Part shown: positions 1-64,000 of the stretch, in pieces
How positions within the stretch are numbered: the stretch's first letter is position 1
Layout: the number at the start of each line of letters is the position of its first letter
Assembly (NCBI GenBank): GCA_039720395.1
Contig: CM077831.1
Location: 12,305,803-12,369,802, forward strand
DNA length: 64,000 bases
Direction of reading: 5' to 3'
Source: Liquidambar formosana
Taxonomy: Eukaryota; Streptophyta; Magnoliopsida; Saxifragales; Altingiaceae
Notes under the pieces: generated by a model
What the model was told of the DNA's origin: nothing
Database searches by the model: none
Seen by the model: the letters and a program-made list of their open reading frames with translations, nothing else
Made by a program: the position numbers and the translations under genes

Positions 1-1368
1 GGTGGAGGTGGTGGTGCATTGCGACGGGCATATCGCTCAATGGCTGTTAATGAGTTACGCACAGTGCGTATGTCAGTCTCTGTCCTGGCAAGACGCTGGT
101 CCACCTGAGTTGTAAAGATATCACCATAGCGCTTAAAGGTGTCTATGTCATTCTCGATTTGTGTCTGACGGTTCTCAAGAGCCAAGAGACGAGTGCCAAT
201 GCCATCCATAGAGACCTACAAACCCTGTATAGCTGTCAAAATGGTCTGAACACCGGCAGGAAGGATAGTGGGCTGCTGTGGAGGCTCAAAGGGAGGAGGC
301 TTGAACGTAGGAGGGGGCTGTGGAGGCTCAACATCCATGCCATGCTCACCAGGCTCCTCATATGGCTGCTGCTCTTCTTCACTAGGAGGAATAGGGTCAT
401 CAGCCTCCTATTCCTCATCGGTTGCCTCATCCGGATCATCTTTCGGTACCCAACCCCTGGAAGTAAACTTGTAGTGCATTTGTTTAAGAGTCATGTCGGA
501 GTAGGTGTTGGTGTGAGAGATGGCGACTATGGCTTCCTCATCAAGAGGTATTTAGAAATGTTCAAAAACACGAGTCAAGGTGAAGCCATAGGGGAGACTA
601 GCCACTTTCTTCTTTTGGCAATCGACAATGTGAATGGTATTCATGATGCACCAGATAAGAAAAATGTCAATGGGAATGGTATTCATGATGCACCAGATAA
701 GAAAAATGTCAAAGTATGAGACATGGTCACGTCCGCCACCCCGTGGAAGGATGTTGTACGTAATCATGTGATGAATCAAACGAGCATTGAGAGTTAATTC
801 TTTGGCTTTGGGTTTAAAACGGTTTATAATATCATTGCGACCACAAATCTAATTAAGGGCAAGGATAGGATCATACCCTTGAAAGTGAGTCCACTCGTTG
901 GTCACAAGGATTTGATGTTGACCACGAGGGATATGAAAGATTTGTGCAAGAAGGTTTTGATCTATAGATATAATTCTACAACAACTTGAGACCAAAGGAT
1001 ATGATTGTTAATATAGTCAAGATTGGTGTAAAAGATGCGCACAAGATAAGTATACATGGGTTTTTTCAGAAAAATGAATGAATCCCAACCCAAAAGACGG
1101 AAATAATTTGCAATTAGAACAAAGTGCTCTTCAAAGAAATCCAAAGGGGCATATTTACCCAACACGACGATGCGGTGACTGAAGTCCTCATCAAACTTTC
1201 ACTGTGCATCGAGAGAAACAAATTCTCCGCCTTCCTCTTCGTCGGGTTGTTGCTCAACGGGTGGTTGCACCGACGGTGGTGGAGGGTTTGGAACCCTGGG
1301 TCGTAGTTTCGTGATGAACATTCACCGGTGTGAGGGCGTTTGGCTGGATTCTTCATCTTGGGAGCCAT
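1..1368 (-). pseudogene. Broken 'putative plant transposon protein'-type gene, C-terminus cut by window edge
   Basis: Reading from an ATG at 1368 leftwards, the reading frames give a short basic N-terminus (MAPKMKNPAKRP), then RIVVLGKYAPLDFFEEHF, a GW..F segment and a YLVRIFYTNLDYIN segment. This resembles the domain annotated as 'putative plant transposon protein' in many plant genomes; that match is from memory of the family pattern. Further on come LNARLIHHMITYNILPRGGG, an acidic proline-rich linker (about 250-480) and a probable coiled coil (LENRQTQIENDIDTFKRYG) ending in a proline run at the window edge. The gene is dead: there are in-frame stops, frame changes, and a 42-bp tandem duplication (about 632-715) that repeats DIFLIWCIMNT. 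It lies downstream of and on the same strand as the Copia A pol, so it may be a 3' extra gene of that element or an independent gene. Its biochemical function is not known. Confidence 0.6.
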
Positions 1369-1452
1369 TGTTGTGAGGGTTTGGGAGGTTAGAGAGAAAG
1401 AGAAGTGAAATCGTCGCGGGAATGGGTGTGATTTGAAATGAAAAGCCGCGAG

Positions 1453-1466
1453 TTATATATATAAAA
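1453..1466 (-). promoter_or_regulatory. TATA box of the left-edge gene
   Basis: The minus strand carries a TTTTATATATATAA tract about 85 bp before the ATG at 1368, a normal distance for a plant core promoter. The phased palindrome array begins 9 bp further upstream. Confidence 0.5.
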
Positions 1467-1474
1467 TCGCAGAT

Positions 1475-1730
1475 TCAGTCGACTGAATTGCCATTTCAGT
1501 CAACTGAATTGTCCTGTGAATAGCTGCATAGGCTACTACCTGAATCAGTGGACTGAAAGTCCATTTTAGTCGACTCATTTGCCATTTCAGTCGACTGATT
1601 TGGCACATCAGTCAACTGATTTGCCTAGTGAGTGCAATCAAGAGTAGAGCCTGATTTAGTAGACTGAATGGTTAATTCAGTCGACTTAATTCCTCATTCA
1701 GTCGACTGATTTGACTTTTCAGTCAACTGA
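1475..1730. repeat. Array of ten palindromes TCAGTCGACTGA in exact 21-bp phase
   Basis: Twelve-base palindromes, exact or with one or two changes, start at 1475, 1496, 1545, 1566, 1587, 1608, 1656, 1677, 1698 and 1719. Within the three blocks (2, 4 and 4 copies) every start-to-start distance is 21 bp; the blocks are 49 and 48 bp apart. The nine-base linkers differ from one another while the palindromes are kept. The array sits directly upstream of the TATA box of the minus-strand gene. Dimeric protein binding on one helix face is an inference. Confidence 0.9.
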
Positions 1731-1836
1731 ATCACTAGGTAAATCAATTTCAACCAAAATCTTTTGATTGTGTGAGTGAAATGCAATGCATAATATAGAA
1801 ATACACCAAGATAAGAGTAGAAAAAAAAAATATGCA

Positions 1837-1996
1837 TCAATTCACTACATCATGCATTAAACACATGCCAAGTTCCCTTTTAATGAAGTTAAAATGGTCT
1901 TCTTGAAGAGGTTTAGCAAAGATATCAGCCAATTGATGGTCGGTACCTATGAAATCAATCTCAATATCACCTCTTGGGACATGATTGTGAGCGCCG
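1837..1996 (-). pseudogene. 3' end of a Ty1/copia pol (RNase H C-terminus, Copia A)
   Basis: The minus strand encodes HNHVPRGDIEIDFIGTDHQL followed by ADIFAKPL and KRELGMC, the standard C-terminus of a copia RNase H, most like SIRE/Maximus-type elements. It ends at a stop at 1837. The upstream coding part is missing because gypsy element E0 is inserted at 1997; it should lie beyond the other end of E0, outside the window. No LTR or polypurine tract of Copia A is recognised to the left. Confidence 0.8.
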
Positions 1997-2441
1997 TGTC
2001 CTTTCACCACGTCGGCTCGGGAGTACGCCACTAACCGCGAACGATTAGGGCGGAGAGGGAGTCGCCACCCGATTTTGGCCTCGGGAACCGATTGACCCCT
2101 AGCAAGGGTCCAACTCGTCATTACCAAAGGAATCAAGGTTCGGAGCTAGGGTACGCGGATGGGAAGGTGTTAGGTACCCATCTACGCCCGGTTAAAATCC
2201 GGCCCCCACATACATTTATTGGCTTTAATTAAAAAGGACTCAATTGAACTCGACCACTATGCAGGAAATTAGGTAAAATCAAGTAATGGCATGCAATGAT
2301 GGAAGATAAAGAGGGATTAAAGAGAATTATTTGAGCATATACACATATACAAGGGAAAAGATGTGAAATCGACAGAAAACCTACACTGCCTGTGCTGCCT
2401 GTAAAAGAGAAAAGGGGATTAATCTGAAAAAACAGGGTCAT

Positions 2442-2474
2442 GCACGTACGTGCATCCCTAATGCACGTACGTAC
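2442..2474. repeat. Phased palindrome pair (CGTACG word) in E0 LTR
   Basis: GCACGTACGTGC at 2442 and GCACGTACGTAC at 2463 start 21 bp apart. Unlike most modules this one lies downstream of the LTR TATA box in element sense. Confidence 0.85.
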
Positions 2475-3044
2475 ATGCCTTCTGATGAATGCCTCATGCC
2501 TAGATACATATATATGCCTACCATGCTACTGCCGAGTTAAAAAACCTATGAACAATTCGAATCATGCTTCAAAAATGACACTGGTACCCTAGATCTGAAT
2601 GTTAAGAATACATATTGATGCCACAGACAAAGTTTAATATAAATATATGCATATATAAACAGATACGAATGCTAGAGTCAACTTATAGATCTCATTTCCC
2701 CCTTTTGTGCTTAAAACAAATAAGAAAACCCATTCGAAATCCCTATATGTAACAATGAAATCTCTATCAAGTTGATTTTAACTATGTTCTAAATGCAAGC
2801 ACTAAATGAAGAGTTTTAATGAAACCTAATCTCATTTCATGTCATATTGCAAGTAATCATAAAGAACTACCAAAGAAGGCGGAATTAGGAGTTGGGAATC
2901 ATTACCCTCAGGTACGGGTAGCAGCAGTTCCTCCGCCAATTCTGCCTTTCGAACTCCTCGTAGACACAGCCGCCAATTTCGGGTTTTTAGAGTAGTGGTT
3001 TGGTAGCCAAAAATTCAGATCCCCTCTCTTGAATGAAAGCGGGG

Positions 3045-3052
3045 TATTTATA
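3045..3052 (-). promoter_or_regulatory. TATA box of E0 LTR
   Basis: Plus-strand TATTTATA is TATAAATA in element sense, the same octamer found in the LTRs of E1, E2 and E3. Confidence 0.6.
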
Positions 3053-3184
3053 GGTGGGGATTAGGGTTTGATTCGGGGGTTTCTAGGGTTTCCCAGCTGC
3101 CACTGAGCAGCCGTCAGCACGGGAGCTGCATATGGTAAGAAGCAATTTCGGGGGGAAGAGGTGGAATTCAAAAAAGGAGGCCAT

Positions 3185-3238
3185 GATCGTACGTGCATGC
3201 TATATGCATGTACGTGCATATCCCATGCACGTACGTGC
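3185..3238. promoter_or_regulatory. Phased palindrome triplet in E0 LTR, 133 bp upstream of TATA
   Basis: Words start at 3185 (GATCGTACGTGC), 3206 (GCATGTACGTGC) and 3227 (GCACGTACGTGC), exactly 21 bp apart. The third extends to the perfect 16-mer ATGCACGTACGTGCAT. In element sense the triplet is about 133 bp upstream of the TATAAATA at 3045-3052; the E3 LTR has its triplet at nearly the same distance. Confidence 0.85.
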
Positions 3239-3385
3239 ATGGGGTATCAAACTAAGGCCAAAGGCCTACTGTGTCTCCGTGAGTCCTTCGGGCGTGCTTG
3301 CGATGGTCCGTTGGCTACTGCCCTTCATCATTGGGTCTTAAAAAGTGGCTCGCGGTGTCAAGTGGTACAAAATGGGGTGTTAACA

Positions 3386-3654
3386 GTTTGCCCCTTCTTT
3401 TGATTTTGCTCATATAATGAACAAAATTAAAAGACCCGGAAACACTCATTTTGGACCAATCGGCTCCTACAAACCTTAAATGAGACAATTTGTATGTATG
3501 AAGGTCGGATCAGGGGAGGCCCCCTACTTCCTACGTACCTCTTAACGAGGATCAGACCTATCGTAGTTCATGGTAATACCTTTCCGGGGCAATCGGAAAG
3601 TGATGCGTGGCCTTCGGGGAATTTTACCATTTTGAAATTCGCAGGGTGAATTTC
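3386..3654 (-). other. Polypurine tract of E0 and adjoining 3' UTR
   Basis: Directly inside the LTR the element-sense strand reads AAAAGAAGGGGCAAAC, a purine-rich tract suited to prime plus-strand DNA (about 3386-3402). The rest is noncoding and includes a CTACTTCCTACGTACC motif near 3520. No gene is seen. Confidence 0.55.
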
Positions 3655-4160
3655 ATTTAAATCCAGGTTTGATTTAATTCCGAATTGGGACTCGTGGGAT
3701 GAATCCTAATTAAATCCGGGTTGATTTAATTCTGAATTGAAATTCACGGGATAAATTCCAATTAAATCCGGGTTGATTAAATTCTGATTTGAAATTCGCG
3801 GGGCGAATTCCAATTAAATCCGGGTTGATTTAATTCCGAATTGAAATTCGCGGGATAAATTCCAATTAAATCCGGGTTGATTAAATTCCGAATCGAAATT
3901 CGCGGGGTGAATTCCAATTAAATCCGGGTTGATTAAATTCCAAATCGAAATTCGCGGGGTGAATTCCAATTAAATCCGGGTTGATTAAATTCTGATTTGA
4001 AATTCGCGAGGTGAATTCCAATTGAATCCGGGTTGATTAAATCCGGGTTGATTGAATTCTGATTTGAAATTCGCGGGGTGAATTCCAATTAAATCCGGGT
4101 TGATTAAATCTCGAATTGAAATTCGTGGGGTGAATTCCAATTAAATCCGGGTTGATTGAA
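3655..4160. repeat. 52-bp tandem repeat array in E0
   Basis: The word AAATCCGGG recurs at 3712, 3764, 3816, 3868, 3920 and 3972, then (after a 15-bp insertion) at 4039, 4091 and 4143, a 52-bp period over about nine units. Each unit holds a small inverted repeat; the best (3795-3811) is AATTCGC-GGG-GCGAATT, others are decayed by one or two bases. The array occupies the same place as the 80-bp hairpin array of E1/E2 but is unrelated in sequence. Confidence 0.9.
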
Positions 4161-4234
4161 GGGATATTTTAAAACGAGTTTGGATTGGTTGATTACCGAG
4201 TCGAACCGCAAATAAATCTGCAATCGAAGTCCAT

Positions 4235-4288
4235 GATCGCACGTGCCTTGGTCACGCTTGCACGATCAGGCCTTATGCACGCACGTGC
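4235..4288 (+). promoter_or_regulatory. Phased palindrome triplet upstream of the E0 PMD gene
   Basis: GATCGCACGTGC (4235), a degenerate middle word (4256) and GCACGCACGTGC (4277) start 21 bp apart. A TATAAA box follows at 4381-4386, 93 bp downstream, and the PMD ATG at 4490. The E1 DUF7745-like gene has a comparable module-to-TATA distance (88 bp). Confidence 0.75.
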
Positions 4289-4836
4289 ATCCGGTTTTCG
4301 TGGGTATTCAAAAAGACTCCCCCAAACGGCGTCGTTTCTGGTGCATGGTTATGGGGTAGTTCAAAAGGCGCGAAAACGCCTATAAACTTGCGCCCACTCC
4401 CCATAATTCTCACGTACACTCCTACAAACCAAGAGACCTTACATCTCCCATCCTCACCTCCTGCTCCTCGACCTCATTCGAGCACACTCATGGCGCCCAA
4501 ACATCAGCGCACATCAGCGAAGGCGAGCACATCAGGTGCCGCACCGGCGAGGGACCCCGACGAGCTAGGGAGGCCCGCGATTCAGAGGTGGCGCCCCCAG
4601 CCTCACCTCCGACGTAGTGAGGATGGCATTCTTCTTTGCCCCACCGAGCACGCCTCCCATTTTACCGCGTTGGGCCGAGTAAGTTTTTATTTCCGCAATG
4701 TTTATTTCATTTTCGGTTACCGAGACGAAACCTTGACTTCGGGTTATCATGAAAACAAATGTGAGGGGACAAAATCTGGGGATTTTGATGGGATGTCACC
4801 GAGACGAGGAAGAATTGGAAAAAAATCCGGGTAAAG

Positions 4837-4890
4837 GCACGTACGTACATATCGAATGCGCGTACGTTCGTCTTATGCGTACGCACGTGT
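4837..4890. repeat. Phased palindrome module in intron 1 of the E0 PMD gene
   Basis: GCACGTACGTAC at 4837 and GCGCGTACGTTC at 4858 are 21 bp apart; a degenerate third word GTACGCACGTGT follows at 4879. Confidence 0.75.
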
Positions 4891-5037
4891 CTTTATCTGG
4901 ATTCAACCCATTCTTTTCCAATTAATCGTGGAATAAAACACACTTAAGCCTTTCCGAGGCCCGAAACAGGTGTGGGGGTTTGAAACCCCACGGGTTCACA
5001 TGGGTGTAACGGGGGATGGGAGCGGCATCAACCAGAT

Positions 5038-5091
5038 GCACGTACGTGCCTGACTGATGCACGTACGTGCTTACGGCATGCACGTACGTGC
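5038..5091. repeat. Perfect phased palindrome triplet in intron 1 of the E0 PMD gene
   Basis: GCACGTACGTGC occurs without change at 5038, 5059 and 5080 (21 bp, 21 bp). The nine-base linkers between the 12-mers differ. Confidence 0.95.
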
Positions 5092-5098
5092 TTGACTT

Positions 5099-5164
5099 TT
5101 ACTTTTCTTTCTTTCTTTCTTTCTTTCTTTTTTTTTTTTTTTGTTTTTTTGTTTTTTTTTTTTA
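5099..5164. repeat. CTTT microsatellite and poly-T tract
   Basis: A run of CTTT units passes into poly-T broken by single G residues. It lies in intron 1 of the E0 PMD gene, directly after a palindrome triplet. Confidence 0.9.
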
Positions 5165-5244
5165 TTAATCGTGCAATGAACGTGGAGTGGGGATTCCTGG
5201 GGGTATAATAGATAACGAAAAAAAGAGGCAAAAAATGGCCATGG

Positions 5245-5277
5245 GCACGTACGTGCTTATGGTGTGTACGTACGTGC
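5245..5277. repeat. Phased palindrome pair in intron 1 of the E0 PMD gene
   Basis: GCACGTACGTGC at 5245 and GTACGTACGTGC at 5266 start 21 bp apart. Confidence 0.85.
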
Positions 5278-7560
5278 CTGGCTGGTGCTTTCCTCTTTCT
5301 TTTCGGATTTTTTCCCTTTTTATTCTGCTGCAAATATACATACCTGTGCTGTGCTTACCTGGTTTCACCTTGTGCAACAGTTTCCCAAGCTGCCCGTCAC
5401 CCGTGGAGGCGTGGTGAACGCGAAGGCGTGGTGGGCTCGTCTCACAGCGGAGATGAAGGCCCTAGTTACCGGTGCTGGTTTTGGGACGGTGATCTCAGGG
5501 TTGGGGGACGACAGCGACTGGGCTTTCATTCACTGTATGGCTGAGAGGTGGTGGGACACCACCCATACTTTCCATATTGCAGGCCGGGAGCTGACCTTGA
5601 CCCCCTACGACTTCTACCGCCTCATCGGTTTGCGTATGGATGGCCTTCCGCTTCCTTTTGACCATGAGGAGAGCGAGAGGGAGTGACTCTCCCAAGAGCT
5701 TTTGGGGATTGAGTACGATAGTGCCTCCATCTTCATCTTGGACGTATATGACCGTATGTCTACCCAAGGGCAGGGTACAGCCGCCCAGCAGATCCGGATG
5801 GCACGCGGGTATTTGCTGTTTCTGATAGGGGGCTATCTAGTCCCGAATGCAGCGCAGACAGTCCCTTTTGGCTGGTTGCTGGCCTTGAGGGACTTAGGGA
5901 GGGCCCGCGAGTTCAGCTGGGGGGCGGCGGTGTATGGCCATGTGATCTCGGCTATGAACTCGTTGAGTCGGATGGCTGTTCAGTCCATGGTTAGCCACTA
6001 GCGGGTCTGGGCAGTATATATCCCTTCCTTTTCCCCCTCTTTTGTTTCTTTTCTTTTTTCTTGACTGTCATTCCATATTAGTTTCTTCTCACATCTACTT
6101 GTGCAACTTTGGGCAGGTCGGTACTTTCGCGCAGATCCGGATTCCCCCGTCGACAAGCATGCCTATTGGAGTTCCCGTCGCTTCCTAGACGAGCTGACCG
6201 TCGATCGGGTAAGTCCTATTTTACTTTAGTGGTATGGTTGGTAGCATTATACTCCTGCATTCACCCTAGTACTGCTTTTCCACAGATCATCCCACGCCTC
6301 TGGGAGGGCATCCCCGCAAGCGCCCCTGCCGAGTGGGACGCTGCTGCCTTGATGCTTTCTACCTTGTCCACGGTGTTCGAGTGCCCTGGGGTCCGCTCTT
6401 TCTATCTTGCGGAGAGGGTGGTATGGCAGATTGCCGACGTGGGTGTGGGTGGTCTTCCGGTCCCAGTGGATCCCATTCGTTTTGTCGCTATCCCTGCTGA
6501 GGCGACATCGAGTGACTTGGCTGCCTGGCGGGCCATGATCCCTTATACGGATCGTGTATCTGCCGAGGAGATTGACTACGCCTCCTTTGCGCGGGAGCGG
6601 TTGATGGGCAGCATCTTTGTTGCACCGGTATGTACACCCTTTCTTGAGTCTTGTTAATTTCCCATCTCTGCTTTCTTTTTAACACCTGTGCTTAACTTCT
6701 TTCCGCAGGCTGCTCCTACTGCAGATGCGCCTGCTGGGCTGGCCCCCATCATGCCGGGGTGGAGCGTGCCCTTCCATGTCACACCTGATTTAGCCATGGA
6801 GGAGGATATCCCCAGGCTAAACAGGTGCATTGGGTACCCGATGGCTGAGGGTACTAGGCCGGTGAGTTTCCAAGTTCCTGCATTTGTTAGTTTTCACACA
6901 TATATATACAAGTAAAGCATGCATGTCCTAACGATTGCCCCTTGCTTTTCTACTCGCAGCTCACCCGTGAGGAGTCCTCGACACTTTTGCGGATGGTGGG
7001 GAGCCTGAAGGTCATGGTCACGTCTCTCTCTCGCAGGTTAGTGATTGCGGAGCAGGCTCTTGCTGGAGAGGACTGGGACGGCTTCGGGGCTGACGAGGAT
7101 GACGGTGATGGTGATGGTGGTGATGACAGCGATGGTGGTGATGGTGGTGATGATGGTGGTGACGACAGCCCGCCAGCCTCTCCTGCCCAGACACCTTTAT
7201 ATGTTCCGCGTTGATGTATTTGTTTTGGATATTTGGGGATATTTATTTATTTTTTGGACATGTACTCATTTCTCCTTTCCTTTCTGTAGATTCAGACATG
7301 TACTCATTTCTCCTTCCCTTTCTATATATTTGGACATGACTGTTACTCTTCTTTTATGGCTGTGATATATCAAACATGGCTTGTTCTTCTCTTTTTCCTT
7401 TTCTTGTACGCCGCGATGTTCGCCATTTTTCCTTTTCCATTGCGCTAGGATAAATAGCAAGTCGTTTAATACAGGGAGAACACCCCAAAAGGCCTCATAT
7501 AACAGCAACAAGACCGTAAAATTGAGAAAAGGGGACGAAAACACGCGGAGAGGGGTCTGG

Positions 7561-7635
7561 GCACGTACGTGCATAGTCCATGCTCGTACGTGCACAGGCC
7601 ATGCTCGTACGTGCATGGCTTATGCTCGTACGATC
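7561..7635 (+). promoter_or_regulatory. Phased palindrome quadruplet upstream of the E0 DUF7745-like gene
   Basis: GCACGTACGTGC (7561), GCTCGTACGTGC (7582 and 7603) and GCTCGTACGATC (7624) start exactly 21 bp apart. The preceding 7215-7560 is PMD 3' UTR and spacer with repeated GGACATG(T)ACT phrases and no gene. The DUF7745-like ATG is at 7769; a weak CATAAAAC box lies at 7690. Confidence 0.9.
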
Positions 7636-7768
7636 ATGGGGCCTTCACTTTCCTTTTTCTCGAACTTCGTCGATTTGGCAACTTTTCTGCATAAAACGAG
7701 CCCCTCCTTCGTTCTTCTCCACTGAAACCCTACGATCAAAGACCCTAAGTTGTTAAGGACATAAAACG

Positions 7769-9092
7769 ATGGCTCTTGTCCTTTGATATCCGAGCTCGGG
7801 ATGATTTCAAAGAAGCTTTCGGCCTCCCATGCTTGTTTGACTACTGTCGGGTGAAAATCAACTACACTTTTCTTCTCGTTGCTTCAGAATATTGGAAACC
7901 AACCCGCCACGTCTTCCGATTCAATCTGAATGAGTTATGCCCCACACTTGAAGATTTTGGCGGTATCATAGGGCGGACTAGCTTTAATGGCTTGCTTCTT
8001 CCCCCTATTGACAAGGTCCCTGCTGCAGAGGTGGCCCAATTCCTAGGCCTTTCTGTACGAATGGTGCAAGGGTGGACTTCGAGCTTTAAGGTGGACGTGG
8101 CGAAACTCGCCGAATATTTTGTGTCTCGTCCTATGCCTCCCGCTGGCCAGGCTCGGGTCTATTACCTGCGTGCGGTGTGCTTCTGTGCTCTTGCTGCCCT
8201 CTTTTTCAGAAATGAATCATCCAGCCTGGAGACTTTTATTGTTCGCATAATCCCGGAGATCAAGGATGGTTATCTTGGCAGATACTCTGAACGGGCTCGA
8301 TCGTGTGGCGTGGAGTGATAGTTTCTCCTTTGGTGGCAGCCCCCTCCTTTTACAGGTTTCTCTCTCTTCTTCTTTATTTTCTCGGATTTTTTTTTTTGAT
8401 GGCATGATCGTACGTGCATTGTGTATGCACGTAGGTGCATAATCCATGTACGTATGTGCATGGACTGTTGAGCATTCTGCCTTTACTCCTTTGTGATGCA
8501 GATCTGGCTGTTCGAACGCCTAAAACTGGTCGAAGACCCTGCCATGAGTATCTGGACATACCACCCGCAGCATTATCGTCACAGGAAGGTCACCAAACCT
8601 TTCCCAAATGTCGAGCAAGCCCTGGATTTGCTGGAATCCATATCCTGCCACAACATTCGCTGGCTCTGTCCTTAGTGGAGGACCTCTTATGCTGTTCGAA
8701 ATCTGATCCTTCCTCACAGCGTCATGCTGATTGGTCTTAAGGAGGTTTCTTTCTATTCCCCTATACGCATCTGCCGTCAGCAAGGGCTACGCTAGGATCC
8801 GATTAAATGGGGTCACCTTGGTTACACCTGCCCCTAGAAACCCAACCATGTGGATCGTGTGGAGAATGACTGGTACAACAAGGCAGTGTATTGGGCCGTC
8901 ACCCCCTCTGAAGTGATTAACCCCCCTGGTCCTACTATACCTGGCTGTTTACTGACATGGAGAGAGAGGAAAAAGAAGAAGAAGAACACAAGAGGAAAAG
9001 GGAAACAGAGGTCGAAACAAAAGCAAGGAAGAAGTGAACTTGACTATCCCCCGTACCCCTATCAACTATTGTACCCCTACATTTGCTTTTAA
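7769..9092 (+). pseudogene. Antisense cargo gene of E0: DUF7745-like protein, broken, one intron
   Basis: After an ATG at 7769 and an immediate frame break, the protein reads RDDFKEAFGLPCLFDYCRV, then HVFRFNLNELCPTLEDFGGI, aligning with RKEFKRYCLDPLFSLMHVK and HVFRFNYEELCPTMEEFCAL of E1. The PTLEEY-type motif is typical of DUF7745, a plant family related to PMD and often found in retrotransposons (recalled, not searched). A frame change near 8270 is followed by FGGSPLLLQ, a GT-AG intron (8356-8501) and IWLFERLKLV. A stop follows WLCP near 8673, and the lysine-rich tail is in another frame. The intron is absent from E1 and contains a palindrome triplet. Confidence 0.7.
8406..8459. repeat. Phased palindrome triplet inside the DUF7745-like intron of E0
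   Basis: GATCGTACGTGC (8406), GCACGTAGGTGC (8427) and GTACGTATGTGC (8448) are exactly 21 bp apart. The module fills much of a 146-bp intron that E1 and E2 lack. Confidence 0.9.
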
Positions 9093-9209
9093 TCCCTTAT
9101 GAGTTAATGAATAAGCATCAGAAAGATGTAATGATTTTCCCCAATCAATAAAAAAACTATTATTATTAATTTGAGCACTTAGTACTTTGCCAAATTGTCA
9201 CTACTCTGC

Positions 9210-10449
9210 CTATACATAATATTTACGGAGTCTGTCCATATTAACTGGGTTCACCAACTCGTTCCCGTCACCATCCATTAACTTGACCGCACCACCTGGG
9301 TAAATTGTCTTGACGACGTAGGGCCCCACCCAATTTGGCTCGAACTTCCCTCGAGGGTCAAACACGGGCACCCTAAATTCTTTAAGAACCAAATCCCCTT
9401 CCTTCGAGTTCCGCGGCCTGACCCTTTTATTGAAGGCCCGAGCTATTCGTCGTTGATAACCTTGCACATGGTACAATGCCTTGAGCCTTCTTTCCTCCAA
9501 TAGTGCCAGCTGTTCATACTGCTCTTTCGCCCATTCTACCTCCAGAATCTGACTTTCCAATGCAACTCTAAGGGACTGCACTTCCAGCTCTACGGGTAAC
9601 ACGGCTTCCATTCTGTATACCAATGAATAGGGCGTGGCGCCTGTGGAAGTTCTCACGGACGTCCGATATCCCCATAATGCATAAGGAAGCTTCTCCACCC
9701 AATCCTTGTAGGTTACTGCCGTTTTACTGAGGATGGTTTTGACGTTCTTGTTGGCAGCCTCCACAGCTCCATTAGTCTGGGGCCTGTAGGGTGAAGATTT
9801 GTGATGCTAGATACCGAATTTTGTGAATAACTTCTTGACCTCATCTTCAAAGTGCGTTCCGTTATCTGAAATAATCTCATGGGGTACTCCATACCGGCAG
9901 ATTATGTTGGTTTCGACGAACTTGGCCACATGTTTCGATTTCAACTCTACATATGCTGCCGCTTCTACCCATTTGGTAAAATAATCGATTGCTACCAGAA
10001 TATATTTATACCCACCAGTTGCAGATGGCTTAATCTCTCCGATGATGTCTATTCCCCATACTGAAAATGGCCAGGGAGATGCCAGTTGATGCAACTCCAC
10101 CGACGGCATGTAGTTTGCACTGGCATACACTTGGCATTGATGGCACTTTCTGACGTACTGCACGCAGTCAGTTTCCATAGTTGTCCAATAATACCCCAAC
10201 CTTATCAGCTTCTTGACTAACATCCTTCCATTCATGTGTGACCCACACTCCCCTTTATGCACCTCCCTCATGAGTGTTTCTCCCATGCGGCGATCTACGC
10301 AGAGGAGGTGTATCCCATCATAGGACCTTTTGAATAATTTCCCTCCGCAGATGATAAACTGTGTGGCGAACAGCCTTAATGCCCTACGATCCTTCTTATT
10401 GGCATTTTCCGGGTATTCCCTTTTTTCCAAGAGGTTCCAAACGTCAAAG
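9210..10449 (-). pseudogene. E0 pol, integrase C-terminal half, cut by Copia B
   Basis: Read leftwards: EKREYPENANKKDRRALRLF, a zinc-binding segment HMNGRMLVKKLIRLGYYW with CHQC, the catalytic core WGIDIIGEI...IDYFTKWVEA, SDNGTHF and the glutamate region NGAVEAANKN, then GKFEPNWVGPYVV and a terminal LRKYYV. The core is open except for a TAG at 9807-9809 within the D-to-E spacing. Upstream it breaks off at the Copia B junction (10449/10450). About 70 to 80% of residues match E1 by eye. Confidence 0.85.
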
Positions 10450-10828
10450 TGTTGGGAATCATATAAGAGGGAAGAATAGAAGTGCGGAATATAAAATTTT
10501 TCCCTTTGATTCCACAGCCCATGAATCTAACTATGCATATACAAAATCAAACCCTAACTATGAAGAGGGTTAGAACACTTACAGAATTTTGTCTTCTCCT
10601 TTTTGCTCCAAGCTTTGATTCCGGACAGCGGTGAGTGAGCAGCCCAAGTGTGCTGCCTCCAACGGTATCCACACCTAGCTAGAGCTTTAAGTTCTTTCCC
10701 TTTTTTCCTTGTTGTTGCTAGTGTAGGAGAAGAGTGGAGAGAGAGAGAGGGGGCTGGAAAATTTCGGCCAGCACCTTGGGGTTTCTTCTTGTGATGATGT
10801 CACACATCATAAAGTGTGACTTATATAG

Positions 10829-10836
10829 TCCACACT
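10829..10836 (-). promoter_or_regulatory. TATA box of the Copia B LTR
   Basis: Element-sense ACTATATAAGTCACAC within the LTR, followed by a CT-rich leader. Position and sequence suit an LTR core promoter. Confidence 0.5.
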
Positions 10837-11603
10837 AGGGGGGGCCGGCCATAGGGGGAAACCCTATTAGGGTGTGATGCAATTTCTCTAAATTGCACAA
10901 TAACCCCTATAAATTATATCAAATATAAATAGGCCTCAAAGAACTATTCTTTATGCACTCATACCCTTTCTCTCATAGACTTTAAAGCTCATCTTGCATG
11001 ATCAGTGTGTGACCCATTGGGTTCACATCATCAAGTAGTAGGAATAGCACGAGGTGTGCACAATGGAACTCTTTCCATTTAGGGTCTAATTGGAACTCCT
11101 TCCAATTCCCTAATTGATTATAACTCACTTATATCAATTAGGGCTTCTACTAACCATGAATAACACCTAGCATATGGTTCATGGTGTCGTCCTTAATGAA
11201 GTGAATATGTATCTATCAAAGAACCCTTCTGTTATAGTTTATAGGTTACAATTGCATCCTTCCATTTACACAATGTCTCCAATTGAACTAATAGGACATG
11301 GAAGTCTGTCAAGTCCCTAGTTCAATTACTTTATACTCATTCATAAATATCAACTCAATGATGAACTTATGGAAACTCCTTTCCATATTCACACTGCCAT
11401 GGCCATGGACTGAATGAGTTATATTATGAATGATATATGAGACATTCTCTCTCTTTTTCCTGAGAGTAATGGATTCCTTGTCGATCACTCATATGCCTTC
11501 ATACATATAGCAATAGGGCCAATGAACACCTTTACAGACCCATGAATAGAATCTGCACTTAGTGTTATCAAACTTCTAAAGCTACATGCATAAGGTAACT
11601 ATG

Positions 11604-11608
11604 GTGTC
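11604..11608. repeat. Target-site duplication of E1, left copy (GTGTC)
   Basis: GTGTC directly precedes the LTR start TGTGGACCCC and recurs at 32727-32731 directly after the LTR end GTGTGACA. The five-base match proves that 11609-32726 inserted as one unit. Confidence 0.95.
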
Positions 11609-12061
11609 TGTGGACCCCAGAAATGGTTAGGGCCCACAGGAGGGTTTAAAAGTCTCCAATCTGTGGACCCAGGAAAAGAGGGCCCACGAATGGGTTTGGA
11701 AAAAGAAAGGAGTCGCCACCTTATTTTTTAAAGGAAACAAGGAAAACCCTAAAAACGGTTTTGTTTTAGGAAAACAAAAGATTGACTCCATATTTAAAAA
11801 TGGAAAGGCAAATAATCTTTTGGAAACCAGAGAATTCGGGGATTCGGAGGCTAAGTTACGATATGGGAAGGTTCTAGGCAAAGCCTATAGGCACCCATAT
11901 CGCCCTAAACGGTCTCTTAATTTAATTGGGCTAAATCAAAGTCTTAATCACACATAAATCAACAGTTATCATCACAAGACAGCATGCATATCATTCATTC
12001 ATTCATCCATATAATCATGTAAATCAAAGAAAAAACAGAAAAAAGAAGGAGGGGGAGAAAA

Positions 12062-12084
12062 CCTAGGATACTTAGTATCCTAGG
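12062..12084. repeat. Perfect 11-bp inverted repeat in LTR U5
   Basis: CCTAGGATACT and AGTATCCTAGG are separated by one T. All four E1/E2 LTRs keep it (29702, 38501 and 56004 regions). In E3 the matching place has CTAGGAT and ATCCTAG around a six-base loop, so the stem is kept while the loop differs. A second stem, CCATGTAT-GGAA-ATACATGG, lies at 12118-12137. Confidence 0.85.
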
Positions 12085-12839
12085 GCGGACTTGAACATCA
12101 CGAAGAGCGCCTACGTACCATGTATGGAAATACATGGATCAAAGTCCACGTAGTTCGAAAGGGAATAGGGTTATAACCTAATCAAGGCCTATGGTAAACC
12201 CTAAGTTTCCTTTCAAGTAAAACATGGTAAGTTTCCAAAATAAATGATTCTCAAAAGATTTTTGGTAAAATATGGAATTTTGATAAAAGATGGAAACTTT
12301 GATTTAAAAGGTATTTTTTATTGAAAGGATACTATAGGAATCGCCATATTCCCCTATTAGGAAACAACCCTAGGGGGAAGAAAGGGAAAGTTTCAAAGAA
12401 AGGAAAGAAGGGTGAATTGGGGCACCCTCATACCCTACTTACCTTTAGCAAAAGCAACCTGTCAAAGTAACCACCCTATTGCATAGGGCAATTACCTTAT
12501 TTGTAAGATTTCATCTCACAATAGCCAAAATAACCACCCCACATTGGTGGGGTAGTTGCACCTGTTGTACCTGTCAAAGCACCTGCAATTTCCATGCAAA
12601 CATACCAAAAGTACCAACCAAACAAGCTAGATTCCAAATCAAGCCATTATCATGCCCAAACATGGGCTAACACATGCTCAAAATATCATATCAAGGACAA
12701 ATAACAGATCTGGACAGAATTGAAATAAGGCTTAAAATCAACCACAAGTCATGCAACAACATGAATCATAAGCTAACTGAAACCCTAATTCAACCCTACA
12801 TGCAATGACATGCAAAAACCCTAAAATCACCTATATGAA

Positions 12840-13792
12840 TGCTAGAAATATCATAGTTATCAAATATGCAGCACATATATATCAACTATGAAGAAAACAC
12901 AAAGAAAAACCCTAAGCTATCATGCTATATGCAACTTTCCTAATACAAGGATGAATGAAACCCTAGAATCACAATTGTGCTCAAAATCACATAAAATAAC
13001 TCTAAATCATGCAAAGCCCATCATAGACATCATGCTAATCATGCATATTAATCAATAGAAGCATCAACACATGATAAAAACACAAGCTTGCACATGAAAT
13101 ATAGCTATTCTAAGTAAAAACCTAATTTCAGCACAAGAGAAACCCTAGAATTGCAAACATGCATTAAATCACATGGAACAGCATCCTAGCATACTAAACA
13201 GCCCACAAATATTATACTAATCATGCATACTAACTAATAGAAATAGCAAAACACAACAGAAACACAAACTTTAATATGCAAAAGAGTTATTTCATGCAGA
13301 AAACCGTTTTAAGCACCTAAGAAACCCTAAAGTCCCAAACATGCAGTAAATCACATGGAATAACATCCTAGCATACTAAACAGCCCACAAACATGATCCT
13401 AAACATGCATGGAAGCAACAAGACGTGATAAAAACACAAGCTCTAATATACCAAAGAGTTATTTCATGCAGAAAACCATTTTAAGCACCTAAGAAACCCT
13501 AAAGTCCCAAACATGCAGTAAATCACATGGAATAACATCCTAGCATACTAAACAGCCCACAAACATGATCCTAAACATGCATGGAAGCAACAAGACGTGA
13601 TAAAAACACAAGCTCTAATATACCAAAGAGTTATTTCATGCAGAAAACCATTTTAAGCACCTAAGAAACCCTAAAGTCCCAAACATACAGTAAATCACAT
13701 GGAATAACATCCTAGCATACTAAACAGCCCACAAATATGATCCTAAACATGCATACATACCAATGGAAGCAACAAGACATGATAAAAACACA
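12840..13792. repeat. Degenerate tandem repeat of about 172 bp in the E1 LTR
   Basis: Phrases such as CATCCTAGCATACTAAACAG recur with a 172-bp period. Clear unit starts are at 13269, 13441 and 13613; diverged copies extend left to about 12840. Copy number differs between LTRs: the left LTR of E2 has one unit fewer, which accounts for nearly all of its 176-bp shorter length. Confidence 0.85.
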
Positions 13793-14096
13793 AGCTTTGA
13801 TATGCAATCATCCTACTCTATGCAAAACCCTAACTTTAAAAGAGAGAAGAGGAGGAAGGGAGGCATACCTATGGTGAAGTATCCTTTTGCTGCTATAGGG
13901 AGTCCTCCTTCTCTTGTGTACTGCTGGGAATTCCTTCCTTCAAGCCTTCAAGCAATGCTCCAGTCCTCCTTCAAGCTTTCTCTCACACTCTCTCACTCAA
14001 AGTTTAGGTTAAACTACCCTAAGGATGGCTGCCATAGCCTCCAAGTCTCACACAAAGTGCCTCAAAAGTCTCCCCTATTGCTGAAGTATAAGGGGG

Positions 14097-14104
14097 TATT
14101 TATA
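14097..14104 (-). promoter_or_regulatory. TATA box of the E1 LTR
   Basis: Element-sense CCCTATAAATACCCCC. Equivalent sites are 31737-31744 in the 5' LTR, 40360-40367 and 57861-57868 in E2. Confidence 0.65.
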
Positions 14105-14291
14105 GGGATTGAGGGGAAACCCTCAATGGTTGGGATTAAAACCCTAGGGATTGATCCAAGGGCTCTTAGAGGTTACCTTGGGGCTCAAGTAGGTCAAAAA
14201 GGGCTGAAATTAGGGTTAAATGGCGGCCAAAGGCGAGCAAATCCGAGAAAATAGGGTGGGAGCCGTGTCAAGGCTCAAAAAAGGAAAGTGG

Positions 14292-14371
14292 CTCGGGTGA
14301 CCACCTGGGGCTGGGCGGCTAGCAGCCTGGGCCCAGGCGGCTAGCCGCCCAGGCCTAGGTGGTCACCCGAG
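14292..14371. promoter_or_regulatory. 80-bp GC-rich palindrome module in the E1 LTR
   Basis: Two 40-base arms with no spacer pair at 37 of 40 positions around CCTGGG/CCCAGG. Inside are four palindromic or near-palindromic words centred near 14300, 14320, 14342 and 14362, 20-22 bp apart, with GGCGGCTAGCCGCC as core. It lies about 190 bp upstream of the LTR TATA in element sense. Confidence 0.9.
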
Positions 14372-15086
14372 GCCATGTCAGCTTCAGCCCAAATTTGACC
14401 CTTTCGGCTTCCAAATGTGTTTCAGGGTTCAATTTAACTCCGATTTTGACGAAACGAAAGCCAAAACGACCGTGTTTCGAAGGGGAATGTAATTTGAGTC
14501 ACTTGAGGGCGAGAAACCCTAGCCATGGCTGCATGGTTGGGCCCTACAAAGGTAGTTAACCGCTATGCCTCACCATCGCTTAGCTTAGGTATGCACATAG
14601 GGTCGCACCGAATGCTTTCCAATTCGAAATTCAACCTCCCTAAACACATTTGGGGATGAAATTAAGACCAATTAAGGTCAAATGAGTAGTCATAGAGTGA
14701 AAATCATGAGCCAATTCGAGCTAACCCGAAGTAGGTCTTTTAGCCAACTTGAGCCTTGCTGAGCCATTCTAATCCCGAACCTCCAATTCATCGAATTGGT
14801 CCCACAAATACCTCAAATACAACCATATGAACTCCAATTGGCAACTTGGAGATCATTTCAAGGTCAAATGGAAAGTTTGTGATCAAAAAGACAATTATGC
14901 CCCTCAAGTCACAAAAGTTCTAATTAACCCTCGAGATCAACTCCAAATCGAACCAAAATTCATAGACACCATCCTTAGGACCCTAGAAACTCAATGCAAA
15001 AGACTAGACTCAAAAAAGGAAACAAAAAGACACATGCAATGACAAACCCTAGCTAAGGTGACAGGTGGCAAAAATGGGGTGTGACA

Positions 15087-15104
15087 GAAGCCCCTCATTG
15101 GCGA
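15087..15104 (-). other. Polypurine tract of E1
   Basis: Element-sense CGCCAATGAGGGGCTTC directly precedes the 3' LTR start TGTCACACC. The purine run AATGAGGGG is the expected plus-strand primer; E2 has the same tract at 41349-41366. Confidence 0.6.
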
Positions 15105-15309
15105 GCAAGTTTCACTTGCGAACCAATGACCAAAAGAACAACCCATTTTTGCCCGGGGAATTGATTTCATCAAGACCCACTGGGGAAAATAGGGTGATCA
15201 TATCATTGAATTCTTCGAATTCATCATACACAAGCACAAAGGCACTCCTCATAAGTTCTACAGAACTCCTCTCATGCTGTATACCAGTTTCACTGGGGAA
15301 CAAGATGAG

Positions 15310-15860
15310 GTATCCACAGGTTACATCGAACTTCGTTCGATGAAAGGTCTTCCAATTCTATGCCAGTGACAACTGGCGAATGGTACGAGGTAACATTATG
15401 CCATCAAGGCCATCCCAAAATATGAGAAAGATACATCCTTCTCATATTCAAACCGTCAAGGTTATTACTCAAATATCAAGGTAATCACATCCCATACTGC
15501 ACCAGTGACAACTGGTGAATAATACGAGGTATCCATAGCTTACATCGAACTTCGTTCGATGAAAGGTCTTCCCATACTATGCCAGTGACAACTGGCGAAT
15601 AGTACGAGGTATCCATAGCTTACATCGAACTTCGTTCGATGAAAGGTCTTCCCATACTATGCCAGTGACAACTGGCGAATAGTACGAGGTATCCATAACT
15701 TACATCGAACTTCGTTCGATGAAAGGTCTTCCCATACTGTACCAGTGACAACTGGTGAATAGTACAAGGTATCCATAGCTTACACCGAACTTCGTTCGAT
15801 GAAAGGTCTTCCCATACTTTGCCAGTGACAACTGGCGAATAGTACGAGGTAACACCATGC
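15310..15860. repeat. 80-bp tandem array with two hairpins per unit
   Basis: Units start with TACATCGAAC at 15541, 15621, 15701 and 15781 (as TACACCGAAC), with a spaced earlier unit at 15322. Each unit holds CATCGAAC-TTC-GTTCGATG and a second stem xCCAGT-GACA-ACTGGx. In the second stem the outer pair is G:C at 15362, 15581, 15661 and 15821, but A:T at 15501 and 15741, a paired change that keeps the stem. Confidence 0.95.
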
Positions 15861-16814
15861 CATCAAGGCTATCCCAAAATATGAGAAAGATACATCCTTC
15901 TCATATTCAAACCATCAAGGTTATCATTGAAATATCAAGGTAAATCACATAACACGAGAAAGATCACGTCCTTCTCTTGCTCAAGTCAATCAAGGTAAAC
16001 ACATACCACAGGAAGCCGTCAAGGCTATCTCAAAACATGAGAAAGATACATCCTTCTCATATTCAAACCATCAAGGTTATCATTCAATTGTTAAGGTAGT
16101 CACATAGTACGAGGAAGGTCACAACCTTCAATCAGGGTAAACACATACCATTGGGAAAGATCGCATCTTTCAAGTTATCAAGGTAAACATGTGACATGAG
16201 AAAGATTGCATCCTTCTCATATCAAACTCTCAAGGTGAACACATAGCATGAGAAAGATCGCGTCCTTCTCATAATCAAACCATCAAGGTCAACATAAATC
16301 ATGGGGAAGATTGCATCTTTCAAGTCATCAAGGTAAGCATGTAATCATGAGAAAGATTTCATCTTTCTCTCACTAAGTCATCAAGACAAAGGTAAGCTTT
16401 TACTTACCAACACACAACAAGTTCACCAAGTCATCTCACATGGAGGCTATTCACGCCTCAACTCAAACACCAACTCATATAGGAGACACAATTATCTCAT
16501 GAAAGCAATCATTTATACGCATATAGGGAAGGTATCTTTATCCCAAATGACAAAGAATCATAGTGACATAGGAGGGAATTCATCCCTAATGATCAAAAAT
16601 CATATGCATAGAGAGGGTTGTTCAACCCTACTAGCATGCCATGCCCACACAAGGGCCACCAATGCAATCTCTTTCAAATCATTTCATGTCAAACAAAGTC
16701 AAGATATTTATTCATTTTTCAACTCAAAACATGCTTGAGATTTCATCTCAAAGAGGGTTCAAAAGCGCGAATAGGCGAGCAAAGGCCAAACGAGCGCAAC
16801 GGAGCGAGCAAGGG

Positions 16815-16893
16815 AGGCTGACCACCTGGCTGCTGGTGGCTTGCCGCCCAAGCCCAGGCGGCTTGCCGCCCCATGCTGGGCGGTTACCCGAGG
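16815..16893 (+). promoter_or_regulatory. GC-rich palindrome module upstream of the E1 PMD gene
   Basis: Words centred near 16821, 16841.5 (GGTGGCTTGCCGCC), 16863.5 (GGCGGCTTGCCGCC) and 16885 (GGTTACC) are 20-22 bp apart. The module is a diverged relative of the LTR module and lies about 300 bp before the PMD ATG. Confidence 0.8.
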
Positions 16894-17189
16894 CTGGTGC
16901 TGCCCAGTTTGAGGGTTTTTAAACCCTTGACTCCCCATTTGTTGCACACACACACCCAATTCGAAAATAGAGAGTTTCTCTCTCTAGAAACTCATTCCAT
17001 CTTCTCCAAACACTCACAAACACATTCTCAATCAAAGTTTCACTTGCAATTCAAGTTGTGTGCATGAAATAGCATCAAGAACAAGTCATTCAACAACAAA
17101 AACAAGCATCAATCATCAAGTTGCAAGATCAAATTCATCATCTTCCTTATCAAACCCATTTTTCTCACATACAAGCTCAACCATCAACA

Positions 17190-19915
17190 ATGGCTTCTAG
17201 CAATGATTCCAACATCAAGTATCCATATTATGTGATCAAGAATACATACAAGGCACCAATCTATGATGCATCCCAAGACAAGGTGTTGCTTGAACCTAAG
17301 AAGCATCTCTCCTACCTCCATTCCCAACATGAGGTTAGTTCTTCCCAACTTAACATGTTTATCTTGAAATCTTGATTTCTATTGGATAAAATGCATTCCC
17401 ATGGTCTTCTTTTGATTGTTTCTATCATTGTTAAGCCAAGTTCATTGATTTGGCAAGGATTGAATGTGCAAAAAGCTTGTTTCCCAATGCTTGAGAAAAG
17501 ATGCCCACCAAGTGTTTGATAAAATGCCAAAGAGACAAAACATGTTCAATTCTTGAAAAATCAATTGGTTTGCATTGTAGAACCAAGTCATATGGTTTTG
17601 GCAAGGATTTGGTACAGAAAAATCTTTCATTTCAATGCTCGAAAACAAGTCACACACCAAGTGTTCGATAAAATGCCCGAAAGGCAAAACCATGTTCAAT
17701 CCTTACAAAACCAATGAATTTGAATACACAAAGTCATGGGCATTCATTCCTAATTCATTTCATGAATCAAAACCCAAATTTTAAAACTTTTGGAAAACCA
17801 CTTGAAATCAATTACCAATGTATGCCCAATATCTCTATGTTTTCAATGCTAACTCAATACACAATCTTTTGACATAGCCCGACTTCCAAAGTCTCCGTAC
17901 AAGGACATCAATAAAGGGGCTCATCTCTTGGTGGAGACATATGAATCATGCCCAACCACGTGCTCGCAAGATAATAAAGAAGGCGGGTTTTGAGCCCTTC
18001 CTAGATGCTCTATGGAACGAGCAATGGGATAGGCAAGCATTGTTTGCCTTGACAGAGCTATGGTGGGACACCACCAACACTTTCCATTTTAGCTTCGGGG
18101 AGATGACCATGACTCCTAAGGACTTTACCATGATAACTGGGTTGAGCTTGAAAGGCAAGCGCTTGGAATACTACGAACAAGCCAACATGGACCAGAACTA
18201 CATAGTAGCTCTACTCGGGGTTGAAGCGGAACTAAGCCCAAAAGGTGTGCGCCGTACTTGGCTCTACAACACCTTTGCCACTGAAGAAGAGAGTGAGGGG
18301 ACGGATCCCCAATACATTGTGAGAGCTTTCTTGCTCTACATGATTTCATGCACCTTCTTTGCGGGTACCAATGACATGGCTCGACTAGAGTTGCTAGCTA
18401 GCATGGAAGATGTGAACAAAATTGGGAGATACAATTGGGGTGGAGCTGCTTTCGCAAACATGTATCGCTCCATGACTGACATGTCCCGAGGAGTTGCAAA
18501 GAACTTTGGGGGACTTCCTTTCGTTTGGGAGGTAACAAAGAACATTCAATTCTCTATTATTTCCCGAAACTTAACACATACATGATTTCCTCTATATTTT
18601 TGATTTTCCACAGATATGGTACTACGAGTACCTGAACATGTGTCGCCCGACTCTTGCTAGTGATGCCATGTCATGGCCCATACTCCAGAATTACACTCCA
18701 TCTTGCTTGGCTACAAGGGCCTCCAATCGACACGATTATGCCCATGCAAGGGCATATCTTGCCAGCTTGACTGCTGATATGGTAAAATCTTTCTTTCTCT
18801 TTATCTTTTTTTATCTTTTTTCTTTCATTTCTCATTTCAAACTCAACAGGTGGAATGGGATCCATGGAGGTTGTGGGAGCATAGGCTACCTGAGAAGTAC
18901 TCCTCTTGTTTGGAGTTGACAAGCAAAAGGGTCCTTTTTGAAGGCCCCACAGGTAGAAGCTGGTATCTTGGGGAACGAGTCCTGAGACAAGTCCATGGAA
19001 ACATGAATGCAGCTGTGACACCTTCCATGCCACCAGAGAACATGAGGCACACTAGCCACCTAGTGGGTGATGAACTAGAAGAAGCTCTGAGGGGTTGGGA
19101 TGCTGAGGGATTCACCTCCCCTCGCATAGAATACACTGCCTTTTGCCGACAATATCTAATGAATCCTAGGGTCACTGGTCTCCCACCTCAAGGGGTGAGC
19201 TCCCCTATACTCTTAAATTCTTTTTTAAGATTACATGAAAGACTCCATTTGACAAATATTTGAATTTCAGGGCCGACGGGCAAGGGGACACAGCTCCACA
19301 GTTGGATCTGCCACTGGGATGACTTACAATGACGAGGATGAGGACCTTGAAGGAAATCAACCTCCACCCCTCCCACAACTAAATTGGTATGTGAACTTGT
19401 GCAGTGGGACAAAATTTGTGAAGACTGATATTACCCATCCACCATTCGATGAATATCCCAAGATCGATCCATATTATGAGAATGTGAGTTCTAAACTCCT
19501 ATCTTCTTGAAATTGGATTCTTTCATTATTATTAACCATGTTCATACTCTCCTAGGTTCCACGGGAGTACGCCCAGGAATGCATTGAACTCAATGAAGGA
19601 TTAAGGAGGGATCTTGTGCGAATGAGTTTAGAGAACTCAGTTCTGGAAGCACGCTTAAATCCCCAAGTAAGTGATCATCTTTATCAACTTTTAACTAGGA
19701 TTGGCACTATTACCCTCCTAACTCATTATCTTTGTTTGCAACAGGCATCATCATCTAATCCACCACAGGATATGCCCCCCCTAGAGCGCCTCGTGCAGGG
19801 CATGATGGAGCGGGGCCAAGTCGAAAGAGAAGGCCCACGGGAAATCATTGAGTTTCACTCACCTCTTGTTAGGAATGTTGGAACCTTTCTATCTATCTTG
19901 TTATGTATTAATTAG
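17190..19915 (+). CDS. Antisense cargo gene of E1: plant mobile domain protein, seven exons
   Basis: Seven exons fit GT-AG sites and keep phase 0 throughout: 17190-17333, 17878-18531, 18614-18781, 18850-19194, 19271-19483, 19556-19666, 19745-19915, about 600 residues. Exon 1: MASSNDSNIKYPYYVIKN. Exon 2 is the plant mobile domain (PF10536-like): FALTELWWDTTNTFHFSFGE, MTMTPKDFTMITGLSLKG, IGRYNWGGAAFANMYRSM. Exon 4 has LPEKYSSCLEL and WYLGERVLRQVHG. Exon 7 lacks one base relative to E2 after CAGGATATG, so the tail (ending LLCIN) is probably abnormal; the E2 frame there ends in a basic SRKRRPTG stretch resembling a nuclear signal. The gene is antisense to pol, so its introns survive in genomic RNA. 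PMD proteins of plants (MAIN, MAIL1) act in silencing; the job here is not known. Start chosen as the first ATG of the conserved exon. Confidence 0.75.
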
Positions 19916-20104
19916 GAATTTCAATTCCCAACCTTGAACCTTTATTATGGATACTTGATGAATCTATGTTCGAACTTTATTGCAATGATATGATCTTGTA
20001 TTGAGTGAAAAATGGGCTTAAATCAAGCACAAAAAAGTCAAAACATCACAAAAGGGCCAAACGAAGGCATAACAAGGCAAAAATGGGCAAAACAAAGCGG
20101 CGGC

Positions 20105-20184
20105 CTCGGGTGACCACCTGGGGCTGGGCGGCTAGCCGCCTGGGCCCAGGCGGCTAGCCGCCCAGGCCTGGGTGGTCACCCGAG
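20105..20184 (+). promoter_or_regulatory. 80-bp palindrome module upstream of the E1 DUF7745-like gene
   Basis: Forty-base arms meet at 20144/20145 and pair at 37 of 40 positions; sequence almost equal to the LTR module. TATAAAAG follows at 20272-20279 (88 bp) and the ATG at 20328. The left flank 19916-20104 is noncoding. Confidence 0.9.
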
Positions 20185-20271
20185 CCCGAAGCGGTGTTTC
20201 GCCTGATTTTAGGAAACTTCCTATTTTGACGGGATTCCACCTTCCAAAACACGGATTTCCGAATTTTTTCC

Positions 20272-20279
20272 TATAAAAG
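20272..20279 (+). promoter_or_regulatory. TATA box of the E1 DUF7745-like gene
   Basis: CCTATAAAAGC stands 49 bp before the ATG and 88 bp after the palindrome module; E2 has the same box at 46535. Confidence 0.6.
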
Positions 20280-20327
20280 CACATCCAAGGGGTCTCAAAC
20301 CCTACTAGCATTCATTGAGAGAAAGTT

Positions 20328-21614
20328 ATGGAAGCCCTAGACAAGCTCTTGAGTGATTTTCTGAAGGTTATGAGTGCGGAGGCAAGGAAGGAGTTCAAGC
20401 GCTACTGCTTGGATCCATTGTTTTCTTTGATGCATGTGAAGCTTGAAACCACTCTTCTTGCTGCTGCTACATATTTTTGGGATCCCCAACTTCATGTATT
20501 CCGCTTCAACTATGAAGAACTATGCCCAACAATGGAGGAATTCTGCGCCTTGTATGGAGTTTCACCTGTAGGACCTTTCATCCTCCCTACTCCACGCTCA
20601 AGTTACTTGATTTCCTTCTCCAACTTCCTTGGGATTTCTCAACAAGAGGCCTCCATATTTGTGAAGGATCATAAGGTGAATCTCATGGAAATAGCAACTT
20701 CCTTCTTGGCTCATGATAGCAAAGGTACCTTGGATTTCAACCTTCCTACTCAACATGCTCTTGCTTTCTGCTTGGTTGGTCGCTTCCTTATCTCCACAGG
20801 GACTCTCTATGTCCCTATTCAAATTTGTGAACTGATTCCTTTTCTTCTTGAACACAACAACCTGATTCCCATGGTGCTAGCTAAAACCCTCAACAGTTTA
20901 GACAAAGTTCATGATAACCCACAAGCCCCATTAGGAGGGAGCCCCGTTCTACTGCAGATGTGGCTTCTTGAAAGGCTTAATTTCTTATCTCTTACCACCA
21001 TCAATCCATACAAGCCTCAACATTACTGCTGCCGTCGAGTTGAACTCCCTGGTCAATTTTCTTTGAGGGAATGGTTAGGCTACTTCCAAACTCTCTCATG
21101 GCGAAACATCAGGTGGTTTGTCTCCACATGGGGATGCAAGGAACAAATTCTTCTTCGAACTTCTGGGTGTGCTATGGTCAAGCTCGTAGGGTTGAGGTCA
21201 ACTTCATTCTATTGGACTTCAAGAATCCTTCGTCAAATGGGTGCCATGCAAACCATACCTACTTCTGTGGTATTTGATCATTCTGTCGAACCTGTGGGCC
21301 CCACAATGGTTAAGTGGGCCAAGACTAGATGGACTGACCAACTGAAACTGACTCGAGTTGAAAACACTGATGGGCCTTATGTCATGAGCCCTGAATACAA
21401 GACATGGTTGAAGACTAGCTTGGGTGAAAGAGAAACCATACGCAGAGAGAGGATTTATGACCTTATCAAGGACACAGGACTTGGATTTTGCAGGGAAGAC
21501 ATTCTGGAAGCAATGGAAGCAGCACATGCTCATGACTTGCGAAAGAAGCGAAGATTCGAAAGAAAGGAGCAGAAAGCAAACCAAGAGACTCTGAAGAAAA
21601 TCAAAAGGACTTGA
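20328..21614 (+). CDS. Antisense cargo gene of E1: DUF7745-like protein, single exon, 428 aa
   Basis: The intact frame starts MEALDKLLSDFLKVMSAEAR after a TATA box. Residues about 45-85 contain AAATYFWDPQLHVFRFNYEE and LCPTMEEFCALYGVSP, the signature region of DUF7745/PMD-related proteins; then SYLISFSNFLGISQQEASIF, GGSPVLLQMWLLERLNFL and WVFxTWG-like repeats. The C-terminus is charged (LRKKRRFERKEQKANQETLK), consistent with a coiled or nucleic-acid-facing tail. It converges on pol across a T-rich tract. Where E0 has a 146-bp intron, E1 reads straight through VLLQ-MWLLER, so the intron is precisely absent. No enzymatic motif is visible; function unknown. Confidence 0.75.
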   Translation: MEALDKLLSDFLKVMSAEARKEFKRYCLDPLFSLMHVKLETTLLAAATYFWDPQLHVFRFNYEELCPTMEEFCALYGVSPVGPFILPTPRSSYLISFSNFLGISQQEASIFVKDHKVNLMEIATSFLAHDSKGTLDFNLPTQHALAFCLVGRFLISTGTLYVPIQICELIPFLLEHNNLIPMVLAKTLNSLDKVHDNPQAPLGGSPVLLQMWLLERLNFLSLTTINPYKPQHYCCRRVELPGQFSLREWLGYFQTLSWRNIRWFVSTWGCKEQILLRTSGCAMVKLVGLRSTSFYWTSRILRQMGAMQTIPTSVVFDHSVEPVGPTMVKWAKTRWTDQLKLTRVENTDGPYVMSPEYKTWLKTSLGERETIRRERIYDLIKDTGLGFCREDILEAMEAAHAHDLRKKRRFERKEQKANQETLKKIKRT

Positions 21615-21775
21615 AGACTTTAGAAATAGGATATCTATGGCATGTCAATAGTTCTTTATCTAACATCAATAAATTGCTATGTCAAACAATTAGTTCTAAA
21701 TGAATTGCCAATAATAATTCAATTTTGAGATTTGTTGTTGTGGTGTTGTTTGGACCGCACCCAAGGTAACTTTAT

Positions 21776-21827
21776 GGGCTGCCTACGTATCCCCATCCTT
21801 TTTTCATTTTTTTTTTCTTTTTTCTTC

Positions 21828-21858
<31 letters not shown>

Positions 21859-21890
21859 TAGGAATGGGGAATCAAGCCCTCGTAGTTCAA
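21776..21890. repeat. T-rich tract at the convergence of cargo and pol
   Basis: GGGCTGCCTACGTATCCCC precedes a tract of about 60 bases of almost pure T (21798-21858), followed by GGAATGGGGAATCAAGCCC, which is partly complementary to the left arm. The E2 tract (48065-48148) has a different length and interruptions but the same arms. Confidence 0.75.
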
Positions 21891-21942
21891 ATGCCTTAAC
21901 TTTTGCCTAGGCCGCCCTTATGGGTTTTCAACCTAACAGGCC

Positions 21943-24900
21943 TTACACATAGTACTTCTTCAATTGATCCAAATTGGTAGGACGAGCGAACTCAATTCCA
22001 TCCAAATCCATGAGGCGAACAGCCCCTGCTGGTAATATCTCCTTGATAACATACGGGCCACCCCAACTTGGCTTGAACTTCCCTCGTGGATCAAAAATTG
22101 GAGCTCTGATTTCTTTCAACACCAAATCCCCTATCTTCAAACCTCGGTCTTTGACATGCTTGTTGAATGCTCTTGCAACCCTTCGCTGATATCCCTGCAC
22201 ATGATACAAGGCCCTCAATCGCCTTTCATCGAGCAATGCCAGCTCATCATAACGGTTCTTAACCCAATCTGCTTCTGCAATCTGACTTTCCACAGCAACC
22301 CGTAATGACGGTACCTCCAACTCAATAGGCAAAACAGCCTCCATCCCATACACCAAGGAATAAGGGGTAGCCCCTGTTGATGATCTCACAGATGTTCTAT
22401 AGCCCCACAAGGCTAATGGCAACTTCTCATGCCAATCAGTGTAGGTGTCAGCTGTTTTCTGTAGTATCTTCTTAACATTCTTGTTGGCGGCCTCCACTGC
22501 TCCATTAGTCTGCGGGTGATAAGGGGAGGATAAATGGTGCACTATGTTGTATTTCTGCAAAAGCTCCTTGGTTTCTTTCTGAAAGTGCTGACCATTGTCT
22601 GAAATGATCTCATGGGGTACCCCATACCTGTAGATGATGTTGAGCTGTATGAACTGTGCTACCTTCTTAGCGTTCAGGGTCTTGAAAGATGCTGCCTCTA
22701 CCCACTTAGTGAAGTAATCGATAGCTACCAAGATGTACTCATGCCCATTGGAGGCTTTCGGCTTAATCTGCCCAATTATATCTATTCCCCACACTGCAAA
22801 CGGCCAAGGCGACGACATGCTTGTCAAAGGCATGGAAGGCAAGTGTTGTCCATTAGCAAAGACTTGACATTTGTGACACTTCTTAACATGTGCATGGCAA
22901 TCTCTCTCCATTGTAGACCAATAGTAGCCCAACCTCATGATTTTCTTAGCTAGCATATAACCATTCATGTGCGGTGCTCCAACTCCTTCATGGATTTCAC
23001 TAACAAGACGTTCGGCTTCCTCCTCAGTGACACACAACAGATGGACCCCGTCGTATGACCTTCGGTATAGCTTTCCTCCACACAAAACATAGTGACTCGC
23101 TAGCCTCCTTAGTGTTCTCCTATCAATGCGGGATGCTCCTTCAGGATACTCCCTTTCCTCAATGAATTTCATGATGTCATAGTACCAAGGATGGCCATCT
23201 TTCACTTCTCCTTCTCGAATAGAGCAGCAGTACACAGGTTTTTCTCTACATTCTATCACCAACGGTTTTACATTCCCACCATCCGGGATTTCCACCATGG
23301 AAGCTAGAGTTGCCAAAGCATCGGCGAACTGATTCTTATTTCTTGACAAATAATTGAACTCTATTCCCACAAATTCTTTAGTCAAGGCTTCTAAGTAGGC
23401 ATGATACGGTAACAGCTTTTCATCACGAGTCTTCCACTCTTCCTTTATCTGGCAGATAATCAGTGCTGAATCTCCGAAAACCTCCAACTCTTTGATCCCC
23501 AATTCTAGTGCGGCTTCCAACGCAAGGATGCAGGCTTCATACTCAGCAATGTTGTTGGTTGCTTCAAACCCTAACTTAACCGCCAAGGGTGTGAATGCTT
23601 CTTCAGGTGAAACCAGTAGGACTCCTATCCCATACCCTCTCTTATTTGCAGCTCCATCAAAGTATACCTTCCAGATCTTCTTTCCAATCTCCAGGACATC
23701 CTCATCGGGGAATTGGTCATTAAATTGTTCTGATGACGCCACAGGGCAGCTAGCCAAGTAATCTGCAATGACACTTCCTTTTACTGACTTCTGTGTTACA
23801 TACTTTATATCGAATTCATTGAGAAGAATCGACCAACGAGCAGTTCTGTAGGACAAGACCGGCCTTTCTATCAGGTACTTCAGTGGGTCCATTCGGCTTA
23901 TCAAGAAAACCTCATACGACATCATGTAGTGACGTAGTTTCTGAGTTGCCCATACCAAAGCCACACAAGCCTTCTCTATGGCGTTGTACCTCACCTCATA
24001 ATCTGTCATCTTCTTGCTTAGATAGTAAATGGCATTCTCCTTTTTTGACCCCTCAAGGTACTGAGCTAGCATAGCTCCCGTCGCGGTTTCAGTGACCGAC
24101 AAGTATAACAATAACGGCTCACCTTGTCGCGGAGGAACTAGAATTGGTGGATTACTCAAATACCTTTTGATAGTCTCAAAGGCTTCTTGACATTCTTCAT
24201 TCCATACCTTCGGCACACCCTTCTTAAGCAACTTGAAAATCGGCTCACACACCATAGTCAAATTAGCAATGAACCTGCTTATGTACTGAATTCTCCCCAA
24301 GAACCCTCGAATCTGCTTTTCTGTGCTAGGCGGCTCCATCTCCACAATGGCCTTGATTTTTCCCGGATCAACCTCAATTCCTCTCTGAGTGATCATAAAT
24401 CCTAATAACTTGCCCGCAGTGACACCAAAGGCGCATTTCTGTGGATTCAAACGCAAGTTGTACTTCTTTGCTCGCTCCAGGAACCTTTCCAGTGCCATGA
24501 AGTGTCCTTCTCGGTCCACGGACTTCACGATCATGTCGTCCACATACACTTCCACCTCCTTATGGATCATGTCATGCAGCAATGTTGTAGCAGCTCTCTG
24601 ATAGGTAGCCCCGGCATTTCTCAAACCGAACGGCATCACTTTGTAGCAATATGTTCCCCACTGTGTAATAAAGGCCGTTTTCTCCATATCTTGCGGCGCC
24701 ATCTTTATCTGATTGTATCCGGAGAACCCATCCATGAAAGAGAGGAGCGCATGTCCTACCAATACATCAATGTGGGGCAAAGGGAAATCATCCTTAGGGC
24801 TTGCTGCATTAAGATCTCGAAAATCCACACACATCCTCACTTTTCCATCCTTTTTAGGCACGGGAACTATATTGGATAACCACTCGGGATACTCCACAAC

Positions 24901-25290
24901 CTGTAGGAACCCCGCATCGAGTTGTTTGGTTACTTCCTCCTTTACCTTCAATGCCCATTCAGGTTTTAACCTTCTCAATTTTTGCTTTACCGGCTTTTTA
25001 AGGGGATTGGTGGGGATGAAATGCTGCACAATGTCTGGATCTATGCCGGGCATGTCTTCATAAGACCATGCAAAGGCTGTTATGTTGGCCTTTAAGAGGG
25101 CTATCAGCTTTTCTTTTTCAAGTGGTGAAAGGGTTATCCCAATTTTAATTATCTTTGGCAATTCATTTGTCCCTAAATTGATTGATTCCAATTCATCCAT
25201 GTTAGGTTCGGTGACACCCCTTTTCCTTCGCTCGACGAGCTCCGGGGGGACGTCATTCCTAGGATCTATATCCATGCCATAAATATCCAT
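21943..25290 (-). CDS. pol: E1 pol: reverse transcriptase, RNase H, archaeal-type RNase H, integrase
   Basis: From ATG 25290 (MDIYGMDIDPRNDVPPE) about 1115 residues; the frame is open upstream to at least 25359. RT shows WLSNIVPVPKKDGKVRMCVD, FGLRNAGATYQ and the catalytic YVDDMIVKS. A first RNase H (LLLYLSVTETATGAMLAQ...YYLSKKMTDYE) is followed by a second, archaeal-type one (WKVYFDGAANKRGYGIGVLL, EYEACILALEAALELG, GDSALI), the hallmark of the Tat lineage. Integrase has HMNGYMLAKKIMRLGYYW/CHKCQ, WGIDIIGQ, SDNGQHF and NGAVEAANK, ending LKKYYV; no chromodomain. Compared with E2, four residues (DSTV) are missing after PHIDVLV in RT (near 24759). A splice-acceptor-like TTTTGCTTGCAG lies at 25310-25320. 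Confidence 0.95.
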   Translation of the reverse strand: MDIYGMDIDPRNDVPPELVERRKRGVTEPNMDELESINLGTNELPKIIKIGITLSPLEKEKLIALLKANITAFAWSYEDMPGIDPDIVQHFIPTNPLKKPVKQKLRRLKPEWALKVKEEVTKQLDAGFLQVVEYPEWLSNIVPVPKKDGKVRMCVDFRDLNAASPKDDFPLPHIDVLVGHALLSFMDGFSGYNQIKMAPQDMEKTAFITQWGTYCYKVMPFGLRNAGATYQRAATTLLHDMIHKEVEVYVDDMIVKSVDREGHFMALERFLERAKKYNLRLNPQKCAFGVTAGKLLGFMITQRGIEVDPGKIKAIVEMEPPSTEKQIRGFLGRIQYISRFIANLTMVCEPIFKLLKKGVPKVWNEECQEAFETIKRYLSNPPILVPPRQGEPLLLYLSVTETATGAMLAQYLEGSKKENAIYYLSKKMTDYEVRYNAIEKACVALVWATQKLRHYMMSYEVFLISRMDPLKYLIERPVLSYRTARWSILLNEFDIKYVTQKSVKGSVIADYLASCPVASSEQFNDQFPDEDVLEIGKKIWKVYFDGAANKRGYGIGVLLVSPEEAFTPLAVKLGFEATNNIAEYEACILALEAALELGIKELEVFGDSALIICQIKEEWKTRDEKLLPYHAYLEALTKEFVGIEFNYLSRNKNQFADALATLASMVEIPDGGNVKPLVIECREKPVYCCSIREGEVKDGHPWYYDIMKFIEEREYPEGASRIDRRTLRRLASHYVLCGGKLYRRSYDGVHLLCVTEEEAERLVSEIHEGVGAPHMNGYMLAKKIMRLGYYWSTMERDCHAHVKKCHKCQVFANGQHLPSMPLTSMSSPWPFAVWGIDIIGQIKPKASNGHEYILVAIDYFTKWVEAASFKTLNAKKVAQFIQLNIIYRYGVPHEIISDNGQHFQKETKELLQKYNIVHHLSSPYHPQTNGAVEAANKNVKKILQKTADTYTDWHEKLPLALWGYRTSVRSSTGATPYSLVYGMEAVLPIELEVPSLRVAVESQIAEADWVKNRYDELALLDERRLRALYHVQGYQRRVARAFNKHVKDRGLKIGDLVLKEIRAPIFDPRGKFKPSWGGPYVIKEILPAGAVRLMDLDGIEFARPTNLDQLKKYYV

Positions 25291-25309
25291 AGAAGAGAGA
25301 AAGGAAACA

Positions 25310-25484
25310 CTGCAAGCAAAATATATAAAAGAAACACACTTCATTAAAGGAACAAGCAAAAAGACACAAACTTGAAAAGGAAACCAAAATTTGGTGCCAC
25401 ATCTATGAAACGACTCCTAACTCCACAAAGTGGGATAGGCGGACACACTTTATTGAAAGCAGGAAAGACTTCTAACTAAGGAAC
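25310..25484 (-). other. Gap between gag-protease and pol with intron-acceptor-like site
   Basis: In element sense the gag stop is followed by about 170 bases ending in a pyrimidine-rich stretch and TTTTGCTTGCAG, directly before the pol frame. Ogre-type elements are known to splice an intron between protease and RT; this gap fits, but the donor is not certain. Confidence 0.45.
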
Positions 25485-28400
25485 CTACAAGCTACTATCA
25501 GGCAGGTCATGATCTTCCTCTTTAAGGATCTCTGCAATGGCTCCATCTTCTAGGTACCAATTGTGAAGTGGCATGGTTGCATGGTGAATTGACGAATCTT
25601 GGCAATCTTCTGTTGTTGACTCCCCCAAAGTAAGAACCATATCTTGGAACATGGTAACCATAGCCTCGGTATCCACATGCTCTACCCAGTCTTCTTTCTT
25701 CTTTCCCATAGAATTGTACCAACCTGTCAAGCTCTGAGGATTCAGCCCCTCTGTAAAGTACTTGTCACAAAAATCTCTATCTGCCAATGCTGGATCAGAA
25801 CTTGGGTAAAAAGTGCAATAGTGTGGTGGCTCTTCCTTTCTGAACTCTTGTTCTATGCACTGCACATACTCAAACCCAGACAAGGGTATCTCAATTGATT
25901 CAGGTTTTATTTCACATATGGGTACACCCGCCATTTTCAAATCATAGTCCCCTTGAAGCGTAACAACGGCTCCCTCATGTGGGAACTTTACCTTTTGATG
26001 TAATGATGATGGTACAGCCCCAGCAGGATGAATCCAAGGCCTTCCCAATAATAGATTAAAACATGACGGCACATCTAGGACTTGAAACTCCACTCTGAAC
26101 TCCGTGGGTCCCATGATTAAGGGTAGAGTGATCACCCCAATTACTTCTCTACGGGTATTATCATACGCCCTTACTGTCTGCCCTGATGGAGTGAAATCAG
26201 TGGGCCCCAAGCCCAAAACAGTTGCAGTTCTCAAGGGACACACATTCAGCGCGGAACCATTATCAATCAAAACTGTAGGAACTCTCTTCCCCATGGTATC
26301 AACAGTTATATGCAGGGCTTGGGAGTGGCTTGGCCCACTCTTAGGTAAGTCCGCCTCTGCGAACACTATAGTGGAATTCTTCGGAGCAGGGTTTACTAGA
26401 TTCACCAATCCCTCAGGGGACAAATCAACCGGAACCTGTATCTGATTTAACAACTTCAACACTGTCTGTCTGTGCTTGTGAGAGGCCATAAGCAAGCCCC
26501 ATATGGTGATATTGGCATTGGTCTTCTTCAATTGTCGGAGTACTTCATCCTCTTCTTCTTGCACATCAAGGCGCTTATCTAACTCACCCAGTGGATTATC
26601 AGATTCCAAGTGCGGAGGCTTGAAATGGCGGCCCCCTCTTGTCATGTGGTCTACTTCTTCATCACTAGCCCATATGTCATCAATTTCATTTGTGTCACCC
26701 ATCAGGTCATCCCATTCAATCATGTCAATGTCCTCCATCTGCACCTCTTCGGGTATATCATCCCAGCCCGTAGGAATTATGGGCTCACTTGGCAATGGAT
26801 CAGGATAAAGCACATAGTAATCAAACTTCCCCGAAGGTTCTCCCAATAACCCCACTCGAGGGTCTCCTGCTTCATACCTTTCTTTCAACTGCTGTTGGAT
26901 GGACTTCTTTGGCAATTGTAGGGTCTTTTGATCAATGAGGTCTTGAACGACCTTTCTCAACATAGCACAGTCCTCAGTGTCATGGCCGGGTATACCATGG
27001 TATTGGCAATATTGATGGGGTGTTTGGGGTCTTGGCTTTGGAGGGTGAGGTATGATAAGGCCTTGGTTGCAGCATTGGTAAAAGGCTTGGGTCAAGGACA
27101 TGGGTAATGGAGTGTATTGTCTTATGGATAGGCAAGGTCGAGATGGGTCGGCTTCAATGGTATTTATGGAGTTGGATGAATTATGAGAGGGAAGTGGATT
27201 TTGAGTGACATTTGGGCGATTTGGTGGAGTTGGTGGTGAGATGATTTGCTTGTCAAGTAAGTCTTGGATCTCATGCCTAAGGCGATAGCAACGGTTGGTT
27301 GAGTGGCCTTTGGCTTGGTGGAATTTGCAGTATTCATTCTCATTGAAGCTCTTGGGCAATGGATTTGGTGGTGGTCTTGGGTCGAGAGGTTTCAACAGGC
27401 CTCGGCTTTTTAGCTTTTCAAGTACTTTCTCAAGTGGCATATGCAGCTCGGTGAATTGGCGAGGTGGGTTGGTGTCATTTAGGGAGATAGGTTGAATGGG
27501 TTGGGCTATGGCATTGACCTCGGCATTGTTTTTCCCAGCAAAGTTCGGCCTGCGGCTCTTTTGGACTTCTTCTGTCTTGATTGACCCATCAGCTATGGCA
27601 TCCTCAACTTGGGTACCTGCCCCGATAAGAGCCTTGAAATTAGGGAAGTAGTGAGCAAAGAGGTGCTTGTGATACACCGGCAATAGGTTCTTAACCACCA
27701 ACTGAATCTGATCTTCCTCATTCGGTCTATCCGCCATTCTCGAGGCCTTTTGCCTCCACCTTGTAATGAAAGCGGAAAAGGTCTCATTAGCCCCTTGTTT
27801 TGTGGTCTCTAAGTCCCTTCTTGTGACATCCACCTCAGTGTTGTACTTGTAGTGCTCTGAAAACTCATTACATATGTCTTCCCAAGTTCGGGTTCTATTC
27901 TCATCCAAGGCTAGGAACCACTTTAAAGCAGAAGTGGCTAGGGTTTCATGGAACATTTGGGCCAAGAGTTCATCTGTCGCTCCTCGAGGGTGCATAGCTC
28001 GTACATACATTTTCAAATGGGTCTTGAGGCAACCCGTTCCATCAAACTTTTCTAATTCAGGCATCTTGAATTGTAGTGGAATACGAGCTTGAGGAAACAA
28101 AGATAGGGTACGTACATCCACCATGTCATCTGTCCTACGGATTCCCTTTATAGTTCTCTCCAAGGCTTCCACCTTGCTAGCCAACACAGAGTCTGTATCA
28201 GAGGTCTTCCCCTTACTTCCCCCTTCTAGGTTAAAAACTTCAGGTGATTCATTCCCCTTGGGCTGAGTGCTTCCCCCATCATTGGTCTTAGTGCCCTCTC
28301 CAGACTGGGTCCCATTTTCGGTGTTATTCCCCGGGGTACGGCCATTATTCCGTTCGGGTTCGGACATCTTATGTTGGATATCTTGGGCCATTTTCAATGC

Positions 28401-28499
28401 TCTCTCGGATACATCAGTGGTGTAATCAAGTTTGGTCATGATAGCCTTCAAACAAGTCTCAACATCAAAACCCCCTTCATTAGTTGCTTCATCGGCCAT
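25485..28499 (-). CDS. gag: E1 gag-protease polyprotein, 1004 aa
   Basis: Start taken at ATG 28499 (MADEATNEGGFDVETCLKAI), which matches the E3 start; an in-frame GTG lies ten codons upstream. Residues about 140-330 are the retrotransposon gag core (LQFKMPELEKFDGTGCLKTH, KWFLALDENRTRTWEDICNE, TRWRQKASRMADRPNEEDQI). Two CxxH-like clusters follow (YCKFHQAKGHSTNRCYRLRH and YCQYHGIPGHDTEDCAM). The aspartic protease has VPTVLIDNGSALNVCPL, with the D-N-G form I recall as common in this lineage instead of D-T/S-G, and LLGRPWIH as partner. The frame is uninterrupted. The product would form the particle and process itself. Confidence 0.92.
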   Translation of the reverse strand: MADEATNEGGFDVETCLKAIMTKLDYTTDVSERALKMAQDIQHKMSEPERNNGRTPGNNTENGTQSGEGTKTNDGGSTQPKGNESPEVFNLEGGSKGKTSDTDSVLASKVEALERTIKGIRRTDDMVDVRTLSLFPQARIPLQFKMPELEKFDGTGCLKTHLKMYVRAMHPRGATDELLAQMFHETLATSALKWFLALDENRTRTWEDICNEFSEHYKYNTEVDVTRRDLETTKQGANETFSAFITRWRQKASRMADRPNEEDQIQLVVKNLLPVYHKHLFAHYFPNFKALIGAGTQVEDAIADGSIKTEEVQKSRRPNFAGKNNAEVNAIAQPIQPISLNDTNPPRQFTELHMPLEKVLEKLKSRGLLKPLDPRPPPNPLPKSFNENEYCKFHQAKGHSTNRCYRLRHEIQDLLDKQIISPPTPPNRPNVTQNPLPSHNSSNSINTIEADPSRPCLSIRQYTPLPMSLTQAFYQCCNQGLIIPHPPKPRPQTPHQYCQYHGIPGHDTEDCAMLRKVVQDLIDQKTLQLPKKSIQQQLKERYEAGDPRVGLLGEPSGKFDYYVLYPDPLPSEPIIPTGWDDIPEEVQMEDIDMIEWDDLMGDTNEIDDIWASDEEVDHMTRGGRHFKPPHLESDNPLGELDKRLDVQEEEDEVLRQLKKTNANITIWGLLMASHKHRQTVLKLLNQIQVPVDLSPEGLVNLVNPAPKNSTIVFAEADLPKSGPSHSQALHITVDTMGKRVPTVLIDNGSALNVCPLRTATVLGLGPTDFTPSGQTVRAYDNTRREVIGVITLPLIMGPTEFRVEFQVLDVPSCFNLLLGRPWIHPAGAVPSSLHQKVKFPHEGAVVTLQGDYDLKMAGVPICEIKPESIEIPLSGFEYVQCIEQEFRKEEPPHYCTFYPSSDPALADRDFCDKYFTEGLNPQSLTGWYNSMGKKKEDWVEHVDTEAMVTMFQDMVLTLGESTTEDCQDSSIHHATMPLHNWYLEDGAIAEILKEEDHDLPDSSL

Positions 28500-29226
28500 A
28501 TCTGACTGGTTGGTAGAATCAATCTTCACTAAGCGCCCTTGCTGGTCGCGGATCCAAGCCAGTACGCCTTCTCACTCCTCTATGAAAGGGAACAATCAGT
28601 CTCTCATCCTAAGGGTATGTCCTAGGCTTTCATATTTGTCCCAATGACTTCACGCCATATATACTCAATTAGTCCCTTTTAATCCAATCACCTTTGCAAG
28701 GGTCATGGGCGAAAGGTACGTATTAAGGATATAGGGTGCAAAGGTCCTCTATTAATTTTTCCGTTAAGCACATCACAAACACGGTCATGATATCATTACA
28801 AACAATGTGGGTGCATAAGGGTGAAACCATAGTGTCCTGCAAGTCTGTCTATATGGACTAATGATAAGGGTAGGCTGGGGTCCTTCACTTGCTTGAGCAA
28901 TCTTTATACCTAACCACATGTGGCATCAGGAACGCCGCGTGGGTCCAGCAGTACGTGATTAACTCATTTAATATACCCAAGGGCAAGCCCAAGGGTACTT
29001 GGCAAGAGAGGTTGAGAGCTTTCGCCCCAACTCATGGAATCAGGAAAACCAAGGTTGAGGCTAGGCCCGTCAGTGGCAAGGGACATCGATCCTAACATGC
29101 AAGAGTTTGCGCACACAATGCAATAAATGAAAGCACACAATCAAGCGGATGCAATGTGATTGATTTTAATTAAACATAAGAAATTAACCTAGCCCAATTA
29201 AACTTTATAGAGTCTAGCCCACAAAA
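28500..29226 (-). other. E1 5' leader (untranslated)
   Basis: About 730 bases between PBS and gag ATG without a convincing gene. Much is conserved with E2 (54800-55525) and, in opposite orientation, E3 (62253-63107), including TGGACCCACGCGGC and GGGCTTGCCCTTGGGTAT phrases; short open frames here are shared by common descent. Confidence 0.7.
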
Positions 29227-29244
29227 TCCCCAGTGGAGTCGCCA
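29227..29244 (-). other. Primer-binding site of E1
   Basis: Element sense TGGCGACTCCACTGGGGA begins four bases after the LTR end, as in E2 (55526-55543) and E3 (62235-62252). TGG matches the CCA end of a tRNA. Ogre elements are reported to use tRNA-Arg; whether this sequence fits that tRNA needs a tRNA search. Confidence 0.8.
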
Positions 29245-29248
29245 AGTC

Positions 29249-32200
29249 TGTGGACCCCAGAAATGGTTAGGGCCCACAGGAGGGTTTAAAAGTCGCCAAT
29301 CTGTGGACCCAGGAAAAGAGGGCCCACGAATGGGTTTGGAAAAAGAAAGGAGTCGCCACCTTATTTTTTAAAGGAAACAAGGAAAACCCTAAAAACGGTT
29401 TTGTTTTAGGAAAACAAAAGATTGACTCCATATTTAAAAATGGAAAGGCAAATAATCTTTTGGAAACCAGAGAATTCGGGGATTCGGAGGCTAAGTTACG
29501 ATATGGGAAGGTTCTAGGCAAAGCCTATAGGCACCCATATCGCCCTAAACGGTCTCTTAATTTAATTGGGCTAAATCAAAGTCTTAATCACACATAAATC
29601 AACAGTTATCATCACAAGACAGCATGCATATCATTCATTCATTCATCCATATAATCATGTAAATCAAAGAAAAAACAGAAAAAAGAAGGAGGGGGAGAAA
29701 ACCTAGGATACTTAGTATCCTAGGGCGGACTTGAACATCACGAAGAGCGCCTACGTACCATGTATGGAAATACATGGATCAAAGTCCACGTAGTTCGAAA
29801 GGGAATAGGGTTATAACCTAATCAAGGCCTATGGTAAACCCTAAGTTTCCTTTCAAGTAAAACATGGTAAGTTTCCAAAATAAATGATTCTCAAAAGATT
29901 TTTGGTAAAATATGGAATTTTGATAAAAGATGGAAACTTTGATTTAAAAGGTATTTTTTATTGAAAGGATACTATAGGAATCGCCATATTCCCCTATTAG
30001 GAAACAACCCTAGGGGGAAGAAAGGGAAAGTTTCAAAGAAAGGAAAGAAGGGTGAATTGGGGCACCCTCATACCCTACTTACCTTTAGCAAAAGCAACCT
30101 GTCAAAGTAACCACCCTATTGCATAGGGCAATTACCTTATTTGTAAGATTTCATCTCACAATAGCCAAAATAACCACCCCACATTGGTGGGGTAGTTGCA
30201 CCTGTTGTACCTGTCAAAGCACCTGCAATTTCCATGCAAACATACCAAAAGTACCAACCAAACAAGCTAGATTCCAAATCAAGCCATTATCATGCCCAAA
30301 CATGGGCTAACACATGCTCAAAATATCATATCAAGGACAAATAACAGATCTGGACAGAATTGAAATAAGGCTTAAAATCAACCACAAGTCATGCAACAAC
30401 ATGAATCATAAGCTAACTGAAACCCTAATTCAACCCTACATGCAATGACATGCAAAAACCCTAAAATCACCTATATGAATGCTAGAAATATCATAGTTAT
30501 CAAATATGCAGCACATATATATCAACTATGAAGAAAACACAAAGAAAAACCCTAAGCTATCATGCTATATGCAACTTTCCTAATACAAGGATGAATGAAA
30601 CCCTAGAATCACAATTGTGCTCAAAATCACATAAAATAACTCTAAATCATGCAAAGCCCATCATAGACATCATGCTAATCATGCATATTAATCAATAGAA
30701 GCATCAACACATGATAAAAACACAAGCTTGCACATGAAATATAGCTATTCTAAGTAAAAACCTAATTTCAGCACAAGAGAAACCCTAGAATTGCAAACAT
30801 GCATTAAATCACATGGAACAGCATCCTAGCATACTAAACAGCCCACAAATATTATACTAATCATGCATACTAACTAATAGAAATAGCAAAACACAACAGA
30901 AACACAAACTTTAATATGCAAAAGAGTTATTTCATGCAGAAAACCGTTTTAAGCACCTAAGAAACCCTAAAGTCCCAAACATGCAGTAAATCACATGGAA
31001 TAACATCCTAGCATACTAAACAGCCCACAAACATGATCCTAAACATGCATGGAAGCAACAAGACGTGATAAAAACACAAGCTCTAATATACCAAAGAGTT
31101 ATTTCATGCAGAAAACCATTTTAAGCACCTAAGAAACCCTAAAGTCCCAAACATGCAGTAAATCACATGGAATAACATCCTAGCATACTAAACAGCCCAC
31201 AAACATGATCCTAAACATGCATGGAAGCAACAAGACGTGATAAAAACACAAGCTCTAATATACCAAAGAGTTATTTCATGCAGAAAACCATTTTAAGCAC
31301 CTAAGAAACCCTAAAGTCCCAAACATACAGTAAATCACATGGAATAACATCCTAGCATACTAAACAGCCCACAAATATGATCCTAAACATGCATACATAC
31401 CAATGGAAGTAACAAGACATGATAAAAACACAAGCTTTGATATGCAATCATCCTACTCTATGCAAAACCCTAACTTTAAAAGAGAGAAGAGGAGGAAGGG
31501 AGGCATACCTATGGTGAAGTATCCTTTTGCTGCTGTAGGGAGTCCTCCTTCTCTTGTGTACTGCTGGGAATTCCTTCCTTCAAGCCTTCAAGCAATGCTC
31601 CAGTCCTCCTTCAAGCTTTCTCTTACACTCTCTCACTCAAAGTTTAGGTTAAACTACCCTAAGGATGGCTGCCATAGCCTCCAAGTCTCACACAAAGTGC
31701 CTCAAAAGTCTCCCCTATTGCTGAAGTATAAGGGGGTATTTATAGGGATTGAGGGGAAACCCTCAATGGTTGGGATTAAAACCCTAGGGATTGATCCAAG
31801 GGCTCTTAGAGGTTACCTTGGGGCTCAAGTAGGTCAAAAAGGGCTGAAATTAGGGTTAAATGGCGGCCAAAGGCGAGCAAATCCGAGAAAATAGGGTGGG
31901 AGCCGCGTCAAGGCTCAAAAAAGGAAAGTGGCTCGGGTGACCACCTGGGGCTGGGCGGCTAGCAGCCTGGGCCCAGGCGGCTAGCCGCCCAGGCCTAGGT
32001 GGTCACCCGAGGCCATGTCAGCTTCAGCCCAAATTTGACCCTTTCGGCTTCCAAATGTGTTTCAGGGTTCAATTTAACTCCGATTTTGACGAAACGAAAG
32101 CCAAAACGACCGTGTTTCGAAGGGGAATGTAATTTGAGTCACTTGAGGGCGAGAAACCCTAGCCATGGCTGCATGGTTGGGCCCTACAAAGGTAGTTAAC

Positions 32201-32726
32201 CGCTATGCCTCACCATCGCTTAGCTTAGGTATGCACATAGGGTCGCACCGAATGCTTTCCAATTCGAAATTCAACCTCCCTAAACACATTTGGGGATGAA
32301 ATTAAGACCAATTAAGGTCAAATGAGTAGTCATAGAGTGAAAATCATGAGCCAATTCGAGCTAACCCGAAGTAGGTCTTTTAGCCAACTTGAGCCTTGCT
32401 GAGCCATTCTAATCCCGAACCTCCAATTCATCGAATTGGTCCCACAAATACCTCAAATACAACCATATGAACTCCAATTGGCAACTTGGAGATCATTTCA
32501 AGGTCAAATGGAAAGTTTGTGATCAAAAAGACAATTATGCCCCTCAAGTCACAAAAGTTCTAATTAACCCTCGAGATCAACTCCAAATCGAACCAAAATT
32601 CATAGACACCATCCTTAGGACCCTAGAAACTCAATGCAAAAGACTAGACTCAAAAAAGGAAACAAAAAGACACATGCAATGACAAACCCTAGCTAAGGTG
32701 ACAGGTGGCAAAAATGGGGTGTGACA
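29249..32726 (-). repeat. E1 5' LTR
   Basis: Same length as the 3' LTR (3478 bp) and differing at five positions by eye. It drives the genomic RNA: TATA at 31737-31744 and palindrome module at 31932-32011. The U5 end holds a duplicated unit: a second LTR-end-like TGTGGACCC at 29302 preceded by AGTCGCCA at 29291. Confidence 0.95.
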
Positions 32727-32731
32727 GTGTC
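32727..32731. repeat. Target-site duplication of E1, right copy (GTGTC)
   Basis: Directly follows the LTR end TGACA; pairs with 11604-11608. After it the Copia B LTR resumes. Confidence 0.95.
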
Positions 32732-33227
32732 TCAGGTCTAAGGATTACTTGTACCACTATAACATTGAGAAACTGATTGACAGGCAGGTTAAAAATCCAT
32801 TCAGTTTATCTCAAATCTTTGGTCACATTCAGTGTACCTATTCTATTAACAGGCACCCACCTGTTGGTTGTAGTGTCTCCACACAAATAGCTTGAGACCA
32901 GCTATCCTCCTATAGAGTCAACCTAACAAGTGCTAGTCCTATGGTTCATTACTGTCCATCATAGTGAACCTTCAACTAGGAATGATTTAGGAGTTTAGTA
33001 CAGAGATATATTTACAGTCTCATAATTACAACTCTTTGTAATTCAATATTCTCAACTCTAACTCCTTGGACATATTATGTAAATATAAATGATGCATACA
33101 AACATAATAGAATAAGCCCTTTTATTAAATCAATAATAAATGTGACATACATAAATGAAATCAAATGATTGTTCCTTTATCCCTAAACAATCATCTCTAT
33201 GATTGGCTCTAGGGCATAACTCTAACA
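32732..33227 (-). repeat. Copia B 3' LTR, proximal part
   Basis: Continues the LTR interrupted at 11608 and ends ...GGGCATAACTCTAACA at 33227. The next bases, ATCTCCCACTTGC, are the complement of the copia polypurine tract GCAAGTGGGAGAT. Confidence 0.85.
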
Positions 33228-33295
33228 ATCTCCCACTTGCACTATAGCCAATCCACAATGTATCTAATACCCATTTCCTGTCTGTGGTGATCCAA

Positions 33296-36200
33296 CTACT
33301 CTTGGGTCATAGCTTTAGTGAAGGGATCTGCTACATTTTCTGTTGTGTGAATCTTCTGTATGCTAATATCACCTCTTCCAATGATCTCTCTAATCACATG
33401 GAATCGACGCTCAATGTGTTTGGACTTTTGATGAGACAGTGGTTCCTTAGCTTGAGCAATAGCCCCGTTGTTGTCACAAAACAATGGCAAGGGCTTCTCA
33501 ATGGCAGGAACTACTCCCAGTTTAGTAATGAACTTCTTTATCCAAACAGCTTCCTTTGTAGCCTCTGATGCAGCAATGTACTCAGCCTCTGTAGTGGAGT
33601 CCGCTGTAACATCCTGTTTACAGCTCCTCCAACTTACAGCTCCACCATTCAAGGTGAAAACATACCCCGATGTTGATTTCCTATCATCATCGTCAGATTG
33701 AAAATCTGAATCCGTATAACCAACCATTTCTAAATTTCTTCCTCCATAGACAAGGAATAGTTCCTTAGTTCTTCTTAAGTACTTAAGGACAGCCTTGACT
33801 GCTTCCCAGTGTTTCACACCTGGGTCTGCCTGATATCTGCTTGTAACACTTACACCAAAAGCGATATCTGGTCTTGTACACAACATGGCATACATTAGAC
33901 TCCCTACTGCAGAAGCATAGGGAATCGTCCTCATGTACGCAATCTCCTCTGGAGTTTTAGGTGCCATGTTTTTAGACAACTTGATTCCATGCCTAACAGG
34001 AATTAGACCTCTTTTGGAATCTTCTAAATTGAACCTTTTCAATATTTTGTCTATGTACAATGATTGGGAGAGACCTAGCATCCTTTTAGATCTATCTCTA
34101 TAGACCTTTATTCCCAGAATATAGGATGCTTCTCCCAAATCTTTCATGGAGAAATTCTGTGAAAGCCACTCTTTCACTTTTGATAACGTTTCTACTTTAT
34201 TCCCGATAAGTAGAATGTCATCAACATATAGGACCAGGAAGGTAATCGCACTCCCACTAACTTTCTTGTACACACATGGTTCATCCATATTCTGTAGGAA
34301 ACCAAACGATTTGATTGCCTCATCGAATCGGATGTTCCAGCTTCTAGAAGCTTGTTTGAGTCCATAAATGGACCGCTGTAGCTTGCACACTTTGTGGTCC
34401 TCACCACTGGATGTAAAACCCTCAGGTTGCTGTATATAAAAGTCTTCCTCAATGTTTCCATTAAGGAAAGCGGTCTTTACATCCATTTGCCATATCTCAT
34501 AATCGTAGTGCGCAGCTATAGCTAACAAGATCCTAATGGACTTAAGCATAGCCACTAGTGAGAAGGTTTCCTCATAGTCAATACCATGTCTTTGTCGGTA
34601 ACCTTTTTCCACTAGCCTAGCCTTGTAGGTCTCTACCTTTCCATCTGAGCCTATCTTCCTTTTGAAGATCCATTTGCAGCCAATAGGTACTATACCTTCT
34701 GGTGGATCAACTAAAGTCCAGACTTTGTTGGAATACATCGAGTCCATTTCAGATTTCATAGCTTCCAGCCATTTGTTCGAATCAATATCCGAAATCGCCT
34801 GTCCGTAAGTAGTAGGGTCATCTGGGTGTTCTCTATCACCAAGGAACAATTCCTCTGCATTATGGTTGAGAAATCCATATCTCTCAGGTGCAACAGATAC
34901 CCTACTCGATCTACGGAGAGGTTGTGGTACATTAGTGGGTTCTGTCTCATCAGGGACAGGGGTGGGATCACTGTCGGTTTGTGTCTCATCAGACAATTCT
35001 TTGAGTTCTATTTTCCTGTTATTGCCTCCTTCTTGAATAAACTCTTTTTCAAGAAAGACTGCAAACTTACTAACAAACACCTTTTGTTCATGAGGATAAT
35101 AGAAATAATATCCTAAACTCTCTTTAGGATATCCCACAAACTTACATTTAATTGATCTTGATTCTAACTTGGTTGCATCATGTGTCTTTACATATGCAGT
35201 GCAACCCCATACCTTAATATGTTTAAGGCTTGGTGCTCTCCCTTTCCATATGTCATACGGTGTCTTAGGGACAGATTTGGTTGGGACTCTGTTCAACAAG
35301 TACGCGGCAGTTTCCAGGGCATGTCCCCAGAAGGACAATGGTAAATCAGTGTAACTCATCATGGACCTAACCATATCCAATAAGGTTCTATTCCTCCTTT
35401 CTGACACACCATTAAGCTGTGGTGTTCCAGGAGGTGTCCATTGAGATAGAATGCCCGCTTGAACAAGATGATCTAAAAACTCACTAGTTAAATATTCTCC
35501 TCCTCGATCTGATCGAAGAGCTTTAATACTTTTACTAGTTTGTTTCTCTACTTCATATCTGAATTCTTTGAACTTTTCAAATGCTTCAGGTTTGTACTTC
35601 ATCAAGTACATATACCCATACCTAGAATAATCATCGGTAAAGGTTATAAAGTAAGAGAAACCTCCACGAGCATGTATGCTCATAGGACCACATACATCAC
35701 TATGTATCAATCCTAATATGTCTACAGCTCTCTCACCGTGACCGGTGAAAGGTGACTTGGTCATTTTACCTAGTAAACAGGATTCACAAGTTGGAAAGGG
35801 CATAGAAACCAATGGACCCAATTGTCCATCCTTACACATCTTGTAAATCCTATTCTCACTGATATGACCTAGTCTCAAGTGCCAGTTATATGCGGAGTTT
35901 TCTTCATCTCTTGTTCTTTTGGGTTTGTTTGCATTCAATTTAGAACTATCATGCTCTATGCAATTAGCATTTGCAATAAAGTTTAGAAAATAAAGGCCAT
36001 TCACATAAACTCCAGAAGTAATGAACTCTTCATTTTTAAATAAAGAACATTTATTCTCCTCAAAAACAAACCTAAATCCTTGTTTAGATAATACTGAAAT
36101 AGAAATAATGTTTCTTATAACTTCTAGAATATAAAGACAGCCTGATAATTCTAAACTACTCCCACTAGGCAAAGTCAAGCAGCAAGTCCCCAAGGCTAAT

Positions 36201-36901
36201 GCAGCAACGTTTGCTCCATTTCCCACTCGTAGGGTTACTTCTCCTTTACTCAGCCTTCTGCTTCCCACTAGGTCCTGCATGGAATTACAAATATGAGAAC
36301 TCGCACCAGAATCTAGTACCCAAGTGGAAGCAGAGCTAACACTCATGTTAGTCTCAAGTATAAGAGCATAATCCATACCTTCCGAAGGTTGGTTCTTCAG
36401 AGTATCTAGATACTCTTGGCAGTTACGTTTCCAATGCCCATCTTTACCGCAGTAAAAACAGATCCCTTTACCTTTCCTCTTCCTTTGGGTACTCTTACCC
36501 TTTCTTATTCCCTTGCCTTTAGGCTTGAGCATAGAATTGGAAGCAGGAACTTCAACCCATTCATCACATTCAAGTAAGAACTCTTTGCCATACAACTCTT
36601 GTATGTGGACAAATATCTCGGGTGCACTTCCCATGGACTCGTATTGCTTCTTAAGCTCAGGACTTAGAGACACCATCATATAGCATCTCGTCATAAGATC
36701 ATCATCCATGCGCTTCTGATAAGCGTCTTTCTCTTGCCGAGTTGCAGCCTCAGTAGGAGCATTGGGAAGTGGACTTTGAAGTGCATAGGTAATATTTTCA
36801 GAATTCAAAACGATTTTTAAATTCCTTAACCAATCAAGATAATTAGGTCCAGTTAAACGGTTGGTTTCCAAAATGTTGGATACCGGGTTGCGGTGAGCCA
36901 T
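33296..36901 (-). CDS. Copia B Gag-Pol polyprotein, 1201 aa, with shortened gag
   Basis: Frame from MAHRNPVSNILETNRLTGPN to a TAG at 33296. Domains in order: gag N-terminus to HIQELYGKEF (about residue 110), zinc knuckle CFYCGKDGHWKRNC (about 145-160), protease WVLDSGASSHIC, integrase zinc site (HLRLGH..CESC) and core (SDVCGP, FTDDYSRYG, DRGGEY, NGVSERRNRTLLD), RT with WQMDVKTAFLNG and LYVDDILLIG, RNase H with YTDSDFQSD and STTEAEYIA, ending VADPFTKAMTQE. Gag goes almost directly from ELYG to the basic linker; related elements have roughly 100-150 more residues there, so it is internally deleted but in frame. After the TAG, the same frame reads LDHHRQEMGIRYIVDWL to another stop, so the RNase H tail is probably cut. 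Confidence 0.9.
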   Translation of the reverse strand: MAHRNPVSNILETNRLTGPNYLDWLRNLKIVLNSENITYALQSPLPNAPTEAATRQEKDAYQKRMDDDLMTRCYMMVSLSPELKKQYESMGSAPEIFVHIQELYGKEFLLECDEWVEVPASNSMLKPKGKGIRKGKSTQRKRKGKGICFYCGKDGHWKRNCQEYLDTLKNQPSEGMDYALILETNMSVSSASTWVLDSGASSHICNSMQDLVGSRRLSKGEVTLRVGNGANVAALALGTCCLTLPSGSSLELSGCLYILEVIRNIISISVLSKQGFRFVFEENKCSLFKNEEFITSGVYVNGLYFLNFIANANCIEHDSSKLNANKPKRTRDEENSAYNWHLRLGHISENRIYKMCKDGQLGPLVSMPFPTCESCLLGKMTKSPFTGHGERAVDILGLIHSDVCGPMSIHARGGFSYFITFTDDYSRYGYMYLMKYKPEAFEKFKEFRYEVEKQTSKSIKALRSDRGGEYLTSEFLDHLVQAGILSQWTPPGTPQLNGVSERRNRTLLDMVRSMMSYTDLPLSFWGHALETAAYLLNRVPTKSVPKTPYDIWKGRAPSLKHIKVWGCTAYVKTHDATKLESRSIKCKFVGYPKESLGYYFYYPHEQKVFVSKFAVFLEKEFIQEGGNNRKIELKELSDETQTDSDPTPVPDETEPTNVPQPLRRSSRVSVAPERYGFLNHNAEELFLGDREHPDDPTTYGQAISDIDSNKWLEAMKSEMDSMYSNKVWTLVDPPEGIVPIGCKWIFKRKIGSDGKVETYKARLVEKGYRQRHGIDYEETFSLVAMLKSIRILLAIAAHYDYEIWQMDVKTAFLNGNIEEDFYIQQPEGFTSSGEDHKVCKLQRSIYGLKQASRSWNIRFDEAIKSFGFLQNMDEPCVYKKVSGSAITFLVLYVDDILLIGNKVETLSKVKEWLSQNFSMKDLGEASYILGIKVYRDRSKRMLGLSQSLYIDKILKRFNLEDSKRGLIPVRHGIKLSKNMAPKTPEEIAYMRTIPYASAVGSLMYAMLCTRPDIAFGVSVTSRYQADPGVKHWEAVKAVLKYLRRTKELFLVYGGRNLEMVGYTDSDFQSDDDDRKSTSGYVFTLNGGAVSWRSCKQDVTADSTTEAEYIAASEATKEAVWIKKFITKLGVVPAIEKPLPLFCDNNGAIAQAKEPLSHQKSKHIERRFHVIREIIGRGDISIQKIHTTENVADPFTKAMTQE

Positions 36902-38046
36902 TACGGTGATCTACATACAGAAAATTAAACAGAAAATTAGATTTCATTTTTAATCCATAATGATCGGGTCTTTAATCATATGGTACCTCCCACTATTTTA
37001 TCAAATTCCATACACCCTCTAATGGAATTCGGGAATCTCATTCCTAATGGGGATTGGGGTCCCACTGTGACCTAGAAGCCTCACATGTTAGTTTCTTGAC
37101 TTCTAACCCACAGTAAGAAGACAACTCTTTGTCTATTGCTTCATACGCAAATTCCAATCGTTTTGCCTCTAGGGTACATACTCCTCACATGTTAGTTTCT
37201 TGGAATACTTCCCTAGTTAAGTTAAGCCCATCATTCACACATGTATATTTCACCAAATATATACCTCACATGTTAGTTTCTTGGTATATACCAGCTTAGG
37301 CACCCCATGATATCTACATATGTGATAGTTTCAAGTAATGTCTTTAATATGGGTAGCTCCTACATGTCTGCAGCCAGGTACCCACATTAAGGGACGTTAG
37401 ATGATCCTATAATGATGGAAGACAATGAAGAATCCATTCCCTAATGTATTCTCCATTTTCAACTTAATATTAAAATAGAGGGGTTTTTAAGGGTCTCATC
37501 AAATTAACATACATCTCATGCATATAAATAAAAATTGAACAGCATAAAATAATAATAATCCACTTATCGATATTAGTCCCTAAGAAGAGACATATAACGA
37601 TCTATGGATTTGGAGCTATCACTATTAATCTCATTAAAAGCTCCCACTATGATGATTATGGACTTTGAGAGAATTCAATCCAAGCCAATAGATTGAATCC
37701 AAGGTCTAAGGTGGGTGTAGGTGATCGTAAAATAACACATTCGAAACATGCATGCTGTCTTGAAACACTTCTCTAAGCTTTCAAGTCCTTCAATCTGCTC
37801 CCTTGGCTTGATGGTCTCCACCATTGGCTTGTTGGGCTCTATCATGCTCCTTTGGGTCCACCGTGCTCCTTAGTGCGCTCTCGATTACATAACATTTACA
37901 TAATTTAAAGAAAAGGATACATAAGGGGAATGTGGGGTACATAAGAGAATGATAGAGAGAGAGGGAGAGGGAAGGTGGCATACAAGCCCCAAATAAATTA
38001 CATCACCTTAATTAAATTACAACTCTTGTAAATAATAACATCCCAT
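36902..38046 (-). other. Copia B leader with a threefold hairpin-loop motif
   Basis: Noncoding leader. CTCACATGTTAGTTTCTTG occurs unchanged near 37080, 37184 and 37265. Two copies sit in loops with different stems (TAGAAG/CTTCTA within ACTGTG/CACAGT for the first; TATATAC/GTATATA for the third). No copia PBS (complement of TGGTATCAGAG) or 5' LTR is found before E2 starts at 38047. Confidence 0.7.
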
Positions 38047-41000
38047 TGTGGACCCCAGAAATGGTTAGGGCCCACAGGAGGGTTTAAAAGTCGCCAATCT
38101 GTGGACCCAGGAAAAGAGGGCCCACGAATGGGTTTGGAAAAAGAAAGGAGTTGCCACCTTATTTTTTAAAGGAAACAAGGAAAACCCTAAAAACGGTTTT
38201 GTTTTAGGAAAACAAAAGATTGACTCCATATTTAAAAATGGAAAGGCAAATGATCTTTTGGAAACCAGAGAATTCGGGGATTCAGAGGCTAAGTTACGAT
38301 ATGGGAAGGTTCTAGGCAAAGCCTATAGGCACCCATATCGCCCTAAACGGTCTCTTAATTTAATTGGGCTAAATCAAAGTCTTAATCACACATAAATCAA
38401 CAGTTATCATCACAAGACAGCATGCATATCATTCATTCATTCATCCATATAATCATGTAAATCAAAGAAAAAAACAGAAAAAAGAAGGAGGGGGAGAAAA
38501 CCTAGGATACTTAGTATCCTAGGGCGGACTTGAACATCACGAAGAGCGCCTACGTACCATGTATGGAAATACATGGATCAAAGTCCACGTAGTTCGAAAG
38601 GGAATAGGGTTATAACCTAATCAAGGCCTATGGTAAACCCTAAGTTTCCTTTCAAGTAAAACATGGTAAGTTTCCAAAAATAAATGATTCTCAAAAGATT
38701 TTTGGTAAATATGGAATTTGATAACAAGAATGGAAACTTTGATTTAAAAGGTATCTTTTATTGAAAGGAAACTATAGAATCTACCATACCCCTCTATTAG
38801 GAAACAACCCTAGGGGGGGAGAAAAGGAAAGTTTCAAAGGAAGGAAAGAAGGGTGAATTGGGGCACCCTCACACCCTACTTACCTTTAGCAAAAGCAACC
38901 TGTCAAAATAACCACCCTATTGCATAGGGTAATTTGCAAGATTTCATCTCGCAATAGCCAAAAGAACCACCCCACATTGGTGGGGTAGTTGCACCTGTTG
39001 TACCTGTCAAAACACTTGCAATTTCCATGCAAAACATACCAAAAATACCAACCAAACAAGCTAGATTCCAAATCAAGCCATTATCATGCCCAAACATGGG
39101 CTAACACATGCTCAAAATATCATATCAAGGACAAATAACAGATCTGGACAGAATTGAAATAAGGTTTAAAATCAACCACAAGTCATGCAACAACATGAAT
39201 CATAAGCTAACTGAAACCCTAATTCAACCCTACATGCAATGACATGCAAAAAACCCTAAAATCAACTATATGAATGCTAGAAATATCATAGTTATCAAAT
39301 ATGCAGCACATATATGTCAACTATGAAGAAAACACAAGAAAAAACCCTAAGCTATCATGCTATATGCTACTTTCCTAATACAAGGATGAATGAAACCCTG
39401 GAATCGCAATTGTGCTCAAAATCACATAAAATAACTCTAAATCATGCAAAGCCCATCATAGACATCATGCTAATCATGCATATTAATCAATAGAAGCATC
39501 AACACATGATAAAAACACAAGCTTGCACATGAAATATAGCTATTCTAAGTAAAAACCTAATTTCAGCACAAGAGAAACCCTAGAATTGCAAACATGCATT
39601 AAATCACATGGAACAGCATCCTAGCATACTAAACAGCCCACAAATATTATACTAATCATGCATACTAACTAATAGAAATAGCAAAACACAACAAAAACAC
39701 AAACTTTAATATGCAAAAGAGTTATTTCATGCAGAAAACCGTTTTAAGCACCTAAGAAACCCTAAAGTCCCAAACATGCAGTAAATCACATGGAATAACA
39801 TCCTAGCATACTAAACAGCCCACAAACATGATCCTAAACATGCATGGAAGCAACAAGACGTGATAAAAACACAAGCTCTAATATACCAAAGAGTTATTTC
39901 ATGCAGAAAACCATTTTAAGCACCTAAGAAACCCTAAAGTCCCAAACATGCAGTAAATCACATGGAATAACATCCTAGCATACTAAACAGCCCACAAATA
40001 TGATCCTAAACATGCATACATACCAATGGAAGCAACAAGACATGATAAAAACACAAGCTTTGATATGCAATCATCCTACTCTATGCAAAACCCTAACTTT
40101 AAAAGAGAGAAGAGGAGGAAGGGAGGCATACCTATGGTGAAGTATCCTTTTGCTGCTGTAGGGAGTCCTCCTTCTCTTGTGTACTGCTGGGAATTCCTTC
40201 CTTCAAGCCTTCAAGCAATGCTCCAGTCCTCCTTCAAGCTTTCTCTCACACTCTCTCACTCAAAGTTTAGGTTAAACTACCCTAAGGATGGCTGCCATAG
40301 CCTCCAAGTCTCACACAAAGTGCCTCAAAAGTCTCCCTTATTGCTGAAGTATAAGGGGGTATTTATAGGGATTGAGGGGAAACCCTCAATGGTTGGGATT
40401 AAAACCCTAGGGATTGATCCAAGGGCTCTTAGAGGTTACCTTGGGGCTCAAGTAGGTCAAAAAGGGCTGAAATTAGGGTTAAATGGCGGCCAAAGGCGAG
40501 CAAATCCGAGAAAATAGGGTGGGAGCCGCGTCAAGGCTCAAAAAAGGAAAGTGGCTCGGGTGACCACCTGGGGCTGGGCGGCTAGCAGCCTGGGCCCAGG
40601 CGGCTAGCCGCCCAGGCCTAGGTGGTCACCCGAGGCCATGTCAGCATCAGCCCAAATTTGACCCTTTCGGCTTCCAAATGTGTTTCAGGGTTCAATTTAA
40701 CTCCGATTTTGACGAAACGAAAGCCAAAACGACCGTGTTTCGAAGGGGAATGTAATTTGAGTCACTTGAGGGCGAGAAACCCTAGCCATGGCTGCATGGT
40801 TGGGCCCTACAAAGGTAGTTAACCGCTATGCCTCACCATCGCTTAGCTTAGGTATGCACATAGGGTCGCACCGAATGCTTTCCAATTCGAAATTCAACCT
40901 CCCTAAACACATTTGGGGATGAAATTAAGACCAATTAAGGTCAAATGAGTAGTCATAGAGTGAAAATCATGAGCCAATTCGAGCTAACCCGAAGTAGGTC

Positions 41001-41348
41001 TTTTAGCCAACTTGAGCCTTGCTGAGCCATTCTAATCCCGAACCTCCAATTCATCGAATTGGTCCCACAAATACCTCAAATACAACCATATGAACTCCAA
41101 TTGGCAACTTGGAGATCATTTCAAGGTCAAATGGAAAGTTTGTGATCAAAAAGACAATTATGCCCCTCAAGTCACAAAAGTTCTAATTAACCCTCGAGAT
41201 CAACTCCAAATCGAACCAAAATTCATAGACACCATCCTTAGGACCCTAGAAACTCAATGCAAAAGACTAGACTCAAAAAGGAAACAAAAAGACACATGCA
41301 ATGACAAACCCTAGCTAAGGTGACAGGTGGCAAAAATGGGGTGTGACA
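38047..41348 (-). repeat. E2 left LTR (3' LTR)
   Basis: TGTGGACCCCAG...GGGGTGTGACA. It lacks one 172-bp tandem unit compared with E1. Palindrome module at 40555-40634, TATA at 40360-40367. PPT follows at 41349-41366. Confidence 0.9.
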
Positions 41349-43243
41349 GAAGCCCCTCATTGGCGAGCAAGTTTCACTTGCGAACCAATGACCAAAAGAA
41401 CAACCCATTTTTGCCCGGGGAATTGATTTAATCAAGACCCACTGGGGAAAAGAGGGTGAACATATCATTGAATTCTTCGAATTCATCATACACAAGCACA
41501 AAGGTACTCTTCATAAGTTCTACAGAACTCCTCTCATGCTGTATACCAGTTTCACTGGGGAACAAGATGAGGTATCCACAGGTTACATCGAACTTCGTTC
41601 GATGAAAGGTCTTCCAATTCTATGCCAGTGACAACTGGCGAATGGTACGAGGTAACATTATGCCATCAAGGCCATCCCAAAATATGAGAAAGATACATCC
41701 TTCTCATATTCAAACCGTCAAGGTTATTACTCAAATATCAAGGTAATCACATCCCATACTGCACCAGTGACAACTGGTGAATAATACGAGGTATCCATAG
41801 CTTACATCGAACTTCGTTCGATGAAAGGTCTTCCCATACTATGCCAGTGACAACTGGCGAATAGTACGAGGTATCCATAACTTACATCGAACTTCGTTCG
41901 ATGAAAGGTCTTCCCATACTGTACCAGTGACAACTGGTGAATAGTACAAGGTATCCATAGCTTACATCGAACTTCGTTCGATGAAAGGTCTTCCCATACT
42001 GTACCAGTGACAACTGGTGAATAGTACAAGGTATCCATAGCTTACATCGAACTTCGTTCGATGAAAGGTCTTCCCATACTTTGCCAGTGACAACTGGCGA
42101 ATAGTACGAGGTAACACCATGCCATCAAGGCTATCCCAAAATATGAGAAAGATACATCCTTCTCATATTCAAACCATCAAGGTTATCATTGAAATACATA
42201 ACACGAGAAAGATCACGTCCTTCTCTTGCTCAAGTCAATCAAGGTAAACACATACCACAGGAAGCCGTCAAGGCTATCTCAAAACATGAGAAAGATACAT
42301 CCTTCTCATATTCAAACCATCAAGGTTATCATTCAATTGTTAAGGTAGTCACATAGTACGAGGAAGGTCACAACCTTCAATCAAGGTAAACACATACCAT
42401 TGGGAAAGATCGCATCTTTCAAGTCATCAAGGTAAACATAGGACGTGAGAAAGATTGCATCCTTCTCATATCAAACTCTCAAGGTGAACACATAGCATGA
42501 GAAAGATCGCGTCCTTCTCATAATCAAACCATCAAGGTCAACACAAGTCATGGGGAAAATTGCATCTTTCAAGTCATCAAGGTAAGCATGTAATCATGAG
42601 GAAGATTTCATCTTTCTCTCACTAAGTCATCAAGACAAAAGGTAAGCTTCTACTCACCAACACACAACAAGTTCACCAAGTCATCTCACATGGAGGCTAT
42701 TCATGCCTCAACTCAAACACCAACTCATATAGGATACACAATTATCTCATGAAAGCAATCACTCACATGCAAATAGGGAAGGTATCTTTATCCCAAATGA
42801 CAACAAATCATAGTGACATAGGAGGGAATTCCTCCCTAATGATCAAAAATCATATGCATAGAGAGGGTTGTTCAACCCTACTAGCATGCCATGCCCACAC
42901 AAGGGCCACCAATGCAATCTCTTTCAAATCATTTCATGTCAAACAAAGTCAAGATATTTATTCATTTTTCAACTCAAAACATGCTTGAGATTTCATCTCA
43001 AAGAGGGTTCAAAAGCGCGAATAGGCGAGCAAAGGCCAAACGAGCGCAACGGAGCGAGCAAGGGAGGCTGACCACCTGGCTGCTGGTGGCTTGCCGCCCA
43101 AGCCCAGGCGGCTTGCCGCCCCATGCTGGGCGGTTACCCGAGGCTGGTGCTGCCCAGTTTGAGGGTTTTTAAACCCTTGACTCCCCATTTGTTGCACACA
43201 CACACCCAATTCGAAAATAGAGAGTTTCTCTCTCTAGAAACTC
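41349..43243. repeat. Hairpin train and 80-bp array of E2
   Basis: Same sequence type as 15087-16993 in E1. Array units with ATCGAACTTCGTTCGAT recur at about 41586, 41804, 41884, 41964 and 42044. The second stem has A:T outer pairs at 41763, 41923 and 42003 and G:C pairs at about 41623, 41843 and 42083, repeating the paired change seen in E1 in a different unit order. Confidence 0.9.
43065..43143 (+). promoter_or_regulatory. GC-rich palindrome module upstream of the E2 PMD gene
   Basis: Unchanged relative to the E1 module at 16815-16893 as far as I can see, although the downstream gene is broken. Confidence 0.8.
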
Positions 43244-43440
43244 ATTCCATCTTCTCCAAACATCTCACAACACATTCTCAATCAAAGTTTCTCTTTCAAT
43301 TCAAGTTGTGTGCATGAAATAGCATCAAGAACAAGTCATTCAACAACAAAAACAAGCATCAATCATCAAGTTGCAAGATCAAATTCATCATCTTTCTTAT
43401 CAAACCCATTTTTTCTCACATACAAGCTCAACCACCAACA

Positions 43441-46110
43441 ATGGCTTCTAGCAATGATTCCAACATCAAGTATCCATATTATGTGATCAAGAATACATAC
43501 AAGGCACCAATCTATGATGCATCCCAAGACAAGGTGTTGCTTGAACCTAAGAAGCATCTCTCATACCTCCATTCCCAACATGAGGTTAGTTCTTCCCAAC
43601 TTAACATGTTTATCTTGAAATCTTGATTTCTATTGGATAAAATGCATTCCCATGATCTTCTTTTGATTGTTTCTATCATTGTTAAGCCAAGTTCATTGAT
43701 TTGGCAAGGATTGAATGTGCAAAAAGCTTGTTTCCCAATGCTTGAGAAAAGATGCCCACCAAGTGTTTGATAAAATGCCAAAGAGACAAAAACATGTTCA
43801 ATTCTTGAAAAATCAATTGGTTTGCATTGTAGAACCAAGTCATATGGTCTTGGCAAGGATTTGATATACAAAAATCTTTCATTTCAATGCTTGAAAACAA
43901 GTCACACACCAAGTGTTCGATAAAATGCCCGAAAGGCAAAAACATGTTCAATCCTTACAAAATCAATGAATTTGAATACACAAAGTCATGGGCATTCATT
44001 CCTAATTCATTTCATGAATCAAAACCCAATATTTTAAAACTTTTGGAAAACCACTTGAAATCAATTACCAATGTATGCCCAATATCTCTATGTTTTCTAT
44101 GCTAACTCAATACACAATCTTTTGACATAGCCCGACTTCCAAAGTCTCCGTACAAGGACATCAATAAAGGGACTCATCTCTTGGTGGAGATATATGAATC
44201 ATGCCCAACCACGTGCTCGCAAGATAAGTAAAGAAGGCGGGTTTTGAGCCCTTCCTAGATGCTCTATGGAACGAGCAATGGGATAGGCAAGCATTATTTG
44301 CCTTGACAGAGCTATGGTGGGACACCACCAACACTTTCCATTTTAGCTTCGGGGAGATGACCATGACCCCTAAGGATTTCACCATGATAACTGGGTTGAG
44401 CTTGAAAGGCAAGCGCTTGGACTACTATGAACATGCCAACATGGATCAAAACTACATAGTAGCTCTACTTGGGGTTGAAGCGGAATTAAGCCCAAAAGGT
44501 GTGCGCCGTACTTGGCTCTACAACACCTTTGCCACTGAAGAAGAGAGTGAGGGGACGGATCCCCAATACATTGTGAGAGCTTTCTTGCTCTACATGATTT
44601 CATGCACCTTCTTTGCGGGCACCAATGACATGGCTCGACTTGAGTTGCTAGCTAGCATGGAAGATGTGAACAAAATTGGGAGATACAATTGGGGTGGAGC
44701 TGCTTTCGCAAACATGTATCGCTCCATGACTGACATGTCCCGAGGAGTTGCAAAGAACTTTGGGGGACTTCCTTTCGTTTGGGAGGTAACAAAGAACATT
44801 CAATTCTCTATTATTTCCCGAAACTTAACACATACATGATTTCCTTCTATATTCTTTGGTTTTCCACAGATATGGTACTACGAGTACCTGAACATGTGTC
44901 GCCCGACTCTTGCTAGTGATGCCATGTCATGGCCCATCCTTCAGAATTATGCTCCATCTTGCTTGGCTACAAGAGCCTCCAATCGACACGATTATGCCCA
45001 TGCAAGGGCATATCTTGCTAGCTTGACTGTTGATATGGTAGAATCTTTCTTTCTCCTTATCTTTTTTATCTTTCTCTTTTCATTTCTCATTTCAAACTTG
45101 AACAGGTGGAATGGGATCCACGGAGGCTTGTGGGAGCATAGGCTTCCCGAGAAGTACTCTTCTTGTTTGGAGTTGACAAGCAAAAGGGTCCTCCTTGAAG
45201 GCCCCACAGGTAGATGTTGGTATCTTGGGGAACGAGTCCTGAGACAAGTCCATGGAAATATGAATGCAGCTGTGACACCTTCCATGCCACCAGAGAACAT
45301 GAGGCACACTAGCCACCTAGTGGGGGATGAACTAGAAGAAGCTCTGAGGGGTTGGGATGCTGAGGGATTCACCTCCCCTCGCATAGAATACACTGCCTTT
45401 TGCCGACAATATCTAATGAATCCTAGGGTCACTGGTCTCCCACCTCAAGGGGTGAGCTCCCCACACTCTTAAACTCTTTTTAAGATTATAAGAAAGACTC
45501 CATTTGACAAAGTATTTGAATTTCAGGGCCGACGGGCAAGGGGACACAGCTCCACAGTTGGATCTGCCACTGGGATGACTTATAATGACGAGGATGAGGA
45601 CCTTGAAGGAAATCAACCTCCACCCCTCCCACAACTAAATTGGTATGTGAACTTGTGCAGTGGGACAAAATTTGTGAAGACTGACATTACCCATCCACCA
45701 TTCGATGAATATCCCAAGATCGATCCATATTATGAGAATGTGAGTTCTAAACTCTTATCTTCTTGAAATTGGAATTCTTTCATTATTGTTAACCATGTTT
45801 ATACTTCCTAGGTTCCACGGGAAGTACTGCCCAGGAATGCATTGAACTCAATGAAGGATTGAGGAGGGATCTTGTGCGAATGAGTTTAGAGAACTCAGTT
45901 CTAGAAGCACGCCTTGAATCCCCAAGTAAGTGATCATCTTATTAGCTTTCAACTAGGATTGGCACCATTATCCTCCTAACTCATTATCTTTGTTTGCAAC
46001 AGGCATCATCATCTAATCCACCACAGGATATGCCCCCTCCTAGAGCACCTCGTGCAGGGCATGATGGAGCGGGGCCAAGTCGAAAGAGAAGGCCCACGGG
46101 AAATCATTGA
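43441..46110 (+). pseudogene. Antisense PMD cargo gene of E2, frameshifted
   Basis: Seven exons correspond to E1: 43441-43584, 44131-44785, 44870-45037, 45106-45451, 45527-45739, 45812-45925, 46003-46110; all splice sites are kept. Extra single bases relative to E1 break exon 2 (near 44229), exon 4 (near 45128) and exon 6 (three, the net frame being regained). Exon 7 ends with PSRKRRPTGNH and TGA, a basic tail that is probably the original C-terminus of the family. The plant mobile domain (TELWWDTTNTFHFSFGE) is still readable. Confidence 0.8.
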
Positions 46111-46366
46111 GTTTCACTCACCTCTTGTTAGGAATGTTGGAACCTTATTATCTATCTTGTTATGTACTTAATTAGGAATTTCAATTCCCAACCTTGAACT
46201 CCTTATTATGGATACTTGATGAATCTATGTTCGAACTTTATTGCAATGATATGATCTTGTATTGATGTGAAAAATGGGCTTAAATCAAGCACAAAAAAGT
46301 CAAAACATCACAAAAGGGCCAAACGAAGGCATAACAAGGCAAAAATGGGCGAAACAAGACGGCGGC

Positions 46367-46447
46367 CTCGGGTGACCACCTGGGGCTGGGCGGCTAGCCG
46401 CCTGGGCCCTAGGCGGCTAGCCGCCCAGGCCTGGGTGGTCACCCGAG
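46367..46447 (+). promoter_or_regulatory. Palindrome module upstream of the E2 DUF7745-like gene
   Basis: Equal to 20105-20184 in E1 with one extra T at the centre (GGGCCCTAGG). TATAAAAG follows at 46535-46542 and the ATG at 46591. Confidence 0.85.
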
Positions 46448-46590
46448 CCCGAAGCGGTGTTTCGCCTGATTTTAGGAAACTTCCTATTTTGACGGGATTC
46501 CACCTTCCAAAACACGGATTTCCGAATTTTTTCCTATAAAAGCACATCCAAGGGGTCTCAAACCCTACTAACATTCATTGAGAGAAAGTT

Positions 46591-47881
46591 ATGGAAGCCC
46601 TAGACAAGCTCTTGAGTGATTTTCTGAAGGTTATGAGTGCGGAGGCAAGGAAGGAGTTCAAGTGCTACTGCTTGGATCCATTGTTTTCTTTGATGCATGT
46701 GAAGCTTGAAACCACTCTTCTTACTGCTGCTACATATTTTTGGGATCCCCAACTTCATGTATTCCGCTTCAACTATGAAGAACTATGCCCAACAATGGAG
46801 GAATTCTGCGCCTTGTATGGAGTTTCACCTGTAGGGACCTTTCATCCTCCCTACTCCTCGCTCAAGTTACCTGATTTCCTTCTCCAACTTCCTTGGGATT
46901 TCTCAACAAGAGGCCTCCATATTTGCTGAAGGATCATAAGGTGAATCTCATGGAAATAGCAACTTCCTTCTTGGCTCATGATAGCAAAGGTACCTTGGAA
47001 TTTCAACCTTCCTACTCAACATGCTCTTGCTTTCTGCTTGGTTAGTCGCTTCCTTATCTCCACGGGGACTCTCTATGTCCCTATTCAAATATGCGAACTG
47101 ATCCCTTTTCTTCTTGAACACAACAACCTGATTCCCATAGTGCTAGCTGAAACCCTCAATAGTTTAGACAAAGTTCATGATAACCCACAAGCCCCATTAG
47201 GAGGGAGCCCCAGTTCTACTGCAGATGTGGCTTCTTGAAAGGCTTAACTTCTTATCTCCTACCACCATTAATCCATACAAACCCCAACATTATTGTTGCC
47301 GTCGAGTTGAACTTCCTGGTCAATTTTCTTTGAGGGAATGGTTAGGCTACTTCCAAACTCTCTCATGGCGAAACATCGAGTGGTTTGTCTCCACATGGGG
47401 ATGCAAGGAACAAATTCTTCTTCGAACTTCTGGGTGTGCTATGGTCAAGCTCGTAGGGTTGAGGTCAACTTCATTCTATTGGACTTCAAGAATCCTTCGT
47501 CAAATGGGTGCCATGCAAACCATACCTACTTCTGTGGTATTTGATCATTCTGTCGAACCTGTGGGCCCCACAATGGTTAAGTGGGCCAAGACTAGATGGA
47601 CTGACCAACTGAAACTGACTCGAGTTGAAAACACTGATGGGCCTTATGTCATGAGCCCTGAATACAAGACATGGTTGAAGACTAGCTTGGGTGAAAGAGA
47701 AACCATACGCAGAGAGAGGATTTATGACCTTATCAAGGACACAGGACTTGGATTTTGCAGGGAAGACATTCTGGAAGCAGTGGAAGCAGCACATGCTCAT
47801 GACTTGCGAAAGAAGCGAAGACTTGAAAGAAAAGAGAAAAAAGCAAACCAAGAAATTCTGAAGAAAATCAAAAGGACTTGA
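46591..47881 (+). pseudogene. Antisense DUF7745-like cargo gene of E2, frameshifted
   Basis: Begins MEALDKLLSDFLKVMSAEAR as in E1. Single added bases near 46834, 46925, 47000 and 47211 break the frame; the last 218 codons (MWLLERLNFLSPTTINPYKP...) are open again. Like E1 and unlike E0 it lacks the intron. Confidence 0.8.
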
Positions 47882-48231
47882 AGACTTTAGAAATAGGATA
47901 TCTATGGCATGTCAATAGTTCTTTATCTAACACCAATAAATTGCTATGTCAATCAATTAGTTCTAAATGAATTGCCAATAATAATTCAATTTTGAGATTT
48001 GTTGTTGTGGTGTTGTTTGGACCGCACCCAAGGTAACTTTATGGGCTGCCTACGTATCCCCATCCTTTTTTCATTTTTTTTTTCATTTTTCTCTTTTTTT
48101 TTCTTTTTTCTTTTTCTTCATTTTTCTCTTTTTTCATTTTTTTTTTTTAGGAATGGGGAATCAGGCCCTCGTAGTTCAAATGCCTTAACTTTTGCCTAGG
48201 CCGCCCTTATGGGTTTTCAACCTAGCAGGCC
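47882..48231. other. 3' spacer of E2 with T-rich tract
   Basis: Convergence zone of the cargo gene and pol. Contains TGCCTACGTATCCCC and a T/C tract at about 48065-48148. No gene. Confidence 0.7.
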
Positions 48232-51200
48232 TTACACATAGTACTTCTTCAATTGATCCAAATTGGTAGGGCGAGCGAACTCAATTCCATCCAAATCCAT
48301 GAGGCGAACAGCCCCTGCTGGTAATATCTCCTTGATAACATACGGGCCACCCCAACTTGGCTTGAACTTCCCTCGTGGATCAAAAATTGGAGCTCTGATT
48401 TCTTTCAACACCAAATCCCCTATCTTCAAACCTCGGTCTTTGACATGCTTGTTGAATGCTCTTGCAACCCTTCGCTGATATCCCTGCACATGATACAAGG
48501 CCCTCAATCGCCTTTCATCGAGCAATGCCAGCTCATCATAACGGTTCTTAACCCAATCTGCTTCTGCTATCTGACTCTCCATAGCAACCCGTAATGACGG
48601 TACCTCCAACTCAATAGGCAAAACAGCCTCCATCCCATACACCAAGGAATAAGGGGTAGCCCCTGTTGACGATCTCACAGATGTTCTATAGCCCCACAAG
48701 GCTAATGGCAACTTCTCATGCCAATCAGTGTAGGTGTCAGCTGTTTTCTGTAGTATCTTCTTAACATTCTTGTTGGCGGCCTCCACTGCCCATTAGTCTG
48801 CGGGCGATAAGGGGAGGATAAATGGTGCACTATGTTGTATTTCTGCAAAAGCTCCTTGGTTTCTTTCTGAAAGTGCTGACCATTGTCTGAAATAATCTCA
48901 TGGGGTACCCCATACCTGTAGATGATGTCGAGCTGTATGAACTGCGCTACCTTCTTGGCATTCAGGGTCTTGAAGGATGCTGCCTCTACCCACTTAGTGA
49001 AGTAATCGATAGCTACCAATATGTACTCATGCCCATTGGAGGCTTTCGGCTTAATCTGCCCAATTATATCTATTCCCCACACTGCAAACGGCCAAGGTGA
49101 TGACATGCTTGTCAAAGGCATGGAAGGCAAGTGTTGTCCATTAGCAAAGACTTGACATTTGTGACACTTCTTAACATGTGCATGGCAATCTCTCTCCATT
49201 GTAGACCAATAGTAACCCAACCTCATGATCTTCTTAGCTAGCATATAACCATTCATGTGCGGTGCTCCAACTCCTTCATGGATTTCACTAACAAGACGTT
49301 CGGCTTCTTCCTCAGTGACACACAACAGATGGACCCCATCGTATGACCTTCGGTATAGCTTTCCTCCACACAAAACATAGTGACTCGCTAGCCTCCTCAG
49401 TGTTCTCCTATCAATGCGGGATGCTCCTTCAGGATACTCCCTTTCCTCAATGAATTTCATGATGTCATAGTACCAAGGATGGCCATCTTTCACTTCTCCT
49501 TCTCGAATAGAGCAGCAATACACAGGTTTTTCTCTACATTCTATCACCAACGGTTTTACATTCCCACCATCCGGGATTTCCACCATAGAAGCTAGAGTTG
49601 CCAAAGCATCGGCGAACTGATTCTTATTTCTTGACAAATAATTGAACTCTATTTCCACAAATTCTTTAGTCAAGGCTTCTAAGTATGCATGATATGGCAG
49701 CAGCTTCTCATCACGAGTCTTCCACTCTCCCTTTATCTGGCAGATAATCAGTGCTGAATCTCCGAAAACCTCTAACTCTTTGATCCCCAATTCTAGTGCA
49801 GCTTCCAATGCGAGGATGCAGGCTTCATACTCAGCAATGTTGTTGGTTGCTTCAAACCCTAACTTAACCGCCAAGGGTGTGAATGCTTCTTCAGGTGAAA
49901 CCAGTAGGACTCCTATCCCATACCCTTTCTTATTTGCAGCTCCATCAAAGTATACTTTCCAACTCTTCTTTCCAATCTCCAGGACATCCTCATCGGGGAA
50001 TCGATCATTAAATTGTTCTGATGACGCCACAGGGCAGCTAGCCAAGTAATCTGCAATGACACTTCCTTTCACTGACTTCTGTGTTACATACTTTATGTCG
50101 AATTCATTGAGGAGAATCGACCAACGAGCAGTTCTGTAGGATAAAACCGGCCTTTCTATCAAATACTTCAGTGGATCCATACGGCTTATCAAGAAAACCT
50201 CATACGACATCATGTAGTGACGTAGTTTCTGAGTTGCCCATACCAAAGCCACACAAGCCTTCTCTATGGCATTGTACTTCACCTCATAGTCTGTCATCTT
50301 CTTGCTTAGATAGTAAATGGCATTCTCCTTTTTTGACCCCTCAAGGGACTGAGCTAGCATAGCTCCCGTCGCGGTTTCAGTGACCGACAAGTATAACAAT
50401 AACGGCTCACCTTGTCGCGGAGGAACTAGAATTGGTGGATTACTCAAATACCTTTTGATAGTCTCAAAGGCTCCTTGACATTCTTCATTCCATACCTTCG
50501 GCACACCCTTCTTAAGCAACTTGAAAATCGGCTCACACACCATAGTCAAATTAGCAATGAACCTGCTTATGTACTGAATTCTCCCCAAGAACCCTCGAAT
50601 CTGCTTCTCTGTGCTAGGCGGCTCCATCTCTACAATGGCCTTGATTTTTCCCGGATCGACCTCAATTCCTCTCTGAGTAATCATGAATCCTAATAGCTTG
50701 CCCGCAGTGACACCAAAGGCGCATTTCTGTGGATTCAAACGCAAGTTGTACTTCTTTGCTCGCTCCAGGAACCTTTCCAGTGCCATGAAGTGTCCTTCTC
50801 GGTCCACGGACTTCACGATCATGTCGTCCACATATACTTCCACCTCCTTATGGATCATGTCGTGCAGCAATGTTGTAGCAGCTCTCTGATAGGTAGCCCC
50901 GGCATTTCTCAAACCGAATGGCATCACTTTGTAACAATATGTTCCCCACTGTGTGATAAAGGCCGTTTTCTCCATATCTTGCGGCGCCATCTTTATCTGA
51001 TTGTATCCGGAAAACCCATCCATGAAAGAGAGGAGCGCATGTCCTACAGTACTATCTACCAATACATCAATGTGAGGCAAAGGAAAATCATCCTTAGGGC
51101 TTGCTGCATTAAGATCTCGAAAATCCACACACATCCTCACTTTTCCATCCTTTTTAGGCACGGGAACTATATTGGATAACCACTCGGGATACTCCACAAC

Positions 51201-51590
51201 CTGTAGGAACCCCGCATCGAGTTGCTTGGTTACTTCCTCCTTTACCTTCAATGCCCACTCGGGTTTCAATCTTCTCAATTTTTGCTTTACCGGCTTTTTA
51301 AGGGGATTGGTGGGGATGAAGTGCTGCACAATGTCTGGATCTATGCCGGGCATGTCTTCATAAGACCATGCAAAGGTCGTTATGTTGGCCTTTAAGAGGG
51401 CTATCAGCTTTTCTTTTTCAAGTGGTGAAAGGGTTATCCCAATTTTAATTATCTTTGGCAATTCATTTGTCCCTAAATTGATTGATTCTAATTCATCCAT
51501 GTTAGGTTCGGTGACACCCCTTTTCCTTCGCTCGACGAGCTCCGGGGGGACGTCATTCCTAGGATCTATATCCATGCCATAAATATCCAT
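48232..51590 (-). pseudogene. pol: E2 pol, one-base deletion in integrase
   Basis: From ATG 51590 the protein matches E1 pol and keeps the LVDSTVGHALLSFMDGFSG segment that E1 has shortened, YVDDMIVKS, both RNase H domains and the integrase core. At about 48790 one base is missing (CTGCCCATTAG against CTGCTCCATTAG in E1), so the frame shifts just before the catalytic glutamate region; the C-terminal 184 codons (48232-48786) lie in the other frame. Confidence 0.9.
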
Positions 51591-51784
51591 AGAAGAGAGA
51601 AAAGAAACACTGCAAGCAAACAATGTATAAAAGAAACACACTTCATTAAAGGAACAAGCAAAAAGACACAAACTTGAAAAGGAAACCAAAATTTGGTGCC
51701 ACAACTATGAAACGACTCCTAACTCCACAAAGTGGGATAGGCGGACACACTTTATTGAAAGCAAGAAAGACTCTAACTAAGAAC

Positions 51785-54700
51785 CTACAAGCTACTATCA
51801 GGCAAGTCATGATCTTCCTCTTCAAGGATCTCTGCAATGGCTCCATCTTCTAGGTACCAATTGTGAAGTGGCATGGATGCATGGTGAATTGACGAATCTT
51901 GGCAATCTTCTGTTGCTGACTCTCCCAAAGTAAGAACCATATCTTGGAACATGGTAACCATAGCCTCGGTATCCACATGTTCTACCCAGTCTTCTTTCTT
52001 CTTTCCCACAGAATTGTACCAACTTGTCAAGCTCTGAGGATTCGGCCCATCTGTAAAGTACTTGTCACAAAAGTCTTTGTCTGTCAGTGCTGGATCAGAA
52101 CTTAGGTAAAAAGTGCAATAATGTGATGGCTCTTCCTTCCTGAACTCTTTTTCTATACATTGCACATACTCAAACCCCGACAAGGGTATCTCAATTGATT
52201 CTGGTTTTATTTCACATATGGGTACACCCGCCATTTTCAAATCATAGTCCCCTTGAATCGTGACAATGGCTCCCTCATGAGGGAACTTTACCTTTTGATG
52301 CAATGACGATGATACAGCCCCAGCAGGATGAATCCAAGGCCTTCCCAATAACAGATTAAAGCATGACGGCACATCCAAGACTTGAAACTCTACTCTGAAC
52401 TCTGTGGGTCCCATGATTAAAGGTAAAGTGATCATCCCAATTACTTCTCTACGGGTATTGTCATACGCCCTCACTGTCTGCCCGGATGGAGTGAAATCAG
52501 TGGGCCCCAAGCCCAAAACAGTTGCAGTTCTCAAAGGACATACATTCAACGCGGAACCATTATCAATCAAGACCGTAGGAACTCTCTTCCCCATGGTATC
52601 AACAGTTATATGCAAGGCTTGGGAGTGGCTTGGCCCACTCTTAGGTAAGTCAGCCTCTGTGAACACTATAGTGGAATTCTTCGGAGCAGGGTTTACTAGA
52701 TTCACCAATCCCTCAGGAGACAAATCAACCGGAACCTGTATCTGGTTTAACAACTTCAACACTGTCTGTCTGTGCTTGTGAGAGGCCATAAGCAAGCCCC
52801 AGATGGTGATATTGGCATTGGTCTTCTTCAATTGTCGGAGTACTTCGTCTTCTTCTTCTTGCACATCAAGGCGCTTATCTAACTCACCCAGTGGATTATC
52901 AGATTCCAAGTGCGGAGGCTTGAAATGGCGGCCCCCTCTTGTCATGTGGTCTACTTCTTCATCACTAGCCCATATGTCATCAATTTCATTTGTGTCACCC
53001 ATCAGGTCATCCCATTCAATCATGTCAATGTCCTCCATCTGCACCTCTTCGGGTATATCATCCCAACCGGTGGGAATTATGGGCTCACTTGGCAATGGAT
53101 CAGGATAAAGCACATAGTAATCAAACTTCCCCGAAGGTTCTCCCAATAACCCCACTTGAGGGTCTCCTGCTTCGTACCTTTCTTTCAACTGCTGTTGGAT
53201 GGACTTCTTTGGCAATTGCAGGGTCTTTTGATCAATGAGGTCTTGAACGACCTTTCTCAACATAGCACAGTCCTCAGTGTCATGGCCGGGTATACCATGG
53301 TATTGGCAATATTGATGGGGTGTTTAGGGTCTTGGCTTTGGAGGGTGAAGTATGATAAGGCCTTGGTTACAGCATTGGTAAAAGGCTTGGGTCAAGGACA
53401 TGGGTAATGGAGTGTATTGTCTTATGGGTAGGCAAGGTCGAGATGGGTCGGCTTCAATGGCATTTATGGAGTTGGATGAATTATGAGAGGGAAGTGGATT
53501 TTGAGTGACATTTGGGCGATTTGGTGGAGTTGGTGGTGAGATGATTTGCTTGTCAAGTAAGTCTTGGATCTCATGCCTAAGGCGATAGCAACGGTTGGTT
53601 GAGTGGCCTTTGGCTTGGTGGAATTTGCAGTATTCATTCTCATTGAAGCTCTTGGGCAATGGATTTGGTGGTGGTCTTGGGTCGAGAGGTTTCAACAGGC
53701 CTCAGCTTTTTAGCTTTTCAAGTACTTTCTCAAGTGGCATATGCAGCTCGGTGAATTGGCGAGGTGGGTTGGTGTCATTTAGGGAGATAGGTTGAATGGG
53801 TTGGGCTATGGCATTGACCTCGGCATTGTTTTTCCCAGCAAAGTTCGGCCTGCGGTTCTTTTGGACTTCTTCTGTCTTGATTGACCCATCAGCTATGGCA
53901 TCCTCAACTTGGGTACCTGCCCCGATAAGAGCCTTGAAATTAGGGAAGTAGTGAGCAAAGAGGTGCTTGTGATACACCGGCAATAGGTTCTTAACCACCA
54001 ATTGAATCTGATCTTCCTCATTCGGTCTATCCGCCATTTTCGAGGCCTTTTGCCTCCACCTTGTAATGAAAGTGGAAAAGGTCTCATTAGCCCCTTGTTT
54101 TGTGGTCTCTAGGTCCCTTCTTGTGACATCCACCTCAGTGTTGTACTTGTAGTGCTCTGAAAACTCATTACATATGTCTTCCCAAGTTCGGGTTCTATTC
54201 TCATCCAAGGCTAGGAACCACTTTAAAGCAGAAGTGGCTAGGGTTTCATGGAACATTTGGGCCAAGAGTTCATCTGTCGCTCCTCGAGGGTGCATAGCTC
54301 GTACATACATCTTCAAATGGGTCTTGGGGCAACCCGTTCCATCAAACTTTTCTAATTCAGGCATCTTGAATTGTAGTGGAATACGAGCTTGAGGAAACAA
54401 AGATAGGGTACGTACATCCACCATGTCATCTGTCCTACGGATTCCCTTTATAGTTCTCTCCAAGGCTTCCACCTTGCTAGCCAACACAGGGTCTGTATCA
54501 GAGGTCTTCCCCTTACTTCCCCCTTCCAGGTTAAAAACTTCAGGTGATTCATTCCCTTTGGGCTGAGTACTTCCCCCATCATTGGTCTTAGTGCCCTCTC
54601 CAGACTGGGTCCCATTTTCGGTGTTACCCCCCGGGGTACGGCCATTATTCTGTTCGGGTTCGGACATCTTATGTTGGATATCTTGGGCCATTTTCAATGC

Positions 54701-54799
54701 TCTCTCGGATACATCAGTGGTGTAATCAAGTTTGGTCATGATAGCCTTCAAACAAGTCTCAACATCAAAACCCCCTTCACTAGTTGCTTCGTCGGCCAT
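51785..54799 (-). pseudogene. gag: E2 gag-protease, two nonsense changes
   Basis: Starts MADEATSEGGFDVETCLKAI at 54799. Relative to E1, CGA to TGA after EKLKS (near 53701) and CAA to TAA after PPKPRP (near 53325) split it into three open parts. Both are C-to-T on the coding strand. The protease motif VPTVLIDNGSALNVCPL is intact in the last part. Confidence 0.9.
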
Positions 54800-55525
54800 A
54801 TCTGACTGGTTGGTAGAATCAATCTTCACTAAGCGCCCTTGCTGGTCGCGGATCCAAGCCAGTACGTCTTCTCACTCCTCTAAGAAAGGGAACAATCAGT
54901 CTCTCATCCTAAGGGTATGTCCTAGGCTTCCATATTTGTCTCTATGACTTCACGCCATATATACTCAATTAGTCCCTTCTGATTCAATCGCCTTTGCAAG
55001 GGTCATGGGTGGAAGGTACGTATTAAGGATATAGGGTGTAAAGGTTCTCTATTAATTTTTCCGTTAAGCACATCACAAACACGGTCATGATATCATTACA
55101 AACAATGTGGGTGCATAAGGGTGAAACCATAGTGTCCTGCAAGTCTGTCTATATGGACTAATGATAAGGGTAGGCTGGGGTCCTTCACTTGCTTGAGCAA
55201 TCTTTATACCTAACCACATGTGGCATCAGGAACGCCGCGTGGGTCCAGCAGTACGTGATTAACTCATTTAATATACCCAAGGGCAAGCCCAAGGGTACTT
55301 GGCAAGAGAGGTTGAGAGCTTTCGCCCCAACTCATGGAATCAGGAAAACCAAGGTTGAGGCTAGGCCCGTCAGTGGCAAGGGACATCGATCCTAACATGC
55401 AAGAGTTTGCGCACACAATGCAATAAATGAAAGCACACAATCAAGCGAATGCAATGTGATTGATTTTAATTAAACAAAAGAAATTAACTTAGCCCAATCA
55501 AATTGTATAGAGTCTAGCCCACAAA
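54800..55525 (-). other. E2 5' leader (untranslated)
   Basis: Homologous to the E1 leader; no gene seen. Short open frames here are shared by descent. Confidence 0.7.
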
Positions 55526-55543
55526 TCCCCAGTGGAGTCGCCA
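55526..55543 (-). other. Primer-binding site of E2
   Basis: Element-sense TGGCGACTCCACTGGGGA, identical to E1 and E3, four bases from the LTR. Confidence 0.8.
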
Positions 55544-55547
55544 GTTC

Positions 55548-58500
55548 TGTGGACCCTGAAAAAGTGGCCCACAAGAGGGTTTAAAAGTCGCCAGTCTGTG
55601 GACCCAGGAAAGCGGGCCCACGAATGGGTTTGAAAAAGGAAAAGGAGTCGCCACCTTATTTTTTTTAAAGGAAATAAGGAAAACCCTAAAAAAAAGTTTT
55701 GTTTTAGGAAAACAAAAGATTGACTCCATATTTAAAAATGGAAAGGCAAATGATCTTTTGGAAACCAGAGAATTCGGGGATTCGGAGGCTAAGTTACGAT
55801 ATGGGAAGGTTCTAGGCAAAGCCTATAGGCACCCATATCGCCCTAAACGGTCTCTTAATTTAATTGGGCTAAATCAAAGTCTTAATCACACACAAATCAA
55901 CAGTTATCATCACAGGACAGCATGCATATCATTCATCCATTCATCCATATAATCAAGTAAATCAAAGAAAAACAGAAAAAAGAAAGAGGGGGGAGAAGAA
56001 AACCTAGGATACTTAGTATCCTAGGGCGGACTTGAACATCACGAAGAGCGCCTACGTACCATGTATGGAAATACATGGATCAAAGTCCACGTAGTTCGAA
56101 AGGGAATAGGGTTATAACCTAATCAAGGCCTATGGTAAACCCTAAGTTTCCTTTCAAGTAAAACATGGTAAGTTTCCAAAATAAATGATTCTCAAAGGAT
56201 TTTTGGTAAGATATGGAATTTTGATAAGAAATGGAAACCTTGATTCAAAAGGCAATTTTTTGATGAAAGGAAACTATAGGAATTACCATACCCCTCTATT
56301 AGGAAACAACCCTAGGGGGGAAGAAAGGGAAAGTTTCAAAGGAAGGAAAGAAGGGTGAATTGGGGCACCCTCACACCCTACTTACCTTAAGCGAAAGCAA
56401 CCTGTCAAAATAACCACCCTATTGCATAGGGTAATTACCTTATTTGTAAGATTTCATCTCACAATAGCCAAAATAACCACCCCACATTGGTGGGGTAGTT
56501 GCACCTGTTGTACCTGTCAAAGCACCTGCAATTTCCATGCAAACATACCAAAAATACCAACCAAACAAGCTAGATTCCAAATCAAGTCATTATCATGCCC
56601 AAACATGGGCTAACACATGCTCAAAATATCATATCAAGGACAAATAACTAATCTGGACAGAATTGAAATAAGGCTTAAAATCAACCACAAGTCATGCAAC
56701 AACATGAATCATAAGCTAACTGAAGCCCTAATTCAACCCTACATGCAATGACATGCAAAAAACCCTAAAATCAACTACTATGAATGCAGAAAAATGTCAT
56801 AGCTATCAAATATGCAGCACATATATGTCAACTATGAAGAAAACACAAAGAAAAACCCTAAGCTATCATGCTATATGCAACTAAACTCACACAAGGATGA
56901 TAAAAACCCTAGAATCACAATTGTGCTAAAAAACACATTGAATAACTTTAAATCATGCAAAGCCCATCATAGACATCATGCTAATCATGCATATTAATCA
57001 ATAGAAGCATCCACACATGAAAAAAACACAAGCTTGCACATGAAATATAGCTATTCTAAGTAAAAGCCTAATTTCAGCACAAGAGAAACCCTAGAATCCT
57101 AAACATGCAGTAAATCACATGGAATAGCATCCTAGCATACTAAACAGCCCATAAATATTATCCTAATCATGCATACATTCCAATGGAAGCAACAAAACAC
57201 AATAAAAACATAAGCTCTAATATGCCAAAGAGTTATTTCATGCAGAAAACCATTTTAAGCACCTAAGAAACCCTAAAGTCCCAAACATGCAGTAAATCAC
57301 ATGGAATAACATCCTAGCATACTAAACAGCCCACAAATATGATCCTAAACATGCATGGAAGCAACAAGACATGATAAAAACACAAGCTCTAATATACCAA
57401 AGAGTTATTTCATGCAGAAAACCATTTTAAGCACCTAAGAAACCCTAAAGTCCCAAACATGCAGTAAATCACATGGAATAACATCCTAGCATACTAAACA
57501 GCCCACAAATATGATCCTAAACATGCATGGAAGCAACAAGACGTGATAAAAACACAAGCTTTGATATGCAATCATCCTACTCTATGCAAAACCCTAACTT
57601 TAAAAGAGAGAAGAGGAGGAAGGGAGGAATACCTATGGTGAAGTATCCTTTTGCTGCTGTAGGGAGTCCTCCTTCTCTTGTGTACTGCTGGGGATTCCTT
57701 CCTTCAAGCCTTCAAGCACTGCTCCAGCCTTCCTTCAAGCTTTCTCTCACACTCTCTCACTCTAAGTTTAGGTTAAACTACCCTAAGGATGGCTGCCATA
57801 GCCTCCAAGTCTCACCAAAGTGCCTCCCAAGTCTCCCCCTATTGCTGAAGTATAAGGGGGTATTTATAGGGATTGAGGGAAAATCCTCAATGGTTGGGAT
57901 TAAAACCCTAGGGATTGATCCAAGGGCTCTTAGAGGTTACCTTGGGGCTCAAGTAGGTCAAAAAGGGCTGAAATTAGGGTTAAATGGCGGCCAAAGGCGA
58001 TCAAATCCGAGAAAATAGGGTGGGAGCCGCGTCAAGGCTAAAAAAAAGGAAAGTGGCTCGGGTGACCACCTGGGGCTGGGCGGCTAGCAGCCTGGGCCCA
58101 GGCGGCTAGCCGCCCAGGCCTGGGTGGTCACCCGAGGCCATGTCAGCTTCAGCCCAAATTTGACCCTCTCAGCTTCCAAATGTGTTTCAGGGCCCAAATC
58201 AACTCCGATTTTGACGAAACGAAAGCCAAAACGACCGTGTTTCGAAGGGGAATGTAATTTGAGTCACTTGAGGGTGAGAAACCCTAGCCATGGCTGCATG
58301 GTTGAGTCCTACAAAGGTGGTTAACCGCTATGCCTCACCATCGCTTAGCTTAGGTATGCACATAGGGTCGCACCGAATGCTTTCCAATTCGAAATTCAAC
58401 CTCCCTAAACACATTTGGGGATGAAATCAAGACCAATCAAGGTCAAATGAGTAGTCATAGAGTGAAAATCATGAGCCAATTCGAGCTAACCCGAAGTAGG

Positions 58501-58843
58501 TCTTTTAGCCAACCTGAGCCTTAATGAGCCATTCTAATCCCAAACCTCCAATTCATCGAATTGGTCCCACAAATACCTCAAATACAACCATATGAACTCC
58601 AATTGGCAACTTGGAGATCATTTCAAGGTCAAATGGAAAGTTTGTGATCAAAAAGACAATTATGCCCCTCAAGTCACAAAAGTTCTAATTAACCCTCGAG
58701 ATCAACTCCAAATCGAACCAAAATTCATAGACACCATCCTTAGGACCCTAGAAACTCAATGCAAAAGACTAGACTCAAAAAGGAAACAAAAAGACACATG
58801 CAATGACAAACCCTAGCTAAGGTGACAAAAATGGGGTGTGACA
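55548..58843 (-). repeat. E2 right LTR (5' LTR)
   Basis: Starts TGTGGACCCTGAAAAAGTGG and ends AAAATGGGGTGTGACA. It carries more changes than the left LTR does against E1, including a short deletion before the terminal ATGGGGTGTGACA. Palindrome module at 58057-58136, TATA at 57861-57868. Confidence 0.9.
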
Positions 58844-59509
58844 CCAGCAGGGGATTCTAATACTGTTGGTCATCAGTACTGATGTAGTGTAAAGTCTCAC
58901 GATGATGGGCGCCTATAAATGTGAGTCTAGCCAGAGAAAGTACTTGTATGAACTAATGTTTATTGATTTGTTTTATATCAATCAATGATTTTAAAGTGAT
59001 TTATCGAATGAATTGTTATCGAAAGTGTTTCAGTGTAATTGTTTATTGAATTGAAAGCAAGAGAACTATTTCTAAAAGTTTATATGCCTACTGAATTGAA
59101 AAAAATGATTTATTGTAAAACTCTATCGTTTTGTTACTCATGTTTTTATATTGTAAATCATGTTTTTAGAAGGTAATGTTGTCGCCAACAAATGTGCTAA
59201 CATGGGCTTGCAATATACCGGGTTTCAATGGTGGCACTTCGCTCCCAAGGATCTTTACTCTCTTATTTGCCATGACATATATAGTTTGCCATCCTATCAC
59301 TTTAGAACTTAAAGTTTGTATTATGTAAGCTGAATAGTGACAAGTATAAGTCACCATGACCAGAGTTTTTGGTTCCTCCTTGTTATTCTTTTCTTTCTTT
59401 TAATAATATTTAGAGGAATGAGCACATGATTGGGAGCTTCTTAAGGTGCCAACCTAGTTGGGATTGTGGGTAGCTTTTTGATGCTTTTCCTCTTTTCTTA
59501 AAATAAAAC

Positions 59510-59543
<34 letters not shown>

Positions 59544-59618
59544 GAAATATCTCTGAACCGAGGTTACAGCTCGGGATAGAAAGCTCAAACTGGAAACGCT
59601 GACACGTGGCAAAGGCCG
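58844..59618. other. Unassigned spacer with TA/TG microsatellite
   Basis: AT-rich noncoding DNA between E2 and E3. A (TA)n(TG)n tract lies at about 59511-59542. It shows neither Copia B nor gypsy coding sequence. GGCCG (59614-59618) would be the left target-site copy of E3. Confidence 0.5.
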
Positions 59619-62231
59619 TGTCACACCCCATTTTTGCACCACCTTACTAGGGCTCATCATTTCATGCATGTTTTTGTTTTGTTTTTGAGTCTAGTCACTT
59701 GCATTAGTTTTCTAGAGTCACAAGGACAATGGATATGAATTTTGGTTCAAATTGGAGTTGATCTTGAGGGATAATAAGAGCTTTTGTGACTTGAGGGGCA
59801 TAATCGTCTTTTAAGTCCCAAACTTTTCATTTGACCTTGGAATGATCTCCAAATTGTCAATTGGAGTTCATATGGATGCATATGAGGTACTTAAGTCCCG
59901 TGGCCCTGATGATGAGTTTAGTGTGGTTATTTACGGATTATCTTTGAAGAATTAGTGCGAATCACAACATGAGATTTTTGGTTAAAATGAAAAGAAAATT
60001 ATTTTATTAAATTAGCCATTTTTATCATGACACTAACACGTGTACGTATGTGATGAGTGTGTGTACGCACATACAATACATGTGCATGCGTGTTAGCGGT
60101 CAGTCTCCCAATTTTTATAAAAGACAATTTCCTTTTCCTATTCAGATTAGAAGTCTTTTATCATTATAAAATACCTTTTGATTATTCTCCAAGGAAACCT
60201 AGTCCAGGAAGGAAAGGGAAACTCCAGATTTCAGCTATAAATACTCTCTTAATGTCTTTAAACAAGGAGAAGAGAAGAGGGTTTGGAGGGAGTGAAAGTC
60301 GTCATAATTCAGCAGCAGATTTTCTGAAAACTAGCAATCGTATTTTAATCATAACTTTTTCATCCGAAGTCCGAATTTGATGAAATTGGTCTTGTTAGAA
60401 AGATAATTCAATTCTCTACAACTTTGTATTTCACAAGCTTTGTCCAAATCCAACGTTTTCATACCCAAAAACGCGATTGAAGTTGCTGCTGCTGCAAAGT
60501 GACGAGAATCACTTTTTCTTTTCTCTTGTTCTCTTTTTGTTTTCTATTTCTTTTCAAAGTTGAGTGAATTTTGATCTCTTTGCTGTGATACCACTTTGAC
60601 AAAGAGGAGGATTCGTGTTGGTTTGATTCACTCTAAAGACCTGAGGAGCCACGAACAATTGCATACAGCAGCAAGGGGAGCCACTTCCTAAGGTACTCTC
60701 CTTCTCTATTCAAGCTTAAACTAGGTTCTCATATGGGTTAGGCTTATTGCATGTTAAAGGTAACTTTTTTATCATGTATTAACACTCTAGCTAGTTAATA
60801 TACATGGAATATCTATTTTTTATCTACTGATTAGCATGCTTTAGGGCTGTCCTTTAGGTTTTTAATGCATAGTTGTGATTCTTGTGCTCCTGTTTGTCCT
60901 TGTTTTAGGATTAGTGTCATTGCATGTTAGAGTTAGGATTTTCATCATGTTATATTGCTTTAGTTAGTTAATATGCATGATTTAATTTCTGTTTAGTTTG
61001 GTTTTAGCATGATTAAAGTATGTTTTGTATGTTTTTAAGCATATTTGTGAGTTTAGGGTTTTAGAGTCATTGTTTCGTGTTTATTTTCATATAGCATGAT
61101 AAAGTAGACTTTTTTATTTGGTTTTTCTTCGTGTTTGCTGTATATGTTTTTCATATGGAGTAAACATGATAGTTTTGCATGCATGTTAGTATGTTTTAGG
61201 GTTTTTATGCATGATATGGTTCTAGGAATATGTTAGGACTTATTATTGTTCGCTGTTTTTGCTATTGGCATGCTTAGTGGATGATTTTAGGTCATAATAC
61301 TATTCTGTCCAGATTTGCATGTTAGTGTTTTTGCATGGTTTTGAGCACTTGTAAGGGTGCAAATAGGTGTGGTATTTGTCCCATGGCAAATAGGGCTGCT
61401 TATGTCTGAAATGGCTAAATGCTTGGAGCTAATTGCGCTCAGGTAAGTGGGTGTGAAGGTGCCCCAATTCACCTTTCTTCTTAACTCATTCTCTTCTCCC
61501 TATTTAGGGTTAATTTTTAATATGATCCTATGGTTTAATTAGAGGTTTCCTTAACCAACAAAATTCTGGTTTTTATTAAAGTTTCCATCTTGTGGATTTC
61601 TTTCCTAAAATCAAACTTTCTATCATATTCAACTCTTTTGATCAAATAAGGAAACCTAGGGTTTTTACCATAGGTTTGTATTAGGATTTAACCTTAGTTC
61701 TAATCGAACTACGTGGACTTTGATCCATGTATTTCGTTGCATGGTACGTAGGCGCTCTTCGTGAGGCTCAAGTCCGTTCTAGGATCCAAGCATCCTAGGT
61801 TTATTTATGTTTTCTTTTCTTCTTTTTATTTTCTGTTTTTATTTGCTTATTATGCATGGATGGATGAATGAAATATATGATATGCATGCAATTATTGTGA
61901 TGATATACTTGCTGATTTTTGTATGGAAAGACTTTAATTTAGCCCAAATGAACTGAGAGACCGAAAGGGTGACATGGGTGCCTATAGGCTTTGCCTAGAA
62001 CCTTCCCATGTCATAACTTAGCCTCCGAATCCCCGATTTCTTTGGTTTTCAAAAGATTGGTTTTTGCCTTTCCTTTTTTTATGGAGTCATTCAAATTGTT
62101 TTCCTAAAACAACCTGATTTTTAGGGTTTTCCTTGTTTCCTTTAAAAAATAAGGTGGCGACTCCTTTCCTTTTTCCTTTTCAAACCCACTTTCTTTTCAA
62201 TCCCTCGTGGGCCCAATTTTCGGGGTTCACA
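59619..62231 (+). repeat. E3 5' LTR (2613 bp)
   Basis: TGTCACACCCCATTTTTGCA ... TTTTCGGGGTTCACA, followed by GTT and the PBS. TATAAATA at 60236-60243; a second TATAAAAG at about 60116. U5 keeps CCTAGAACCTTCCCATGTC, the stem CTAGGAT/ATCCTAG near 61783 and AAGGTGGCGACTCC, all shared with E1. It lacks the duplicated LTR end of E1/E2. Confidence 0.9.
60042..60095 (+). promoter_or_regulatory. Diverged 21-bp palindrome triplet in E3 LTR
   Basis: GTACGTATGTGA (60042), GTACGCACAT (60063) and GCATGCGTGTT (60084) are again 21 bp apart, 141 bp upstream of TATAAATA. Words are decayed, but spacing and place match the E0 LTR triplet. Confidence 0.65.
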
Positions 62232-62234
62232 GTT

Positions 62235-62252
62235 TGGCGACTCCACTGGGGA
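62235..62252 (+). other. Primer-binding site of E3
   Basis: TGGCGACTCCACTGGGGA three bases after the LTR end. Confidence 0.8.
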
Positions 62253-63107
62253 TTTGTGGGCTAGACTCTATAAAGTTTAAATGGGCTAGGTTAATTTCTT
62301 ATGTTTAATTAAAATCAATCACATTGCATCCGCTTGATTGTGTGCTTTCATTTATTGCATTGTGTGCGCAAACTCTTGCATGTTAGGATCGATGTCCTTC
62401 GATGTATCCTTGCCAACGATCGGCCCAGTCTCAACCTTGGTTTTCCTGATTCCATGTGTTGGGGCGAAAGCTATCAACCTCTCTTGCCTAGTACCCTTGG
62501 GCTTGCCCTTGGGTATATTAAATGAGTTAATCACGTACTGCTGGACCCACGCGGCTTTCCTGATGCCACATGTGGTTAGGTATAAGGATTGCTCAAGCAA
62601 GTGAAGGACCCTAGCCTACCCTTATCATTAGTCCATATAGACAGACTTGTAGGACACTACAGTCTCACCTTTATGCACCCACAATTGTTTGTAATGATGC
62701 TATGCTGTGTTTGTGGTGTGAGGCTTTATATCTTATGCCCTTAATATAGACCTTTAAACCCTAGCCTTCGTTAAGGCCATGGGTTAGGAGGAATAAATTA
62801 AGGAAATAGGATGTAAAGCTATGTTTGTGATGTGCTAGTCCTAGGGGATTAATTAAACCTAATTGAAGGACTCTACGCCCTATTCTTTAAAACATACCCT
62901 TAATCCATGACCCCTGTAAAGGTAATTGGATAAAAGGAATGAATTAATTGAACATGGTGTAGAGACCGAGTTCATCAAGGAAAATATGGAGGTTTAGGAC
63001 AAGTCCTTAGGCTAAAGGTTAAAACTTTTCTATCCATAGACGTGCTGGCTTGGATCCGCAATCCACAAGGGCGTCTAGTGAGTGTTGAGTCTACCCATCA
63101 GACAGAC
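62253..63107 (+). other. E3 5' leader
   Basis: Untranslated leader homologous to those of E1 and E2, with an added related segment (62700-62960). No gene recognised. Confidence 0.65.
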
Positions 63108-64000
63108 ATGGCCGACGAAAGAACTAGTGAGGGGCACTTTGACCTTGAGGCTTGCCTGAAAGCCATCATGGCCAAGCTTGACCATACCGCCGAGACATCC
63201 AATACCGCATTGAAAATGGCTCAAGAGAACCAACAGAAGATGGCGGATCTTGAACAAAATGGCTCTAAGGCCCATTCCTCGGGTATACCTCATGGGGCTG
63301 GCATTGAAGAGGGACCTCAATCCAATGAGAACACCAAGACAAGGGGGGAAAGTAGCTCGAAACCTGAGGTCACCAACCTAGAAGGGGAAGCCAAGGGGAA
63401 AGGTACTAGCAGTGATTCCGTGTTAGCTAGCAAGGTAGAAGCTTTGGAGAGAACCATAAAAGGGATTCGCAGGGCTGATGACATGGTCGATGTGCGGACT
63501 CTATCCATGTTTCCAACGGCTCGTATTCCACTACAATTCAAGATGCCGGAGTTAGAAAAGTTCGATGGGACGGGTTGCCCTAAGACTCATTTGAAGATGT
63601 ACGTGCGAGCTATGCACCCTCGAGGGGCTACTGATGAGCTTTTAGCTCAAATGTTCCATGAAACCTTGGCCACTTCTGCTTTGAAATGGTTTTTATCCTT
63701 GGATGAGAATAGAACCCGGACTTGGGAAGACATATGCAATGAGTTTTCAGAGCACTACAAGTATAACACAGAGGTGGACGTTACTCGAAGGGACCTAGAA
63801 ACTACCAACCAAGGGGCTCATGAAACTTTCTCCGCTTACATTACAAGGTGGAGACAAAAGGCGTCGAGAATGACGGATAGGCCGAATGAGGAGGACCAAA
63901 TTCAGTTAGTGGTTAAGAACCTGCTGCCCGTGTATCACAAGCACCTATTTGCCCACTATTTCCCAAATTTCAAAGCTCTCATTGGGGCTGGCACGCAGGT
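63108..64000 (+). CDS. gag: E3 gag, N-terminal 297 residues, open to the window end
   Basis: ATG at 63108 gives MADERTSEGHFDLEACLKAI, an acidic/serine-rich linker, then LQFKMPELEKFDGTGCPKTH, WFLSLDENRTRTWEDICNEF and TRWRQKASRMTDRPNEEDQI. There is no stop before 64000. Strongly similar to E1 gag in the core and more diverged in the N-terminal 110 residues. No stop or frameshift is present in the visible part. Confidence 0.9.
   Translation, partial: MADERTSEGHFDLEACLKAIMAKLDHTAETSNTALKMAQENQQKMADLEQNGSKAHSSGIPHGAGIEEGPQSNENTKTRGESSSKPEVTNLEGEAKGKGTSSDSVLASKVEALERTIKGIRRADDMVDVRTLSMFPTARIPLQFKMPELEKFDGTGCPKTHLKMYVRAMHPRGATDELLAQMFHETLATSALKWFLSLDENRTRTWEDICNEFSEHYKYNTEVDVTRRDLETTNQGAHETFSAYITRWRQKASRMTDRPNEEDQIQLVVKNLLPVYHKHLFAHYFPNFKALIGAGTQ

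Follow-up and report, generated by a model that had tools for sequence, protein, structure and literature searches.

We found groups of palindromic words, spaced at or close to 21 bp, in LTR retrotransposons of Liquidambar formosana, where they stand by promoters and, in one element, in extra-gene introns. The window, that is, the whole stretch of 64,000 nucleotides analyzed, holds such groups in a Sirevirus at its left edge and in three Ty3 elements, E0 to E2 (Table 1). Their layout suggests sites where a DNA-binding protein docks. In our judgment the chances are about even that they are clustered sites for a palindrome-reading protein, most likely the element's own extra protein, with an action like that of VANC.

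Table 1. Arrays, modules, LTRs and extra genes in the window
Feature	Position	Strand	Remarks
Sirevirus extra ORF, broken frame in window copy	547..1368	-	Piece 555-848 matches Transposase_32
Sirevirus array, ten TCAGTCGACTGA words	1475..1730	-	Between pol end and extra ORF; 21-bp phase within blocks
E0 3' LTR, Ty3 Ogre/Tat type	1989..3386	-	Ends by eye; supported by homologous LTR in L032
E0 array, 2 words	2442..2474	.	In LTR, downstream of LTR TATA box
E0 array, 3 words	3185..3238	.	In LTR; CTATAAATA 133 bp downstream
E0 array, 2 words 42 bp apart, degenerate middle unit	4235..4288	.	PMD-gene TATA box 93 bp downstream
E0 antisense PMD gene	4490..7211	+	Putative ATG 4490; intron 1 at 4679-5380 inferred by eye
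E0 array, 3 words	4837..4890	.	PMD intron 1
E0 array, 3 perfect words	5038..5091	.	PMD intron 1
E0 array, 2 words	5245..5277	.	PMD intron 1
E0 array, 4 words	7561..7635	.	Upstream of DUF7745 gene; no strict TATA box within 300 bp
E0 antisense DUF7745 gene	7769..8737	+	Putative ATG 7769; approximate extent; PF24924 1.6e-5, just under gathering score
E0 array, 3 words	8406..8459	.	Within 146-bp intron 8356-8501, missing from E1 DUF7745 gene
E1 LTR module, two GGCGGCTAGCCGCC words 22 bp apart	14294..14376	-	CTATAAATA 190 bp downstream; second LTR copy 31934-32016
E1 module before antisense PMD gene (ATG 17190)	16815..16898	+	No strict TATA box within 300 bp
E1 antisense PMD frame, 235 aa	17878..18585	+	PF10536 8.5e-25, DUF1985 3.3e-4; VANC21-like predicted fold
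E1 module before antisense DUF7745 gene	20095..20180	+	CTATAAAAG 92 bp downstream
E1 antisense DUF7745 gene, open frame	20328..21614	+	PF24924 6.6e-14, PF10536 3.6e-13
E2 LTR module	40557..40640	-	Second LTR copy near 58059-58142
E2 module before PMD gene	43066..43148	+	
E2 module before DUF7745 gene	46357..46443	+	Word spacing 23 bp
E3 candidate of the preliminary description	60042..60095	+	Phased palindrome array not supported

The preliminary description had placed 21-bp groups at ten sites, with about 23 intervals, nearly all exact. When every copy with at most three mismatches was listed, the total was indeed 23, of which 20 were exactly 21 bp, one was 42 bp and two were block breaks. The left-edge array consists of blocks of 2, 4 and 4 copies, with all seven within-block intervals exactly 21 bp and block breaks of 49 and 48 bp. 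The in-register copies of the E0 word, GCACGTACGTGC, gave 13 intervals of exactly 21 bp in the eight arrays; the 42-bp interval runs from 4235 to 4277 across a unit at 4256 that carries 5 mismatches. Off-register matches at +4 and +17 in the E0 arrays were set aside, and low-complexity palindromes removed, before counting; one P value, at 6/8, also left out the duplicates in E2 and the E0 array that follows TATA in the LTR, and a later calculation gave 6/9. The left-edge array held 6 lag-21 palindrome pairs (at least 6/8 pairs) versus 0 in 100 shuffles, and E0 held 10 by the same threshold versus a shuffle mean of 0.13 and a maximum of 2 (100 shuffles). An excess at lag 21 is confirmed at the left-edge and E0 sites. 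It is not confirmed at E3, where lag 21 gave 0 pairs and lag 20 gave 2, against a shuffle mean of 0.11 and a maximum of 3. Identities at E3 were 17/44 at lag 21, no better than 19/48 at lag 17 or 16/42 at lag 23, and its membership is not supported. A strict 21 bp everywhere was also rejected, as E1 and E2 are spaced at 22 bp and clusters in a 200-kb sample also at 24 to 68 bp.

E0 words were 81 to 83% identical, within as well as between arrays, versus 22 to 26%, the random level, for the five bases in the middle of the linker. Equal conservation of linkers and words had been named as the mark of an ordinary 21-bp minisatellite; because the central linkers are random, E0 is not one by that measure, and we rejected this explanation for it. 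In the Sirevirus, word identity was 84 to 88% versus 40 to 48% for central linker bases. Deviations in the E0 words were uncompensated in 26 cases and compensated in 2, which speaks against our leading reading of the arrays as clustered binding sites.

A relative, L032, has one extra 21-bp unit at the position homologous to the E0 array at 2442 and has also gained a three-site segment. Such gains fit a neutral history in which slippage copied a 21-bp palindrome unit, so that spacing was inherited and the words are unselected. Tandem Repeats Finder reported period-21 arrays at six places, the LTR and DUF7745 modules of E1 are near-identical, linkers included, and homologous copies show weak conservation of their words, a point that also tells against our leading reading (E0-L032 words, 53/60 versus 980/1271, P = 0.02; E1-E2 modules, 3/254 columns differing versus 38/1982 outside, P = 0.6). 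However, neutral duplication does not account for E0 words that are about 82% alike although their central linkers are random, for the recurrence of 20 to 22 bp with different words in other elements, or for the preference of arrays for promoters and introns, and we consider it decidedly unlikely.

For E1 and E2, GC-rich words 20 to 22 bp apart had been described. The word, GGCGGCTAGCCGCC, contains a CGG-CCG core, and its spacing measured 22 bp (23 bp once, in E2), with an 11-bp sub-spacing, within one large inverted repeat; none of the modules lies in an intron. Transcribed arrays could form hairpins that yield 21- to 24-nt siRNA or miRNA-like products, as host silencing hotspots or decoys, with 21 bp as Dicer-sized units. 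Eight of nine tested stretches folded at z values of -4.6 to -9.1, with no shuffle as good, and the E1 LTR and DUF7745 modules reached -73 and -77 kcal/mol, respectively. Palindromic LTR regions of maize Sireviruses are reportedly siRNA hotspots, as Bousios is said to have found in 2016. Hairpin folding is, however, expected of tandem palindromes anyway. The E1 PMD module gave a z of -2.1, with 5 shuffles as good, random linkers in E0 interrupt long perfect duplexes, and neither the 22 bp of E1/E2 nor the Sirevirus block breaks (48 to 49 and 59 bp overall) match the proposed unit. A hairpin function, and with it the 21-nt small-RNA selection suggested in the preliminary description, is unlikely.

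The left-edge array is homologous to L027 4658-4934, a site with a copia pol frame on one side and the extra ORF on the other. L029, L027 and L030 are one copy in the L. formosana genome, read in three pieces, in which both array positions and the published LTR/PBS junction are present: ATTGGTATCAGAGC lies directly 3' of the LTR, in agreement with the Sirevirus junction (ATTGG-TATCAGAGC). The linker region of this copy and window positions 547-1985 share 92% identity, and the extra ORF DNA of the window likewise matches L027 at 92%. This copy carries 11 linker words (L027, at most 2 mismatches) and 6 per LTR (L029 and L030, at most 3 mismatches), in keeping with the at least 8 palindromic motifs per element of published RM boxes. 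As with RM boxes, copies stand in the LTR upstream of TATA (L029 array 1317-1470, TATATAA at 1589) and ahead of the env-like gene (in L027, the linker array followed by an ORF at 4957).

A different word for each family had been proposed, and this holds only in part. Several distinct words do occur, and L009 and L029 differ in word despite the same Sirevirus PBS junction; an exception is the Ty3 element L025, both LTRs of which have the word and layout of the Sirevirus. No extra frame of at least 180 aa was seen in L025, although a shorter or spliced one may be present. The case of L025 goes against an element-encoded binder. It suits the possibility that each family acquired palindromes of a different host regulator and multiplied them in its promoters, leading to stress or tissue expression. 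A TATA box follows most promoter-side arrays, another point for host factors. In the same direction, we take GGCGGCT/AGCCGCC to be the ERF GCC-box, ACGT cores to be bZIP/bHLH sites and GTCGAC to be similar to the CBF core. Stress-factor sites predominated in the RM boxes analyzed by Bousios et al. (PMC2829016). On the other hand, five of the eight E0 arrays do not precede a promoter, namely the three in PMD intron 1, the one in the DUF7745 intron and the one in the LTR that follows TATA. Of the other three, one stands in the LTR, one before the PMD gene and one before the DUF7745 gene. The different words of L009 and L029 also argue against host factors, which would leave a VANC21-like fold beside the arrays unexplained. 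We regard host-factor sites as possible but doubtful.

That fold is a prediction for the E1 PMD frame, whose helical model (pLDDT 67.5, middling) aligned with VANC21 in a second comparison over 104 chains. Against the leading reading, Foldseek searches of PDB and viral models gave no significant match, and VANC21 was absent from the 13 rows listed for this model. The DUF7745 model had a pLDDT of 38.8, and hhalign of DUF7745 versus PMD gave a probability of 2.8. PDB sequence searches yielded no relevant match, and no relative turned up when viral contigs were scanned by pattern and by protein. Exon pieces of the E0 PMD gene matched PF10536 (4.4e-6 and 3e-4) and DUF1985 (0.0041), all under gathering scores. 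The Sirevirus extra-ORF piece matched PF20167 at 2.2e-8, under the gathering score (L027 relative, 9e-6), and a search for homologues of this Transposase_32 piece returned one protein.

Dimeric regulators on one DNA face, as proposed in the preliminary description, are the best-supported reading, to which the symmetric words, two-turn spacing, free E0 linkers and the TATA box downstream of most promoter arrays point; binding and dimerization are what we infer. The binder would read the palindromes most likely as a dimer, and adjacent dimers would lie two helical turns apart on one face; cooperative binding would therefore be probable. The same sites at the LTR promoter and extra-gene promoters (in E0, introns too) would form one self-regulated set per element. 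The likeliest binder in E0 to E2 would be the PMD/DUF1985-like antisense product, and in the Sirevirus perhaps the Transposase_32 protein. It would act like VANC, tagging the DNA of its own family so that this escapes silencing or is activated, and word and protein would change together from family to family.

More broadly, and only tentatively, both plant LTR superfamilies may run VANC-like self-recognition: their extra ORFs (PMD, DUF7745, Transposase_32 and, by extension, Transposase_28) would be sequence-specific anti-silencers acting on two-turn-phased family palindromes in LTRs, gene promoters and introns, with word and protein co-evolving and gene-less elements such as L025 free-riding. 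The role of extra ORFs in plant LTR retrotransposons is stated as open in PMC6317226, PMC11728184 and PMC11963269, and PMC12844716 (January 2026) leaves open an influence of these proteins on the epigenetic landscape of their elements. Should the arrays be the binding sites of these proteins, extra-ORF function becomes directly testable, because each family supplies both a bait (the word) and a protein of its own. If true, the broader claim would carry anti-silencing over from DNA transposons to LTR retrotransposons, a large share of many plant genomes, and provide a cis/trans model for free-riding among elements.

The statement that no described retrotransposon feature of this form was known was wrong for the left-edge array. 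RM boxes (Bousios et al. 2010, PMC2829016) are palindromic repeated motifs that vary from one Sirevirus to another and are found both in LTRs and ahead of the env-like gene. They resemble the left-edge array in being many-copy, element-specific palindromes that precede TATA in the LTR and stand directly before the env-like or extra gene, and TCAGTCGACTGA comes close to the Vitis RM CGGTCGACCG (PMC2829016). In the text available from that paper, RM boxes are termed Sirevirus-specific, with no 21-bp phase or fixed spacing given; 12/13 published RMs have a CGG-CCG core, the exception being Tnd-1, and 4/13 RM-bearing Sireviruses are without an env-like gene, an observation unfavorable to an element-encoded binder. 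The left-edge word, by contrast, lacks the CGG-CCG core, as does the E0 word, and E0 to E2, with Ty3-type gag-pol (in E1, frames matching RVT_1, RNase H, rve and Retrotrans_gag; in E0, a 70%-identical integrase region), fall outside the Sireviruses. Relative to these accounts of RM boxes, the 21-bp phase, the Ty3 elements with antisense genes and the E0 intron arrays are points of difference.

In Ogre/Tat/Retand elements, likewise, antisense genes occupy the stretch from pol to the 3' LTR (Neumann 2019, PMC6317226; Vicient 2025, PMC11963269). According to the sections consulted, 57% of Ogre elements have PMD, tandem arrays specific to a family are present in that region, and DNA binding is suggested for Transposase_28 (PMC6317226; PMC11963269). 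Phased palindromes are not described in those sections, and the genes in E0 to E2 are PMD and DUF7745.

VANDALs differ from E0 to E2 in being Mutator-like DNA transposons rather than LTR retrotransposons with gag-pol. The domain called in E0 to E2 is mainly PMD, with putative binding and demethylation, and the reported VANC21 motif, YAGTATTAY, is not palindromic, which weighs against an element-encoded binder. There are likenesses too. As far as the excerpts go, VANC is a TE-encoded protein with DUF1985, and its family-specific motif arrays lie upstream and in introns, with units gained and lost (Hosaka et al. 2017, PMC5735166; PMC10398659). E0 shares arrays in noncoding regions including introns, whereas those of E1 and E2 lie outside introns. 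A candidate counterpart of the VANC protein is the E1 PMD frame, whose predicted fold can be aligned with that of VANC21.

The window (C12:12305803-12369802) contains plant DNA with nested LTR retrotransposons, whose coordinates are collected in the table. In E0 and E1, two genes lie between pol and the 3′ LTR, antisense to gag-pol, one with a Plant Mobile Domain (PMD) and one with a DUF7745 domain. PMD was also detected in E2, which, because it is so similar to E1, would have a DUF7745 gene as well. Protein pieces of E0 and E1 share 18 to 36% identity, and the label Ogre/Tat is based on the antisense PMD gene and the layout, not on a tree. L019, another stretch of this genome, runs across the E1 insertion site (window 11605/32727) at L019:359-2015; therefore, E0 resumes at 32727, past E1. 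Tandem arrays in noncoding parts of E0 and E1 (52 bp, 3632-4157; 80 bp, 15490-15851; 172 bp, 13027-13797) adjoin the palindrome arrays yet are distinct from them. The record of one PMD fragment, P0011, names the bacterium Modestobacter lapidis as its source; it is probably plant contamination.

Retrotransposons in the window
Feature	Position	Strand	Remarks
Ty1/copia Sirevirus, 3′ part	1-1988	-	
E0, Ty3 Ogre/Tat-type	from 1989	-	interrupted by E1 insertion at 11605
E1	11606-32727		LTR identity, 99.86% over 3482 bp
copia polyprotein frame	33296-36910		
E2	38047-58827		96.7% identity to E1 over 18 kb
E3, start of element	from 59619	+	

The preliminary description proposed palindromic words phased at exactly 21 bp. 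Counting words with up to 3 mismatches, we confirmed this for the left array (the Sirevirus array at 1475-1730), in which 7/7 within-block intervals were 21 bp, with block breaks of 49 and 48 bp. E0 conformed at 13 intervals and departed at one of 42 bp. At lag 21, the left array had 6 palindrome pairs, with none in 100 shuffles, and E0 had 10 (mean of 0.13 and maximum of 2 in 100 shuffles). In E1 and E2, for which 20 to 22 bp had been proposed, an inverted repeat of about 80 bp holds two GGCGGCTAGCCGCC words spaced by 22 bp, and in one case by 23. E3 was not supported as a phased palindrome array. Agreement within and between E0 arrays was 81 to 83% for words and 22 to 26% for central linkers; the Sirevirus values were 84 to 88% and 40 to 48%. 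Deviations inside E0 words were mostly one-sided (26 versus 2 compensated), so compensatory evolution is not seen, and the right half-site was better preserved than the left. Block breaks of 48, 49, 58, and 59 bp (window:1508-1655, L029:1337-1396, L016:1473-1531) are near half-integral numbers of helix turns, which may place consecutive blocks on opposite faces of the DNA.

An E0-type LTR in L032 (74% identity to that of E0) differs in both arrays: one is longer by a 21-bp unit, and in the other, three sites are duplicated. Word positions were identical at 53/60, compared to 980/1271 elsewhere (P 0.02). Between E1 and E2, modules were not significantly better conserved than their surroundings (differences, 3/254 versus 38/1982; P 0.6).

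A single module stands at each promoter of E1 and E2 (LTR, PMD gene, and DUF7745 gene). Of the eight E0 arrays, the LTR holds two, a further two precede the PMD and DUF7745 genes, respectively, PMD intron 1 (4679-5380, splice sites judged by eye) contains three, and the last lies in the DUF7745 intron at 8356-8501. This intron splits GGSPLLLQ / IWLFERL, where E1 reads uninterrupted GGSPVLLQMWLLERL; it is 146 bp long, and the E1 gene has no intron at that place. TATA[AT]A was present downstream of 8 of 12 promoter-side sites, on the right strand and no more than 200 bp away (a cutoff picked after the data were seen), compared to 10.2% of random stretches of that length. Excluding the three E2 duplicates left 6/9 sites (P 7e-5), and excluding E3 as well left 5/8 (P 5e-4). 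The motif was absent from this interval at E0 DUF7745, E1 PMD, and the E0 LTR array at 2442. CpG observed/expected was 1.43 in E0 arrays versus 0.78 in whole E0; E1 modules (0.43 to 0.54) were little above E1 itself (0.42).

In the 718-Mb assembly, there are 289 matches to TCAGTCGACTGA-N9-TCAGTCGACTGA (none for the reversed control) and 489 to TCAGTCGACTGA pairs with gaps of 0 to 30 (control, 0); among the 50 of these 489 matches listed, all on contig C1, distances were 21 (28 pairs), 42 (21 pairs), and 20 (one pair). One Sirevirus copy of this genome, read in three pieces, has LTR spacings of 20, 59, 21, 21, and 21, TATA 118 bp downstream, the published LTR/PBS junction, and, upstream of the extra ORF, a linker array whose blocks are separated by breaks of 48/49. 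In 20 samples of 10 kb spaced evenly along C1, there were 9 clusters of similar palindromes, versus 0 in each of 10 shuffles. Among similar-word pairs at lags 16 to 63, 9/36 fell at 20 to 22 (P 0.0003), although one array contributes three of the nine and a second array two. L009 bears a new word, AGGATCGATCCT, at 21/47/22, followed after about 660 bp by an identical Sirevirus PBS junction; thus, the word varies within Sireviruses while the spacing stays near 21. L017 has another, TTCAGACGTCTTAA, at 20/21. Since other clusters showed other spacings (24 to 68), 21 bp is a preference, not a law. Elsewhere, AGTTACATGTAACT palindromes in L019:2577-4871 are irregularly spaced, often close to multiples of 26 to 27, and a GTATTGAC repeat in L009:201-616 has many 23-bp steps.

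LTRs 98% identical flank Ty3 gag, protease, and reverse transcriptase frames in L025, with no further internal frame among those of at least 180 aa. Each LTR (974-1118, 7952-8096) has TCAGTCGACTGA at 21, 21, 21, 49, and 21; this Ty3 element thus bears the Sirevirus word array, likewise with the 21-bp phase and a 49-bp break. L026 and L028 have part of this LTR in common, arrays included. Modules may be passing from one superfamily to the other; alternatively, a common factor may act on all of these elements. The LTRs of E1 and E3 are 81 to 83% identical at their ends, but their central parts, which in E1 contain the module, are different; in L009, the beginning of the LTR resembles E3 (95%) and the module resembles E1 (82 to 85%). 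Aligned, window:59619-62240, L009:775-3272, and the E1 LTR (11606-15087) have similar ends around middles with different modules. In sequence, related LTRs look as if promoter cores had been exchanged.

The extension to Ty3 elements, the two-turn phase, the free linkers, the intron arrays, and a VANC21-like predicted fold (VANC21 being an anti-silencing protein of VANDAL DNA transposons) point to one mechanism with a putative binder; that host factors bind the words is a serious alternative. We compared the consulted portions of Bousios 2010, Hosaka 2017, EMBO Rep 2023, Neumann 2019, Vicient 2025, PMC11728184, and PMC12844716. Searches of the open-licence literature yielded neither a report of phased palindromes in Ogre/Tat elements nor a link between extra genes of LTR retrotransposons and VANC beyond an open question in the consulted part of PMC12844716. 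The array at the left edge is of a known type, already described in the part consulted of Bousios 2010 (PMC2829016). As far as searched, what is new is that such arrays also occur in Ty3 elements carrying antisense PMD and DUF7745 genes, that a two-turn phase is combined with free linkers, and that there are intron arrays and a VANC21-like predicted fold.
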